The translations under genes and the position numbers were made by a program. Shown here piece after piece: positions 1-64,000 of a DNA stretch of 64,000 nucleotides. The notes below the pieces were generated by a model that saw nothing but the letters and a program-made list of their open reading frames with translations, searched no databases and was not told where the DNA came from. This stretch comes from Undibacterium sp. 5I1 (lineage in GTDB: Bacteria > Pseudomonadota > Gammaproteobacteria > Burkholderiales > Burkholderiaceae_D), in assembly GCF_034314085.1 (NCBI RefSeq), contig NZ_JAVIWI010000001.1, positions 3,286,001 to 3,350,000 on the forward strand, written 5' to 3'. The stretch's first letter is position 1. Each line of letters opens with the position of its first letter.

Positions 1-31
1 GGCAGTTTTATGTCAGTCTGGAGTTAACAAC

Positions 32-862
32 TCATTGCCAGTTAACTTCTCCCGAGCCAGAGCTCTGTACTGTACGTTTAGTAGGATTGCCGTAAATTCT
101 AGCGTCGCCGCTGCCGCTGAGACGTACTTTGACTTCTTGCGTTGCCGTGATCTTTGCGTCAGAAGAGCCACTGGCATTGAGTACCGCTAGATTTGCGCGT
201 AAAGCCACGGCGTCGAGATTGCCCGACCCACTCATTTTTGCCGTCAGTAGTTTAGTTTGACCTTTTAGATTGATATTGCCAGACCCCATAGCGGTCAGTT
301 CAATATTGTCACTGTTGGGCAAGACCAGATTGACATCGCCGCTGCCAACCGCATTGGCCAGTACTTGCTGATAATCGCCCTCAAACTGGAGGTTGCCAGA
401 GCCACGCAAGATGGTTTCAAACTGTCTTCCATGAAAGCCTTTGATCATGGCATCACCACTACCCTGCATTTGCAATTTTTCTAGCGCAGGTAGCGCCATC
501 TCTATACGCAAGGGCTGACGGATCACGATGAACATGCCACGGGTGCCGATATACAAAGTATTGCCTTCGATTCTGGTAGTCACGCGAGCCAACATATTAG
601 GTTCGCCATGCACCATCAACTCAGGTACTGCCGCTTGTTTCAGCACCAGATCAATCGGCCCGTTCATCACGATATTGACGATGGAAGCATAAACAGGTCG
701 CACCTCGCTATTGGCGGCAGATGATGTAACTGATGCGGCTGACGCAGCGGATATCACTATTGAGACAGATGCTGCATGCGCCCGCATTACGACCGCGCTT
801 AAGCCAATTAAAACGATGGCGAGTAACAACATGCCTAGACCTGTTTTGATGATATTTCTCAT
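32..862 (-). CDS. DUF2807 (GIN-head) envelope protein
   Basis: The 276-residue product starts with a hydrophobic signal or anchor segment (about residues 5-28), followed by an Ala/Ser-rich linker. A DUF2807 domain then runs to the C-terminus. It is recognisable by about eight repeats of the turn motif GSGD, GSGN or GSGE, a pattern that fits a beta-helix exported to the envelope. The function of the family is not established. I chose the ATG at 862 because AGGAG lies eight bases upstream; the frame stays open to 904 but the extra residues have no ribosome site. It lies just downstream of a DUF1700 gene, its usual partner, and is probably co-transcribed with it. Confidence 0.8.
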   Translation of the reverse strand: MRNIIKTGLGMLLLAIVLIGLSAVVMRAHAASVSIVISAASAASVTSSAANSEVRPVYASIVNIVMNGPIDLVLKQAAVPELMVHGEPNMLARVTTRIEGNTLYIGTRGMFIVIRQPLRIEMALPALEKLQMQGSGDAMIKGFHGRQFETILRGSGNLQFEGDYQQVLANAVGSGDVNLVLPNSDNIELTAMGSGNINLKGQTKLLTAKMSGSGNLDAVALRANLAVLNASGSSDAKITATQEVKVRLSGSGDARIYGNPTKRTVQSSGSGEVNWQ

Positions 863-933
863 GATTTTCTCCTGCAAATAAATAAACAAATAACGTGGGT
901 GCAAAAATTAAAATGATGTTTTAGGCTGGGTTC

Positions 934-1821
934 TCAGGCAGTTGCGTGAGCAGGCAAGCGCAGCAGCGAAATATTCCATTGCAAGTAATTTTTGAAGCCG
1001 ATGAAAGTGTATTTCGTCATAAAGAGACACAGCATGAATAAGGCAATACCACCGAGCAGAAGGCCAATACCTTGCATGACATGGTATCGATTCAAACCAT
1101 TGTCAACATTGACTTGAATACCGCCTTGCTCACCCTTGCTTTCTATTGCGATGGTGGTTGCACCGAGAGTGTTGCTGGCTACAGCACTAGATGCGCTATT
1201 CGCTACAATGCTGGAGGCGCTATTGACTGGATTATTGGTAGTTGTTTTAGAACCGGTGGAAGACATCGGCTCCACAGAATCAGACGACGCGGTATCACCA
1301 TCTTCAGTATTAATTCCGCCTGGCGTAATATCGACGGTGACATTTTTACGACCATGGAATTTGAGATCATGGTCATCCATGATCACCACATGATGGTTGT
1401 GCGACGGCATGTCAAATTTAAAATGTTCTACGCCGGACAGACCACCTGCTGCAATCGCAATGCCAGCAACATAGAAACTTAATGAAGTGACGTAGGCTGC
1501 CACGAGCATGCTGACATACACAATCGCCGGAATAATCATAAATAAGTTAAACACCATCACGCCTAACAGAGCCACCAGCAAAGCCGCCAGATTAGCCGGG
1601 CTAGCGCGATGCTTAAACGCATCCAGGCGCGCTTTACTGCGTTGTTGCGCAGCGACCAATTGTGGCGAAGGCAAACTGGCAGCAACTTGCTCTTCGCTGC
1701 GCCCCGCCATTAAAGCGTCAATAAATTTGCTCTCGTAAGCCCACATGGTTTCTTCCACTACCGCTGTAGGTAAGCCATCCAGCGATTGCTTGAGGGCATT
1801 CATATATTCTGATTTGTTCAT
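934..1821 (-). CDS. DUF1700 family membrane protein
   Basis: This 295-residue protein has the DUF1700/HAAS-type N-terminus: a helical segment beginning MNKSEYMNAL, with a short Pro-containing turn near residue 50. Long hydrophobic segments follow at about residues 75-130, then a Ser/Asn/Ala-rich low-complexity stretch and a last membrane segment near residues 250-275. DUF1700 proteins are usually encoded with PadR regulators and DUF2807 proteins and are thought to act in the envelope; the exact role is unknown. The start at 1821 has a GAGGAG ribosome site, whereas the longer frame to 1887 has none. No PadR gene is adjacent here. Confidence 0.75.
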   Translation of the reverse strand: MNKSEYMNALKQSLDGLPTAVVEETMWAYESKFIDALMAGRSEEQVAASLPSPQLVAAQQRSKARLDAFKHRASPANLAALLVALLGVMVFNLFMIIPAIVYVSMLVAAYVTSLSFYVAGIAIAAGGLSGVEHFKFDMPSHNHHVVIMDDHDLKFHGRKNVTVDITPGGINTEDGDTASSDSVEPMSSTGSKTTTNNPVNSASSIVANSASSAVASNTLGATTIAIESKGEQGGIQVNVDNGLNRYHVMQGIGLLLGGIALFMLCLFMTKYTFIGFKNYLQWNISLLRLPAHATA

Positions 1822-2290
1822 TTTGTTCTCCTCTGATGCTCTGTGGGTAGTCATAACGGATTGCGTAGAGTGACTGTAAGCAATCACGCTGCATGGCGCT
1901 ACCGGGATGCGACAGTACGCAAGATAGTGGGATCAGATTGCGAGAGACGGTGATAGTTGGCTGGACGAACCAATAGAAAACGGGCAGGTAGATTACCTAA
2001 GAGCTAGGCAACGACACTTTTCTATCGGGAGTAATCGCTGTTACCAATCACCCAATTTAATCTATCGCTAATCTCTTTTAAATAAATATACTTACCACAA
2101 GTATATTTTTACTATCAATATAATCATTAGACGATACGGGGAGCTTTAAATAAATAACAGGGAGTATATTAATCCAGGCTCTTACTTGGGCTGCCAGACG
2201 AACTTTTTACTGATTCTGTAGCTATGTATTGTGGTCGTATGCTTTTAGTCAAATCCTCAAAATGAGGTTTCAGTTAGCGTAAATCATGGC
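1822..2290. other. Intergenic region, glpD to DUF1700 gene
   Basis: This 469-base gap holds no credible gene. It should contain the promoter of the DUF1700-DUF2807 pair. Its only clear structure is one minus-orientation copy of the nested palindromic repeat (about 2088-2172). I see no convincing terminator after glpD. Confidence 0.6.
2088..2172 (-). repeat. Nested palindromic element, copy 1
   Basis: Read on the minus strand, this begins AATATACTCCC, carries TCGTCTA in the middle and ends with AAATATAC followed by AAGTATATTT. That is the same order of blocks as the copies at 43259 and 49727. It is one of the more diverged copies: the right-hand terminal block is AAGTATATT rather than GGGAGTATATT. 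Confidence 0.65.
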
Positions 2291-3871
2291 TTATTTGCTG
2301 GCGATCCAGGCATCCAACACGCTTGCTGTACCTGGCGGTACATGCAAACCCAACTTTGAGCGGCGCCATAAAATATCTTCGGCATTGCGTGCCCATTCGT
2401 GGTGGATCAGGTAGCTGACCTCTGCTGCGTACAAGCCAGGTGCGATTTCTTCGCCCATGTGCGCCAGAGCGTTAATGCCCTCTAGCAGATGCTTAATGCG
2501 GGTGCCGTAAGCGCGGGCGTAGCGTTTTAATAGCGGGCTTGGCATCCACGGATAATCGCGGCGTAGACGTTTAATAAAATCATCGAACTCCAATACAGCG
2601 CGGTTATCTGGCCGATCACCAAAAACATCGCCGCCGGGCAAGCAGGCATTTGCGGTCCAGGCGGGTTTGATAGCGCTGAATTTATCTCTACCTGATTGAG
2701 TGAGTGCAGATTTAGCGAGTGCAGGCGTGATTAAATTGATCGCTTCTTCTGCCAGCTTGCGAAAGGTCGTAATCTTGCCACCAAAGACGGTTAGTAGCGG
2801 TGCGGCGGAGTCCGACAATTCCAAATGATAATCGCGGGTAATTGCTTTGGCATCCACGCTGCCGTCATCGACTAATGGCCGCACACCAGAATAAGACCAC
2901 AGTACGTCTTTGGGTTGAATTTCTTGCTTGAAATAGAGGCTACTCAGCTCACATAGATAATCAATTTCAGCCGCGTCGATCACCACTTTATTGATATCGC
3001 CCTGGTAGTTAATGTCGGTGGTGCCGATCAGAGTAAAGTCATTTTCATAGGGAATAACGAAAACGATGCGGCCATCAGGATGCTGAAAAATATACGCATA
3101 CGGATGATCAAACATGCGCTTCACTACGATGTGACTGCCTTTGATTAAACGCAAAGTTCTGGCAGTCTGCTGCGGCAAAATAGCTTGCTGTAATTGTGCT
3201 GCCCACGAGCCAGTCGCATTGATCAGGCTAGCTGCGCAGACCTCGGTAATTTGATTGACAGCGGCAGCAGCACCGGATGTATCACGTAATTGCGCCAGCC
3301 ATTTACCATCTTGCTGCACCACGGATTCGCAGCGCGTGTGGGTCATGATGGTGGCACCTTTTTCTGCCGCATCGATTGCATTTAATACGACCAGACGCGC
3401 ATCATCTACCCAGCCATCTGAGTATTCAAAGCCACGACTTAAATTAGCTTGCAAAGCCTGACCAGCCAGATGTTTTTTTAAATTGATGGCGGTAGATCCG
3501 GGCAATAATTCGCGCCTTGCCAGATGATCATACAAAAATAAACCTGCCCTCAACATCCATGCAGGACGCAGGCCTTGCATGTGCGGCATCACAAAACGCA
3601 GGGGCGTGATGATATGCGGGGCGGAACGTAATAATACTTCGCGCTCAATCAGCGATTTTCTGACCAGGCCAAACTCATAATATTCCAGATAGCGCAGGCC
3701 ACCGTGTATTAGTTTGGAGGAGGCAGATGAGGTGTGTGAAGCAAGATCATCTTTTTCGCACAGCACGACGGATAGTCCTCGGCCAGCAGCATCACGCGCA
3801 ATGCCAGCACCATTAATACCACCGCCGATTACCAGCACATCACATTCGATTTTACGTACAGTTTGAGTCAT
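2291..3871 (-). CDS. glpD: Aerobic glycerol-3-phosphate dehydrogenase
   Basis: The FAD-dependent enzyme oxidises sn-glycerol 3-phosphate to dihydroxyacetone phosphate and passes electrons to the membrane quinone pool. The 526 residues match the family length. The N-terminus has the dinucleotide-binding motif VIGGGINGAGIARDAAGRG (residues 15-33), followed by the GlpD-typical segments TSSASSKLIHGGLRYLE and FGGKITTFRK. No other glp genes (glpF, glpK, glpR) are adjacent, so it appears to stand alone. The ATG at 3871 has no obvious Shine-Dalgarno sequence, but the N-terminus aligns with the family, so the start is probably right. Confidence 0.93.
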   Translation of the reverse strand: MTQTVRKIECDVLVIGGGINGAGIARDAAGRGLSVVLCEKDDLASHTSSASSKLIHGGLRYLEYYEFGLVRKSLIEREVLLRSAPHIITPLRFVMPHMQGLRPAWMLRAGLFLYDHLARRELLPGSTAINLKKHLAGQALQANLSRGFEYSDGWVDDARLVVLNAIDAAEKGATIMTHTRCESVVQQDGKWLAQLRDTSGAAAAVNQITEVCAASLINATGSWAAQLQQAILPQQTARTLRLIKGSHIVVKRMFDHPYAYIFQHPDGRIVFVIPYENDFTLIGTTDINYQGDINKVVIDAAEIDYLCELSSLYFKQEIQPKDVLWSYSGVRPLVDDGSVDAKAITRDYHLELSDSAAPLLTVFGGKITTFRKLAEEAINLITPALAKSALTQSGRDKFSAIKPAWTANACLPGGDVFGDRPDNRAVLEFDDFIKRLRRDYPWMPSPLLKRYARAYGTRIKHLLEGINALAHMGEEIAPGLYAAEVSYLIHHEWARNAEDILWRRSKLGLHVPPGTASVLDAWIASK

Positions 3872-3925
3872 GTTTTTTAGTCTACTAACGGCTTCAATAA
3901 GCTTGGATCAAAGTAAAAAAGATAC

Positions 3926-5590
3926 TTATGCTTTTTCTACCCGATTACGGCCGTTGTCTTTGGCGCGATATAAGGCCGCATCAGCCCGAACCATCATGGC
4001 TTTTAAATCGTCGCCGTCTCTGATGTGCGTCACCCCAAAACTCATGGTGATATGCAAGCCTACGGCTACTGTGCTCCAGTCATAGGCTGCAATCACGTTG
4101 CGTATACGTTCGCAGGCTTCGACTGATTTTGCGGTGCGGTCAAATAATAAAGCGAACTCTTCCCCACCAATACGCGCAGCCATGTCGCCTGAGCGCAGAC
4201 AAGATGAGATCAAGCGCCCAACCTGACGCAGTACCTCGTCACCGATCAAATGTGAGTAGCCATCGTTGACCTTTTTAAAGAAATCAATATCGGCCATTGC
4301 GAATGCGACATTGGTGATTGTGCCGGTTAAACGCGTCGCCATTTTTTCTTCCAGCGCACGCCGGTTTGGTAAGCCTGTTAAGGTATCTTCATTAACCTGC
4401 ACCCGCAAGGTACGATTAAAATCTTCTAGCTGGTTGACCCGATTTTTATGGACTATTGCTTCTTGCTGCGCCCGCTCTAAATCCATTTTTGCCGCAAAAA
4501 TCTGGGCGCTGACTTGCGCTCTTTGATCACGCGCTTTGAGTGTAATCGTATGGAATTCTTTATAGACTTTTAAGGCCGCCTCAAAATTCTGAACCATCTC
4601 ATACGCATGCGAAAGAATTTTAAGCAAATCGGCCAGGTGCGGATAATTACCTAATCTCATCGCAAAATCACGGGCTTCTATCATCGATGCGACTGCTGCT
4701 TGCAGTTGCTGCATACGCAATTGTAAGGCGCCGATACGCACCTTGATATCGAGCTCTTCTTTAGCAAAGCCGTAGCCTGAAAATTGATCTAATCCATGAC
4801 CTAACTCTTGCAGCGCGAGATCATATAAACCCCGCTCTTCCAACGCATGTGCCAGCGTTTCTGTCGCCAGCAACTGAGTTCTCACCATCTTATTAGTTTG
4901 CGCATGAACCAGCGATTGGCGCGTATATAAAATAGCGTCGTCCAGCATCTGTACGTCTGGCGATGCACCATCTTCGTTCTGTACTTCGTAATAAATAATC
5001 AGGCTGTCTGCCCAATTATTTTTAACCCTTGCCAGGCTATCCTGATCCTGATTTTTTTCACATAGAATATAAGCTTCTTTGTAGATGGTGAGGCTGCGCT
5101 CAAATTGTTGAGTAATCGTAAATATAAAGCCGAGGGTGATCAGTATTTGCGCGAATTTTTTTGGTCTGTCTACCTGCCGCTCTATAGCGATCGCTTTTTC
5201 TGCATATTGCAAAGCGCTATTGGTATCACCAAACGCAAGGAAGGTACGAGCTAAGCCATGTAGTACATCTGCTTTTAGCTCCAGGCTATTACTTTTTTCT
5301 GCGTACTCTAAGGCGATTTCAAAATCGCGGATACCAGATGGGTCATGCAAAATAATGCGACAGTTCCCGATTTTGCAATGTAACTCGCCTATGACTACTG
5401 CATCGGCTTTGAATTCGACACTGGCTTCTGCCAGAGCAATTGCTTTTAAAATCAGCGCGATGGTCTGCGCAGGCTCACTCTCTATCGTGGCATCAGTCTG
5501 TCGGGATAAGGTGGATAATTCGTTATCCAACTGCGCTTGTGAAGTGATTTGAGTAAGCAAATTATGTGCTCCCGTTTGTCGGAGTAGCAT
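3926..5590 (-). CDS. TPR-GGDEF diguanylate cyclase
   Basis: This 554-residue soluble protein has an N-terminal array of TPR-like helical repeats (about 20-380), a short coiled coil (about 370-400) and a C-terminal GGDEF domain (about 405-554). The active-site signature is GGEEF at 475-479, so cyclic di-GMP synthesis from two GTP is expected. An RSGD motif at 466-469, five residues before GGEEF, matches the product-binding inhibitory I-site. No transmembrane segment is seen, so the TPR region is probably a cytoplasmic protein-interaction input. The start lies three bases after the stop of the exonuclease gene and has no clear ribosome site, which suggests translational coupling. Confidence 0.88.
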   Translation of the reverse strand: MLLRQTGAHNLLTQITSQAQLDNELSTLSRQTDATIESEPAQTIALILKAIALAEASVEFKADAVVIGELHCKIGNCRIILHDPSGIRDFEIALEYAEKSNSLELKADVLHGLARTFLAFGDTNSALQYAEKAIAIERQVDRPKKFAQILITLGFIFTITQQFERSLTIYKEAYILCEKNQDQDSLARVKNNWADSLIIYYEVQNEDGASPDVQMLDDAILYTRQSLVHAQTNKMVRTQLLATETLAHALEERGLYDLALQELGHGLDQFSGYGFAKEELDIKVRIGALQLRMQQLQAAVASMIEARDFAMRLGNYPHLADLLKILSHAYEMVQNFEAALKVYKEFHTITLKARDQRAQVSAQIFAAKMDLERAQQEAIVHKNRVNQLEDFNRTLRVQVNEDTLTGLPNRRALEEKMATRLTGTITNVAFAMADIDFFKKVNDGYSHLIGDEVLRQVGRLISSCLRSGDMAARIGGEEFALLFDRTAKSVEACERIRNVIAAYDWSTVAVGLHITMSFGVTHIRDGDDLKAMMVRADAALYRAKDNGRNRVEKA

Positions 5591-5593
5591 ACG

Positions 5594-6196
5594 TCATACT
5601 GAGAAACCGCCTGCTTTGTTGAGTGGCTTTGTATTTGGACTGGCAATTGCGTTCGTAGTTCTGTCCGCATCTGTCTTAGTATTGATCTTAGCATTAGTTT
5701 TGGCATCGTAGGTACGCAACCAGGTCAATTGCAATACCCGCGCGTCGGTGCTGGCACGATGCCGAGATACATGCAACTCATCCTGTATGCGGTCTTTAGT
5801 CGCATGCCATAAAGCCTGCTGATCGTCGGTAATAATCTCGCGCAAATCTGCCAGTTTAAAACGCGGCACTCTGCCTGCCGCATCAAACAAACGCGCCATC
5901 CAGACATAATCCTGCGCCCAGCCATCGGTGTAGACCGTATGCCCATTTAAAAAACTATTGAGCTGATCAACCACATAATCCGGCGAGCGGCCACGCTCGA
6001 CTAAAATCTCACGCGGGATGTGATGCACTTTGGCGGCCTCCACATCCCAGTGTTGCCAGTCGTCTTCCGGGCGAATCAGAGTACACCAGCCTTCACCATG
6101 TCGCCCGGAGAATCCGACCTCGATCGGATAACTGCCTTTGCCAAACCCAGAGGCTTCAAAATCAATAATGATAGGTACGGTCATCTGCACGGTCAT
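5594..6196 (-). CDS. DEDDh-type 3'-5' exonuclease family protein
   Basis: This 200-residue protein has a DnaQ-like nuclease fold. The first motif is DFEASG (residues 12-17), which supplies the D-x-E metal ligands. A central acidic segment is QDYVWMARLFD. The last motif, HRASTDA, provides the DEDDh histidine and aspartate. The substrate (DNA or RNA) cannot be told from sequence. The C-terminal 30 residues are low-complexity Lys/Thr/Asn. The start at 6196 has AGGAG nine bases upstream; a second ATG at 6184 is possible. Its stop is three bases from the start of the diguanylate cyclase gene. Confidence 0.75.
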   Translation of the reverse strand: MTVQMTVPIIIDFEASGFGKGSYPIEVGFSGRHGEGWCTLIRPEDDWQHWDVEAAKVHHIPREILVERGRSPDYVVDQLNSFLNGHTVYTDGWAQDYVWMARLFDAAGRVPRFKLADLREIITDDQQALWHATKDRIQDELHVSRHRASTDARVLQLTWLRTYDAKTNAKINTKTDADRTTNAIASPNTKPLNKAGGFSV

Positions 6197-6368
6197 TATT
6201 AATTGCTCCTGATGGTTATGGAACTTCTTTGGATTAGTTACGAATCACGCAAGCTAACTACTTAAAACGAGAAATAACGTTTTATTAATTTTGCGCTATT
6301 TTTATAACAATGCAAGTTCTATTCCTACTTTAGTTCTTACTTTATCGTACATATCATCAATCACCACT

Positions 6369-7592
6369 CTATTCGTAGCGTAAACAATCCACCGGCAACA
6401 GCAAAGACGCCCGGCGTGCCGGATAAAATCCAAAGAAAATTCCGACAAAACTGGCAAAACCACAAGCAACCAGCATTGCGCCAAAGCCGATTTCTACATC
6501 CAGCTTACCCGTCGAAGTAATGGCGGCGGCACCCGCACTTGCCAGCAAAATACCAAATACGCCGCCGACTAAACAAATCACTACCGCTTCCGTCAAAAAC
6601 TGTAACAGCACGTCGCGCGGCTTGGCACCAATCGCCATCCGTATGCCAATCTCGCGGGTACGCTCAGTCACCGATACCAGCATGATGTTCATAATGCCAA
6701 TACCGCCCACAATCAATGAAATCGCACCAATTGCGCCCAGCATGGCGGCCAGGCCTGCACTGATTTTGGCGCCGGTCTCTGCAATGGACGCCAAGTTATC
6801 AATTCGAAAATCATCTTCTTGTTCGGACTTAATATGATGGCGATCACGCAGCATGTCTTTAATATCTTGGTCGGCGTCCTTCAGTGATTTATCGTCTTTT
6901 GCCTGTACCACTACATAATGCACATTAGAGGGAAAAGGACTGCGCATCAAGGTTGCGCGGGCAGTTGTGATCGGGATCAAGACCATCTCGCCCAGATCAC
7001 CGCCATCAAACATCCGTCCCTCGCCCTGCAATACGCCAACCACCTGAAACGGCACATTATCAATGCGGACAAACTGACCGAGTGGATTGGTTTTATAAAA
7101 AAACTGCTCGGCTAACTTTTTACCGATCACGACCATACGAGCTGCGCCGCGGATATCAGAATCACTAAAATAATTGCCCTGATCAACTTTCCAGTTACGC
7201 ACCTTAAACATCTCTGGCGTGATCCCAAGTACCGCGCTGTTGGTATTGTCATTGCCAACCGCGATCTGAAAAAACCCTTGCAAAGCTGGAGCTGCGCCGT
7301 TCAGGCTAGGTAATTCATTGAGCGCCAGTGCATCATCTACAGATAAAGAAGGCGCTGTACCTGTGCGCGCCCGCACACCTTGAGTACGATTGGCACCCGG
7401 CGATACGATCATCAAATTACTACCCAATACCTCTAACTCTTTCGAGATAAATTTCTTAGCGCTTTCGCCTACAGCCAACATCATTACTACCGAGGTGATG
7501 CCGATGATGATACCCAGCATAGTCAGCGAGGTACGCAGCCGATTGGCATTCATGGAGCGGAATGCTTCAATAAAAACTTGAAGAAAATTCAT
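6369..7592 (-). CDS. MacB-like ABC transporter permease
   Basis: This 407-residue protein has the MacB/FtsX permease layout. An N-terminal cytoplasmic helix is followed by one membrane segment (about 23-43), a large periplasmic MacB-PCD domain (about 50-260) and three C-terminal FtsX membrane segments. The segment GGIGIMNIMLVSVTERTREI is characteristic. In Escherichia coli MacB the ATPase and permease are fused; here they are separate genes. The start overlaps the ATPase stop by four bases (ATGA) and has GGAG upstream. It is the last gene of an adaptor-ATPase-permease operon. The exported substrate is unknown. Confidence 0.88.
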   Translation of the reverse strand: MNFLQVFIEAFRSMNANRLRTSLTMLGIIIGITSVVMMLAVGESAKKFISKELEVLGSNLMIVSPGANRTQGVRARTGTAPSLSVDDALALNELPSLNGAAPALQGFFQIAVGNDNTNSAVLGITPEMFKVRNWKVDQGNYFSDSDIRGAARMVVIGKKLAEQFFYKTNPLGQFVRIDNVPFQVVGVLQGEGRMFDGGDLGEMVLIPITTARATLMRSPFPSNVHYVVVQAKDDKSLKDADQDIKDMLRDRHHIKSEQEDDFRIDNLASIAETGAKISAGLAAMLGAIGAISLIVGGIGIMNIMLVSVTERTREIGIRMAIGAKPRDVLLQFLTEAVVICLVGGVFGILLASAGAAAITSTGKLDVEIGFGAMLVACGFASFVGIFFGFYPARRASLLLPVDCLRYE

Positions 7593-8485
7593 AATCCGAC
7601 TCCGCTCTGATCTTGTGACATATAGTTATTGGAAGCGGTTGCAGCCGCTTGTGTAGCCGCCTGTGAAGAAACCTGTGCATGCGCCTCGTGGCTTTGCGCT
7701 AGCTGTTGCAAACCCTCTACCGCCGGGCCATCGTATAAAACATGGCCATCTTTGAGGCGGACTAAACGTTTGCTATACGCGGCAATATCTGGCTCATGTG
7801 TCACCAGTAAAATCGTAATGCCGCGCTCGGCATTTAACTGCTGCAAAGAGCGCATGATCTCGACGCTGGTTTGAGTATCCAGATTACCGGTTGGCTCATC
7901 CGCTAGAATCAGCGGTGGATCAGCGACTAATGCGCGGGCAATTGCCACCCGTTGTTGCTGGCCACCAGAAAGTTGATTCGGCAAACGTTTTGCGTACTCT
8001 TTTAAGCCTACCCGCTCCAGTTCGACCAAGGCTTTTTTGTATGCTTTATCGCGTGATACACCGGCATAAATGAGCGGCAAGGCGACATTCTCTGCAACGC
8101 TCATCCTTTTAATCAGATTAAAACTCTGGAATACAAAACCGATTGTACGATTGCGTATCGTCGCTAATTCACTGCGTGACAAAGTTAACGTATCCACCCC
8201 ATTTAAGCGGTAAGTACCGTTGGTCGCCTGGTCCAGACAACCAAAAATATTCATCAGCGTTGATTTGCCAGAACCCGATTGCCCCATCACGGCTAAAAAA
8301 TCACCCTGCGGTACCAACAGATTGATCCCGAATAAAACCTGGGTCTCAATACCGCCGGAGAAGTAACTTTTAGTCACCTTACGGATATCGATCAGTGGCT
8401 GAGCCTCAGCTTGCGTCTGAGCTTGAGACTGAGCTACCGTTTGATTTATAGCCTTGCCTTTCGTATCCATTTTTGTGCTTACCAT
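7589..8485 (-). CDS. ABC transporter ATP-binding protein (MacB/LolD type)
   Basis: The ATPase subunit has 298 residues. Walker A is GQSGSGKST, the signature is LSGGQQQRV, Walker B is LILADEP followed by the D-loop, and the H-loop histidine lies in LLVTHEP. The GNLD after Walker B is typical of the LolD/MacB/FtsE class. A Gln/Ala-rich N-terminal extension of about 28 residues precedes the domain, and a similar low-complexity tail follows. The start overlaps the adaptor stop by one base (TAATG) and has AGGA eight bases upstream. It pairs with the permease encoded next. Confidence 0.9.
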
Positions 8486-9768
8486 TAGTGCGATCCTGCA
8501 TTGGCAATATCCAGTGATCTGATAATCACTTTATCGCCAGGCTTTAGATCGCCAGAAAGCACTTCGGTATAGCGAAAATTAGACAAACCAATTTTAATAT
8601 CGACAGGCTTAGCTTTGTTTTTTTCATCAAGCACAAAAATTTTAAATGAGCGCGTCATCTCGCCCTTGCTACGGAAAGACACATCGTCCTCTGCTTCTGG
8701 GCGAGGCACAACAGATGCGCTGGCCGAGGCTGCGCTTGTCACTGCACTTGACCCAGCACCTGATTCTGCCGCTTTTTTCTCAGCCTCTTTCTTCAACTTC
8801 GCTTCTTTGGCGATCTCCTCATCACTCAATTTAAAACGTAGTGCAGCGGTGGGGATGCGCAATACGTTCTGGCGATTACCGACAACCAGACGCACCTGCG
8901 CCGTCATGCCTGGCTTTAATAATTCATCTTTGTTATCCACGTCCAAGACGACGTTATACGTCACTACATTTTGCTGGACATTGGCTGCAAGCCGGAACTG
9001 GCGCAAGCTCGCATCAAACTCACGGTCGGGGTAGGCATCCACCACAAAACGCGCCGCCTGGCCGTCTTTTAACGATCCCACATCGGCTTCAGACACATTG
9101 GTATCAATCTGCATTTTGGTCAGATCACGCGCAATCTGGAACAGGTTCGGTGTCTGGAAAGATGCCGCTACCGTTTGCCCCATATCGATCGTGCGCTTGA
9201 TGATGACGCCATCAATCGGTGACCGGATCACGCTGTTATTAAAATCCGCCTGCACCCGATCCAGCTGCGCTCTGGCGAGTTTGATATTGGCATCGGCCAC
9301 TTCTACCTCACGCTTCAACTGGTCTAACGATGCGCCAGAAATATAGCTCAGCGAAACCAGTTTTTGATTACGATCTAAGTTTGCCACCGCCAGCCGCTTG
9401 GACGATTCGGCCGATGCCAACGTGGCTTCGCTCTGTTTAATCTGGGCGTTAAAAATGGTCGGGTCCAGCTTCAATAACACTTGCCCTTTTTTAACCCTGT
9501 CGTTGAAATCGGCATTCAACTCCACCACAGTGCCAGATACTTGCGAACCCACGCTGATGAGCGCAACCGGATTGAGTGTGCCGCTGGCAGTTACAGTTTG
9601 GGTCAGGTTGCCTTTGTCGACGATGGCGGTCTTAAATTGTGGCTCCTCATCCTTACTGGCCTTTTGCTTTTTTTGGTAGTAGCTGGCTGCGGCGCCAGCA
9701 ATAAGTAATATCACGACAGCGAGGATAAAACGTTTTTTAGTAAAAAATGTCATCACAAGATCAATCAA
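8485..9768 (-). CDS. MacA-like periplasmic adaptor subunit
   Basis: This membrane-fusion protein of about 427 residues begins with one membrane anchor (RFILAVVILLIAGAAASYY). It continues with a barrel-sandwich hybrid domain (VTASGTLNPVALISVGSQVSG), a coiled-coil hairpin (about 100-165) and C-terminal beta-barrel and membrane-proximal domains. An Ala/Ser/Glu-rich insert (about 330-370) is low complexity. It is expected to bridge the inner-membrane ABC pump and an outer-membrane channel; no TolC-like gene is in the window. The first codon at 9768 would be TTG. An ATG at 9753 is equally likely and neither has a strong ribosome site. Confidence 0.88.
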   Translation of the reverse strand: MIDLVMTFFTKKRFILAVVILLIAGAAASYYQKKQKASKDEEPQFKTAIVDKGNLTQTVTASGTLNPVALISVGSQVSGTVVELNADFNDRVKKGQVLLKLDPTIFNAQIKQSEATLASAESSKRLAVANLDRNQKLVSLSYISGASLDQLKREVEVADANIKLARAQLDRVQADFNNSVIRSPIDGVIIKRTIDMGQTVAASFQTPNLFQIARDLTKMQIDTNVSEADVGSLKDGQAARFVVDAYPDREFDASLRQFRLAANVQQNVVTYNVVLDVDNKDELLKPGMTAQVRLVVGNRQNVLRIPTAALRFKLSDEEIAKEAKLKKEAEKKAAESGAGSSAVTSAASASASVVPRPEAEDDVSFRSKGEMTRSFKIFVLDEKNKAKPVDIKIGLSNFRYTEVLSGDLKPGDKVIIRSLDIANAGSH

Positions 9769-10177
9769 ATAGAGTGGGTGGGCGACGAATTCACATCAAA
9801 TTCACATCAAGAGCTACATAAAACCAATTGACCTTAGCAGTTACCTTTTTGCTCAGGAACATTCTTTTGTTATTCGGAAAAATTCCAGGAATAACATATA
9901 CTCCCCATAAATTTTTATCAAATCGGCTAATTGTCTAGTTTTTCTCTGGACAACTTAAATATACCTACCGGGAGTATTTATATTAATACTTTAAATACCA
10001 AGCCATGCGAAGCGATGAATCCAACATCACAAGCAACGGTTAATTAACGGCCAATTAAGAAACAGCGTCGATTCTAAGCACGCTCTAAGCGTGTATGAGT
10101 GCGCTCAATTTGCAATCAATAGCAGAACTTATTTACAGCAATTTACTTCTGCCAGACACATGATCAATCCTGTCATC
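9769..10177. other. Intergenic region upstream of macA-like operon
   Basis: About 410 bases without a credible gene. It should hold the promoter of the adaptor-ATPase-permease operon. It carries repeat copy 2 (about 9896-9984). The remaining sequence is AT-rich, and I see nothing else that I can name. Confidence 0.55.
9896..9984 (+). repeat. Nested palindromic element, copy 2
   Basis: The left end is ATATACTCCCC and the right end GGGAGTATTTATATT. Inside lie TTGTCTA and TGGACAA, able to form an inner hairpin, followed by CTTAAATATACCTACC. This is one of the best-preserved copies and a good seed for a search. Confidence 0.75.
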
Positions 10178-11770
10178 TCAATTCCCTTTGGTTCGCATCA
10201 GCCAAGCGGCACCAAGTACTAGCAAACCTATTGTTAGCGGTAGAAATCCCCACAGCCCAAATTGCATGCTGACATAAGTCGTAGCGGCCCAGGCGACTCC
10301 GCTGAAAAAGTCTAGCAAGCCTGCGACAAATCCAACTTTGCCACGCTTATTAAACTGCGCCCGCTGGCCAGGTTGCGCCAGCCATAAGTTCATCAACGCA
10401 GCACTGCTCATCGACAATAGCACCATGACCGTCAGCGATAAACCAAGCAATACATTGTTAAACGTCATCCAGCACAAAAACGGCAAAAGCAATACAAATA
10501 CAGGCAACACTGCCGCACTCAATTTGGCATTGCGGATAACGTGATAATTCGCCGGCGCGGCGCGTAATAAGTCGGGCGCATCTTCTGCGGACACGATTAC
10601 CCAAATTAAAGAAGCCGACAAAGAGCCGGAAATAAAAGTCAGCATGGCTGCCACTCCGGGTAGTACGGCACCGTTTTTAAAAGCAACGAAAAACATCGGC
10701 AACATGTACAGCAATTGCAGCAGCACTTGAGAGATCAATTGCGGATCACGTAAAATTAGGCGCCACTCTTTTACGACAACGCTGCGCCATAAACCAGAGC
10801 GGAACTGGAGTTTAATCGCGCTCGCGGTGCGCAGCTGTTTGCCCGCCGATGTACTTGCCATACCGCCCACTTGCTGTACACCTCGCACAAAAAACCGGTG
10901 TGTTAAATGTACCGTAATCAAAAAGCTAGCCAAGCCCAGACTCGCCATCATCAACATGCTTAAAGGCGAACCAAATAATGCGCGTGCTGGCAACCACAAC
11001 CAACTTTGTGCGCCCATTAAAGCATCTGCTTTGAGTAAAGGCTGGAAAACGGCAAATACCCGCTGACGATAATCCTGGCTTAGATTATTAAATATCTGCG
11101 TCACCAAAAAGATGGATGCGCCAGTCAAAGCACCAATCAATTGTGCCACCGTCAAAGTGCGCCGCACACCTAGCCAGCGCACCAGCCCTAAGGTCAACAA
11201 CATCGCAAACGACGATGCAATCACCGCCAGACTCAGCAATACCGGATAAATTCCCAGCCAGCGCGGCTGCCCCAATAGCAAACCCACATGCGCCACCGGC
11301 GTTAGTAACAGCAAGAATAGCGAAGCAACGCCCAACACCACCGCGATCAGCCTGACACTAAAAATAGAGCGGGAAGACAATGGCGACGACAGCAGCAAAT
11401 CCAGATCAGCGCGCTCGAATAAAACCTTGACGCTACGGTTAAGGGCAAATGACAACATCAAGCTAAACACAACGGCCAGCAGCGCGCCTGCTCCCATGAT
11501 GATCACAGCGGAAGGGTCGGCTTTGAGCGCAGGGACTTTGCGCATAATGCTCCACACGCCCAGATGCGCCAGAACAAACAGCAGGCTGAAACTGATTTTC
11601 CCCATGGTCGACACACCACGTCGCGCAGCTTTCACTTTGCCTGTTTTGCTGTCTGTCTGATTCGTTTTACCGCCACCCATGTCGTACACAAACATACGGC
11701 ACTCATGCGCCAATAACCATAGTGCACTACCGACTTTAAATGGCAGCTTCATTTGAAATTGACTCCACAT
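10178..11770 (-). CDS. ABC exporter permease, ABC-2 like
   Basis: This 530-residue polytopic membrane protein has about ten to twelve hydrophobic segments. A cytoplasmic N-terminal part (about 1-55) is followed by membrane segments starting FSLLFVLAHLGVW. A soluble loop of about 300-340 contains KEWRLILRDPQL, a motif typical of large ABC-2 exporter permeases. It follows an ATPase gene on the same strand and is presumably its membrane partner; the substrate is unknown. The frame opens at 11770, but an ATG at 11752 has GGAG about ten bases upstream and may be the true start. Confidence 0.75.
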   Translation of the reverse strand: MWSQFQMKLPFKVGSALWLLAHECRMFVYDMGGGKTNQTDSKTGKVKAARRGVSTMGKISFSLLFVLAHLGVWSIMRKVPALKADPSAVIIMGAGALLAVVFSLMLSFALNRSVKVLFERADLDLLLSSPLSSRSIFSVRLIAVVLGVASLFLLLLTPVAHVGLLLGQPRWLGIYPVLLSLAVIASSFAMLLTLGLVRWLGVRRTLTVAQLIGALTGASIFLVTQIFNNLSQDYRQRVFAVFQPLLKADALMGAQSWLWLPARALFGSPLSMLMMASLGLASFLITVHLTHRFFVRGVQQVGGMASTSAGKQLRTASAIKLQFRSGLWRSVVVKEWRLILRDPQLISQVLLQLLYMLPMFFVAFKNGAVLPGVAAMLTFISGSLSASLIWVIVSAEDAPDLLRAAPANYHVIRNAKLSAAVLPVFVLLLPFLCWMTFNNVLLGLSLTVMVLLSMSSAALMNLWLAQPGQRAQFNKRGKVGFVAGLLDFFSGVAWAATTYVSMQFGLWGFLPLTIGLLVLGAAWLMRTKGN

Positions 11771-11870
11771 AAAGGATATTGGGAGTACCTAGCGATCATT
11801 GCCGTTAAAGCTGCGGCTGTGACTGTTGTTGTGACGATTGTTGCCGCTATCGTTGCGGCTAAAATCAACA

Positions 11871-12674
11871 TCAGGCAGGCTCCGTCAATTGCAAGAACAC
11901 CTCTTCCAAAGTGGCTGCTCGGCTAAATACACTATTCGCACCATTCGCACCATTCGCGTCAGTCACACCATTTACGCTATGGCTGGTCTGGCTACGCAAT
12001 TCATCTAAAGTACCTTCGGCAATCAACTTACCGTTTTGGATAATCCCTATCCGTTCGGCCAGACGCTCCGCTACATCCAGAATATGCGTGGTCAAAATCA
12101 CCGTACCACCCGCTTGCACGTGCTTGAGCAAAAGGTCTTTGACTTGCCTAGCAGCGGCTGCATCCAGACCAGTTAAAGGTTCATCAAGAATAATCAGTTC
12201 AGGCGCGTGGATCAGGGCTCCGGCGAGTGCCAGCTTTTGCTTCATCCCGCGCGAAAAACCCTCGGTCAATTCATCCGCATGCTTGCTCAGGTCTAACCAC
12301 TCCAGCAACTCACGCGCCTTGCTCTCGGCATCCGCGGCAGACATGCCCCACAAGCCAGCGACAAACTCAAGATACTCAAACGGCTTGAGTTTGTTGTACA
12401 GCATGGGATCATCCGGCAGGTAGGCCAGCTTTTGCTTAGCAAGCGCGGGATTGTTGGCAAGATCAACGTCAAGGATTTTTACGCTACCAGAATCCGGCAC
12501 CAGCAAACCCGCCACCATCCGCAAGGTCGTCGTCTTACCAGCACCATTTGGCCCCAGCAAAGCATATAACTCACCGCGTTTTACCTGAAGATTAAGCTGG
12601 TCAACCGCAGGCCGACCGTACTGTTTGCTGAGCTGTGTCAGCTCCAGCGCCAGACCAGAATTTTCTTGGTTCAT
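11871..12674 (-). CDS. ABC transporter ATP-binding protein
   Basis: The ATPase subunit has 267 residues. Walker A is GPNGAGKTT, the Q-loop lies in LAYLPDDP, the signature is FSRGMKQKL, Walker B is LIILDEP and the H-loop is TTHIL. The architecture is that of CcmA/NatA-type exporters. Near residues 240-250 a short in-frame nine-base repeat encodes three successive Ala-Asn-Gly units in a linker before the C-terminal helix. It is upstream of and co-directional with the 530-residue permease, with a 100-base gap. It is transcribed divergently from the GntR-ABC operon. Confidence 0.88.
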   Translation of the reverse strand: MNQENSGLALELTQLSKQYGRPAVDQLNLQVKRGELYALLGPNGAGKTTTLRMVAGLLVPDSGSVKILDVDLANNPALAKQKLAYLPDDPMLYNKLKPFEYLEFVAGLWGMSAADAESKARELLEWLDLSKHADELTEGFSRGMKQKLALAGALIHAPELIILDEPLTGLDAAAARQVKDLLLKHVQAGGTVILTTHILDVAERLAERIGIIQNGKLIAEGTLDELRSQTSHSVNGVTDANGANGANSVFSRAATLEEVFLQLTEPA

Positions 12675-12874
12675 TTTAGAAAAGTGAAATAGAAGTTAAA
12701 TGACAATTAGTTTTCATTTTGTATTGGAACTAGCATTGATGTACAGCATTTTTTGTGGGCTGTGATCAAAATGGATCAAACTTATCAAGCGCCAGAGGCT
12801 CAGGTTCTGCTATCAATCAAATCGGATGCGCGTTCAAACAACCTAAAAATACTTGACGCGTAAAGAATTTACAT

Positions 12875-12902
12875 ATACTGTATTAGTTAAGTAATACAGT
12901 AT
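12875..12902. promoter_or_regulatory. GntR/YtrA-type operator overlapping promoter
   Basis: A perfect inverted repeat: left arm ATACTGTATTA (12875-12885), six-base spacer, right arm TAATACAGTAT (12892-12902). It lies 20 bases before the start of the GntR gene. A -35-like TTGACG at 12853-12858 places the -10 (TACTGT or TATACT) inside the left arm. A protein bound here would block polymerase, so autorepression of the GntR-ABC operon is the simple reading. Confidence 0.8.
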
Positions 12903-12922
12903 TTAATTATCAAAGTGAGCTA

Positions 12923-13321
12923 ATGAGCATCCATTCCACCAACTTGTTTTCAATTGCGACCGGTTCTGCAGAACCTATTTATCGCCAATTGATAGACCAG
13001 ACTCGGCGCCTGGTAGCGGGAGGACAGCTAGCACCGGGCGATGTCTTGCCGTCGGTACGGGAAGTCGCTCAGGCGCTGGCGCTTAATCCTATGACCGTGT
13101 CCAAAGCCTACAACATGCTAGAAACCGAAGGCATATTGCAACGCAACAGAGGTAAAGGCATGTTAGTCGCAGAGGGCAATAAGACTGCGCGAAGCGCTAC
13201 CGATCGCAGCAATTTGCTCAGGCCAACATTAGAGCGCGCTGCCTGTGAGGCAAGACAGTTAGAACTAGATAGCGACACAGCTATGGCACTTTTCAAAAAA
13301 ATTCTCAAGGAAATAAAATGA
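12923..13321 (+). CDS. GntR family regulator, YtrA subfamily
   Basis: This 132-residue repressor has an N-terminal winged helix-turn-helix (about 15-80; PIYRQLIDQTRRLVAGG, then LPSVREVAQALALNPMTVSK). Only a short helical tail follows, with no FadR or UTRA effector domain. That is the YtrA subfamily layout, whose members usually repress an adjacent ABC transporter operon. The stop overlaps the next ATPase start by four bases. The perfect palindrome 20 bases upstream is the probable operator. The inducer cannot be inferred; characterised relatives respond to cell-wall stress or nutrients. Confidence 0.9.
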   Translation: MSIHSTNLFSIATGSAEPIYRQLIDQTRRLVAGGQLAPGDVLPSVREVAQALALNPMTVSKAYNMLETEGILQRNRGKGMLVAEGNKTARSATDRSNLLRPTLERAACEARQLELDSDTAMALFKKILKEIK

Positions 13322-14196
13322 GTCCAGCGATCGTAGACATCAGTAATATCCACAAATATTTCGGCACACAAGCGGTACTGCAATCGACCAACTGGAAAAT
13401 TACACCAGGCAAAGTAATAGGCTTATTAGGCCGCAACGGCGCGGGCAAATCTACGCTGCTTGAATGCATGCTCGGCTTGCGAGAAATTGATCAGGGCGAA
13501 GTCAGATTATTTGGTGAATCAGTAAGCGACTTAAGCACTACGACGCGTGCCAAAATTGGTTATGTACCGCAAAAAAATGATTTATTTGAATGGCTGACGC
13601 CCTTGCAAATGCTGGACTATTTTCAAGCGCTCTACCCTCGCTGGAATACACAAAAAGTCAAAGATCTGATGGAGCGCTGGGGCGTCAACCCGGTGATGCA
13701 AAATAAAACAATAGGCAAATTATCCGCCGGTGAAAAACAACGCCTGTCAATTATCCGCGCACTGGCACATGATCCAGAATTATTGATCCTGGATGAGCCG
13801 GTATCAAGTTTAGATCCTGTGGGTCGAAGAGAATTTTTACGCGAACTGATTAATGGCGTGATTGACCAACATACGACGGTGATTTTTTCCACGCATATTT
13901 TGTCCGACCTTGAGCGTATCGCTTTGGACGTCGCGTTTTTAAAAGACGGAAAAATCAGTCTGCAATCGCCACTGGATAGCTTGCTGGAAACCGCCAGGCG
14001 CATCATTGGCAGCAGTGCTGACATTAACCAAATCAAGTTCGCTCATGAAATCCGCAGAGAACAAGACCGCAATGGTATGGTCAGTGTGGTCATACAAACC
14101 AGCGAGGAAGAAATCGCTGCGATCAGTAAATCAAACGCCAACTTACGGATTGAAACCATGAATCTGGAGGATTTATTTGTTGAGGTAACTAAGTGA
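13318..14196 (+). CDS. ABC transporter ATP-binding protein (YtrB-like)
   Basis: This 292-residue ATPase has Walker A GRNGAGKST, signature LSAGEKQRL, Walker B LLILDEP and H-loop STHIL. The C-terminal 80 residues form the extra domain seen in drug/peptide-type exporter ATPases. It overlaps both neighbours by four bases (GntR upstream, permease downstream), so the three genes form a tight translationally coupled operon. It presumably energises the membrane protein encoded next. The transported compound is unknown. Confidence 0.88.
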   Translation: MSPAIVDISNIHKYFGTQAVLQSTNWKITPGKVIGLLGRNGAGKSTLLECMLGLREIDQGEVRLFGESVSDLSTTTRAKIGYVPQKNDLFEWLTPLQMLDYFQALYPRWNTQKVKDLMERWGVNPVMQNKTIGKLSAGEKQRLSIIRALAHDPELLILDEPVSSLDPVGRREFLRELINGVIDQHTTVIFSTHILSDLERIALDVAFLKDGKISLQSPLDSLLETARRIIGSSADINQIKFAHEIRREQDRNGMVSVVIQTSEEEIAAISKSNANLRIETMNLEDLFVEVTK

Positions 14197-15605
14197 ACGC
14201 CTATAAACAGATACTGATGCAGGCGGTGTATGAGAGACGTAATCTGGGGTCATTAGGATTAACGTGGGCATTGCTGGTATCGACACCAGTAATCGGTTTA
14301 TTTGCAGAAGTCACCTTACACAAGTGGCAGGACGTCGCTATGCTCTCCGCGATTCCACTTGGCTTTTTAGTGGCGCTGTGGTTCACCATGTTTTCACAAA
14401 GCGCACTTCGTCAAAACTCACCGACCAACGCACGCTTAGTGCCGCATTTAAGGAAAAAAATCATATGCCTTACTCTGTTGGTCTGGTTGTTTTCGTCGCT
14501 TATTTGCTCTTCGCTACTAGCAATTAAGATGCAACACTTTGGGCTGTGTTTTGCTCTTATCAGCCTGATTTTTATTAGCTTCTCGCTATTGATACGTTTT
14601 CAATCTGTAATGTTTGTGATGCTAGGGATAGTAGCGCTGTTTTTAGCTAGAAAATTTCCCAACATGAACCATGCGTTCAATTATTTTGACGAGCTAACTA
14701 TTGTGCTGTTTATTCTTTGTCTTTCCATCGCGTTGGCCGCACTGACTTTATATCTTACCTACCCAAAAGGTGGCGACGCACACTGGGCCTGGCAAGAAAC
14801 AAATCGTCGAGTTACTGAGGCTATGTCAGAGGGCCGGACTCCTTACAACGTAGAAGGCTTGTATAACTACTGGAATCGATTTGTACAACTAGGTTATAAC
14901 GCATCTTTGAAAGAAGCCTGTACAAAAAAAACAAAGTCTAATACTTTGATTAAGTATGTTTTAGGATCAAGTATCAATTTGCCGACACTGGTTATATCGA
15001 TCATTTTATCGCCGGCAGTTATTTTGATTTTCTACTTATTTTATGGCCATGGCGAAATGTCGATAGCTTTCACCGCTACTTTAGTCTTGTTTGCTGTGAT
15101 GTTTCCTACAGTATTTTTTGCCCAAAATATAGCGATCTGGATTAACAAAACCGCGACGGAACAAGCGCTAGTTTTATTGTCACCAACTGCCCCTGCAAAA
15201 AATATCCTCAATCTATTTTTAGCAAAAAAGCTGCTAGCTCAATATCTGACAATTTGGAGCGTAGCTCTGGTCGTAAACTGCGCCGTGACAGCATTCTTAG
15301 GGGGCGACAGCAAACTTTATATCGATATTATCTCTATTGCCTGTGCTTTTCTGTTACCAGCGGGCTACTTGCTACGTGATTATTCCAGGCAAAGCTCCCC
15401 ACATTTATCCTCAAATTTGACAGGGATCGTCATAGGTTTAATGTTAAGCATAGGCATTTTTTTTGCTATTCCACGACTTTTATTTTCTATCCCTTGGCCG
15501 GTTTTTGGTATTACTTGTTTGATTGCCTCCATCGTCATCACTACCCGCCAATGGCGCAAAATGATCGCGTCGCCAGTGGCCTTCCCCGCTGGCAGAATGG
15601 CATGA
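14193..15605 (+). CDS. ABC transporter membrane subunit (hypothetical)
   Basis: This 470-residue integral membrane protein has about ten to twelve hydrophobic segments in two groups (about 20-190 and 265-460), separated by a soluble loop containing AMSEGRTPYNVEGLYNYWNR. I do not recognise a named family. The position directly after a YtrA-type regulator and an ATPase, with a four-base overlap, supports a role as the permease of that exporter. The codon use and base composition look somewhat more AT-rich than the flanking metabolic genes. Confidence 0.7.
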   Translation: MNAYKQILMQAVYERRNLGSLGLTWALLVSTPVIGLFAEVTLHKWQDVAMLSAIPLGFLVALWFTMFSQSALRQNSPTNARLVPHLRKKIICLTLLVWLFSSLICSSLLAIKMQHFGLCFALISLIFISFSLLIRFQSVMFVMLGIVALFLARKFPNMNHAFNYFDELTIVLFILCLSIALAALTLYLTYPKGGDAHWAWQETNRRVTEAMSEGRTPYNVEGLYNYWNRFVQLGYNASLKEACTKKTKSNTLIKYVLGSSINLPTLVISIILSPAVILIFYLFYGHGEMSIAFTATLVLFAVMFPTVFFAQNIAIWINKTATEQALVLLSPTAPAKNILNLFLAKKLLAQYLTIWSVALVVNCAVTAFLGGDSKLYIDIISIACAFLLPAGYLLRDYSRQSSPHLSSNLTGIVIGLMLSIGIFFAIPRLLFSIPWPVFGITCLIASIVITTRQWRKMIASPVAFPAGRMA

Positions 15606-15646
15606 GCATCTAATTGATCATGCGCTCGTCTCTACTTGTTATTTAA

Positions 15647-15662
15647 ATTACACTAGTGTAAT
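15647..15662. promoter_or_regulatory. 16-bp perfect palindrome upstream of M16 gene
   Basis: The sequence ATTACACTAGTGTAAT reads the same on both strands. It lies in the 140-base gap before the M16 protease gene, 84 bases from its start codon. Its size and symmetry fit a dimeric regulator site; the cognate protein is not identifiable. Confidence 0.45.
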
Positions 15663-15745
15663 GTCGCCTACTTTGTAACAAATTTTCATCGCCACATAAT
15701 TTAATTCAAGATGTGGTCCAACCCTAAGCCCATCATGGAGAAACA

Positions 15746-18546
15746 ATGCGCTTAAAACCTATCGTCCTGGCAATTGCCTTATCGTTTGCTGTAACAGGCC
15801 TGAGCATCGCTGCTGACACAACTACAGCAACCAGCGCAACAACTGATGCGCGGAGTAGCTCTGCCAAAGCTAGCCAGCTAAGCACGGTTGAAGGCATTAC
15901 TGAATACCGCTTAACAAATGGCTTGCGCGTGTTGTTAGCACCGGATGCATCCAAACCAACTACCACGGTCAATATTACCTATCTGGTTGGCAGCCGTCAT
16001 GAGAACTACGGTGAAACCGGTATGGCTCATTTGTTAGAACACATGGTTTTTAAAGGTACAACGACGCAAGGCAATATCATGCAAGAGTTAGGTCGACGCG
16101 GCATGAGCTTTAATGGCACCACGTTTATGGATCGCACTAATTACTTTGAGACTTTCCCCGCCTCCGATGAAAATCTAAGCTGGGCCTTGGGTATGGAAGC
16201 AGATCGCATGGTCAACAGTACGATCTTGCGCACGGAACTGGATAAAGAATTTTCTGTCGTCCGCAATGAAATGGAGATGGGTGAGAACAATCCCAATCGT
16301 GTATTGTGGAAACAGCTTACAGCAGTGACCTATGATTGGCATAACTACGGGCACAACACAATCGGCGCGCGTAGTGACGTAGAAAACGTCAAGATAGAAA
16401 ACCTGCAAGCCTTTTATCGTAAATACTATCAACCGGATAATGCCGTATTGGTCGTCACAGGCAAGTTCAATATTGCCGCTACTTTGGCAATGATAGAAAG
16501 CAAATTCGGCGCCATCGCCAAACCAAGCCGCGTAATTGAACCGACTTACACCATGGATGCGCCACGCGATGGTGCACGTGAAATCACGGTCAACCGCATA
16601 TCAGACACCCAACTTATCGCTGTCTTATACCCAACTGCAGCCGGAGCGCATCCTGATTCTGCAGCGATTGCCGCTTTGGGCGACATCTTGGGCAATACAC
16701 CAAATGGCCGTTTGCACAAAGCGATGGTAGAGCAAAAAAAGGCCGTGAATACGTCGGCATGGGTACTCGATCTGGCAGAGCCGGGTTACATCATCTTTTG
16801 GAGTGAACTCTCAAAAACACAATCGATTCCAGAAGCGCGCAGACTATTGCTGGAGAATATCGAGAGTCTGAAAAAACATCCGATCACGGAAGCCGAATTA
16901 AAACGTGCTAAGTCAAGCATGCTCAACGACATTGATAAGACAATTAACGATGCACAGCGTCTGGCGATCCAATTATCGGAATCGATCGCCAAAGGAGATT
17001 GGCGTCTGTTCTTTATCAGCAGAGACCGTATAGAAGCTTTGACGGTCGCCGATGTACAACGTGCGGCTGAAAACTACTTCAAAGAAACCAACCGTACTTT
17101 TGGTCAATTTGTGCCAGTTAAAACAATTGACCGCACCGATATTCCAGTCACTCCCGATGTCAACAAGCTCGTTGCAGGTTACCAAGGGCGTGCCGCAGTT
17201 GCAGAAGGCGAAGCGTTTGACGTCAGCACGTCGAATATCGATAAGCGCACACAAAAGCTAAGCCTAAGCAATGGCATGAAGCTAGCGCTGATATCAAAGA
17301 AAACTCGTGCCAACGCGGTCTCTGGACAAATCGTGCTTGAATTTGGCGATGAGAAAAGCTTATTTGGTCAAACAGCCAATGCAGATCTTGCCGCCGATAT
17401 GCTGATGTACGGTGCAGGCAAATTAAGCCGGGCAGAAATCGCTACGCAATTTGATGCACTTAAAGCCAAGGTACGCATCTCTGGCCAAGGGCAAAACCTG
17501 ACTGTCCGCTTCGATACGATACGCAAAAATTTGCCAGAAGTCCTGGCATTGATACGTGACGTACTCAGATCGCCAACTTTTCCGGCAACCGAATTTGAAC
17601 AACTGCGGAATGAGAATCTGACGCAAATTGAAGCCAGCAAAAATGAGCCAAATGCCGTTGGTGCAAAAGAACTTGCTCGCGCAATCAATCAATTTAAAAA
17701 GGGCGATATCCGTTATACCCCAACGTTTGAAGAATCTATTGCAGAATACAAAAATGCCAAGCTGCCTGAAGTAAAACGTTTTTATGAAACGATGTACGGT
17801 GCTAACCAGGCTCAAATGTCTTTGGTTGGTGATTTTGATGCCAAAGAAGTTGAGACTCAAATGCAAAGCTTGTTCGGTAACTGGAATAGCCGTGCTAAAT
17901 TCACACGCTTAAGCAATCCAGCGCCAGAGGTAAAACCAGCGGCATACCAGTTGGAGACGGCCGACAAAGCGAATGCATTTTACGTAGCGACATTACCACT
18001 CAAAATACAAGATAACGCTCCGGACTACCCTGCCCTCAGCGTCATCAACAATATTCTTGGTGGTAGTACGCAATCTCGCCTGTTGGCGCGCTTGCGTCAA
18101 AAAGATGGACTCAGCTACGGTGCAGGTAGCCAGATCCAGGCGTCCAGCTTTGAATCTAGCGGTAGCGTCACTTTGTATGCTATTTACGCACCGCAAAATC
18201 TGGAAAAAATAAAGCTAGGTGTGAAAGAAGAACTCGAGCGTTTTGTACGCGATGGCATCACTGAACAGGAACTGGCCGATGCGAAAAAAGCATCATGCAA
18301 CAACGCCAGACTAGTCGTGCGCAAGATGCCGCCTTAGTTGGCGCGCAAATCAATAATCTAAAAACTGGTCGCAACATGAGCTTCTACGCCGAGTCTGACG
18401 CTAACATACTAGCCCTGACCGTAGCCCAAGCTAACGCAGCCATCAAAAAATACATAGACCCAAGCATGTTCTTGCATGTCTATGCAGGCGACTTTGCAGG
18501 TGCCAGTAAAAAAGCTGCAGAATCTGCGGCAGCCGCAGCGAAGTAA
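15746..18546 (+). pseudogene. M16 zinc protease, frameshifted near 3' end
   Basis: This is a two-domain M16 (pitrilysin/PqqL-like) metallopeptidase with a signal peptide (residues 1-22). The zinc motif HLLEHMVFKGT (HxxEH) lies in the first half and a catalytically silent second M16 half follows. The start has a strong GGAG site. The open frame ends at 18337 after an aberrant tail (CNNARLVVRKMPP). The normal C-terminus (QQRQTSRAQDAALVG onwards) continues in the -1 frame from 18295 to 18546. Restoring one A to the six-A run at 18284-18289 rejoins the frames into a protein of about 933 residues. It is either a real lesion, a sequencing error in a homopolymer, or translational slippage. Confidence 0.85.
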
Positions 18547-18577
18547 ACACGAGAGTAAATAGTTAGATTGCTGTATC

Positions 18578-18610
18578 AAAAACCACCTGCTAACAATAGG
18601 TGGTTTTTTT
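18578..18610 (+). terminator. Rho-independent terminator of M16 gene
   Basis: The stem AACCACCT / AGGTGGTT has a nine-base loop and a run of seven T. It begins about 30 bases after the M16 stop at 18546. Confidence 0.85.
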
Positions 18611-18640
18611 ACAGCGGTCATTCGCCATGTCGTCTATATC

Positions 18641-18661
18641 GGACTTACGCAAAATTGTCCC
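18641..18661 (+). repeat. Partial copy of GGACTTACGC hairpin repeat
   Basis: Twenty-one consecutive bases starting GGACTTACGCAAAATTG match exactly the left arm of the 58-bp hairpin element at 24494. The right arm is not recognisable, so this is a decayed or one-ended copy. Confidence 0.6.
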
Positions 18662-18815
18662 TTGTCCTATTAAGACGTAACAACGAAGATAGTTTTGGTA
18701 GGGCTAGGCACTGCAAAGAAGCTGAGGCAGTTTTGAGTAAATCCTACTTAAAAGTAGCTTGCTAAACTCAATATCGACCGCTATATTTGTGCCACTAAAA
18801 ATTTAAGTTATAGAA

Positions 18816-19073
18816 ATGAACAATCAATCATCCATTTCCCAAGTATCAGTAAAACCACTTGAAGAGCGTCGCTGGTTTGTTGGATTGAGTCTATTCCTAG
18901 CCCTTGTTCTGATGGCGGGGTTATGGACATCAGCGGCGCTCCCGGTCAAGTTCTCCGCCGGGACTATATTTATACTCGCCTCAGCAGGCTTGTCAATGGG
19001 AGTGAACCGGCTGCTAGCTCTTATAATAATTAAAGTTTGGCCATCGTTTGGCACAGTTGGAGTCGCTTCTTAA
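18816..19073 (+). CDS. Small hypothetical membrane protein
   Basis: An 85-residue frame with a hydrophilic N-terminus (about 1-18) and two hydrophobic segments (about 20-42 and 46-75). It has the composition of a small inner-membrane protein. I do not recognise a family. The ribosome site is weak. It stands alone between the M16 terminator and a repeat-rich gap, so it could also be a spurious frame. The clean hydrophobic pattern and a typical N-terminus argue modestly in its favour. Confidence 0.4.
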   Translation: MNNQSSISQVSVKPLEERRWFVGLSLFLALVLMAGLWTSAALPVKFSAGTIFILASAGLSMGVNRLLALIIIKVWPSFGTVGVAS

Positions 19074-19139
19074 CTGCATTTTTTCTTCAGTAATCACAGC
19101 CAAATTAAGCCGAGCTAAATAAGGTATTCAGCACCTTAC

Positions 19140-19245
19140 TTGAATTTGATGTTGCGGTTGGCTTGCGTTCCGCTTTGGCGCTGCCGCTTGTGCAGTCGCC
19201 TTCTTTTACTTACTTTTCTTGGCGAAGCAAGAAAAGTGAGTGGTC
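19140..19245 (+). repeat. Dispersed hairpin repeat with CTTTTCTTG stem
   Basis: A GC-rich lead-in (from about 19148) is followed by a strong stem: CTTACTTTTCTTG at 19209-19221, a six-base loop and CAAGAAAAGTGAG at 19228-19240 (one G-T position). I recall similar lead-in plus hairpin sequences in other Burkholderiales genomes, but this is recollection and not a search result. Confidence 0.45.
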
Positions 19246-19329
19246 ACTGGTCTACGGCTGGCAATCTAAGCAAACATCATAAATAGTTCAACAAAAAAAA
19301 AGCCCACGGTACATCATGCTATCGACCGT

Positions 19330-20244
19330 TTAACCAATCCTCTTTGCAGCAACAGCATTCCCGGCCCGACTAACCGCCTTCCGTCCCAGATGCCCGGAAA
19401 TAAACTGCCCCGCATCCACCACCGCATTTAAATCAATCCCGGTGGCAATCCCCAGACCTTGCATCATAAACAGCACGTCCTCGGTCGCTACATTACCTGT
19501 CGCTCCTTTCGCATAAGGGCAGCCACCTAAACCCGCGACGGAGGAATGGAAGATCGAAATCCCAACTTCCAGACTGGCATAAATATTCGCTAGTGCCTGA
19601 CCATAAGTGTCGTGAAAGTGTCCCGATAAACTATTTAGCGGAAAATCTTGCGCGACTAGTTGCATCACGTGCTGTACCTGGCGGGCAGTACCGACGCCGA
19701 TGGTGTCGGCAATGTCGATTTCGTCGCAGCCCAGATCACGCAAGCGCTTGACGACATCGGCGACACTGGTAGGATCGACCTCGCCTTGGTACGGACAGCC
19801 AAAGGAACAACTGATACTGCCACGCAGGCGGATTTTATTTTTCTTGGCAGCTAGTGCGACATCGCGGAAGCGTTCTATTGACTCTGCAATCGAGCAATTG
19901 ATATTCTTTTGTGCGAAGGCTTCGGACGCAGAGCTAAAGATGACGACCTCATCAGCACCGGCGGCGAGTGCGCCTTCAAAGCCTTTCATATTCGGGGTAA
20001 GTACCGAGTAAATCACGCCTGGTTTACGCTTGATGTTTGCCATGACTTCGCTTGAAGTCGCCATTTGCGGCACCCATTTGGGTGAGACGAAAGAGGCCGC
20101 CTCTATATTTCTGAAACCGGCATCTGTAAGGCGATTGACTAGCTCGATTTTGACATCGGCTGAAATGCTTTCTTTCTCATTTTGCAAACCATCACGTGGA
20201 CCGACTTCGACGATTTTGACTTGCTTAGGTAAACTGCTAATCAT
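19330..20244 (-). CDS. mvaB: Hydroxymethylglutaryl-CoA lyase
   Basis: This enzyme cleaves HMG-CoA to acetoacetate and acetyl-CoA, the last step of leucine degradation. The 304 residues form a TIM-barrel of the HMGL-like family. The N-terminal motif VGPRDGLQNE provides metal and substrate ligands. The family signature around the catalytic cysteine is SVAGLGGCPYAKGATGN. The start has GAGG eight bases upstream, inside the end of the preceding reductase gene, whose stop is one base away. It is the last gene of the leftward leucine/biotin region. Confidence 0.95.
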   Translation of the reverse strand: MISSLPKQVKIVEVGPRDGLQNEKESISADVKIELVNRLTDAGFRNIEAASFVSPKWVPQMATSSEVMANIKRKPGVIYSVLTPNMKGFEGALAAGADEVVIFSSASEAFAQKNINCSIAESIERFRDVALAAKKNKIRLRGSISCSFGCPYQGEVDPTSVADVVKRLRDLGCDEIDIADTIGVGTARQVQHVMQLVAQDFPLNSLSGHFHDTYGQALANIYASLEVGISIFHSSVAGLGGCPYAKGATGNVATEDVLFMMQGLGIATGIDLNAVVDAGQFISGHLGRKAVSRAGNAVAAKRIG

Positions 20245-20245
20245 A

Positions 20246-21175
20246 TTAATATCCTCTGGATGGATCGACGATGCCAGTGACGGCCTTACCGTTTGCTAGC
20301 GCATTGATTTTATCTGCAATCTGTTTTGTACTTTCATCACGCAAGGTCATTGCCGCGATATGCGGTGTAATACTAATGCGAGACTCTGACCAGAAAGCAT
20401 GTCCGGCAGGCAGTGGCTCGGTCTGGAACACATCTAATGTTGCACCGGCAATATGCTCTTCCCGTATCAAAGCCAATAAATCGTCTTCAACTAGATGGGC
20501 GCCGCGTGCAACATTAATAATGTAAGCACCCTTGGGCAATTTTTGTAAATTATTGCGGTTTAAAATATTGCGTGTATCGTCGGTCAGCGGCAAGATACAG
20601 ACTACTACTTTGGATGTTTTTAAAAAAGCGTCGAGACCGTCTTGACCTGCATAACAAGTAACGCCTGCGATATTTTTTTGTGTACGGCTCCAGCCATTGA
20701 TAGGAAAGCCGAAACCAGAAATCGCCTCTACAATCCGTTCACCCAAGACACCAAGTCCCATTACACCGACACTAAAATCTTGCTTCTCAAAGGGTGTTAG
20801 AAGTTGCCAGTGCTGTGCCTGTCTTTGCTGATCATAATGATCAAATCTGCGGTAGTAACGCAGTAAAGCATGGCTAACGTATTCTGCCATTTGTGTGCCC
20901 ATACCGGCATCATCCAGACGAATAACGGGCACGCCTCTAGGTAGTGCATCACCCAACTGCAAAATCGCGTCAACACCGGCGCCGAGATTGAAAATCGCTT
21001 TTAAATCACTACGCCCTGCCAACATGGCGACTGGTGGCTTCCAAACAATCGCATAATCAGCGGCCGCAACATCACCGTCTTGCCAAACGCGGATATCACT
21101 ATTTGGCAATGCACGGTTAAGGCTATTTAGCCATTGTTCTGGATTAATACCAGACGAGTAGAAGATTATTCTCAT
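20246..21175 (-). CDS. ghrA: Glyoxylate/hydroxypyruvate reductase A family
   Basis: This NAD(P)H-dependent D-2-hydroxyacid dehydrogenase has 309 residues. The nucleotide-binding segment is VGVMGLGVLGERIV. Catalytic-site segments are NVARGAHLVEDDLL (Arg), DVFQTEPLP (Glu) and SITPHIAAMT (His). The overall pattern matches GhrA, which reduces glyoxylate and hydroxypyruvate. Its stop is one base before mvaB, so the two are co-translated. Placement in a leucine-catabolic operon is unexpected; a related 2-oxoacid could be the real substrate. Confidence 0.85.
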   Translation of the reverse strand: MRIIFYSSGINPEQWLNSLNRALPNSDIRVWQDGDVAAADYAIVWKPPVAMLAGRSDLKAIFNLGAGVDAILQLGDALPRGVPVIRLDDAGMGTQMAEYVSHALLRYYRRFDHYDQQRQAQHWQLLTPFEKQDFSVGVMGLGVLGERIVEAISGFGFPINGWSRTQKNIAGVTCYAGQDGLDAFLKTSKVVVCILPLTDDTRNILNRNNLQKLPKGAYIINVARGAHLVEDDLLALIREEHIAGATLDVFQTEPLPAGHAFWSESRISITPHIAAMTLRDESTKQIADKINALANGKAVTGIVDPSRGY

Positions 21176-21240
21176 GTGAATTACGGTGGTCTCCCTGCTC
21201 CCTCTGGCGGGAGAGGAGTTCTAAAAATAAGCGCGGTTGA

Positions 21241-23256
21241 CTAATCTTGTTTAAAGGTCAGTAATGGTGCGCCTTCAGTAACCTGATCTGCAACGGCATA
21301 CAACACTTCCTCAACAACGCCGTCGTGCGGTGCCGCGATGGTGTGTTCCATCTTCATTGCCTCCATGATCAACAGTGCGTCGCCTTTTTTAACCTCTTGC
21401 CCGGCGCTAACCAGCACCGCGACGATCTTGCCTGGCATTGGTGCTGTTAGTCGTCCGCCTTCGCTTTCTGCCTCGCCTGCATGTGCCATTGGATCGGCGT
21501 AGTGTAATTGCGTGTGTTGATCTTGACTGAATATATTGAGCGTTTCGGCATTGCGTACTACGGTGCCGGTGATAGTTTGACCACCAAGCGTTTGATCACC
21601 AATCGTTAGGCTGAGTTGATGTCCCGTATGATTTGCTAACGTGACTTTTGCGCTAGCGCCGTTTACCGTGATTAACCAGGAATCTGCCAGATAACTGACA
21701 ACAACTTCATGCGCACCATGCTCCTCCTCCAGCTTGATCGTACGCTGTAAAGTGCTGTTCATACGCCAGCCCTGATTGCTTTGCCATGGATCATTGCCGC
21801 CTATTTTTTCAGCTTGCAATAAGGATACGACCGCCAAAGCCAATACCGACATACTGGCTGGTACCACTGCCGGGAACAAGACCTCCTGATTGCGCTCAAT
21901 TAAACCAGTATCCAGATCAGCGGTAGAAAATGCAGGACTGGTAATCAGACGCTGCAAGAAGGCGATATTCGAGGACAAGCCAACGATTTGATATTGTGCC
22001 AAGGCTTGCGACATACGTGCCAAAGCTTCGCTACGATCTTTGCCCCAGACGATTAACTTGGCGATCATCGGATCATAAAACGGTGAGATGCTGTCGCCTT
22101 CACGCACACCACTGTCAATACGGAAGGCCGCAGGCGCATTGACTACGCCACCTAACTCAAAATTAACAGCCGGTGGCGTCTGGTTATGCAGCAATGTACC
22201 GATGGACGGCAGGAAGCCTTTTTCTGGATTCTCTGCATACACACGCGCTTCTATCGCATGACCATTGATGCTAAGTTCTAACTGCGACATCGGCAAGGGC
22301 TGCCCGGCGGCGACACGCAATTGCCACTCAACTAAATCTGTACCGGTAATCATTTCGGTCACAGGATGTTCTACCTGCAAACGAGTATTCATTTCCATAA
22401 AGTAGAAAGAACCGTCTTGATTGGCTATGAATTCGACCGTACCTGCACCGACATAGCCTACCGCCTTTGCGGCAGCCACCGCAGCCTCACCCATAGCAGT
22501 GCGGCGCTCCGTGGTCATGCCCGGAGCCGGAGCCTCTTCTAATACTTTTTGATGGCGGCGTTGTACCGAACAATCACGCTCAAACAGATAAACGCAGTTG
22601 CCTTGTGTATCGGCAAAGACTTGTATCTCTATATGGCGCGGACGTTGCAGATATTTTTCTGCAAGTACTTTGTCATCACCAAACGAGTTAATCGCTTCCC
22701 GCTTACAAGAGGCGAGAGCTTCTTTAAAGTCGGCAGATTTTTCAATCACCCGCATACCTTTGCCACCACCACCAGCGCTGGCTTTGAGTAAGACTGGGTA
22801 TCCGATACGGTCACCCTCTGTTTGCAAAAAATCAGCATCCTGATTGTCACCATGGTAGCCAGGTACCAGCGGTACATTGGCTTTTTCCATCAAAGATTTG
22901 GCGGCAGATTTACTACCCATCGCGCGGATTGCAGATGCTGGCGGACCGATAAAAACTAAGCCAGCTTTGGCGCAGGCATCGGCAAACTCACTGTTCTCTG
23001 ATAAAAATCCATATCCCGGATGAATCGCCTGAGCACCAGTAGCCAGCGCAACTGCGATAATCTTGTCAGCACGCAGATAGCTCTCTTTAGCTGGAGCAGG
23101 TCCGATCAGGACTGCTTCATCGCAGACAGCAACATGTTTCGCATTCGCGTCTGCTTCTGAATATACAGCGACGGTTTTGATGCCCATGCGGCGTGCGGTA
23201 GCAGCAACACGGCAAGCGATTTCGCCACGGTTGGCGATCAGGATTTTTGTAAACAT
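21241..23256 (-). CDS. mccA: Methylcrotonyl-CoA carboxylase, biotin-containing alpha subunit
   Basis: This 671-residue subunit carries the biotin carboxylase domain (about 1-450; ATP-grasp with GGGGKGMRV), a central linker domain and a C-terminal biotinyl domain. The modified lysine is K635 in EAMKMEHT. It carboxylates biotin with bicarbonate and ATP so that the beta subunit can convert 3-methylcrotonyl-CoA to 3-methylglutaconyl-CoA. The leucine-pathway neighbours favour this over propionyl- or acetyl-CoA carboxylase. The start is ATG 23256 (MFTKILIANRGEI); the frame extends to a TTG at 23274 without support. The symbol liuD is also used. Confidence 0.93.
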   Translation of the reverse strand: MFTKILIANRGEIACRVAATARRMGIKTVAVYSEADANAKHVAVCDEAVLIGPAPAKESYLRADKIIAVALATGAQAIHPGYGFLSENSEFADACAKAGLVFIGPPASAIRAMGSKSAAKSLMEKANVPLVPGYHGDNQDADFLQTEGDRIGYPVLLKASAGGGGKGMRVIEKSADFKEALASCKREAINSFGDDKVLAEKYLQRPRHIEIQVFADTQGNCVYLFERDCSVQRRHQKVLEEAPAPGMTTERRTAMGEAAVAAAKAVGYVGAGTVEFIANQDGSFYFMEMNTRLQVEHPVTEMITGTDLVEWQLRVAAGQPLPMSQLELSINGHAIEARVYAENPEKGFLPSIGTLLHNQTPPAVNFELGGVVNAPAAFRIDSGVREGDSISPFYDPMIAKLIVWGKDRSEALARMSQALAQYQIVGLSSNIAFLQRLITSPAFSTADLDTGLIERNQEVLFPAVVPASMSVLALAVVSLLQAEKIGGNDPWQSNQGWRMNSTLQRTIKLEEEHGAHEVVVSYLADSWLITVNGASAKVTLANHTGHQLSLTIGDQTLGGQTITGTVVRNAETLNIFSQDQHTQLHYADPMAHAGEAESEGGRLTAPMPGKIVAVLVSAGQEVKKGDALLIMEAMKMEHTIAAPHDGVVEEVLYAVADQVTEGAPLLTFKQD

Positions 23257-23377
23257 GGTTTGCTCTTTCAACAAAAATTCAAATCAAAAACTTCACGACA
23301 AAGACAAAAAATACAAAGGAAACACTCTGCTTTCTTGGCGAACATTTATCCTCTTTCGTCTTTGTCGCTCACAGTTT

Positions 23378-24406
23378 TTAGCGACAACTTCCAGCCTTTG
23401 CCTCAACTTTGCCACGGGTTTTCAAACCTAGCTTAGCGAGTAACACGCGGTCATCTTCTGCATCTGGATTTCCGGTCGTTAGTAATTTATCGCCGTAGAA
23501 AATCGAATTAGCGCCTGCCAGAAAACACATCGCTTGCACTGCTTCGCCCATCTGGCGACGACCAGCGGACAAGCGTACCCGCGCCTTTGGCATCGTGATG
23601 CGGGCAACGGCGATCGTACGCACAAACTCCAGCGGATCAAGCGGATCGAGTCCATGCAAAGGAGTGCCTTCGACTTGCACCAGATGATTGACCGGAACTG
23701 ATTCTGGATAGGGATTGAGATTAGCTAATTGTGCGATCAAACCTGCACGTTGGCGACGTGATTCGCCCATACCGACAATGCCACCACAGCAGACTTTGAG
23801 GCCCGCAGTACGCACATGGCCTAGCGTATCTAAACGATCTTGATAGTCGCGGGTAGAAATTACATTGCTATAAAACTCTGGTGCAGTATCAAGATTATGG
23901 TTGTAATAATCGAGGCCAGCATCTTTTAGACGTTGTGCCTGTTCTTCTTTCAGCATGCCCAAAGTTGCGCAGGTTTCTAAGCCCATGGCTTTAACTTCAC
24001 GCACCATGATTTCAACTTTTTCGATATCGCGGTCTTTGGGTGAGCGCCATGCTGCGCCCATACAGAAGCGGGTCGCGCCGTTTTCACGGGCGGCTTTGGC
24101 TGCATCTAAGACCTCGCGCACATCCAGCATTTTTTTCGCTTCAACACCAGTGTCATAACGTGCCGCTTGCGGGCAATAGCTACAATCTTCTTCGCAACCA
24201 CCGGTCTTGATCGAAAGCAGTGTCGCCAATTCGACATCGCCCTCCGGAAAATTAGTGCGATGTGCCGTCTGTGCTTTAAACATCAGATCGTTAAACGGCA
24301 AATCAAACAAGGCCATCACATCGTCAAGAGGCCAAACCTCGGCTTCAATAGGCTTGACCGGCGTTTGGAAATTTAGAGGAGTAGCTGTCTGTTCTGTCTG
24401 TTGCAT
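23378..24406 (-). CDS. bioB: Biotin synthase
   Basis: This radical-SAM enzyme inserts sulfur into dethiobiotin, the last step of biotin synthesis. It has 342 residues. The [4Fe-4S] ligands are C71, C75 and C78 in CEEDCSYC, and the later segments [11 protein letters not shown] and VRLSAGRR are typical of BioB. I chose ATG 24406 because AAGGA lies seven bases upstream; the GTG at 24421 would add five residues. It is separated from bioD by 131 bases that include a 58-bp hairpin repeat. The downstream mccA product needs the biotin made here. Confidence 0.96.
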
Positions 24407-24493
24407 GGTGAAATCCTTCACATCAATTAATTCAATGAGTTACTAAGTTCTGTTGTCAATAGGCTTGGTTGTCAATAAAGTCCATTAACAATT

Positions 24494-24551
24494 CAGGACT
24501 TACGCAAAATTGTCCCGGTAAGGCAGTTGGGACGTTTTTACGTAAGTCCTG
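24494..24551. repeat. 58-bp nested hairpin repeat at bioD 3' end
   Basis: A perfect 11-base inverted repeat, CAGGACTTACG (24494-24504) and CGTAAGTCCTG (24541-24551), encloses an inner GTCCC/GGGAC pair around a 12-base loop. Terminal-repeat symmetry and other partial copies at 18641 and 55497 suggest a miniature mobile element. Its right end overlaps the last codons and TAA stop of bioD. Confidence 0.8.
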
Positions 24552-25239
24552 CAATTAAATCTAAATTCAAATAGCTGGCAGCGGCCTGTGCGCTTGGATC
24601 TGCCAGACTTGGGATAATCCCCAGCAAAGGTGCCGGCAATCTGTCCTTGAGAGCCTCTACGTTTTCTTCAAAATACGACATCTTAGCTTGTGTCGTGTTG
24701 GCAACCCATGCAACCAGCTTTAATCCACGCGCATTGATCGCCTCAGCAGTGAGCAATGCATGATTAATACAGCCTAAACGCATACCCACCACCATGATTA
24801 CTGGCAGGGCAAATTGTTGCGCCATCTGCGCTGTATCAAAGGTCGCTGTCAGTGGTACACAAAAACCACCAACCCCCTCCACTATCACTGCATCGGATTG
24901 CTGTTGCAACTGGGTATAGCAAGTCTGGATATGCGTATCAGAAATACTGACATTTTCTTGCATAGCGACGATATGCGGTGCCGCCGCAGCTTGCATCAAA
25001 TAAGGCGAGACTAAATCTGTACTCACCTTGATGCTGGAAGCCGCCTGCAACATATCCACATCATCGTTATGCCAGACGCCATCGATCAGGCTTGCACCAG
25101 CAGCGACTGGTTTCATACCGACAACTCGCAGGCCTCGCTGCGATAGGGCATATAACAAGGCGGCGCTGGTCAGCGTTTTACCGATTTCGGTATCGGTACC
25201 AGTAACAAAATAATCAGAGCGATTTTCTAAACGATTCAT
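24538..25239 (-). CDS. bioD: Dethiobiotin synthetase
   Basis: This enzyme closes the ureido ring of dethiobiotin from 7,8-diaminopelargonate, CO2 and ATP. The 233 residues begin with the P-loop [10 protein letters not shown] (about 13-22), typical of BioD, followed by the metal and substrate segments GMKPVAAG and [10 protein letters not shown]. The start overlaps the bioF stop by four bases. Unusually, the last four residues (AGLT) and the TAA stop are formed by the arm of the hairpin repeat at 24494-24551, so the natural C-terminus has probably been altered. Confidence 0.94.
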
Positions 25240-26426
25240 CGCGCAGCCTCCAGTTGATTCATCGCTGAAACCAGCTGTGCGACATCATCACTGGTATGCG
25301 AACCAGACAAGGTGATACGCAAACGCGCAGTACCCACCGGCACTGTCGGCGGACGGATTGCACCTACCCAGTATCCTTGGGCATACAAATCTGCGGCAAT
25401 CCGCATGGTGCGGGCATTGTCACCAATCAGAATCGGTTGAATTGCCGTAGAAGACGCCATCAATTGCCACTGTTTTAGTTGCAAACCCTGCTGCATTTGT
25501 CTGATCAGATTCTGTACATTGGCTCTGCGTATCGCACCCTCCTCACCTTGTATCAGATCAAGGCTAGTTAACAAGGCATGCGCAATCGCGGGTGGTGCTG
25601 CCGTGGTGTAAATATAGGGCCGGGCTTTTTGCACCATCCAGTTAATCACCGTGGCATGGGCCGCAACAAACGCACCGGCGACACCGGCGGCCTTGCCCAA
25701 GGTTCCCATATAAACCAGATTCGGTGAACGCAAATTAAAATGTTCTAACGCACCACGACCATGGTCGCCCAAGACACCAAAGCCATGCGCATCATCAACC
25801 ACTAACCAAGCATCGTATTGCTCGCATAAAGCGAGCAAAGCAGGTAACGGTGCAAGGTCACCATCCATAGAAAATACACTGTCAGTCACTACAATTTTAG
25901 TTGCTGCATTACTGGCACGCAGCAGGCTTTCTAAGGCAGCGACATCGCTATGCGGATACACCTTGACGGTGGCACGTGACAAACGCGCTCCGTCGATCAG
26001 CGAGGCATGATTCAATGCTTCAGAAAAAACGTCAGTGCTTGATTTTGATGCAGCAGCTAAGGCAGAAATCACTGCCAGATTTGCCATGTAACCGGTGCAA
26101 AAATAGAGCGCTTGCGCTTGCTCTAAATGCGGAGCAAGAAAACTGGCGAGTCTTTCCTCCAGCACTGCATGCGCACGCGAGTGGCCGCTGATCAGGTGGG
26201 ATGCGCCGCTGCCTGCACCGTATAAAGCAACCCCTTCTTGCATTGCTGCGATGATTGCCGGATGGGCAGCAAACCCCAGATAATCATTACTACAAAAAGC
26301 CAGCATAGCCTTACCATCGACTTGGGTACGCGGTGCGCACATGGTGTCGGTGATGCGACGACGGCGTAGCAAACTTTGTGCGTCTAATGAAGTTAATTCC
26401 GTCTGCAGGTGGTCGAGTAATTTCAT
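25236..26426 (-). CDS. bioF: 8-amino-7-oxononanoate synthase
   Basis: This PLP enzyme condenses pimeloyl-ACP (or CoA) with alanine to give 8-amino-7-oxononanoate, the first step of ring assembly. It has 396 residues. Typical segments are [28 protein letters not shown] and [16 protein letters not shown], the last holding the PLP-binding lysine. It overlaps bioA by four bases upstream and bioD by four bases downstream, so bioA-bioF-bioD form a coupled block. No bioC or bioH for pimeloyl synthesis is in the window. Confidence 0.95.
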
Positions 26427-27868
26427 CGCGCCACCTTGATGACTTCTTCAAATACGGTCTGGATACGGGCCGCGACACCAGCGATTTCTTCATCGTCCAA
26501 AATATACGGCGGCATCAGATAAACGCTACGGCCAATAGGCCGCAACAACAGCTCATGCTGAAGTGCCGTAGTAAAAAACCGACGCGAAAAACTACTAGCC
26601 GCCGACACATCGTCTATGACTGCATCAAACGCCCAGATCATCCCTTGCTGCCGAAAATGCTGGACTTTGTCATGCTGAGCCAAAGGCTGAAGAGCCGCCG
26701 TAATCTTGGCTGCCTTGATCCGGTTTTGATTCAGTACATCGTCCGACTCAAAAATATCCAAGGTCGCCAACGCTGCACGACAAGCCAGCGGATTGCCCGT
26801 ATAAGAATGCGAATGCAAAAAACCACGTGCTGTGTCACTGTGATAAAACCCTTGATAAATTTCATCCCGCGTCATCACTAAAGACAAAGGCAAATAGCCA
26901 CCACTGATCCCTTTAGATAAACAAACAAAATCAGGCCAGATCTTTGGTAATGGATTTGCTTGTTGATGCGCTTGCTCATGTGCTTGTTCAAACGCGAAAA
27001 ACGTACCGGTACGGCCGCATCCGACGGCAATTTCATCTGCAATTAAATGTACTTGGTACTGATCGCATAAGGTGCGCACCAATCGTAAATACTCTGGATC
27101 ATGCATCGCCATGCCGGTGGCACATTGCACTAGCGGCTCCAAAATTACGGCAGCGATTTTCCCTGTATTTGCTTGCAGACAGCGCTCTAAATCTGCTGCG
27201 GCATGGCGCGCAACTTTGATAGCACCATCGGCGGCACTCTCACCGTCAAGCGCCTGGCGCGCATCCGGCGAGGCGACCACATGAGTATTATTGAGCAGGG
27301 GACCATAGGCATCGCGAAACAACTTTACATCCGTCACTGCCAATGCCCCCAAGGTCTCGCCGTGATAACTACCCTTGAGGCAGATAAATTCTTGTTTAGC
27401 GGTCTGCCCTGCGTTACGCCAAAAATGGAAACTCATCTTCAAAGCAATTTCTACCGCCGAGGCACCGTCTGAGGCATAAAAACAATGCCCCAACACACCA
27501 CCTGTCAAAGCGGATAAACGCTCGGATAAACGAATCACAGGTTCATGGGTAAAACCTGCCAGCATCGCGTGCTCTAACTGATCAAGCTGATCTTTCAACG
27601 CGGCATTGATACGTGGATTGGCATGTCCAAATAGATTCACCCACCAAGAGCTGATGCCATCAAGATAGCGCTTGCCGTCGGTATCAAACAGCCAGGCACC
27701 GCGACCATGACTGACGGGAATCAGCGGCATAGACGTTTCATGATGTTGCATCTGGGTACACGGATGCCAGACACTTTGCAGGCTGCGCGCGACCCAGTCG
27801 GTTTTTTGATTCAAATTCAAACTGACTCCAAACTCTTCAACAGAAGATTCCTCAAAAGGAACGTCCAT
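26423..27868 (-). CDS. bioA: Adenosylmethionine-8-amino-7-oxononanoate aminotransferase
   Basis: This class III aminotransferase uses S-adenosylmethionine as amino donor to make 7,8-diaminopelargonate. It has 481 residues, slightly longer than the usual 430-460. It includes [11 protein letters not shown] near the N-terminus, [24 protein letters not shown] and the PLP lysine in [15 protein letters not shown] short insert rich in His/Gln/Ala lies near residues 290-305. The first ATG at 27868 lacks a clear ribosome site, and the first 25 residues are poorly typical, so a later start is possible. It is the first gene of the bio block. Confidence 0.94.
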
Positions 27869-28000
27869 TACTTATGCGGCTTCTAGCAGGTTTATGCCCG
27901 GGAAGCCGCAGATTGATTGGACGTTCTATTTCAGGCAATTCTAAAAAACTTTAATCGAGATGCCAAACACAGTAACCGACGATTAAGGATTAAACATCAA

Positions 28001-28099
28001 GTAGGGTGCGCCATGCGCACCTTGAGTACCTGGCATCTCACCAGATGCACTCTTTTTATTCTTCGTTTGTTCATCAACGGTGCGCATGACGCACCCTAC
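28001..28099. repeat. MITE-like inverted repeat, GTAGGGTGCGC type
   Basis: Twenty-one-base arms (28001-28021 and 28079-28099, one mismatch) begin GTAGGGTGCGCCATGCGCACC and enclose 57 bases without coding capacity. I recall this arm sequence as a common dispersed repeat in proteobacterial genomes. It lies 24 bases after the DUF1569 stop and upstream of bioA. It could also act as a transcript-end hairpin separating the liu and bio blocks. Confidence 0.7.
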
Positions 28100-28123
28100 A
28101 GACCGTCTTACTACAAAGCTCCT

Positions 28124-28657
28124 CTAAGACTGAATTTCCTTAAGGTGATTTTCTATATGCATCACATGCGCGTTTGCAAACTCAGTCTTGCTTAATAAGC
28201 CGTAGGCAAAATGTGGCCGCAGTTCTCCTGTATAACTCTGAAACTCTTGCAACGCCTTGATCACCAGATCAATCGCCTCACCGACATTGCCGGTATCGGC
28301 AATCGCAGGTGCACCGGGAATCGGCTCAGTCAAATTGTGGCGCATCGCGCCGGCGACCGAGAATGCATAGAAGGCGGCACTACCGGCGGTGTGCTGAAAC
28401 AACTCGGGCTTCATCTCGGGATAACCGGTCATCGAATACTGAATACTTTGCGCCAGATGCACGAACACTTTGTAAGGTGCCCAGCCAGTTTTTTGGACTA
28501 ATTTGGTAGCCAGATCACGCGACTTCAACGCTTCTAACTGCGTTAGCATATTCGTGATCGAGGTAATTTCAACAGTCGATTTTCGGTAGCTTGCAAGACC
28601 AGCGGCAGCGACAGCAGTCAAGGCAACAGCACTGACTAACAATGTTCTCTTTTTCAT
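28124..28657 (-). CDS. DUF1569 family protein with N-terminal signal
   Basis: This 177-residue protein starts with a positively charged, hydrophobic N-terminus (residues 1-23), suggesting export or a membrane anchor. A DinB-like four-helix domain of the DUF1569 type follows. Histidines near residue 67 (VFVHLAQSIQYSMTG) and at the C-terminus (NAHVMHIENH) occupy positions that bind metal in that superfamily. The function is unknown. The start overlaps the liuC stop by four bases (ATGA), so it is the last gene of the ychJ-mccB-hydrolase-liuC run. Confidence 0.7.
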   Translation of the reverse strand: MKKRTLLVSAVALTAVAAAGLASYRKSTVEITSITNMLTQLEALKSRDLATKLVQKTGWAPYKVFVHLAQSIQYSMTGYPEMKPELFQHTAGSAAFYAFSVAGAMRHNLTEPIPGAPAIADTGNVGEAIDLVIKALQEFQSYTGELRPHFAYGLLSKTEFANAHVMHIENHLKEIQS

Positions 28658-29433
28658 AGCAGCCAGCCCGGTTTGCGTTTTTCTAAAAATGAGCGAACAC
28701 CCTCACGTCCTTCGTCGGATGCGCGGATATGTGCAATACCCTCAACAGTTGCGGCGATCAATTCGCCCGTAAGTTCGCGGCTGACCACATTTTGTACCAG
28801 ACGCTTTGCCTGCCTTACTGCGTTCGGACTATTCGACACCAGCGACTTAACGATCTCAGCGACCGTTTCATCAAGGGCGTCTGCACTCACCAGTTCATGC
28901 ACAAACCCGATACGATGCGCTTCTGCTGCGCTGAACCTTTCAGCCGTGACGAAGTAACGTCGCGCTGCGCTCTCGCCCATCGCCTTAATCACATACGGAG
29001 AAATCGTCGCGGGAATCAAACCGAGTTTGACTTCACTTAAACAATAATTCGCCACATCTGCACTGACCGCGATATCGCAAGCAGCAACCAAACCCATGCC
29101 ACCTGCGTAACAATCGCCTTGTACTTTGGCGACTACAGGTTGAGGGCAACAATAAATAGTCCGCAGCATTTCAGCCAGTTGACCTGCATCGGCGAGGTTT
29201 TCTTCGTGAGAATAATCCGCCATTTTTTTCATCCAATTTAAATCTGCGCCAGCACAAAAAGCGGAGCCATTCGCGGCCAGCACAATAGCACGGATGTGAT
29301 CGTTAGCAGCCAAATCCCGGAAGGTCTGAGTTATCTCGGCGATCGACATTTCATTAAAGGCATTGCGGACTTCCGGGCGATTGAGTGTGACTGTCGCGAC
29401 ATAATCACTGATTGAAATTGTGAGCGTATCCAT
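28654..29433 (-). CDS. liuC: Methylglutaconyl-CoA hydratase (enoyl-CoA hydratase family)
   Basis: This 259-residue crotonase-fold enzyme is expected to hydrate 3-methylglutaconyl-CoA to HMG-CoA. Typical segments are TLNRPEVRNAFNEM, the oxyanion-hole regions AFCAGADLNWMKKMA and YAGGMGLVAACDIAVSA, and the catalytic-site loop EVKLGLIPATISPYV. Its place between mccB and mvaB genes of the same pathway favours this over a general enoyl-CoA hydratase. ATG 29433 has AGGAAA upstream and is preferred over the longer frame to 29472. Confidence 0.88.
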   Translation of the reverse strand: MDTLTISISDYVATVTLNRPEVRNAFNEMSIAEITQTFRDLAANDHIRAIVLAANGSAFCAGADLNWMKKMADYSHEENLADAGQLAEMLRTIYCCPQPVVAKVQGDCYAGGMGLVAACDIAVSADVANYCLSEVKLGLIPATISPYVIKAMGESAARRYFVTAERFSAAEAHRIGFVHELVSADALDETVAEIVKSLVSNSPNAVRQAKRLVQNVVSRELTGELIAATVEGIAHIRASDEGREGVRSFLEKRKPGWLL

Positions 29434-29443
29434 TACGTTTTTC

Positions 29444-30394
29444 CTATTTATTCGGTACTCTGACAAATCCATTTACATCCAGAAACTCACTTACAAGTGG
29501 CTCCCAAATTTTGATCCCTGCTGCAAACAAACTATGTCCATCTTTACCGAAAGACGGCAGTAATTTGTAGTCTGCTTTACCACCCGCTTTAACAAAAGCA
29601 GCATGCCATGCCCGGCTGTATGTTGGGCTAAAATACTGATCGTTTTCGGTATATATCCATAGCATGGGTGCTTTGCTTGTCTCGCCAAAACTGGCATACA
29701 TTTTTTCTAACTTATAACCCTCACAAGGCTCGCCTGGGTGAGTTACCGGATCACCGCCAGAGCCACCTGCAAAATTAATCGCTGCAATCAGACCACTTGG
29801 ATTTTTTGCTACTGTTGCGACCGTGCTATAGCCGCCAACCGACTGCCCTACAATTAGCACGAGACTTGAATCAACATAGCTTTGCTTTTTTGCGTAGGCC
29901 AATACTTCCAGAATTTCTGCACTTGCGGCCTCGGCCATCGGAGCATAATTTTTACGATTACAAGAACCGCTTTCTTCAGGGTCTGGACTGACTCCCATTT
30001 CGCCATAACCGATCCGGGTTGGCACAAATACAGCAAAGCCTCGTTGTACAAAATAGCGTACTTGTTGGGTATAGCGGAACCGTGGCGGCTCCGCGCGATT
30101 AGTCCCGCTACGACCATGATTTAAAATCAAAATCGGGAACGGGCCATCACCATCCGGCTTGAATTGTGTGATGACGACTTTGCCAGTAATCTGACGATTA
30201 AACATATCTCTGACTGCGATATCCATGCTGGTCACAGACTCGTTTAACTCTTTAGATAGCTTTAGCGCTGACGCTGAACTTGCTACGCCAGACGCGATTG
30301 GGGCAGACATATCTGGCTCGCCAGACTGAGCATATACAGACATACTCACCGTAGCAAGCAAGGTAAATTGCATTCGATTCAGACAAAGAGTCAT
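29444..30394 (-). CDS. Secreted alpha/beta hydrolase
   Basis: This 316-residue protein has a signal peptide ending near AQSGE (about residue 24). It belongs to the alpha/beta-hydrolase fold, close to dienelactone-hydrolase/prolyl-oligopeptidase types. The nucleophile elbow is VGQSVGGYS (GxSxG). The oxyanion region is ILNHGRSGT, and the acid and histidine are probably in YTENDQYF and GKDGHSLF. A Ser/Ala-rich segment follows the signal peptide. The substrate is unknown. It is odd to find an exported hydrolase between two cytoplasmic leucine-pathway genes, with gaps of only 8-10 bases on each side. Confidence 0.8.
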   Translation of the reverse strand: MTLCLNRMQFTLLATVSMSVYAQSGEPDMSAPIASGVASSASALKLSKELNESVTSMDIAVRDMFNRQITGKVVITQFKPDGDGPFPILILNHGRSGTNRAEPPRFRYTQQVRYFVQRGFAVFVPTRIGYGEMGVSPDPEESGSCNRKNYAPMAEAASAEILEVLAYAKKQSYVDSSLVLIVGQSVGGYSTVATVAKNPSGLIAAINFAGGSGGDPVTHPGEPCEGYKLEKMYASFGETSKAPMLWIYTENDQYFSPTYSRAWHAAFVKAGGKADYKLLPSFGKDGHSLFAAGIKIWEPLVSEFLDVNGFVRVPNK

Positions 30395-30402
30395 CGCGGC
30401 AC

Positions 30403-32025
30403 CTACATCCTAAACAAACCAAACTTCACATCCGGTATCGGCGCATTCAACGCTGCTGACAATCCCAATCCAAGCACCATACGCGTATCTGCCGGATCAA
30501 TCACGCCGTCATCCCACAAGCGGGCGGAGGCGAAATAGGGGTGGCCCTGATGCTCATATTGGTCTTTGATCGGTTGCTTAAAGGCGTCCTCTTCTTCCGA
30601 AGTCCACGTGCCGCCTTTGGCTTCGATGCCGTCGCGCTTAACGGTCGCCAGTACGCTGGCTGCTTGTTCGCCGCCCATGACGGAGATACGTGCATTTGGC
30701 CACATCCACATAAAGCGCGGAGAGAAAGCGCGACCACACATGCCGTAGTTACCGGCACCAAAACTGCCGCCGATAATGACGGTAAATTTTGGTACATTGG
30801 CAGTGGCGACAGCGGTAACCATCTTTGCGCCGTTGCGGGCGATACCTTCGTTTTCATATTTGCGACCGACCATGAAGCCGGTGATATTTTGCAAAAATAC
30901 TAGCGGGATTTTGCGCTGACAGCATAGCTCAATAAAATGCGTTCCCTTTAATGCAGATTCAGAAAACAGAATACCGTTGTTCGCAATAATACCTACCGGC
31001 ATGCCGTGGATATGTGCAAAGCCGCAGACTAAGGTAGTGCCATAACGCGCCTTGAATTCATCGAAATGGCTACCATCGACTACACGCGCAATCACTTCAC
31101 GCACATCAAATGGTTTGCGGGTATCTACCGGTATGACGCCATATAATTCTTGCGGGGGGAATTTCGGCTCTTCTACTTCTTTTAATACGACGCTAGCTGG
31201 CTTCTGACGATTTAAGTTAGAGACGATGGTGCGCGCCATTGATAGCGCATGAGTATCGTTTTGTGCCAGATGATCGACCACACCGGAAAGACGTGTGTGG
31301 ACGTCACCGCCACCAAGATCTTCGGCGCTGACGACTTCACCGGTAGCGGCTTTGACTAGCGGTGGACCACCCAGAAAAATCGTCCCTTGATTTTTGACGA
31401 TAATCGATTCGTCACTCATCGCCGGCACATAAGCGCCGCCAGCGGTACACGAGCCCATGACCACCGCGATTTGCGGTATACCTTTGGCCGACATGGTTGC
31501 CTGATTGAAGAAAATGCGACCGAAATGATCCCGATCAGGGAATACATCATCCTGATTTGGCAAGTTAGCGCCGCCACTGTCCACCAGATAAATACATGGC
31601 AAATTATTTTGCTCGGCAATTTCTTGTGCGCGCAGATGTTTTTTGACCGTCAACGGATAATAAGTCCCGCCCTTCACCGTCGCGTCGTTACAGACAATCA
31701 CACATTCTTGCCCTGCTACGCGACCGATACCGGTAATTACACCGGCGGACGGAGCGGCGTCGGCACCGCTCTTTTCTTTGTACATATCGTAGGCGGCAAG
31801 TTGTGAGAACTCTAGAAATGGCGTACCTGCATCCAATAACATTTGCACCCGATCACGTGGCAACAACTTACCGCGTGCCAGATGTTTTTTGCGTGCTTCA
31901 TCACCGCCACCGAGAGCGATCTTAGCTACTTTTTCTTTGAGGTCATCGACCACTCGCTGCATAGCAGCAGCGTTGGCTTTGAAGTCTTCGGAGCGGCTAT
32001 TCAGTTTGGAATCTAAGGTCGTCAT
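30403..32025 (-). CDS. mccB: Methylcrotonyl-CoA carboxylase, carboxyltransferase beta subunit
   Basis: This 540-residue carboxyltransferase moves CO2 from biotin (on MccA) to 3-methylcrotonyl-CoA. It has two crotonase-fold halves. Recognisable segments are [20 protein letters not shown] near the N-terminus, [39 protein letters not shown] and [15 protein letters not shown], which together match the MCC beta family better than propionyl-CoA carboxylase. The start overlaps the ychJ stop by four bases. The alpha subunit gene lies about 7 kb further on, beyond the bio genes. The symbol liuB is also used. Confidence 0.95.
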
Positions 32026-32435
32026 TTGTCTTTTCTCTTCTTATCGTCTTTGGTCGGAAAGCTACCATCTACATAAAACCATTTACCATCTTCTTGTAAA
32101 AAACGGCTTAGCTCATGCAGGCGATGTGCTCGCCCGCCAATTTTGTAACGTGCTACAAATTCTACTAACGCGCTGTCCGTCTTACCTGTATCAAGCGAGT
32201 AATTTTTAACTTCTAAACCCAACCATTGAGTTGGCTCATCATGCACGATTTTTTCTGCCGGACAAGTGCGAACATCCCAAGTCGCACGCAGATAAGCCTC
32301 ATCTCCCAAGGTATAGGCGGTATAGCGGGAGCGCATCAAGACCTCTGCATTAGACGCGATAACGCTACCGCTTAAATAGGGGGCACAACACTGGCTAAAC
32401 TGTTTTCCTGAATCACAGGGACACAACTTTGTCAT
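32022..32435 (-). CDS. ychJ: YchJ family SEC-C motif protein
   Basis: This 137-residue protein has an N-terminal SEC-C zinc-binding motif, [13 protein letters not shown] (residues 5-17), followed by the NTF2-like YchJ domain ([18 protein letters not shown]; later [13 protein letters not shown]). The function of the UPF0225/YchJ family is unknown. The tail is Lys/Asp-rich. Its stop overlaps the mccB start by four bases (ATGA), so it heads the mccB-hydrolase-liuC-DUF1569 coupled run. That may be simply positional. Confidence 0.88.
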
Positions 32436-32527
32436 ACCGGTTTATTTGCTTTCACTATGTCTTTCAATTTTTTCTCTTCCGACCAAACAGCGGTTTATTC
32501 ATTCTGCCGCTTGCGGGAGAGTGAACT

Positions 32528-33664
32528 TTAACCATGCGCTAACGCACGTCCAATCAGGATTTTTTGGATATCTGAAGTGCCTTCATAGATTTGGCAAACC
32601 CGCACATCACGGTAAATCCGCTCGACGGGAAAATCGCTGACGTAGCCATAACCACCGTGCACTTGTATCGCATCGGAGCAGACTTTTTCTGCCATTTCAG
32701 ATGCAAACAATTTCGCCATTGCCGCCTCTTTCAGACAAGGCTTGCCTGCGTCTTTTAAACTGGCGGCATGCCAAATCAGTTGACGGGCAGCTTCGATCTG
32801 GGTCGCCATATCGGCCAGTTTGAACTGTACCGATTGATGATCAAAAATCGCTTTACCAAAACTGGTACGGTCTTTGGCATACGCCAGAGCAGCCTCAAAT
32901 GCAGCGCGTGCCATACCCACTGATTGCGAGGCAATCCCGATACGTCCGCCCTCTAAACCGGATAAGGCAATTTTGTAACCCATGCCTTCTTCGCCAATCA
33001 AATTCTCAGCTGGAATACGACAATTTTCAAATAAAATTTGCGCCGTATCGGAAGAGTGCTGCCCCATTTTTTGTTCCAGACTGGCGACGATATAACCCGG
33101 TGTATTAGTTGGCACCCAAAAAGCGCTGATACCTTTTTTACCTGCAGCTTTGTCCGTAACTGCCATGACAATGGCGACGTCCGCATGTTTGCCACTGGTG
33201 ATGAATTGCTTGACACCGTTCAATACGTATTCGTTGCCTTCTTTCTTCGCTGTAGTACGAAGATCGGCAGCATCGCTGCCTGCATGCGGCTCGGTCAGAC
33301 AGAAAGCACCAAGCATCTTGCCACTGGCCAGCGGTCGCAGCCATTGCTCTTTTTGGGCATCGTTCGCATACATCATTGCGATGCTGCACACGGGACAATT
33401 GTTGACCGATACCACGGTAGAAGTTCCACCGTCACCGGCGGCAATTTCTTCCAGTACCAGCGCCAGAGACAGATAATCCATACCGGCACCGCCAAGCTCT
33501 TCCGGCACGGCGACACCATAAGCACCCATCTGCGCTAGTTCTTTTAATTCTGCGGCAGGGAAGTGGTGCTCTTTATCCCAACGCGCCGCGTTGGGCACTA
33601 ATTTTTCCTGAGCAAAGGCGCGAATAGCATCGCGTATCATTTCGTGTTCTGGCGTTAATAACAT
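32528..33664 (-). CDS. Acyl-CoA dehydrogenase, short-chain type
   Basis: This FAD flavoprotein has 378 residues and the standard acyl-CoA dehydrogenase layout: an N-terminal helical domain, a beta domain with AFCLTEPHAGSDA, and a C-terminal helical domain. The catalytic base is E361 in IYEGTSDIQ, the position used by short- and medium-chain enzymes and not by isovaleryl-CoA dehydrogenase. This distinguishes it from the ivd gene at 38844. It may act on butyryl-CoA or a branched short-chain acyl-CoA. Neighbours suggest co-expression with the leucine genes. Confidence 0.92.
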   Translation of the reverse strand: MLLTPEHEMIRDAIRAFAQEKLVPNAARWDKEHHFPAAELKELAQMGAYGVAVPEELGGAGMDYLSLALVLEEIAAGDGGTSTVVSVNNCPVCSIAMMYANDAQKEQWLRPLASGKMLGAFCLTEPHAGSDAADLRTTAKKEGNEYVLNGVKQFITSGKHADVAIVMAVTDKAAGKKGISAFWVPTNTPGYIVASLEQKMGQHSSDTAQILFENCRIPAENLIGEEGMGYKIALSGLEGGRIGIASQSVGMARAAFEAALAYAKDRTSFGKAIFDHQSVQFKLADMATQIEAARQLIWHAASLKDAGKPCLKEAAMAKLFASEMAEKVCSDAIQVHGGYGYVSDFPVERIYRDVRVCQIYEGTSDIQKILIGRALAHG

Positions 33665-33722
33665 GCTTAGTCTCGTGATTTTTATGGATTGCTAATGACT
33701 TACTAACTTATTTACCCGCTTG

Positions 33723-34391
33723 CTACCAGCTTATACCCGTGCCGTCGTAATTAAAGAACTGCCCATTATCTTTTGCGGTAAAAGCAGCCAGACTAGCGCG
33801 TATGCCGCTGGCACTTTGTTCCACCGTGATATCTGCACCAGCACCACCCATATCAGTTTGTACCCAACCTGGATGGAAGGCAACGCAGACAACATGTTTT
33901 GCTTCCAGCGAGACATCTTTTAACACTGAATTGAGAGCGGCTTTACTAGCGCGATACAACCATCCGCTGGAACTCTCACGCAAGCTGATTGATCCCATAC
34001 GTGACGAAATCACTGCCAGCTTACCTTTGGTGTTTTCTACGAGAGGCAACACCATCGGTAAGATACGCATCGCAGCCAGAACGTTGGTATGCATGACCTC
34101 GTCAAAATGATTTTCATCCGGTGAAGTTAAGCCAGAAATACGTGGCCCGTAGACACCGGCATTCAAAATTGCGACATCAATTTTTTCGTCATCCAGCCGC
34201 CAGCCTAATCCCGCGCAATCGTTGAGATTGGTGACATCCAGCGGTAAAGCCTCACATCCCGCCGCTTGTAACGTCGCCAGATCTTCCGGTTTGCGAGCAG
34301 TGGCGATGACGCGCCACCCGGCAGCTTTGTATTGCTTTGCCAGTTCGTGGCCGATACCGCGAGAGGCACCGAGAATTAAGGCTGTTGGCAT
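33723..34391 (-). CDS. SDR family oxidoreductase
   Basis: This 222-residue short-chain dehydrogenase has the cofactor motif GASRGIG (about residues 8-14), the structural motif LNAG, a catalytic serine in VISSRMGSI and the active-site YRASK. It is of the classical SDR type without a long C-terminal extension. Substrate and cofactor preference cannot be read from sequence. It lies between the thiolase and acyl-CoA dehydrogenase genes, with about 60-base gaps, and is probably transcribed with them. Confidence 0.88.
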   Translation of the reverse strand: MPTALILGASRGIGHELAKQYKAAGWRVIATARKPEDLATLQAAGCEALPLDVTNLNDCAGLGWRLDDEKIDVAILNAGVYGPRISGLTSPDENHFDEVMHTNVLAAMRILPMVLPLVENTKGKLAVISSRMGSISLRESSSGWLYRASKAALNSVLKDVSLEAKHVVCVAFHPGWVQTDMGGAGADITVEQSASGIRASLAAFTAKDNGQFFNYDGTGISW

Positions 34392-34451
34392 TATTTTTCC
34401 GAAGATAGAAGATAAAAATTGAGTTTGTTGATCGGGTGCGCTGAGTACTAT

Positions 34452-35633
34452 TTAAACCAGCTCAATTGCCATCGCAGTACCTTCACCGCCGCCAATACAT
34501 AGTGAAGCGACACCACGTTTTTTACCTTGTTTTTTCAACGCACCGATCAAAGTGATAATGATACGGGCACCTGATGCGCCAATAGGATGACCCAGTGCAC
34601 AAGCACCGCCGTGAACATTAATCTTGTCATGAGAAATGCCGAGGTCTTTCATCGCCGCCATTGGCACTGCTGCGAAGGCTTCATTGATCTCAAATAAATC
34701 GACATCGGCAGTTGTCCAACCAATTTTTTTATACAGCTTTTCTATCGCGCCGATGGGTGCTGTGGTGAACCAACCTGGTTCTTGCGCATGGCTGGCGTGA
34801 CCGAGGATTTTAGCGATCGGTGTCAAGCCGAGTTCTTTGGCTTTAGACTCACGCATCAAGACCAGTGCAGCGGCACCGTCGTTGATCGATGAAGAGGATG
34901 CAGCAGTGATCGTGCCGTCTTTTTTAAACGCTGGCTTTAATGCCGGAATTTTATCGAGCTTGGCTTTGAGCGGACCTTCATCTTTGTCGATAACGACATC
35001 ACCACTGCGGCCAGATACCGTCACAGGAGCGATTTCCCATGCAAAAGAACCATCGGCAGTCGCTGCTTGTGCGCGCTTGACAGAGGCGATTGCAAACGCA
35101 TCTTGCTCTTCGCGGCTGAACTGGTATTTGGCTGAGCAATCCTCGGCAAAAGTGCCCATTGATCTGCCTTTGTCGTATGCATCTTCCAGACCATCCAGCA
35201 TCATGTGGTCGTACATCATGCCGTGACCGATACGATAACCGCCACGCGCTTTTGGAATCAGATACGGTGCGTTGGTCATCGATTCCATACCGCCGCTGAC
35301 CATGACTTCATTGCTGCCCGCAAGAATGGAGTCAAACGCCATCATGGTTGCCTTCATCGCAGAGCCACACATTTTTGATAAGGTAACCGCACCGGTAGAC
35401 ATGGGCAAACCAGCAGCCAATGCAGCTTGGCGCGCTGGCGCCTGACCTTGACCTGCCATCAGACAGTTACCGAACAAAACTTCTTCAATCAGTTCTGGTT
35501 TAACACCAGAGCGCTCGACTGCCGCCTTGATCGCTACTGCACCTAATTGACTAGCGGTGACAGAAGAAAAATCGCCCTGAAATGCACCCATAGGTGTGCG
35601 TGCGGCGCCGACGATAACGATAGGATCATTCAT
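34452..35633 (-). CDS. Acetyl-CoA acetyltransferase (thiolase)
   Basis: This 393-residue class II biosynthetic-type thiolase interconverts two acetyl-CoA and acetoacetyl-CoA. The nucleophilic cysteine lies in SKMCGSAMKA (about residue 89). NEAFA, the histidine in GHPIGASG and the second cysteine in CIGGGEG complete the active site. Next to the leucine-pathway genes it would split acetoacetyl-CoA formed from acetoacetate. No acetoacetate CoA-transferase or synthetase is in the window to make that link. It could equally serve polyhydroxybutyrate synthesis. Confidence 0.94.
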   Translation of the reverse strand: MNDPIVIVGAARTPMGAFQGDFSSVTASQLGAVAIKAAVERSGVKPELIEEVLFGNCLMAGQGQAPARQAALAAGLPMSTGAVTLSKMCGSAMKATMMAFDSILAGSNEVMVSGGMESMTNAPYLIPKARGGYRIGHGMMYDHMMLDGLEDAYDKGRSMGTFAEDCSAKYQFSREEQDAFAIASVKRAQAATADGSFAWEIAPVTVSGRSGDVVIDKDEGPLKAKLDKIPALKPAFKKDGTITAASSSSINDGAAALVLMRESKAKELGLTPIAKILGHASHAQEPGWFTTAPIGAIEKLYKKIGWTTADVDLFEINEAFAAVPMAAMKDLGISHDKINVHGGACALGHPIGASGARIIITLIGALKKQGKKRGVASLCIGGGEGTAMAIELV

Positions 35634-35682
35634 GTGATATCTCCAAAAAATTGTTTGTAAAGATGAAGCGAACTTTTGTGAA

Positions 35683-37497
35683 TTATTTTTGCGAACTCTG
35701 TGTTTTCAACTCATTTAACTGATGCAGTTGAGTTTGATGGCTGAAGCGTACTTCTTGCGGATAAGGGAAAACATCATCCACTTTGCCCGCCATAATGCGT
35801 AGCTTGCGCGTTTGCCAGTAATCTGCTGTCAGTAAATCGGCATGATGCTTCATAAAATACTGCCGCACCTTGGGGTTGCCCAATAAGAAAGGGCCGAACT
35901 GTTCTGGGAATACATCATTTTTTGCGACTGGATACCATGGCTCCGACGCCATCTCGTCTTCTTCATTACGCGCTTGCGGAATCACGCGAAAATTACAATC
36001 GCTAACGTATTCAATCTCATCATAATCATAGAACACGACACGGCTATGGCGCGTCACGCCAAAGTTTTTATACAGCATATCGCCAGGGAAAATGTTTGCC
36101 GCGACTAGCTCTTTAATGGCGTTGCCGTATTCAAAAATACCGTGCTCAATGGCCGCATCATCGCCGCTTTTCTCTGCTTCGCCCAAGAAAATATTTAAGG
36201 GCACCATCCGTCTTTCGATATACAGATGTTTGATGATGATTTCGTCGTCCTCTTCCTCTACGATGGAGGGCGCATATTGCTTGATTTCTGCCAGCAACTC
36301 TTCAGAAAAACGGGCTCGTGGAAACGCGACATCCGAGTATTCCAGCGTGTCTGCCATACGTCCAACGCGATCATGATTTTTGACCAGCTGGTATTTTTCT
36401 TTGATCAGCGCTTTGGTGGTTTCTTTCGGTGGCGGGAAGCTATCTTTTATCAGCTTGAACACATACGGGAACGACGGCAAAGCAAACACCAGCATCACTA
36501 GACCGCGGATACCGGGTGCGGCTTCGATGCGGTCTGAAGAGTATTTGAGGTGATGCAAAAAGTCACGGTAGAACAAATTTTTGCCATGCTTTTGTAAACC
36601 CAGTATCGTGTAAATTTCGCTACGCGGCTTCTTCGGCAAAATGCTGCGGATGAACTGCACATAGGCCGATGGCACCAGCATGTCCACCATGAAATAAGCA
36701 CGGGTGAACGAGAACAAAATCGTGATCTGTATCGTGTCAAACAGAATGGTATCAAGCACCAATTCACCCTTACGATTGTGCAGAATCGGAATGATAAAAG
36801 GTGATTCTTTATTCCCGTTAATCCGTTTGCCGACGATGTAAGCTCCCTTATTGCGGAAGAACAAATTCGCCAGTACCTGGATCTGATGATTTGGCTCTAA
36901 TTTATCGCTTTCTAGCAGCACTTTTAAACGCTCAGCGACGAACTCTACATCCCTGTCCAAATCCGCAAAACTGGCTTTGAGCTGGAAATTAGTGATGATA
37001 CGTTTGAGTGTGTAATGCAAGCCATCTTTGGCGGGGTAATACACGCGATAAGTTGGTGGCGTGTCTTTGTTCTCGATGTATTCGGTAGAAACTGCAGGGC
37101 GTACAAAAATAAAATCATTATGGAAGTAATTCCGGTGCAGCATCTTGGTACAGACCGTATTGAAAAATGTCTCTGCCAGTTCCGGTTGCAAATGGTCGAT
37201 CAGCAAACCCATGTAATGCAGCTTCACTTCGCGCCAGACCTGATCTGTCAGGTCCTCTTGCTCGTACTCGTCTTCCAGCGTTTGTACACATTCTTTCACG
37301 CGTTTGTCGTAATAGCCGATCCGTTCACGCGCTGCATTTTGTGCGGCCTTCCAGTTGCCGGTTTCAAAATCACTTTTTGCAGTCTGGCTGGAGGCGCGGA
37401 ACAAACGGTAATGTTTGTCGAAGCCATCCATGATCGTACGCGCAATATCGAACGCGATCTGAGAGGACAACAATTTAGGGAAGGCGACTTGGGGCAT
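35683..37497 (-). CDS. aceK: Isocitrate dehydrogenase kinase/phosphatase
   Basis: This bifunctional enzyme phosphorylates and dephosphorylates isocitrate dehydrogenase, setting the split between the TCA cycle and the glyoxylate shunt. The 604 residues are the usual length. Diagnostic segments include [20 protein letters not shown] (nucleotide-binding region), RMVPLNIFL and [16 protein letters not shown], which holds the metal-binding acidic residues. It normally sits with aceBA. Here it lies 49 bases before the thiolase gene in a leucine-degradation region, with no aceA or aceB in view. Confidence 0.96.
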
Positions 37498-37593
37498 AGT
37501 GTCTTAGTGTCGGGGCAATTTTGGTACGGATTTAGCTTCGGATTTAGCCTTAACAGCGGCGGCAGAATTCAAAAGTTTCATATTCGCTCTGGG

Positions 37594-38562
37594 TTACAAA
37601 CTCGGCTGCAAACTAGACTGCAGTTTGATCAGGTTCGCCAAGTCTACCCCCATACCACCGCAGACGACGATCAAGGGTCGCTGATATTGCGCCAAGATCG
37701 CAAGCTCTTGATACGCTACGGCCAAAGCAGCGCCACAAGCAGGCTCCACCAAAGTACGCATATCGTCAGCAAAACTCAGGCACGCCTGTATCGCCTGTGC
37801 GTCGCTGACAGTGACCGCATGGATCTGATGGGTTTGAGTATGATCAAAAGCCTGCTGCGCTACCCGTCGCGCACCCAATGTGCTGGCAATGGAGGTAATC
37901 GCAGGCAAGGTCACCAGCTCATCCGCCTGCACTGCTGCATGTAACGATGCGGCGCCCTCAGTTTCTACTGCAATCACCGGAATATTCGCTGCGCCATTGC
38001 GTTGCAAACCCTGCACGATGCCGCTGAGTAAGCCACCACCGCCGACCGAGCAAATCACCACATCAAAATCATGTCCTGCCTGCACTACTTCATCAATGAG
38101 CGTGGCATTGCCATCCCAGATATCAGGGTGATCAAACGGCGGGATATACACTGCATTCGGGTCCTGGCACAGCTTAAGCGCGAGTTGATTTGCCTCGTCC
38201 CATTGCGTGCCTTCGACAATCAGTTCCGCACCGATTGCGCGAATTGCCTCACGCACATTCTCGGGTGTCGAGTGTGGGACGACGATGGTGGTGCGTACTG
38301 CCAGGGCGGCGCCCGCCACAGCAGCGGCAAATCCGGCGTTGCCGCCGGACGGACAAACCAGATGCGTCGCGCCATTGGCGACCGCGCGCTGGCACATCAA
38401 ACCAATCCCGCGCAGCTTGAATGAGCCCGAAGGCTGCGTGTTTTCCATCTTCAGCCAGACTGCTTTACGTAACTGCGCCGACAACTTGCGATGCTGTAGC
38501 AATGGTGTCTGGATGTGTAGAGTAGCTGGCAAAGTAGTTAACATGGCAAGTGAGCTATTCAT
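37594..38562 (-). CDS. Serine/threonine dehydratase-like PLP enzyme
   Basis: This fold-type II PLP enzyme has the cofactor lysine K49 in SGSFKLRG and the phosphate-binding loop SGGNAGFAAA. A Gly-rich segment, SVGGGGLLSG, also contacts the cofactor. It resembles catabolic L-serine/L-threonine dehydratases (2-oxoacid plus ammonia products). The 322-residue length, without an ACT domain, argues against allosteric biosynthetic IlvA. I start it at ATG 38562; the frame runs open to 38670, but that extension enters repeat copy 3. No strong ribosome site is seen at either position. Confidence 0.82.
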   Translation of the reverse strand: MNSSLAMLTTLPATLHIQTPLLQHRKLSAQLRKAVWLKMENTQPSGSFKLRGIGLMCQRAVANGATHLVCPSGGNAGFAAAVAGAALAVRTTIVVPHSTPENVREAIRAIGAELIVEGTQWDEANQLALKLCQDPNAVYIPPFDHPDIWDGNATLIDEVVQAGHDFDVVICSVGGGGLLSGIVQGLQRNGAANIPVIAVETEGAASLHAAVQADELVTLPAITSIASTLGARRVAQQAFDHTQTHQIHAVTVSDAQAIQACLSFADDMRTLVEPACGAALAVAYQELAILAQYQRPLIVVCGGMGVDLANLIKLQSSLQPSL

Positions 38563-38656
38563 CGAAGCTGGTTGGCGAATGATTGAAGCATGAGAAAAAG
38601 ACCGGATTATTGCGCTAACGTAAAAAGTTGATTCTGCAAAAGTATCGACATATTTT

Positions 38657-38746
38657 AATATACTCCCCAATATATTTTATAAATATGCCTTATTGTCCAT
38701 TGATTCTAAGGACAACTTAAATATACCTACTGGGAGTATCTTTTAA
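38657..38746 (+). repeat. Nested palindromic element, copy 3
   Basis: Left end AATATACTCCCC, then GCCTTATTGTCCA and AAGGACAACTT forming an inner hairpin, then AAATATACCTACTGGGAGTAT. It is well preserved and lies between the dehydratase gene and liuA. Confidence 0.75.
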
Positions 38747-38843
38747 TTCGACATCAACACACTGGCAAAACCGGTACAAATACCCCATCCATCTTGCCAG
38801 CGCACATCTGCTTCCCCGCCTTATTTCAAGGACGGATAATCCC

Positions 38844-40028
38844 TTACTTCGTCTCTGCAAACAACTCTCGACCGATCAACATACGACGGATTTCGCTGGT
38901 GCCTGCGCCGATTTCATACAGCTTCGCATCACGCCATAAACGTCCGACGGGATATTCATTGATGTAACCGTTGCCGCCCAGAGTCTGAATCGCTTCGCCC
39001 GCCATCCAGGTGGCTTTTTCTGCGGAGTACAAAATCGCGCCAGCGGCATCTTTGCGCATCGCACGCACCGCCTCTGGTGTTTTGGCTCGGTCGCAGGCCT
39101 GACCAACGGCATACACATAGGCTTTGCAAGCCATCATGGTGGAATACATATCCGCCAGTTTGCCCTGCATTAACTGGAATTCGCCGATAGGCTGACCGAA
39201 TTGTTTGCGGTCATGCACATACGGCACAACGGCATCCATACAGGCTTGCATGATTCCGAGCGGACCACCGGACAATACGGCGCGCTCAAAATCCAGACCT
39301 GACATCAATACGTTGACACCTTTGCCCAGACCGCCAAGGACGTTTTCTGCTGGCACTTCGCAATCTTGGAATACCAGCTCACCCGTGTGGGAGCCGCGCA
39401 TGCCGAGTTTGTCGAGTTTTTGCGCGATGCTAAAACCTTTAAAACCTTTTTCGATCAGGAAAGCGGTCATGCCGCGTGGACCCGCCTCCAGATCATTCTT
39501 GGCGTACACCACCAACGTATCCGCATCGGGGCCATTCGTAATCCACATTTTGGTGCCATTCAATACCCAGCGATCGCCTTTAAAATCAGCACGTAATTTC
39601 ATGCTGACGACGTCTGATCCTGCATTGGGTTCGGACATAGCCAATGCACCAATATGCTCACCAGAAATCAGTTTTGGAAGGTATTTAGCTTTTTGCTCAG
39701 GTGATCCGTTGCGATTGATCTGGTTGATACACAGATTAGAATGCGCGCCGTAAGACAAGCCGACGGAAGCAGAGGCGCGGGAAATTTCTTCCATCGCGAT
39801 GATGTGCGCCAGATAACCCATATTGGCGCCGCCGTATTCTTCTGAAACGGTCATACCATGCACACCTAGATCGCCCAGTTTGCGCCATAAATCCATAGGG
39901 AACTGGTCACTGCGGTCAATCTCAGCCGCGCGCGGTGCGATTTCTGCCTCCGCAAATTGCTGGATTGCTTCACGCAAGGCGGCGATGTCTTCGCCATGAT
40001 CAAACGTTAAACCTGGGAGATGCAGCAT
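38844..40028 (-). CDS. liuA: Isovaleryl-CoA dehydrogenase
   Basis: This FAD enzyme oxidises isovaleryl-CoA to 3-methylcrotonyl-CoA, the first committed step after leucine transamination and decarboxylation. The 394 residues have the catalytic glutamate E248 in [12 protein letters not shown], the position used by isovaleryl-CoA dehydrogenases. The usual short-chain site reads [12 protein letters not shown], lacking the YEGTS pattern. The start has GAGG five bases upstream. The gene lies about 100 bases downstream of a LiuR-like palindrome. The symbol ivd is also used. Confidence 0.95.
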
Positions 40029-40131
40029 GTCGTCCTCACTTTTTTATGTTGAATGTGTTACCAGATAATGATTATCGCAGCGAAATTCTATACAAACTCG
40101 ATGGAAATGCAGCCAAAAATCATACTTCAAA

Positions 40132-40153
40132 TTGACGTTTACGTAAACGTCAA
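40132..40153. promoter_or_regulatory. LiuR-type MerR operator between liuA and liuR
   Basis: A perfect 22-bp palindrome: the arm TTGACGTTTAC (40132-40142) is followed directly by its reverse complement (40143-40153). It lies 104 bases upstream of liuA and just past the 3' end of the MerR gene. It matches the box at 40804 at 19 of 22 positions. The spacing and family context suggest that LiuR regulates liuA here. Confidence 0.8.
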
Positions 40154-40182
40154 TCATATTTCTAAAATGCAAACTGGTAGTT

Positions 40183-40581
40183 TTACTTATTCTCAGAATG
40201 AGCTGCCAGCGTCAACAAGCGATTGCTCTCTTCTTCATGTGCGCTGATTTCTGCCAGCATAACTTCAATATCTTCACGCTGTTGCTCCAAGGCAGCGCGA
40301 TGGCGCGCTAAAACACTTAAAAAGCTTTGTAACTGCGGTGCTGTGTCCTTGGGTGAGCCGTACATATCGACCAGACTCTTGATGTCAGACAAGCTCAGAC
40401 CGAGACGTTTGCCGCGCAGGGTTAGTTTGAGATGCGTCCTTTCGCGGGCGGTATAGACGCGGTTGCGTCCGCTGGGACCGTCCCGCGTGGGGCTGATCAG
40501 ACCTTGATCTTCGTAAAAACGAATCGCCCGCGGGGTAATGTCAAATTCTCGTGCGAGGTCGGTAATTGTGTAGGTGGCCAT
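40183..40581 (-). CDS. liuR: MerR family regulator LiuR
   Basis: This 132-residue regulator has an N-terminal MerR winged helix (YTITDLAREFDITPRAIRFYEDQGLI, residues 4-29 in two parts) with the second wing TRDGPSGRNRVY. A coiled-coil dimerisation helix follows (about 75-125) and no large effector domain. LiuR proteins of proteobacteria control leucine/isovalerate utilisation genes; neighbouring liuA and two related palindromes support that assignment. I start at ATG 40581; an upstream TTG at 40590 is possible. The inducer is not determinable from sequence; a pathway CoA intermediate is a reasonable guess. Confidence 0.9.
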   Translation of the reverse strand: MATYTITDLAREFDITPRAIRFYEDQGLISPTRDGPSGRNRVYTARERTHLKLTLRGKRLGLSLSDIKSLVDMYGSPKDTAPQLQSFLSVLARHRAALEQQREDIEVMLAEISAHEEESNRLLTLAAHSENK

Positions 40582-40975
40582 GTTGATCAAGTCGGGAAAT
40601 CAGAATAGTAGACAAAACATCGGACAAAACAGGAAAGCGGTTTTCTGGCTACAATCGCAGGCACTGCTTGCAAACGGCGACTGTACGTTGGTATTGCGCG
40701 CTGATATTGCAGGCAAATAATCGTCGCAAATAATTGTTGTAAGTAAGCTGCACATGAACGTTTGCATTCAGCTTGCATTTATGCTTGGTATTTACGCTCG
40801 GCATTTACGTTAACGTAAGCGTCAAACTGCCTGAAATCGCATTGTAGGATATTCCTTGGCGCATGTGTGCCGAAAAATAGGATTTCCCAGAATGCCCTCA
40901 TGCTCGCCGACTGACCTTCAATTAAATGCAAAACGAACACAACAAGAAATCACATCACGAGACCAGAAAACCGCT
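40582..40975. other. Divergent intergenic region, liuR and MBL gene
   Basis: This 394-base gap between divergent genes holds the second LiuR-like box (40804-40825). The right part (40856-40975) is an in-frame extension of the MBL gene, which I regard as untranslated leader. I see nothing else that I can name. Confidence 0.55.
40804..40825 (-). promoter_or_regulatory. Second LiuR-like operator
   Basis: On the minus strand this reads TTGACGCTTACGTTAACGT followed by AAA. It agrees with the palindrome at 40132 at 19 of 22 positions and has a perfect core TTACGTTAACGTAA (40805-40818). It lies between divergent liuR and the MBL-hydrolase gene and could govern both. Confidence 0.7.
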
Positions 40976-42046
40976 ATGAATCCTCTTGAACTGCAACTCG
41001 ATTATCCGCTGGGCGACACCTTGCCCGACTTGGGCAAAACCATCGTCATCGCGCCGGGCGTGTTGTGGATCAGGATGGGCTTACCGTTTGCGCTGAACCA
41101 TATCAATTTGTGGTTGATTGAAGATGATTACGAGGGCGAGCATGGCGTAGTGCAGGGCTGGACTGCGATTGACTGCGGCATCTCCAGCGAGCCGACGCGC
41201 GATGCATGGGAAGCCTTATTCAGTGATCCTGCACTCGGCCTGCGCGGTCTGCCGATTGTGCGGGTACTGGCAACGCATTGTCATCCCGATCATATTGGTC
41301 TGGCGGATTGGTTATGCCAACGCTGGCAAGCACCGCTGTGGATGACGGCGGGTGAGTACGCATTTGCCCGCATGATGTCGGCTAGCTTGCCGGGCGCCGA
41401 TGGCAGCGCGATGTTTCCGCATTTTAAAAAACACGGTATGGTGTCGGAGATGCAAGAGCAGATTGCCGAGCGTAAAAGTTATTACACCACGCTAGTGCCA
41501 AGCGTGCCGACGGCATATCGGCGCATGCAAGAAGGCCGGGACGTGCGGATTGGCGGGCATGACTGGCAAATCATTACCGGCTTCGGCCATTCACCGGAGC
41601 ATGCCTCGTTGTATTGCGCAGCGCTGAATCTGCTGATCTCCGGCGACATGGTGTTGCCACGTATCTCGACCAATGTGTCGGTGTTTGCGATTGAGCCGGA
41701 AGCCAATCCAGTGCAGCAATATCTGGATTCGCTGGCAAAATATGCATCCTTGCCGGACGACGTGTTAATACTCCCGTCGCATGGCAAACCTTTTCGCGGC
41801 TTGCATACCCGCATCCAGCAACTGAATGACCATCACCGCGACCGTCTGGCAGAAGTCGTCGCGGCCTGTGCGACCGAAAAATCCGCGGCAGATATCGTCC
41901 CTATCATGTTTCCACGCGCACTGGACGCACATCAACTGACGTTCGCCTTGGGTGAAGCGCTGGCGCATTTACATAAGTTGTGGTTCGATGGAGTACTGCG
42001 CCGCAACTTGGGTGCTGACGGAATTATGCGATTTGTCACTGCCTAA
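40976..42046 (+). CDS. MBL-fold metallo-hydrolase (LACTB2-like)
   Basis: This 356-residue metallo-beta-lactamase fold protein has the zinc motif HCHPDH (H101, H103, D105, H106), later ligands in GFGHSPEH and SGDMVLPR, and SHGKPF. A C-terminal winged-helix segment (HQLTFALGEALAHLHKLW) resembles the beta-lactamase-associated domain of LACTB2-type proteins. The substrate is unknown; thioester or nucleic-acid hydrolysis are both known in related groups. I start at ATG 40976; the frame is open from 40856 but the extra 40 residues do not look conserved. A LiuR-like box lies 151 bases upstream, linking it to the leucine regulon. Confidence 0.82.
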   Translation: MNPLELQLDYPLGDTLPDLGKTIVIAPGVLWIRMGLPFALNHINLWLIEDDYEGEHGVVQGWTAIDCGISSEPTRDAWEALFSDPALGLRGLPIVRVLATHCHPDHIGLADWLCQRWQAPLWMTAGEYAFARMMSASLPGADGSAMFPHFKKHGMVSEMQEQIAERKSYYTTLVPSVPTAYRRMQEGRDVRIGGHDWQIITGFGHSPEHASLYCAALNLLISGDMVLPRISTNVSVFAIEPEANPVQQYLDSLAKYASLPDDVLILPSHGKPFRGLHTRIQQLNDHHRDRLAEVVAACATEKSAADIVPIMFPRALDAHQLTFALGEALAHLHKLWFDGVLRRNLGADGIMRFVTA

Positions 42047-42054
42047 CTGATAAC

Positions 42055-42138
42055 TATACTAGGTAGGGGTAAGTTACATCAATGCCGTATTGTCCATATT
42101 TTATTTGGACAATACGACTAATTAAACCGATACTCCCC
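42055..42138 (+). repeat. Nested palindromic element, copy 4 (diverged)
   Basis: The inner hairpin is perfect and long: GTATTGTCCA (42087-42096) and TGGACAATAC (42106-42115). The right end has ATACTCCCC in place of GGGAGTAT, and the left end reads TATACTAGGTAGGGG. The outer ends are therefore altered or swapped relative to the other copies, while the central GCC(T/G)TATTGTCCA block is kept. Confidence 0.6.
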
Positions 42139-42271
42139 AAATTTTAAATAATCAAGCTGAAATTTAGCGAATCATCTGGCGGCGAACCTCATGCGGCATT
42201 AAGACCTTTTGCTACCTTGGTGAGCAACTCAGCACGACCCAACTTATCATCCTTCACATCCTCCTCTACTC

Positions 42272-43183
42272 ATGCCTAACACCACGCATCCAGCGCCCGT
42301 CAGCACCTATAGCACTTATATCAAACTCGTCTTCGTCGCGTTGTTCTGGGGCGGCACTTTTATCGCTGGCAAAGTGGTGGTGCAACAAATCCCGCATCTG
42401 ATTGTGGCGACCGGACGTTTCTTGGTTGCCAGCAGTTTGTTGCTGCTGATGGCGTGGCGTTTGGAAGGCGGCTTGCCCAAACTGACACGACAGCAAATGC
42501 ATGCGACTTTTGCGCTGGGTGCGACTGGGATTTTTTTATATAACATTTGCTTTTTCTCCGCGCTGGAGCGCATGCCCGCTGGTCGCACCGCCTTGTTCGT
42601 GGCGCTCAATCCCATCATCACGGCGCTGGCGCTGGCGGCGTTTTTTGGTGAGCGTTTGGGCTTTAGAAAATGGCTGGGCATTGCCATTGCGTTTGTCGGT
42701 GCGGCCATCGTGATCACCCGCGGCGATCTGGCTGGCGCCTGGCATGACATCGCACAATCTGTCGGTGCGGGCGAATTATTTATGTTTACCGGCGTTTGCG
42801 CTTGGGCGGCTTACACTATCATCGGTCGCCATGCGCTCAAAGGTCTCAGCCCGATTGCCGCTACCGCTTACGCGGCGCTGTGGGGCTTGTTGTTGCTGGC
42901 ATGTGGCGCGCTGTTTGAAATCCGCGACGTCAACTGGCAGCACTTTACCTGGCCCGCTGTGGCGGCGATTGCGTATCTGGGCGCCATCGGTACGGTGGTT
43001 GGTTTTGTCTGGTATTACGAAGGCGTAAAAACCATAGGTCCGGCGCGCACGGCGGTGTTTAATAATCTGGTGCCGGTATTTGGCATCAGCCTAAGCGCGC
43101 TCTTGCTGGGAGAGCCGGTTCTGGTGTCGATGGTGATTGGCGGTTTACTGGTGATTGCGGGCGTGTCACTGACCAATAAATAA
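42272..43183 (+). CDS. EamA/DMT-family transporter
   Basis: This 303-residue inner-membrane protein has about ten hydrophobic segments arranged as two EamA repeats (about 15-145 and 160-300). Typical segments are WGGTFIAGKVV, FFGERLGFRKWLGIAIAFVG and, at the end, LGEPVLVSMVIGGLLVIAGV. The family exports amino acids or other metabolites (RhaT/YdcZ-like), but the substrate cannot be named. The ATG at 42272 has no purine-rich ribosome site. It is a stand-alone gene flanked by repeat copies 4 and 5. Confidence 0.9.
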   Translation: MPNTTHPAPVSTYSTYIKLVFVALFWGGTFIAGKVVVQQIPHLIVATGRFLVASSLLLLMAWRLEGGLPKLTRQQMHATFALGATGIFLYNICFFSALERMPAGRTALFVALNPIITALALAAFFGERLGFRKWLGIAIAFVGAAIVITRGDLAGAWHDIAQSVGAGELFMFTGVCAWAAYTIIGRHALKGLSPIAATAYAALWGLLLLACGALFEIRDVNWQHFTWPAVAAIAYLGAIGTVVGFVWYYEGVKTIGPARTAVFNNLVPVFGISLSALLLGEPVLVSMVIGGLLVIAGVSLTNK

Positions 43184-43501
43184 ATCGGTGACCAAATGAT
43201 GCAAAACCAGCACAGATTTTTATACCCTTTTTACTCGCTCGTTTCCCGCACGGCCAAGATACTCCCCATTATTTTTCATAAAAACAGCCAATCGTCTATT
43301 TAATATATGGACAATCTAAATATACTCATAGCGGGTATATTTTTTATCTGCTCTGTATATCCAAATATCACGCATGCGATTTAAAAAATCGCTCTATTTT
43401 TTGTTGTCATTTTGTACTATTCTAAGCGCTAAGACTTCGCTTTCGCTGAGATCAAACGCAGCCACAAGCAAGCTGACGCAAAAAACAAAATAGGGAGTCG
43501 T
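43184..43501. other. Intergenic region upstream of histidine kinase
   Basis: This 318-base gap contains repeat copy 5 (43259-43345) and the presumed promoter of the leader-kinase transcript. There is no other clear structure. Confidence 0.5.
43259..43345 (+). repeat. Nested palindromic element, copy 5
   Basis: Left end ATACTCCCC, then GCCAATCGTCTA, TGGACAATCTAAATATAC, and right end GCGGGTATATTTTTT. The inner stem is imperfect (TCGTCTA against TGGACAA), as in copy 1. Confidence 0.7.
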
Positions 43502-43576
43502 ATGCAACAGCGCCCGCACCACTCCGTTTGGCTAAGTCCGTATGCTGTTGCGGATCATTTGCGTGCCACGCGATGA
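43502..43576 (+). CDS. Leader peptide coupled to histidine kinase
   Basis: This 24-codon frame (MQQRPHHSVWLSPYAVADHL then RATR) is preceded by AGGGAG, with four bases between GGAG and the ATG. Its TGA stop overlaps the kinase ATG at 43573 as ATGA. The kinase start has no ribosome site of its own, so ribosomes ending here could reinitiate on the kinase. The peptide has no recognisable family. It may be a pure coupling device or a regulatory leader; it could also be a fortuitous frame. Confidence 0.5.
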   Translation: MQQRPHHSVWLSPYAVADHLRATR

Positions 43577-45714
43577 CGCCCGATAACAATTCTGGCGGGC
43601 AGATGTTTGGCGCTGCCAGCGTTTCTAAAGAGGCGATCTACCATGCGATGGTGGAGCAATCGCTAGACGGTTTGATCGTAATGGAAAATAACCAGCTAGT
43701 GGATTGCAATCCCAGTGCCGAGCGTCTGTATGGCGCGACCCGGGCGCAATTGATGTTTAAATCGCCAGTTGATTTCTCTGCGCCCTACCAGGCTGATGGT
43801 AGAGATTCCCCCAGTGCTGCCGAATTTTATGTGCGGCTGGCGGTAGCAGGTTATCCCCAACGCTTTGAGTGGATCGCCCGCAAATTGGACGGCACTTTAT
43901 TCCCTACCGAATTGTGTATCAGTCGCTTGATTGACGGCGACATCATCAGAATCATTATCGTCGTGCGCGATCTGACAGAACGCCAACGCACCGAGCAAGA
44001 GTCCTTGCGCAGAAGCCGACAGCTGCAAATTTTGCTGGATAATTTTCCGGGCGGTGTCAGCTTGATGGATGACAGCGGTTATCTGGTGGCATGGAACCAG
44101 ACCATGGTCAACATACTCGATCTGCCGCCAGCATTGATTGAACAAAGAATGCCGCATATTCAAGAGATTCTTCGCTTCAATATTGCGCGCGGTGAATTTA
44201 GCGAATTCGGCAACAACGATGCCCAGCGATTTCAGTACATTTTAGGTCTGCTTGAACGAAAAACACCATTTAGCTATGAGCGCACGCGCAGCGACGGCAG
44301 TATTCTTGAGGTACGTAGTTCACCGATCAGTAGCGGCGGCTTTGTCACTACCTGTGTCGATATCACCGCCAAACGTAGTATTCAATCCGAATATAAGCGC
44401 CAGTCACTGTTGCTACAAACGATATTAAGCAATATGCCGCAAGGTATCAGCGTGTTTGACCAAGACCTGCGCCTGCAAACCTGGAACCAAGGATTTTTAG
44501 ACATCCTCGATTACGACCCGGCCAGTATTTATCGTGGTGTCCATTTTGCGGATTTGTTACGCATCATGGCCGAGCGTGGCGAATATGGCGACGGCAATAT
44601 CGACGATTTAATCCAGCAACGTCTGGCCTTGGCGATGCGCTTTGAAGCCCACCAATTTGAGCGAGCCCGTCCTAACGGACATACGCATCTGGTGCAGGGC
44701 AATCCGATTTATGAAGACATCAATGTCGATATTCATGAGGATAAAAGCGAAAATAAAAACGATGGCAACGCAGATCGCAACCCGGGTCAAAAACTAAGTG
44801 GATTTATCACCACCTACACCGACATTACCAACCTCAAAGCCGCCGAGCTGGCGCTATCCAAAGCCAATGTCTTGTTAGAGCAAAATGTCGCTGATCGCAC
44901 CAGCGAATTGCGCATCGCTTTAAATGATTTAATCCGTAGCGAAAAATTAGCCGCACTGGGTTCGCTGGTGGCTGGCGTGGCGCATGAGCTGAACACACCG
45001 ATTGGCAATAGCTTGCTGATTTCTAGCACGCTCAAAGAACGTACAACAGAATTTACCGCCTTGTTAGAACAAGGCCAGATTAAACGCTCTTTGCTGATCA
45101 ATTATCTGCAAGAAGCCGAGCAAGCATCGGCGCTGCTAGAGCGCGGCTTAAGCAGTGCGGCAGAATTAATCAGGAGTTTTAAACAAGTTGCAGTAGATCA
45201 GGCGAGTTCTAAGCGACGGCCTTTTAATCTGAAAAAAATCAGTCAAGATATCCTTGCAACAGTAATTATCAAAATCCAGCAAGCAGGCATACAAATGCAG
45301 TTGGATATTGCTGACGATATCGAGATGGATAGTTATCCGGGTCCGCTGGAACAAGTCATCAGCAATCTGATCGACAACGCCATCTTGCATGGCTTTGAGC
45401 AATTTACAAATCCAGAGAGCGGCACCATGCATTTATCCGCAAAACGACTTGACCAGGAGACGCTGGAAATCCGCTTTCAAGATAATGGTATTGGCATACC
45501 GGACGAGGATTTGTCGCGCATCTTTGACCCTTTTTTCACCACCAAACTAGGGCGCGGCGGCAGCGGACTTGGTTTGAATATTGTGTACAACATCGTGACC
45601 TCGCTGCTGGGCGGCAAAATCAGTGTAGAAAGTCATTATGGCCAGGGCGCATGCTTTATTTTGCATTTGCCGCTGGTCGCACCGACGGAAGATACTAAGC
45701 ATAGCAAAGAGTAA
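43573..45714 (+). CDS. Triple-PAS sensor histidine kinase
   Basis: This 713-residue kinase has three PAS regions (about 20-135, 155-265 and 280-410), the second and third of the PAS-7 type (NFPGGVSLMDDSGYLVAWNQ; NMPQGISVFDQDLRLQTWNQ). A coiled coil is followed by the phospho-acceptor H471 in AHELNTP and an HATPase domain with the N box NLIDNAILHG, DNGIGIPDEDLSRIFDPFF and GGSGLGLNIV. No membrane segment is seen, so it should sense a cytoplasmic signal. A low-complexity Asp/Glu/Asn linker lies near residues 390-415. No response regulator is adjacent. An in-frame TTG at 43528 is a weaker start. Confidence 0.9.
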   Translation: MTPDNNSGGQMFGAASVSKEAIYHAMVEQSLDGLIVMENNQLVDCNPSAERLYGATRAQLMFKSPVDFSAPYQADGRDSPSAAEFYVRLAVAGYPQRFEWIARKLDGTLFPTELCISRLIDGDIIRIIIVVRDLTERQRTEQESLRRSRQLQILLDNFPGGVSLMDDSGYLVAWNQTMVNILDLPPALIEQRMPHIQEILRFNIARGEFSEFGNNDAQRFQYILGLLERKTPFSYERTRSDGSILEVRSSPISSGGFVTTCVDITAKRSIQSEYKRQSLLLQTILSNMPQGISVFDQDLRLQTWNQGFLDILDYDPASIYRGVHFADLLRIMAERGEYGDGNIDDLIQQRLALAMRFEAHQFERARPNGHTHLVQGNPIYEDINVDIHEDKSENKNDGNADRNPGQKLSGFITTYTDITNLKAAELALSKANVLLEQNVADRTSELRIALNDLIRSEKLAALGSLVAGVAHELNTPIGNSLLISSTLKERTTEFTALLEQGQIKRSLLINYLQEAEQASALLERGLSSAAELIRSFKQVAVDQASSKRRPFNLKKISQDILATVIIKIQQAGIQMQLDIADDIEMDSYPGPLEQVISNLIDNAILHGFEQFTNPESGTMHLSAKRLDQETLEIRFQDNGIGIPDEDLSRIFDPFFTTKLGRGGSGLGLNIVYNIVTSLLGGKISVESHYGQGACFILHLPLVAPTEDTKHSKE

Positions 45715-45764
45715 AGTGGACTTCTGAAAATTCAAATCAGAGCCAACAAGCAAATCAATATAAG

Positions 45765-45812
45765 AATCAATTTTTGAAGCAATTTTTGAATCTATTTTTG
45801 AATCTATTTTTG
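45765..45812 (+). repeat. Four-copy 12-bp tandem repeat
   Basis: Four tandem 12-base units: AATCAATTTTTG, AAGCAATTTTTG, AATCTATTTTTG and AATCTATTTTTG. They lie directly before the DUF3224 gene, so copy-number change would alter leader spacing. Confidence 0.8.
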
Positions 45813-45845
45813 CGTGAGCACAGAAATCAGCTACCAGGGAACATC

Positions 45846-46250
45846 ATGACCACCAAAGCAACGGGCACATTTGAAGTCACTTTATCGGCACTGACATTAC
45901 ACCACGGCGAGGCCGTCGCGATGATGGGCAGGCGCTCAATTGATAAACAGTTTCAGGGCGATTTAGTCGGCGCAAGCCAAGGCGAAATGCTGAGTATCGG
46001 TACCGAGGTAAAAGGATCGGCGGCGTATGTCGCCATAGAATATGTCACCGGATCGTTGCACGGTCGCAGCGGCAGTTTTGCGCTCCAGCACAACGGCATC
46101 ATGAATCGTGGCGCACCACAGTTATTAGTAACCGTGGTACCAGATTCTGGTACGGGGGAATTACGTGGCTTGACCGGCAAGCTGATGATTAATATCGCCG
46201 ATGGGAAACATGCCTACGATTTTGATTACGACTTTGCTCAGGAAGATTAA
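45846..46250 (+). CDS. DUF3224 family protein
   Basis: This 134-residue protein is of the DUF3224 family: an all-beta domain beginning KATGTFEVTL, with MGRRSIDKQFQGDLVG and GRSGSFALQHNGIMNRG in the middle and GTGELRGLTGKLMI near the end. The structure resembles the lipocalin-like/allene-oxide-cyclase barrel; no activity is assigned. There is no signal peptide. The ATG at 45846 has AGGGAA upstream. The frame opens earlier, at 45774, but that part translates the 12-bp tandem repeat into a repetitive peptide and is unlikely to be translated. Confidence 0.85.
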   Translation: MTTKATGTFEVTLSALTLHHGEAVAMMGRRSIDKQFQGDLVGASQGEMLSIGTEVKGSAAYVAIEYVTGSLHGRSGSFALQHNGIMNRGAPQLLVTVVPDSGTGELRGLTGKLMINIADGKHAYDFDYDFAQED

Positions 46251-46321
46251 TCGTATCGACAGCTATTGCTATCGTTATTCGCAATGTTGCTGCATGCTCC
46301 AAAAATCGACATTTCCCCTTC

Positions 46322-46618
46322 ATGCCTAAAAATCAAATTAAGCTATTCGTGGTGTATGCCATCTGCATGATGATGTTGATGTTATGGATTGAACACAGCA
46401 CCAGATATCACGCCTTGCGGGAGCCACTCGGCGCACTATTTGGCGCTTGGCTGCCCATAGGCTTGTCGATATTTGGTATTCAGAACGGATGGGTGATTGG
46501 TAAGTTCTCTATCATTGATCGTGATAACAGCCCGATCAGCTTCTGGATCATTATTGCAGCTGGTTTTATGCTTGGTGTATTCCTGCTTTATCGTGGTGTG
46601 TCGGGGCTATTGCGTTGA
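46322..46618 (+). CDS. Small hypothetical membrane protein
   Basis: This 98-residue protein has three probable membrane segments (about 6-24, 36-58 and 72-93) and short charged loops. I do not recognise a family. The hydrophobic pattern and clean start after the DUF3224 gene (71-base gap) suggest a real gene, although the ATG has no good ribosome site. Confidence 0.55.
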   Translation: MPKNQIKLFVVYAICMMMLMLWIEHSTRYHALREPLGALFGAWLPIGLSIFGIQNGWVIGKFSIIDRDNSPISFWIIIAAGFMLGVFLLYRGVSGLLR

Positions 46619-46684
46619 GACAGTATTAATCCACGCAAGATGTTTTTGTAATTTGCTCATGTAATTTGGTTTTAATAGTTCGTT

Positions 46685-46925
46685 TTAACCCAGATTTTCC
46701 ATTGGAACAGCGACAAGTGTGTCTTTGGAGGACTGGCTGGCTAGACGCGACGACGACGCAAGCTGCATCTTGCTAGGAGGAGCAACAACGCCAGGCAGTT
46801 CGCCAAAGGTGCCATTGTCGCTGTAGCGTTCCCACTCAAATCGCGGTGGTGCTATCCCTCTGAAGACCTCACGCCGTCTGCGTTTCTGCGAAGTGATAGC
46901 GGTCTAATGGAAAATCTGGGTTTAA
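46685..46925. mobile_element. MITE-like segment with AACCCAGATTTTCCATT ends
   Basis: A perfect 17-base inverted repeat, AACCCAGATTTTCCATT at 46687-46703 and its complement at 46906-46922, bounds about 240 bases. The minus strand is an open frame of about 70 codons within it (including FEWERYSDNGTFGELPG), with no plausible start and a stop immediately upstream. This looks like the remnant or non-autonomous form of a mobile element. No transposase motif is recognisable. The repeated TTTAATAG on both flanks might be a target duplication. Confidence 0.55.
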
Positions 46926-46972
46926 TAGGTCTGATATTGAGCCGCAATCGAAGTTTGATCTGGCAATGGTGC

Positions 46973-47002
46973 AAAAAAAAGGGAGCTTTCGCTCCCTTTT
47001 TT
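46973..47002. terminator. Bidirectional rho-independent terminator
   Basis: The stem GGGAGC / GCTCCC has a four-base loop, with eight A before and six T after it. It lies 13 bases past the stop of the TonB receptor gene on the minus strand. Confidence 0.9.
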
Positions 47003-47015
47003 ATTTCGTCATCAA

Positions 47016-49340
47016 TTACATTTTTGCAGACAAGCTTAAGCCTACAGTCAACGGACGAACGCGGTAACCTTCGCTGACAAACTGGACATTAGGACGTTGA
47101 ATTACCTTGTCGTTGTTCAGCAGATTTTTTGCAAACAAGGACAACTCCCACGTACCCCAAGTTGCGCCAACGCTGGCATCTACGGTGCTGTAAGCAGGGC
47201 GATCATAGTCAGGATCGGTGTGTACCAGACTACCGTGGCTACTGCCTACCCAATGTACCGCTGCACGAGCGAAGCCGTAAGTATCATTGGCAAGATCAAA
47301 GTTGTATTGACCTGTCAGGCTGGCATTGTATTTAGGTACGCCTTGAATAGCATCGCCAGAGACTGCACCGATAGATGGAATGTCGCTGGACAACTTGGCA
47401 TCGGTGTAACCGCCGGAGAAGCCGATCAGGACGTTGGAACTTGGCTTGGCTTTAACTTCAAATTCAAAGCCATAGCTTTTTGCTTTGCCGACGTTGGTCT
47501 CAAAGTCGAAACCGCAACCTGGCAAGGACACGTCTTGTTGTAGCTTGTTCCAGTCAATGTAAAACGCGGCCAAATTAACAGATAAACGGTTGCCCATCAA
47601 ACGCGATTTGCTACCGACTTCATAGCTCCATAATTTGTCTGGATCAAATGAGGTTGGTGCCGAAGTTAAGTTCAGATTTTTAAAGTCTGCGGCACAAACC
47701 GAGACTGGAATTGCGCGGTTTTGTCCACCCAAACGGAAGCCCTGGCTGGCACTGGCGTACAAATTATTATTAGGATCGACTTGCCATGTAATCGCAAATT
47801 TAGGGGTAGTTGCCTTGAAGTTGGAACTGGCATCCGAGTGCGCAGGTCCGCCGGCAAAGAAGAAGTCACCATCACGCGACAAGGAATCCGTCGCCCGCAA
47901 ATAGCGAGCACCGACGGTAGCATGCAGCGTTGGGCTAAAGTAGTAATTAACCTCACCAAACAAGGCGGTCTGCTCTGTACGGTAATGACGTCCGCTGAAA
48001 TAAGAGTTGTCACCTGGGAAGGAAGAACCTAACAAGTTAGGATCAGCGGGGTTCACGCCTGCATTAGCAAACGCCTTGTTGATGCCAAACACTGGCTCGT
48101 TATCCAACACATTGGTTTTTAAATTGGAATAAAACAAACCACCAATCCAGGTAAAGGGAGAAACCTTCGGATCATATGGTTTAGAAGTCAAACGTACCTC
48201 TTGCGAGAACTGACGAACCTGATTATTCAGATAGACGGCAGAAGGTAATGCGGCAACCGTATCACCCAGTCCGGCAGGTGCATTCGGCAAGCTGCTAATC
48301 AGGCCACCGATATAGCTACTGTTGACGACGGTGCCGTCTTGAGTGCGATCAAAGTCACGTTGAAATAAGCTTGATACCGATACCAGATCAGCAAAACCCA
48401 TGTCGTAATTGATGGTCAGGCTAGGTACAGTCAACTTGTCGGTACCTGGTTCTCTGACGATTTTGTTGGTTTGATTGCCAGGCAACGACGTGTAGAAAGC
48501 ATCGATGTCGGCGGTCTTTACTTCTTGGTAAAAGATCGCTGGCGTAATCGTCAACTCCTTGGTTGGCGACCACTTTAAAGCGATTCTGGCGACGGAACTT
48601 TCTTCCGAGTTAATGCCGGAAGCGACCACTTTGCCATTGGTAGGAGAAACCTGATCGACATAGCCGCTGTTACGCCCTTTTTGCAGGCCAATCCGCAATG
48701 CCATTTCATCTTTGATCAATGGCATATTGAATACGCCGTTGACGGTGTAATTGGTGCCGCCGCCTTTGGTGGAGGAGACTTCGCTATACAAATTGGCCTC
48801 ACGCTCGTTAAAGATAGGCTGATTGGTGATGAACTTCAGCGTGCCACCCATGGAGCTGGCACCATACAAAGTACCTTGCGGGCCACGTAACACTTCGATG
48901 CGATCCAGATCAAACAGTTTTGGTTCGGCGCTACCCAAGCTGTACAGATTGCGCGTCGTCATCGACACGTCGTCCATATACACGCCAACGGTGGCCGAAC
49001 CTGCGGCGGAGCTGACGCCGCGGATTTCAATATTGTTCAGACCAGCGCCGGAACCGCTGGCACCAGAGAAAGAGACGTTAGGAATCGCCCGGGTGACGTC
49101 GCCGATGTCGGTAATATGTTGCCCGACGATATCGTCGCCGCGGATGACTGAAATACTCAGCGGTACTTTGCTGGCATCTTCTTTACGCTTTTGGGCGGTT
49201 ACTGTGACGGTATCAATTTGCTCAGTACGTTTTGCCGCACCAGCTGTGGCATCCGTCGTTGTTTGAGCATAAGCGGAACTTGCAAAAATGGAGGAAATCG
49301 CCGCCGCAAGGCAAGCTAGTTTGCCGTTATATGAGTGCAT
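47016..49340 (-). CDS. TonB-dependent outer-membrane receptor
   Basis: This 774-residue protein has a signal peptide (about 1-25), a TonB-box-like segment IDTVTVTAQKR (about 42-52), a plug domain (about 60-170; IEVLRGPQGTLYGASSMGGT) and a C-terminal beta-barrel. It resembles receptors of the broad iron-siderophore/vitamin type with the VTAQKR start. The ligand is unknown. It is a single gene with its own terminator. The next leftward gene upstream, about 770 bases away, encodes a metal/cobalamin-binding protein, which might or might not be functionally linked. I saw no cobalamin riboswitch in the leader. Confidence 0.93.
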   Translation of the reverse strand: MHSYNGKLACLAAAISSIFASSAYAQTTTDATAGAAKRTEQIDTVTVTAQKRKEDASKVPLSISVIRGDDIVGQHITDIGDVTRAIPNVSFSGASGSGAGLNNIEIRGVSSAAGSATVGVYMDDVSMTTRNLYSLGSAEPKLFDLDRIEVLRGPQGTLYGASSMGGTLKFITNQPIFNEREANLYSEVSSTKGGGTNYTVNGVFNMPLIKDEMALRIGLQKGRNSGYVDQVSPTNGKVVASGINSEESSVARIALKWSPTKELTITPAIFYQEVKTADIDAFYTSLPGNQTNKIVREPGTDKLTVPSLTINYDMGFADLVSVSSLFQRDFDRTQDGTVVNSSYIGGLISSLPNAPAGLGDTVAALPSAVYLNNQVRQFSQEVRLTSKPYDPKVSPFTWIGGLFYSNLKTNVLDNEPVFGINKAFANAGVNPADPNLLGSSFPGDNSYFSGRHYRTEQTALFGEVNYYFSPTLHATVGARYLRATDSLSRDGDFFFAGGPAHSDASSNFKATTPKFAITWQVDPNNNLYASASQGFRLGGQNRAIPVSVCAADFKNLNLTSAPTSFDPDKLWSYEVGSKSRLMGNRLSVNLAAFYIDWNKLQQDVSLPGCGFDFETNVGKAKSYGFEFEVKAKPSSNVLIGFSGGYTDAKLSSDIPSIGAVSGDAIQGVPKYNASLTGQYNFDLANDTYGFARAAVHWVGSSHGSLVHTDPDYDRPAYSTVDASVGATWGTWELSLFAKNLLNNDKVIQRPNVQFVSEGYRVRPLTVGLSLSAKM

Positions 49341-50106
49341 GTTTTAAGGCCTTATTTAAAAGTCTGGTTGAGTGTAGCTTTTGCTGAGCTAGTGATTAAA
49401 TTTAAAAAGAAAGCTTGAAAATTGAAATCGACACTGGAATGTTGCGTGTCCGGCAAACCTAGCCGTCTTCAAGCCATCTTTATCTTGCAGGAATTGCTTA
49501 AGTTGTATAGCTGACTCAAAGGTAGCATGAAGTGCGGAGGCGGAAAAGGAAGCCAGCTGGCAGTGTGGTATTAATGGTATACATCGAATATCGATCAAAA
49601 ATGCTTCACCATGGAGCAAAAAACAAATGCTTTAACCAATAAATACGTGGCGAAATTCTCCGTAAAAAAAATCCTCAATGTCATTGTTTATTCCATTTTT
49701 GTAGCCTACAAAACAATCGGATATTTATATACTCCCATTAAATTTGTCTAAAATTACCTTATTGACCAATAATTATATGGACAACTAAAATATACCCTCC
49801 TAGAGTATATTTAACTCATGCATCAATTTTGAATCTGAGATTTACCCGAAAAGGGAACCAGGCGAGAAAAAATGCGCGCTGTCTTTTCATTTTTATTTAT
49901 CTGTATGACGAGGCACTTTTCTCGGGCAAGACAAGTTCCGCCTTAAGAGAGTGCGGGCATGCACTTACATCGCTCTTACGCAAATAGATAAATAGAGGTA
50001 ATTGAGTAAAAATGGAGTTTGCAGGATGTAAAAATAAGATGTCTGAAGCACTCTTATAAACCAATTTATACATAAAACTCAGCTGCGCGCGAAACGCTTT
50101 GCCATG
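49341..50106. other. Intergenic region upstream of TonB receptor
   Basis: This 766-base gap includes the receptor leader and repeat copy 6 (49727-49812). A 76-codon frame at 49389-49619 on the minus strand has no family features and I do not regard it as a gene. No riboswitch or Fur-like palindrome was recognised. Confidence 0.5.
49727..49812 (+). repeat. Nested palindromic element, copy 6
   Basis: Left end ATATACTCCC, then ACCTTATTGACCA and TATGGACAACT, then AAAATATACCCTCC and right end AGAGTATATTT. Both stems are retained with few changes. Confidence 0.75.
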
Positions 50107-50973
50107 TTAAAGCGACCTTAAATATGCCAACCCAGCAATCGCGCGGCTGCCGTACCAGGACAGCATTTCGCCATCTACCAGCTGAACTGGTTTGCCGATT
50201 TGCTGCTCTAAAGCGTCAACATGGATTTCTGTAAACCGATAGGGTTCGGTCGAGAGCAAAACGCCGTCAATCTCGCTGGCTACTTGATCGCTCCACTCAA
50301 ACCGGGGATAGCGCTCGGTGGACTGTGGATGCTGCCAGGTTTTCCAGCCGATCAGAGACAACATATTGGCAATATAAGTATCGCTGGACACCGTCATCCA
50401 CGGGTCTTTCCAGATGCAATACAGCATGGTTTGTGGTAGTGCGATTTGCGCCGGCGGTGCTAGCTCAGTGTCGTGCTCAGTGTCGTGCTTAGTGTCGTGC
50501 TTAGTGTCAGGCTTGGTGTCAGGCTTGGTGTCAGGCTTGGTGTGGAGCTGAGCGTAGTTTTTTTCAAACTCGGCGCAGAGTTTTTCAGCGGCTGGTGCGA
50601 CCTGAAAAATATCGCCAAGCAAACGATACAGGGCAAGATTGTCACGCGGTGTGATGGGATGGGTGACGACGATATGTGGAATAAATGCGGCAAGTTGATC
50701 AACGGTGGGCTTTTGGTTTTCATCGATGTTGACGATGAGATGGGTAGGCGCAAGGCGACGGATTTTCTCGATATTGACATCTTTAGTGCCACCGATTTTG
50801 GGGATGGTTTTGACAATATCTGCCGGATGAATACAAAAACCTGTACGACCGACCAGCCAGGGAGCCAGCCCCAGATCGCACAGCAATTCGGTAATTGACG
50901 GCACCAGACTAACGATGCGCGGATTGACATCAGCGGGGAGATGGGCCTGACCCGTAGCATCAATTAGCGGCAT
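50107..50973 (-). CDS. Cobalamin/metal-binding protein (helical backbone receptor)
   Basis: This 288-residue protein is of the BtuF/helical-backbone metal receptor type: N-terminal lobe RIVSLVPSITELLCDLGLAPWLVG, then GGTKDVNIEKIRRLAPTHLI, and the C-terminal lobe with YGSRAIAGLAYL. No signal peptide is present, so unlike BtuF it may stay in the cytoplasm or the true start may be missing. Residues 146-171 are a repeated (K/E)(P/H)DT tract encoded by a 12-base tandem repeat in the linker between the lobes. The ribosome site appears to come from repeat copy 7, which ends just upstream. Confidence 0.8.
   Translation of the reverse strand: MPLIDATGQAHLPADVNPRIVSLVPSITELLCDLGLAPWLVGRTGFCIHPADIVKTIPKIGGTKDVNIEKIRRLAPTHLIVNIDENQKPTVDQLAAFIPHIVVTHPITPRDNLALYRLLGDIFQVAPAAEKLCAEFEKNYAQLHTKPDTKPDTKPDTKHDTKHDTEHDTELAPPAQIALPQTMLYCIWKDPWMTVSSDTYIANMLSLIGWKTWQHPQSTERYPRFEWSDQVASEIDGVLLSTEPYRFTEIHVDALEQQIGKPVQLVDGEMLSWYGSRAIAGLAYLRSL
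50470..50543. repeat. 12-bp coding tandem repeat
   Basis: About six 12-base units of the form GTGTC(A/G)(G/T)GCTT(A/G) lie inside the cobalamin/metal-binding protein gene. They encode alternating KPDT and KHDT units. The frame is kept because 12 is a multiple of three, so copy changes would only lengthen or shorten the linker. Confidence 0.85.
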
Positions 50974-50979
50974 ATTTAC

Positions 50980-51065
50980 TATACTCCCCCGTTATTTCAC
51001 AAAAAACTGCTTAATGCCCAATGATATTATGGACAATTAAAATATACTTATTAGGAGTATATTTC
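50980..51065 (+). repeat. Nested palindromic element, copy 7
   Basis: Left end ATACTCCCCC (50981-50990), then GCTTAATGCCCA, TATGGACAATTAAAATATAC and right end AGGAGTATATTT. Its left end lies seven bases from the start codon at 50973. On the minus strand that end is GGGGGAGTAT, a purine-rich stretch at Shine-Dalgarno distance. Confidence 0.75.
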
Positions 51066-51088
51066 ATTCAAATTCTACAAAGATGTCA

Positions 51089-51868
51089 TCAGGATTCATT
51101 TGCACGCGGTTTTCTGCGTGCTTTGGCAAAAACACGATCATAAAGCCAATTAGGAAGCACGCGCATTAGCTTGGCAACTACGCCCATTTGCCAGGGGATA
51201 ATCCGGTAAGAATCACCACGATCAATCGCAGCAACGGCTGACTTGGCAAAGGCCTCAACCGGCATTAAAAATGGCATAGGATAAGGGTTGTCACGTGTCA
51301 TCGGGGTATCAATATAACCTGGTGCAATGGTCACCACTTTGATGCCGCTTGAGCGCAACTCGACGCGCAACGACTCGCAATAACTGATCACCGCCGCCTT
51401 GGAGGCGCTGTAGGCTTCAGCCCCCGGCAAGCCGCGTATGCCGGCGACACTGCCGATACCGACCAGACGGCAATCTTGCTGTTTGGCGTAGCCTTGCATC
51501 GACGCGATAAACGGCGCAAAGGTGGCGACGGTCGCAATTAGATTGGTCTCTATGACGCGAGCAAAGACCGGAATATCTTCGGCATGCTCAGTCAAAGTTC
51601 CGACAGAAATACCCGCATTCGCAACCACGACATTCACTTGACCGACCGCCTGAATAAAATCCGTAGCAGCCTTGGCCAGCGCAGCGTGATCGGTAACATC
51701 TAAAGGGTAAATTTGATGCTTGTCTGCGTTGGGCAAGCTTTGTCGTAATTGTTCCAATACGTCCTGACGGCGTGCGACCAAACCAAGCACCGCACCTTGC
51801 TCCGCAAAACTACGCGCCAGTGCTGCGCCGATACCGGAAGATGCGCCTGTGATAAATACTGTTTGCAT
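51089..51868 (-). CDS. SDR family oxidoreductase
   Basis: This classical short-chain dehydrogenase of about 259 residues has the cofactor motif GASSGIG near the N-terminus, ANAGIS, a catalytic Ser in GIGSVAG and the catalytic YSASK. The C-terminal region is basic (KARRKPRANES) and includes LMRVLPNWLYDRVF, typical of SDRs annotated as membrane-associated. The substrate is unknown. ATG 51868 lies directly after the dsbA terminator T-run, and the alternative ATG 51886 lies inside its hairpin. Neither has an ideal ribosome site. I prefer 51868 on N-terminal similarity. Confidence 0.85.
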   Translation of the reverse strand: MQTVFITGASSGIGAALARSFAEQGAVLGLVARRQDVLEQLRQSLPNADKHQIYPLDVTDHAALAKAATDFIQAVGQVNVVVANAGISVGTLTEHAEDIPVFARVIETNLIATVATFAPFIASMQGYAKQQDCRLVGIGSVAGIRGLPGAEAYSASKAAVISYCESLRVELRSSGIKVVTIAPGYIDTPMTRDNPYPMPFLMPVEAFAKSAVAAIDRGDSYRIIPWQMGVVAKLMRVLPNWLYDRVFAKARRKPRANES

Positions 51869-51870
51869 AT

Positions 51871-51900
51871 AAAAAAAGTCCGTCATTAACTGACGGACTT
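51871..51900 (-). terminator. Rho-independent terminator after dsbA
   Basis: The perfect ten-base stem AAGTCCGTCA / TGACGGACTT has a five-base loop. On the minus strand a T-run follows. It lies 31 bases after the dsbA stop and overlaps the upstream ATG of the SDR gene. Confidence 0.85.
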
Positions 51901-51931
51901 CCTTAAATTATTACCTACCCAAATCGGGAAA

Positions 51932-52696
51932 TTATTTCTTTTTTGCAGCGTCTTTTGCCGCTGGTGCTGGCGTTACTTTACTTGCTGCCGGTGCTGCCGC
52001 AGCAGGTGCATTTTTGTCCTTCAAGACTTTATTAAACAAGAAATCCAGAACTTGAATACCGGCGACATTTTGTGCATCTTCAGTCACACGTCCCAAACCC
52101 TTTGCTGCCATTGCAGGGCCAGTCATATAACGACCATCGACTGCAAACATTGGCACGCTATCGATACGGTAAGCATCTTGCATCTGTGCTGAGCGATTGA
52201 CTTTGCTTTGCACTGCGAACGAGTTATAAACGTCCATAAATTTTTGTTTATCCAGACCCGATTTCGTCACAAATTCCATAATATCGGCATCGCTTTGCAA
52301 GCGGTTACGCTCAATGTGGAGTGCAGCAAACGCCTTGGCATGGAATTCTTCTGTTTTACCCATGGCTTCTAAGGTGTAATACAGTTTTTGCTGCGTGACC
52401 AAGTCGTGAAAGTTGACATGGATACGTTTAAAAACAATATTGTCACCTTGCTTTTTTACCCATGCGGCGATCACTGGCTCTAATGCATTGCAATGCGGGC
52501 AGAAGTAGCCAAAGAATTCGATCACTTCTACTTTTTTCCCACCTTCGGCCGGCTGCGGGCGATCTAATACAGTGTATTCAACACCATTTTGTGGCATTGT
52601 GGGGCTTGCGCTAGCGGTCGCAGCGACAAAACCTAAGCCCAGACCAAACCCAATTACTAACAACATTTTTTGTGTCATTTGACGGATTGAACGCAT
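51932..52696 (-). CDS. dsbA: Thiol:disulfide interchange protein DsbA
   Basis: This periplasmic thioredoxin-fold oxidase introduces disulfide bonds into exported proteins. The 254 residues start with a signal peptide (about 1-31, ending ASA). The active site is C66-P-H-C69 within FFGYFCPHC. An Ala/Pro/Lys-rich C-terminal tail of about 25 residues (ending KDAAKKK) is an extension not seen in E. coli DsbA. The ATG at 52696 has AAGGA upstream; a GTG one codon earlier is possible. It sits downstream of the SPOR-domain gene with a gap of about 55 bases and has its own terminator. Confidence 0.94.
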   Translation of the reverse strand: MRSIRQMTQKMLLVIGFGLGLGFVAATASASPTMPQNGVEYTVLDRPQPAEGGKKVEVIEFFGYFCPHCNALEPVIAAWVKKQGDNIVFKRIHVNFHDLVTQQKLYYTLEAMGKTEEFHAKAFAALHIERNRLQSDADIMEFVTKSGLDKQKFMDVYNSFAVQSKVNRSAQMQDAYRIDSVPMFAVDGRYMTGPAMAAKGLGRVTEDAQNVAGIQVLDFLFNKVLKDKNAPAAAAPAASKVTPAPAAKDAAKKK

Positions 52697-52751
52697 CACT
52701 TTTCCTTTATATTATTCAAGAATATGTCTTGCTATTGCAACTGACTCAGAA

Positions 52752-53456
52752 CTACTTAGCGGTACGGACCACTGCGACATCCACACTGTTTTCAGACAAC
52801 TTTGCGCGCATTCGGTTCATTGTTTCGATCTGATTAAATGGACCAATCCGAACTCGATACAGCGTACCATTATCCGAGGGCTTTTCGCTGACACGAGCCT
52901 CAAAACCGATCAATGCCAGCTTGGCGCGGGCACTCTCTGCGTCGGCCTGATCACGGAATGCACCTGCTTGCAGATAGTAGACGTATTTGTCATCAACAGT
53001 ATCGCCCGCTCTGGTGGCATCGGCTGGTTTAACTTCGGCCTTGTCTTGCGTGGCGATGGCTGGCTTGGCGATCTCGGCTGGCTTGCTGTCTACTTTAGCA
53101 TCTGGAAGTTTGTTTCCGACAGCGTTGCCAGGCGTAGCCGCTACATTACTAACATTGGCAACAGCGTCCGGGGCTTTAGGAGCATCCACAGGTTTTACAA
53201 AATCCTTAGCCGCCTCTTTTACCGCGTCTTTATTCCCATACATAGGCTTATTGGGATCTTGCACTTGAGTCACTGGTATATCTGCGGCTTTCGCGCCTTT
53301 GTTGGTAAAAGGCGTGGAAGATTTGGTAATCAATAATGCGACGGCGACGGCGATTGCCAAGCCGATGACTAAACCGACGATCAGTCCTAGCAAGGTACCG
53401 CCATGCTGACGGACGGTTTTAATAGTTTGATAGCGATGATAAGAAAGCGATTTCAT
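52752..53456 (-). CDS. SPOR domain-containing protein
   Basis: This 234-residue protein has one N-terminal membrane segment (about 18-45, GLIVGLVIGLAIAVAVALLI), a long Lys/Ala/Pro-rich periplasmic linker (about 50-150) and a C-terminal SPOR domain (about 155-232; YYLQAGAFRDQADAESARA). SPOR domains bind denuded peptidoglycan at division septa, as in FtsN. The start has GGAG upstream. The order argS, SPOR, dsbA on one strand is familiar to me from other Burkholderiales. Confidence 0.92.
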   Translation of the reverse strand: MKSLSYHRYQTIKTVRQHGGTLLGLIVGLVIGLAIAVAVALLITKSSTPFTNKGAKAADIPVTQVQDPNKPMYGNKDAVKEAAKDFVKPVDAPKAPDAVANVSNVAATPGNAVGNKLPDAKVDSKPAEIAKPAIATQDKAEVKPADATRAGDTVDDKYVYYLQAGAFRDQADAESARAKLALIGFEARVSEKPSDNGTLYRVRIGPFNQIETMNRMRAKLSENSVDVAVVRTAK

Positions 53457-53627
53457 GCGTCTCCGATTTAATAGGTCTTAAATGACTTTATATTGACACT
53501 TAGATTGGTAGTTATGTTCAGACTTAAATTCCCACATAGACAAATATTATTTCAGCGTAGTGCATTGATCAATATTGATAGATATTGATAAAAATGCGCT
53601 GTCGCTGAAATAATTCACCGAAGCTCT

Positions 53628-55340
53628 CTACATTTTATTCGGCGCCGATACGCCAATCAAGGCGAGTCCGTTACGCAAGACCTGGCGGGTTGCCAGCATC
53701 AAAGCCAGACGTGCCATTTTGGTCGCTTCATCATCGACCAAAATCCGTTCGGCATTGTAATAGCTATGCAGCTCGCCTGCCAGATCGCGCAAATAGAAAG
53801 CGATCTGATGCGGCCCCAACTCGTCCAGCGCTTTTTGCAAGGCTTCTGGATATTCTGCCAGTTTTGCCAACAAGGCGGCTTCCCGTACGGCAGTAAGGGG
53901 TGACAAATCGACGTCTTTTAACTTCGCCAGCACATCTTCATCGCTGCTGTATTGCGCCAGCACGGAGCAAATCCGGGCATGGGCGTATTGCACGTAATAC
54001 ACAGGATTTTCATCTGAACTCGCTAAGGCGACGTCAACATCGAACACGAATTCGGTATCGGCCTTGCGCGAAATCAGGAAGAAGCGCACTGCGTCCCTAC
54101 CTTTAACGACATCACCATTACCGGACCAATCAATCAGATCACGCACCGTGACATAGGAGCCTGCGCGCTTAGAGATTTTGACCTCGGCACCGTCCTTCAT
54201 CACTGTGACCATTTTATGCAGCACATAGTCAGGATAGCCTAACGGTACGCCCACATTGGCAGCTTGCAAACCGCCGCGCACGCGAGCAATGGTGCCGTGA
54301 TGGTCGCTGCCCATAATGTTGATCGCCTTCTGGAAACCACGTTGCCATTTGACGATGTGGTAAGCAACGTCAGGGACAAAATAAGTATAAGTCCCGTCAG
54401 ACTTCTTCATGACGCGGTCTTTGTCGTCGCCGTATTCTGTGCTGCGCAACCATAAGGCGCCATCGAGTTCGTAGGTTTTGCCAGCTTTGATTAGGGCTTC
54501 TACTGCGGCTTCTACTTTCCCATCTTTATATAGGGAGGTTTCTAAGTAGTAGTTATTAAACTTCACGCCAAATGCGAGCAAATCCATATCCTGTTCGTTA
54601 CGCAGGTAGGTCACGCTGAACTGGCGGATAGAATCGATATCGTCGACATTGCCAGTGGCAGTAACAGGTGCGCCATCGCTTGCAGAAACCGTCTTTTTCG
54701 CTAAAAAGTCGAGTGCGATCTCAGCAATATAATCGCCGTTATAAGCTGACTCTGGCCAACCTGCTTCACCCGGCTTGAAGCCTTTGGCGCGTGCTTGCAC
54801 GGACAAAGCGAGGTTTGCAATTTGTACGCCGGCATCGTTGTAATAAAACTCCCGCGTGACGTCATAGCCTTGTGCCTCAAATAAGGCGGACATCGCGTCG
54901 CCCAACGCACCTTGGCGTCCATGACCGACATGCAAAGGTCCGGTTGGATTGGCAGAGACAAATTCGATGATGACTTTCTTACCTGCGCCTTGGTCACTTT
55001 TACCAAAATCTGCGGTTTGCTCTAATACCGTTTTGGCGATGGCTTGCTTAGCGGCGTCTGTCAGACGAATATTGATAAAGCCCGGACCAGCGATTTCGGC
55101 AGCGGCGATCAAGCTACTGGATTGCGCCATAATTGCGGCAACAATGGCCTGCGCCAGTTCACGTGGATTTTTTTTGAGCGGTTTGGCAATTTGCATTGCG
55201 ATATTGCAAGCGATGTCGCCGTGCGAAGCGTCGCGCGGGCGTTCCAATACGATATTTGGCGTTAAATCGCTGCCAACCAACAAAGGCTGAACAGCGAGTT
55301 GGAATAGTTTGGAAATTTCTTGTTTTTGTTGAGCTAGCAT
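53628..55340 (-). CDS. argS: Arginyl-tRNA synthetase
   Basis: This class I synthetase charges tRNA-Arg with arginine. The 570 residues have the N-terminal additional domain, the HIGH-like motif in [20 protein letters not shown], the second signature region [12 protein letters not shown] and a C-terminal DALR anticodon-binding domain ending [12 protein letters not shown] start at ATG 55340 (MLAQQKQEI). The frame continues to 55403, but those residues are not conserved in type. The gene is separated from the SPOR gene by 171 bases. Confidence 0.96.
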
Positions 55341-55496
55341 AGTGTGCGCGCACCTCGCGTTAAGGCTGAGGTATAGGTAGGTGTGTATGTAAAGAGACAG
55401 CAAACATTATACTGTCTTGCACACTCAAAGTCCGTATTGGCGTTGGACGAGCTGGTGAAGAGCTAGCAGATACCCGTTGATTGAGGTCTGATTAGT

Positions 55497-55520
55497 CAGG
55501 ACAGTTTTGCGTAAGTCCTG
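55497..55520 (-). repeat. Partial copy of GGACTTACGC hairpin repeat
   Basis: On the minus strand this reads CAGGACTTACGCAAAACTG then TCCTG, matching the left arm of the 24494 element at about 20 of 22 positions. The ends CAGGAC/GTCCTG can pair as a small hairpin. Confidence 0.6.
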
Positions 55521-55617
55521 ATTGGCGTCTGATTGATCGTCGATTGCCTGAGAAGACTTTACCTGATTTGGACTGGAAACTAGCTACATAATTAGTGCAA
55601 CATGAAAAAGACGTTTA

Positions 55618-55702
55618 AATATACTCCTTACAGTATATTTAAACGTCCATATAATCGTTGGACATTTAAGCATATTTTCAAAAATATTGGGGTAGTATAT
55701 TA
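55618..55702 (-). repeat. Nested palindromic element, copy 8
   Basis: On the minus strand: AATATACTACCCCAATATTTT, TGCTTAAATGTCCA, TATGGACGTTTAAATATACTG and AGGAGTATATTT (the first block includes one extra base). The inner stem AAATGTCCA / TGGACGTTT and the outer stem are both retained. Confidence 0.75.
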
Positions 55703-55786
55703 TTTCCCGCACGTTATTTGCATTCTTGCCTGACGGTTGCTTCAGTCAGATCGCGCACTACAAGCCTGACGGTCGCCACCTTATTT

Positions 55787-56317
55787 TTAAGCCAGAGATT
55801 GTGCTGATCGCTGGGCTGTAGGAGCATTTTCTTCTTTATAACGCTGAACAATGGCCAGCATCTTTCCCATAAATACACCGTTTAAGATGCCAAACAGTAC
55901 ACAACAAATTATGACAAACAGAGATTCTGTTTTCCAGTGCGTATCTATCGCCAACATCACATTCACGCAATATTTGATCATGAAAATAGCCATCATCAAT
56001 GCTAAGGGCACCCAGCTTCCTGTCAGATGAACTTTTGATTCAGCCCGCATCACGCTGACTGTGGTGCTTTTGGATAATTTCCAGGTCAACGCGGTGACCA
56101 AAATATAGCTGAGGCCCCAGCTCACTAGCGCAAGGGGCCTGATACCAAAGTTACTCAGCATCCCTTGCAGCGACAAGCCAAGCATCACGATAGGAATAAT
56201 GCAAATTGACTTCAGGCTAACGACGCGGTCCTTGCTGGCAATGACACCGCGATAAATTAAAAATCCCAGAATTGCCCAGACCCAGAGTGGCGTATGTGTG
56301 ATGATTTGACTTAACAT
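55787..56317 (-). CDS. DUF6622-like multi-pass membrane protein
   Basis: This 176-residue integral membrane protein has about five hydrophobic segments (roughly residues 8-20, 32-50, 58-75, 95-115 and 125-150) and a hydrophilic C-terminal tail. It resembles the DUF6622 family; no activity is known. The ATG at 56317 has GGGAG seven bases upstream, which is far better than the first in-frame start at 56350. Confidence 0.65.
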   Translation of the reverse strand: MLSQIITHTPLWVWAILGFLIYRGVIASKDRVVSLKSICIIPIVMLGLSLQGMLSNFGIRPLALVSWGLSYILVTALTWKLSKSTTVSVMRAESKVHLTGSWVPLALMMAIFMIKYCVNVMLAIDTHWKTESLFVIICCVLFGILNGVFMGKMLAIVQRYKEENAPTAQRSAQSLA

Positions 56318-56484
56318 TTTATTTCTCCCAGTGATGTAGTGATGCTGCATGGTGACATTTCATCTTCTGCGTGCCGAATCATTTGCGACCAACGAACACC
56401 AGATGTCGTGAAACACTTCGGGAATGGTGTGAATGCACCTTACCTAACGTGTAAAATGGATTGTTTTACTAGCTGAGATTATTT

Positions 56485-57396
56485 ATGTGGTTTAAGAACT
56501 TACAGATTTTTCGTCTTCCTAGTCCTTTGCAAATAGATGTAGAGGAACTGAATGCGCAACTTGCAAAACAAGCATTTTCGCAATGCGCTTCAGGCGACAT
56601 GCAAAGCGAAGGTTGGGCATCTCCGCGCGACAATGATCTTTTAGTCCATAGCGTGGGTAGCCAATTGTTCTTACTGCTTGCGACGGAAAAGAAATTATTA
56701 CCTTCCACGGTGATCAATCAAGTGACGAAAGCACGCGCTATTGAACTGGAAGAGCAGCAAGGATTTGCGCCAGGCCGCAAGGCAATGAAAGATTTAAAGG
56801 AGCGTGTAACAGAAGAATTGTTACCACGCGCCTTCGGTATCAAGCGCACAAGCTGGGTATGGATTGATCCTGACCACGGCTGGCTGGTGATTGATTCATC
56901 TAGCCCAAACAAGGCAGACGAAGTAATTAAACTTCTACTGAAATGCACCAGCAAATTACCGTTAGAGAGTTTGCGTGTAACAATGTCGCCTACGGCCGCG
57001 ATGACAGATTGGCTAGTCGGCAATGAAGCGCCAAAAGGTTTCACCATAGATCAGGACACAGAATTAAGAGCGCATACCGAAGATAAGGCGACCGTCCGTT
57101 ATGTTCGCCATACTCTGGATGCAGATGATGTACAGCGGCATATTGCGGCGGGTAAACAATGCACTAAGCTAGCATTGACCTGGAACGACCGGATCTCATT
57201 TGTACTGACAGAAACACTGGCGATTAAACGTATTAAACCGCTGGATATTCTGGATGAAGATACCGATAAACGTACCAGCAATGATGAGGAGCGTTTTGAT
57301 GCCGACTTCATGCTAATGAGTGCCGAATTGGCTAGCATGCTGGACGATTTGGTATTCGCGCTTGGCGGGGAAATTTCTACTGCGATAGCAGCTTAA
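56485..57396 (+). CDS. rdgC: Recombination-associated protein RdgC
   Basis: This 303-residue DNA-binding protein has the RdgC start [14 protein letters not shown] and the typical middle segment [16 protein letters not shown]. It forms a ring dimer on double-stranded DNA and modulates RecA-dependent recombination. The length is normal for the family. It is a single gene followed by about 190 bases and a convergent terminator shared with tRNA-Asp. Confidence 0.95.
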
Positions 57397-57582
57397 GATT
57401 AAAGTTAGTGCTAGTAGCACACCATTATTTCACTAGTTATGAAATTGACTCGATCAGCCATAACTCGGAGATATTGGTGCGCTAAACATAGTTTGGATAT
57501 GATATTTTTATTCTGATGTATTTGTGCAGGTAAATAGAAACCATTTACGAGAAGCATTCACCAGAAATAGAAATACGGCCAT

Positions 57583-57616
57583 AAAAAAAGACGAGCAATT
57601 TGCTCGTCTTTTTTTG
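57583..57616. terminator. Bidirectional terminator after tRNA-Asp
   Basis: The stem AAGACGAGCA / TGCTCGTCTT is flanked by seven A and seven T. It directly follows the 3' end of tRNA-Asp on the minus strand. Confidence 0.9.
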
Positions 57617-57619
57617 TTC

Positions 57620-57696
57620 TGGCGGAGCGGACGGGGCTCGAACCCGCGACCCCCGGCGTGACAGGCCGGTATTCTAACCAACTGAACTACCACTCC
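57620..57696 (-). tRNA. tRNA-Asp (GTC)
   Basis: The 77-base gene on the minus strand has a complete cloverleaf, anticodon GTC and an encoded CCA end (57620-57622). The T-loop reads GGTTCGAGCC. It follows tRNA-Val and ends just before the terminator. Confidence 0.97.
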
Positions 57697-57732
57697 GAAA
57701 CTACTTAACCTTTGTACTACAAGCTTATCTGA

Positions 57733-57808
57733 TGGTGGGTGCTGAGAGGCTCGAACTCCCGACCTACGCCTTGTAAGGGCGCCGCTCTACCAACTGAGCT
57801 AAGCACCC
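57733..57808 (-). tRNA. tRNA-Val (TAC)
   Basis: The 76-base gene on the minus strand has anticodon TAC, acceptor stem GGGTGCT and an encoded CCA end. It lies 36 bases upstream of tRNA-Asp and is probably co-transcribed with it. Confidence 0.97.
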
Positions 57809-57992
57809 GATCTGCTTAATTCAGATAATCTTCATCGTTTGTCACCACGACTACAGAAGCAAGATTATACTGCTTCTACTATCCCACTGTCCAGATATTT
57901 TTCACATAATTTCCACTATTTACTGGGAACGTCTGTCATTTCTATCTGTACGCACTGGCTACTCATGAATTAAAGCAAAATTCTAAAAAGGC

Positions 57993-58027
57993 AAAAGCCC
58001 TTAACTCGGATGGAGTTAAGGGCTTTG
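57993..58027 (-). terminator. Terminator of the rRNA operon
   Basis: The 14-base stem AAAGCCCTTAACTC / GAGTTAAGGGCTTT is followed on the minus strand by CCTTTTT. It lies about 11 bases beyond the 5S gene, separating it from the tRNA-Val/Asp pair. Confidence 0.88.
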
Positions 58028-58037
58028 CGGAATAAAA

Positions 58038-58151
58038 GCCTGACGATGACCTACTTTCACACTGGTTGCAGCACTATCATTGGCGCGGAGTCGTTTCACG
58101 GTCCTGTTCGGGATGGGAAGGGGTGGTACCGACTTGCTATGGTCATCAGGC
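58038..58151 (-). rRNA. rrf: 5S ribosomal RNA
   Basis: About 114 bases with pairing ends GCCTGATGACC and GTCATCGTCAGGC and the conserved GAAC/CGGTACC-type internal segments. It is the last gene of the rRNA operon. Confidence 0.95.
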
Positions 58152-58377
58152 ATAACTTGTTGATCTGTTAAGTCACGCTATTCTGTGAGGGTCAACAAAT
58201 CCAATTGGGAAGAAGCGCAGTAGAGTGTACGGGTTGAATCGCACTAATCAATGTTTTTTTCACAGCACGCCAGACCATGGCATGCTGTGGTGGTTGTGAC
58301 TGTTGTCGAACAACTTACTGACGTAAGGTTCAGGCAAACACTTCACAAATACTTGTAACAGATAACCTGCTAAGGTT

Positions 58378-61256
<2,879 letters not shown>

Positions 61257-61668
61257 TATAACGTTAGCTTCTAGTGTCTGTGTTCATTACTGAACCCAGG
61301 TTCATCACTAAAAACCGGTTATAGTTCTTATTACTTATGAGTATTTCTTTAGCGTTTGCCGTATCTCAAGGAATTTGATTTTTTCTAAAACTCTGCTTTG
61401 CAGCAGTGCTTTTCAAACTCTTTGTAATACTATGTTTGTTCGATACAATCACAACCCTTCCATAATTTCCATTAACAACTGTCGTTGCTAACTTCTCTTT
61501 ACAGAAATAATTTTGATTATTTCTACTTTACTTCTTCTCAATTGTTAAAGAACGGTAATACTGTCTTGCTTAATCTCTGTTGAAAGATCAAACCTAAATC
61601 GCTTGCCGCTATCGCTGTTGAGCGCGCTGCTTGACTTAGGTTTGTACTTTGCTTCAATGTTTCAATCT
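61257..61668 (-). other. Spacer between tRNA-Ala and 23S
   Basis: About 410 bases of rRNA-operon spacer. It contains a boxA-like antitermination sequence, TTCTTTAACAAT, on the minus strand (61541-61552). No protein gene is present. Confidence 0.7.
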
Positions 61669-61744
61669 TGGTGGAGGTTAACGGGATCGAACCGTTCACC
61701 CCCTGCTTGCAAAGCAGGTGCTCTACCAGATGAGCTAAACCCCC
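61669..61744 (-). tRNA. tRNA-Ala (TGC)
   Basis: The 76-base gene in the 16S-23S spacer has anticodon TGC within CTTTGCAAG and an encoded CCA end. The pair Ile-Ala in this position is the usual arrangement. Confidence 0.97.
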
Positions 61745-61796
61745 GAAACTTGGATGTCTTCCTGCACTCACTTGCCTGCAACCTGCTCCACCAGTT

Positions 61797-61873
61797 TGGT
61801 GGGTCTGGTTGGGCTCGAACCAACGACCCCCGCGTTATCAACACGGTGCTCTAACCAACTGAGCTACAGACCC
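61797..61873 (-). tRNA. tRNA-Ile (GAT)
   Basis: The 77-base gene in the 16S-23S spacer has anticodon GAT, T-loop GGTTCGAGCC and an encoded CCA end. It lies 52 bases upstream of tRNA-Ala. Confidence 0.97.
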
Positions 61874-61994
61874 AGGTGCTTGCTCGATTCTCACGTGAGT
61901 GAGTTATACAGCTTGTCGCCAGTTTCCTGGCAACTTACCTTGTTCTTTACAGTAACAGTCAATAAGTGTGGACACTTAACTTTCAGCACAACTC

Positions 61995-63527
<1,533 letters not shown>

Positions 63528-64000
63528 ATCTCTGTTTTTGTTCATTGCTGAACTCTGTTCTTTCGAACAGTGTCGCTCACTCAAATAACTGACAGGCTAT
63601 CTCTTGCGAGATATCCTATTTATTACTTTTGCGAACATTTGATATTTTTTAAGTATCATGATCTAATAAATTAAATCACGGTGCCTTCTATCAAGTGCCC
63701 ACATTTATTGACTGTTAATTGTTAAAGATCTGTATTCTGTGTCGCTTTAAAAAGACTAGGATTCTTGCGAATCAACCACTCTTTTCTCTCTACTTTCTGA
63801 CAAAGCGTTTTGTTTGTCAGCAGCAAAGAAGCAAGATTATGAACCACTTACCGCTTTCCGTCAATACCTATTTTGAAGCTTCTTTTTAAATCCCATCCGG
63901 TTTCTTCTACCTGATCTTGTTCAATTCTCTGCCTTCAAACTACCGTACTCACTTCTCGTGTTTCACTGTCTTTCTACCTCTATTTCCCCGCCTCTCGACG
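63528..64000 (-). other. rRNA operon leader and upstream region
   Basis: The leader contains a boxA-like ATCTTTAACAAT (minus strand, 63719-63730) and an upstream promoter at 63836-63864. Beyond it, AT-rich and C/T-rich sequence may include UP-element-like stretches. No gene is present. Confidence 0.7.
63836..63864 (-). promoter_or_regulatory. Probable rRNA operon promoter
   Basis: On the minus strand: -35 TTGACG (63864-63859), a 17-base spacer and -10 CATAAT (63841-63836). It is about 300 bases upstream of 16S, with boxA between. Confidence 0.75.

Follow-up and report, generated by a model that had tools for sequence, protein, structure and literature searches.

Eight related intergenic elements are found in the window, which is the whole stretch of 64,000 nucleotides of the Undibacterium sp. 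5I1 genome that was analyzed. The first-pass annotation had described eight copies of one nested palindrome, and an element is indeed present at all of these positions (8/8). The uniform plan holds for the six copies a, b, c, e, f and g, which carry exact boxes 63 bp apart, whereas copy d does not fit and copy h is imperfect. The copies are given below with their half-site (L) and full site (R).

Copy a, 2088..2167, minus strand: L half-site ATACTCCC at 2160-2167, R ATAC-N9-GTAT at 2088-2104; dyads 63 bp apart
Copy b, 9898..9977, plus strand: L at 9898-9905, R at 9961-9977; dyads 63 bp apart
Copy c, 38660..38739, plus strand: L at 38660-38667, R at 38723-38739; dyads 63 bp apart
Copy d, flipped class, 42056..42137, minus strand: L GGGAGTAT at 42130-42137, R TTAC-N9-GTAT at 42056-42072 (one mismatch); dyads 74 bp apart
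Copy e, 43259..43338, plus strand: L at 43259-43266, R at 43322-43338; dyads 63 bp apart
Copy f, 49729..49808, plus strand: L at 49729-49736, R at 49792-49808; dyads 63 bp apart; common to the close relative G035
Copy g, 50981..51060, plus strand: L at 50981-50988, R at 51044-51060; dyads 63 bp apart; common to G035
Copy h, 55620..55698, minus strand: L ATACTACC at 55691-55698 (one mismatch), R at about 55621-55636 with an 8-bp instead of a 9-bp core

For copy d, the distance from L to R is 65 bp and the match in the model search is weak (E 0.002).

The repeat family in the Undibacterium genome

The repeats form one family in the Undibacterium genome, made up of several hundred short DNA elements between genes. 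Chance-level sharing of short AT-rich motifs is ruled out, since exact-pattern matches lie far above controls. The genome contains the right-end pattern AAATATACN{2,10}GGGAGTAT 51 times as an exact match, always with a gap of 5 bp, and the pattern ATACTCCCN{40,62}ATAC-N9-GTAT 303 times, both against 0 control matches. The exact pattern of the flipped class was found 43 times in the whole genome and 0 times in the controls. From 78 copies in 824 kb of sampled DNA, the family size is estimated at about 460 copies per genome. This unbiased sample gives one copy per 10.6 kb, slightly less than the density of one per 8 kb proposed from the window. The intergenic position and the occurrence in both orientations were described correctly: 77 of the 78 sampled copies overlap called genes by 30 bp at most or not at all, and 40 lie on the plus and 38 on the minus strand.

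Convergent gene pairs are enriched for copies (23/73 vs 70/368, p 0.027) and divergent gaps are depleted of them (6/73 vs 79/368, p 0.009). The median distance of the copies is 158.5 bp to starts and 103 bp to stops, and 12 of the 56 start distances are below 50 bp. In tandem gaps, the copies show no orientation preference: 22 point the same way as their genes and 22 the other way. The suggested term "REP-like" is apt as a description of several hundred short intergenic copies that prefer convergent ends and avoid divergent gaps. In a sample of 399 genomes from the order, the family occurs in Undibacterium alone; culturable species that carry it include U. griseum, U. rivi and U. oligocarboniphilum. 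At the level of titles and abstract openings, no published description of it was found in the literature.

Architecture and divergence of the element

The conserved feature of the element is a ruler, in which the full site R lies at a set distance from the half-site L. R has the form ATAC-N9-GTAT with AT-rich arms and a G-tract, while L occurs as ATACTCCC in forward orientation at 62/63 bp from R or as the flipped GGGAGTAT at 54 or 65 bp. If L and R are read as operator halves, the dyads are about 63 or about 74 bp apart, which is near six or seven helical turns. A TAC-X9-GTA core with AT-rich arms is present in columns 64-88 of 104 copies, which were selected partly on that box; 104 of 123 copies were kept on box quality, and the box conservation is therefore partly ascertained. 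Between the arms, G79 is found in 91 of the 104 copies, G78 in 74 and G77 in 59, and the G-tracts are longer in other species. Near R (20-110 bp) in the sampled own DNA, the flipped exact L was counted 3 times and the reversed control word CCCTCATA 2 times. Since these counts are nearly equal, the flipped class rests there on the spacing and on the whole-genome counts of 43 vs 0.

The inner motif differs by species. Its inverted repeat is clearly above shuffles only in G000, G006 and G011 among the nine species with at least three copies. By eye, the inner motif of several species is suggestive of a further, third site whose spacing would be 9 bp.

Between the own genome and G035, the boxes differ at 27/584 and the variable interior at 82/539 positions in 17 pairs. 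The corresponding values are 17/339 and 41/313 (p 3e-4) in the 10 pairs that were not chosen via the G035 copy. Purifying selection on the boxes is thereby shown relative to the fast interior only. A slower divergence of the boxes compared to the flanks was also considered. It was seen in all 17 pairs (4.6% vs 7.6%, p 0.007), in 7 of which the G035 copy had been selected by box match. It was dropped, since the difference vanishes in the 10 pairs free of this selection, where the boxes differ by 5.0% vs 6.0% for the flanks (p 0.54) and 6.9% for the non-coding flanks (p 0.23).

A low-type DUF156 protein as candidate ligand

In core, arms and G-tract, R fits the published CsoR motif TAC-X9-GTA with AT-rich arms and a G-tract (PMC3902906). 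An R pattern of 20 fixed bases was scanned against 84,980 species and gave 75 stretches, namely 23 from Acinetobacter and the others from Undibacterium or other records titled Burkholderiales/Burkholderiaceae. A CsoR-like reading frame begins shortly downstream of the motif in 21 of the 22 Acinetobacter stretches examined, and all frames scanned (7/7) are PF02583. A low-type DUF156 gene of 104 aa is located outside the window at genome position 3,684,703-3,685,017. Low and high type were separated by score band; sequences were read for 19 low-type loci and promoters for 13 high-type ones. In a fold comparison, the 15 best PDB matches are all CsoR, InrS, CstR or FrmR.

The low-type promoter carries the R-L arrangement in all element-bearing genomes examined (12/12), with dyads 73.5 bp (10 genomes) or 72.5 bp (2 genomes) apart; G000 and G035 are near-duplicates in this set. 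In seven element-free genomes, the dyads are 59, 59, 61 or 71 bp apart, or L is missing. The promoter L falls in ADTPP codons, which element-free species retain as well for the sake of the protein, and thus the spacing alone is informative at this promoter. The R core of the promoter measures 8 bp in element-bearing species compared to 9 bp in most elements. No L is found within 330 bp at 11 of the 13 high-type promoters.

The low-type gene is present in 14/14 element-bearing genomes and the FrmR-like high-type gene in 8/14, while elements are absent from 12 of 26 low-type genomes; these co-occurrence counts are not corrected for relatedness. On a single-gene tree of 20 rows, element presence needs four changes, three of them forced. 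It clusters weakly, a count this low being reached in 67 of 500 shuffles.

Given the architecture, the phasing, the distribution, the promoter match and boxes that diverge more slowly than the interior, each element is probably (a probability of roughly two thirds) a docking site in two helically phased parts for the low-type DUF156 protein of the CsoR/RcnR/FrmR superfamily. The earlier guess of a "regulatory element" comes close to such a repressor-type docking site. From these observations we infer protein binding, DNA wrapping and a cellular role. R would be a full pseudo-palindromic operator AAATATAC-N9-GTATATTT with its G-tract, and L would be half of an R-type operator in either orientation, with about 63 or 74 bp between its dyad and that of R. 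The spacing of six or seven turns would put protein on R and L on one helix face, where it could bend, wrap or bridge the intervening DNA. Occupancy of L would need cooperativity, because the half-operator alone was reportedly not bound by CsoR of S. lividans (PMC3902906). At the low-type gene's own promoter, the R-L arrangement would probably serve autoregulation.

The about 460 other copies may anchor the protein along the chromosome in a nucleoid-type or insulator/roadblock role, perhaps together with titration. Anchoring is favored over ordinary promoter operators because most copies are remote from divergent promoters and sit closer to gene ends. More tentatively, and in our view possible rather than probable, a protein of the CsoR/RcnR fold may have turned into a chromosome organizer in Undibacterium. 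At gene ends, its several hundred phased sites would allow it to bridge DNA or to wrap it. The network would co-evolve with the phased autoregulatory site and be lost where the phasing is lost.

Alternatively, a different DNA-binding protein, or a pair of proteins involving the species-specific inner motif, could be the true ligand, and the match at the low-type promoter would be coincidental. In line with this, the low-type gene alone is insufficient for elements, and the Acinetobacter operators that resemble R seem to go with a different subtype of PF02583. By eye, the genes behind these Acinetobacter sites are high-type-like in sequence, and the R motif class therefore does not single out the low type. 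However, the architecture is shared and the promoter spacing is kept in all 12 element-bearing genomes examined, so that another ligand appears unlikely.

Mobility, regulation and comparison with known systems

A non-autonomous mobile element of the MITE or REP/RAYT type would have ATACTCCC...GGGAGTAT as terminal inverted repeats and a transposase acting in trans. Intergenic copies in hundreds would be in agreement with this. Copy g was not found at the same gene pair in 10/10 other species, three of them element-bearing, and two copies of locus L106 were not found in 10/10 other species, which indicates that copies are gained or lost; a further L106 copy was not found in 2/2 testable species. 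Furthermore, synteny breakpoints adjoin a copy at two places, copies adjoin a RAYT-like gene both in G020 (a strict copy) and in the own genome (a model-found one directly after the gene), and the boxes in the unbiased pairs are not measurably slower-evolving than the flanks.

Against mobility, no offset or length stands out as target-site duplication among 103 copies, and none of 5,356 copy pairs is more than 90% identical. Of 21 own copies compared with G035, all 13 testable without bias are present there; the other eight comparisons used stretches fetched via that very copy and are uninformative on presence. Two species with 92% identity were searched over 200 kb for empty sites; no copy is polymorphic there and only another repeat family differed. 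Hence recent insertion polymorphism, as expected for a MITE, was not seen, although older gain or loss does appear. L is found both ways round with the same dyad, which is unexpected of terminal inverted repeats with a set orientation. REP sequences with RAYT are hairpins of 20-40 bp linked to a RAYT gene, whereas the element has about 80 bp and shows no covariation. RAYT-like genes are present whether or not a genome has elements, and at 1 of 20 RAYT-like loci a copy is seen by the strict finder within the fetched stretch. The MITE proposal is thus not supported, and mobility of either type is improbable.

The positional conservation of the copies is mixed. Five comparisons of foreign element loci with own intergenic regions matched, four of them with an own copy; among these five, one own locus (L023) had been chosen so as to be centred on an element, and a single own site (L284) serves in two comparisons. 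Two close copy groups 2.2-2.8 kb apart (L286, L287) were considered as possible composite elements.

In an ordinary regulon, the copies would be operators repressing neighboring genes upon a signal. The sites are operator-like and some are at most 50 bp away from a start codon. The depletion of divergent gaps, the larger median distance to starts than to stops and the missing orientation preference nevertheless make this quite improbable. The position at the promoter of a regulated gene, as for a DUF156 operator, is not that of the elements in general, though R-L is found at the low-type promoter.

Nested hairpins working in transcripts as structured RNA, attenuator or terminator are very improbable, even though outer and inner arms are pairable in most window copies and convergent gene pairs are preferred. 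In 104 copies, pairing in the stems tested equals the expectation from column composition, and covariation is absent from the proposed stems. The reported base changes on both stem sides are true of single copies, but they are not compensatory. No Rfam family reached its gathering threshold with the copies. Among the 30 strongest distant column pairs by mutual information, only one belongs to a proposed stem, namely the weak pair 64-88 (z 3.5) within the R palindrome. The highest values come from neighboring columns or from column 61, where the copies differ by one base in length. Tandem copies are half opposite to their genes, and a flipped L loses the outer stem, yet the dyad spacing is retained. 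Judged by sequence, the symmetry of the element is that expected of a double-stranded protein-binding site.

If the docking-site reading is true, then one member of a family known, in the literature consulted, for responses to metal, formaldehyde or persulfide possesses several hundred phased sites and is deployed like a nucleoid protein. This would be one way for an intergenic repeat family to persist by protein binding instead of mobility. The copy-number series across one genus (about 460, tens, none) would offer natural test material.

Operators of the CsoR/RcnR/FrmR family (DUF156, PF02583), e.g., the tandem sites of E. coli rcnA-rcnR, resemble the element in the TAC-X9-GTA core, the AT-rich arms, the G-tract and more than one site per region (PMC3902906; PMC7055735); for E. 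coli RcnR, two TACT-G6-N-AGTA sites are reported (PMC7055735). In contrast, the Undibacterium elements number several hundred per genome, lie mostly off divergent promoters and have one site cut to a half-site, in either orientation and at a set helical phase. REP/BIME and ERIC-type repeats likewise are short, imperfect palindromes that occur many times between genes and stay out of coding sequence. The Undibacterium element differs in having neither a consistent RAYT link nor hairpin covariation, and in its ruler-like box spacing around a variable interior. The sites of the chromosome-organizing proteins MatP (matS) and SlmA are scattered along one chromosome; each is a single short palindrome, and the proteins that bind there are unrelated. 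Similar to these, the Undibacterium elements are many scattered copies of a putative protein-binding motif, but each is a two-part site of about 80 bp that matches a DUF156 operator.

Copies and distribution of the element

The repeat is an intergenic element of about 80 bp, and all eight copies that the first-pass annotation had claimed are present in the window. The search model, which contained no base pairs, was constructed from 37 copies; 30 of them had been picked by the exact right-end pattern, so that the model is biased at that end. The window covers positions 3,286,001–3,350,000 of a contig in a 4.88 Mb genome, and across this whole genome the model yielded at least 150 matches, the worst among the matches listed having an E-value of 2.5e-13. 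Sampling 824 kb regardless of copies (the window plus 38 stretches, each 20 kb long) gave 78 copies at E < 1e-5, which corresponds to about 460 per genome; their number per 20 kb follows a Poisson-like distribution (mean 1.87, variance 1.85).

Each copy consists of two boxes, the half-site L and the full site R (ATAC-N9-GTAT), with an interior between them. Exact-pattern matches in this genome number 303 with L forward and 43 with L flipped; the backward-read control of the pattern gave 0 matches across all 43 genus genomes. Of 106 measured copies, 103 span 79–81 bp between the start of L and the far end of R. Among the 104 of 123 distinct copies that were aligned, having been kept for good boxes and ordinary length, pairwise identity averages 68% and reaches at most 89.7%, and none of the 5,356 pairs exceeds 90%.

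The forward pattern occurs in 16 of the 43 genus genomes, 14 of these with 13 or more matches. Order-wide, it was detected in 4 of 399 genomes, all from this genus, and the 395 others, including nine of the same family, showed no forward-pattern match (the order-wide control pattern matched once). A single-gene tree suggests that the element-bearing species are not a single clade.

Phased boxes instead of hairpins

We consider it fairly probable, at roughly two in three, that the family represents dispersed, phased two-part putative binding sites of a DUF156 protein (PF02583, CsoR/RcnR/FrmR), here called the low type. Architecture, phasing, distribution and the match at the promoter come from computation. 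The earlier proposal of nested palindromic hairpins, with a structured RNA as one explanation, was rejected, since stem pairing in the 104 copies is about what the columns alone predict. The compensatory changes proposed as a check did not emerge: the outer, inner and TTT/AAA stems as well as the R palindrome pair close to column expectation. For example, C12 is invariant, yet its partner column G77 reads A in 35 copies of this alignment.

In the DNA of this genome L, ATACTCCC, lies ahead of ATAC-N9-GTAT at 62 bp (17 cases), 63 bp (38) or 64 bp (3), with one stray distance of 88 bp. In other species, where many stretches were chosen via R, forward L stands 61–64 bp from R in 46 of 47 cases and its reverse complement GGGAGTAT at 53–55 bp (18) or 65 bp (5). 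Sixty permuted control words occurred at most 4 times at any one distance from R, and the best-scoring of them, TCCCCATA, overlaps the same box. If L is taken as one half of a TAC-N9-GTA operator, the dyads are 63 bp apart in the forward 63 bp and flipped 54 bp arrangements and 74 bp apart in the flipped 65 bp one, values near 6 and 7 turns of 10.5 bp each. Copy d, which departs from the plan first described for the window copies, falls in the 74 bp class. The inner motif is species-specific, TGGAC being present in 46 of 61 copies of this genome vs. 1 of 71 in other species, and this may mean a second protein.

Divergence, turnover and genomic setting

Between this genome and its close relative G035, 17 pairs of copies differ by 4.6% in the boxes, 9.9% in intermediate columns, 15.2% in variable columns and 7.6% in the flanks, 7 of the G035 copies having originally been found by box match. 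For the other 10 pairs the values are 17/339 (5.0%) in boxes, 41/313 (13.1%) in variable columns and 170/2845 (6.0%) in flanks. Here, variable columns differ from boxes (p = 3e-4) and from flanks (p = 1e-5), and no difference was detected between boxes and flanks (p = 0.54) or non-coding flanks (128/1851, p = 0.23). In these pairs, then, the interior evolves at about twice the rate of the non-coding DNA around it, and the boxes change like ordinary flanks.

For 13 of the 21 copies compared with G035, the stretch used had been chosen independently of the copy in question, and every one of these 13 is present in G035. Beyond G035, copy g and three copies of stretch L106, the four testable in that direction, were not found in more distant species. 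At three gene pairs another species has a copy in the same place and orientation, one of the three loci of this genome being element-centred by construction. At a DUF429/TetR pair (gene names by eye from translations) three species share a copy in place, with intact boxes and different interiors. Based on gene calls from a simple codon-usage script, the 73 copies with two neighbours (4 copies lacking a neighbour and 1 overlapping a gene were left out) occupy 44 tandem, 23 convergent and 6 divergent gaps, compared with 219, 70 and 79 among gaps of at least 100 bp; convergent gaps are enriched (Fisher, 0.027) and divergent gaps depleted (0.009).

Several further features were observed. Synteny between close species breaks off at, or immediately next to, the end of an element in L256 (G027 C5 174,832) and in L106 (~3,629). 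A separate MITE-like repeat of 108–115 bp with ends like GGACTTRCRCAA was seen in L248 (G027 C5 ~14,867), L252 (G027 C5 ~82,293) and L356 (G033, orthologue of L106, ~15,200); it is apparently mobile, since at each place only one of two 92%-identical species carries it. In most of the species searched, L106 18,214–18,371 and 18,481–18,609 match several places; many of these matches reach 80–92%, more than the surrounding genes do, and the two stretches may represent a small conserved RNA or a repeat. At ~50,460–50,560 of the window a short GTGTCGTGCTCA-like tandem repeat within a reading frame differs in length from G035, and C2 and C1 (~1.41–1.44 Mb) of this genome contain several matches to Y1 (IS200-type) transposases, of which at least four have no stops.

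The low-type DUF156 protein and known CsoR/RcnR operators

A PF02583 search of the genus gave two score bands. The low type is present in 26 of 43 genomes (104 aa where fully read, 103 in G003) and in 14 of 14 element-bearing genomes, the FrmR-like high type in 8 of these 14. Low-type scores are above the Pfam cut-off (59.1 vs. 22.8) and far under the NCBIfam cut-offs for RicR, FrmR and RcnR. The predicted structure has three helices (mean pLDDT 80, pTM 0.60). Structures of CsoR, InrS, CstR or FrmR account for all 15 of its top PDB fold matches, with a probability of 1.00 and weak Foldseek E-values of 0.02 or more. Residues 50–56, at the conserved cysteine, read C(D/E)GIAQQ in element-bearing species and CEAVAQQ, CEAIAQQ or QELVAQQ in element-free ones.

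The low-type gene carries in its own promoter an R-type site, with an L box within the first codons. In 12 element-bearing genomes the R core is 8 bp and the dyads are 73.5 bp (10) or 72.5 bp (2) apart; in 7 element-free genomes they are 59, 59, 61 or 71 bp apart or there is no countable L. High-type promoters lack L inside 330 bp in 11 of 13 cases, and those of this genome and G035 have an ordinary element upstream. At the elements, the low-type protein would bind and possibly wrap the DNA, and it may have an architectural role; PMC7055735 cites a study whose title refers to DNA wrapping by RcnR.

An independent scan for the R motif returned 23 Acinetobacter stretches, and in 21 of 22 (one from A. 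baumannii left out) a CsoR-like frame begins shortly downstream. All 7 frames scanned are PF02583 (E 1e-20 to 2e-23), and by eye these proteins resemble the high type more. The common CsoR motif is described in a passage of PMC3902906 as 5'-TAC-X9-GTA-3' flanking G-tracts, and the tandem RcnR sites as TACT-G6-N-AGTA, two of which lie in the rcnA-rcnR region according to a passage of PMC7055735.
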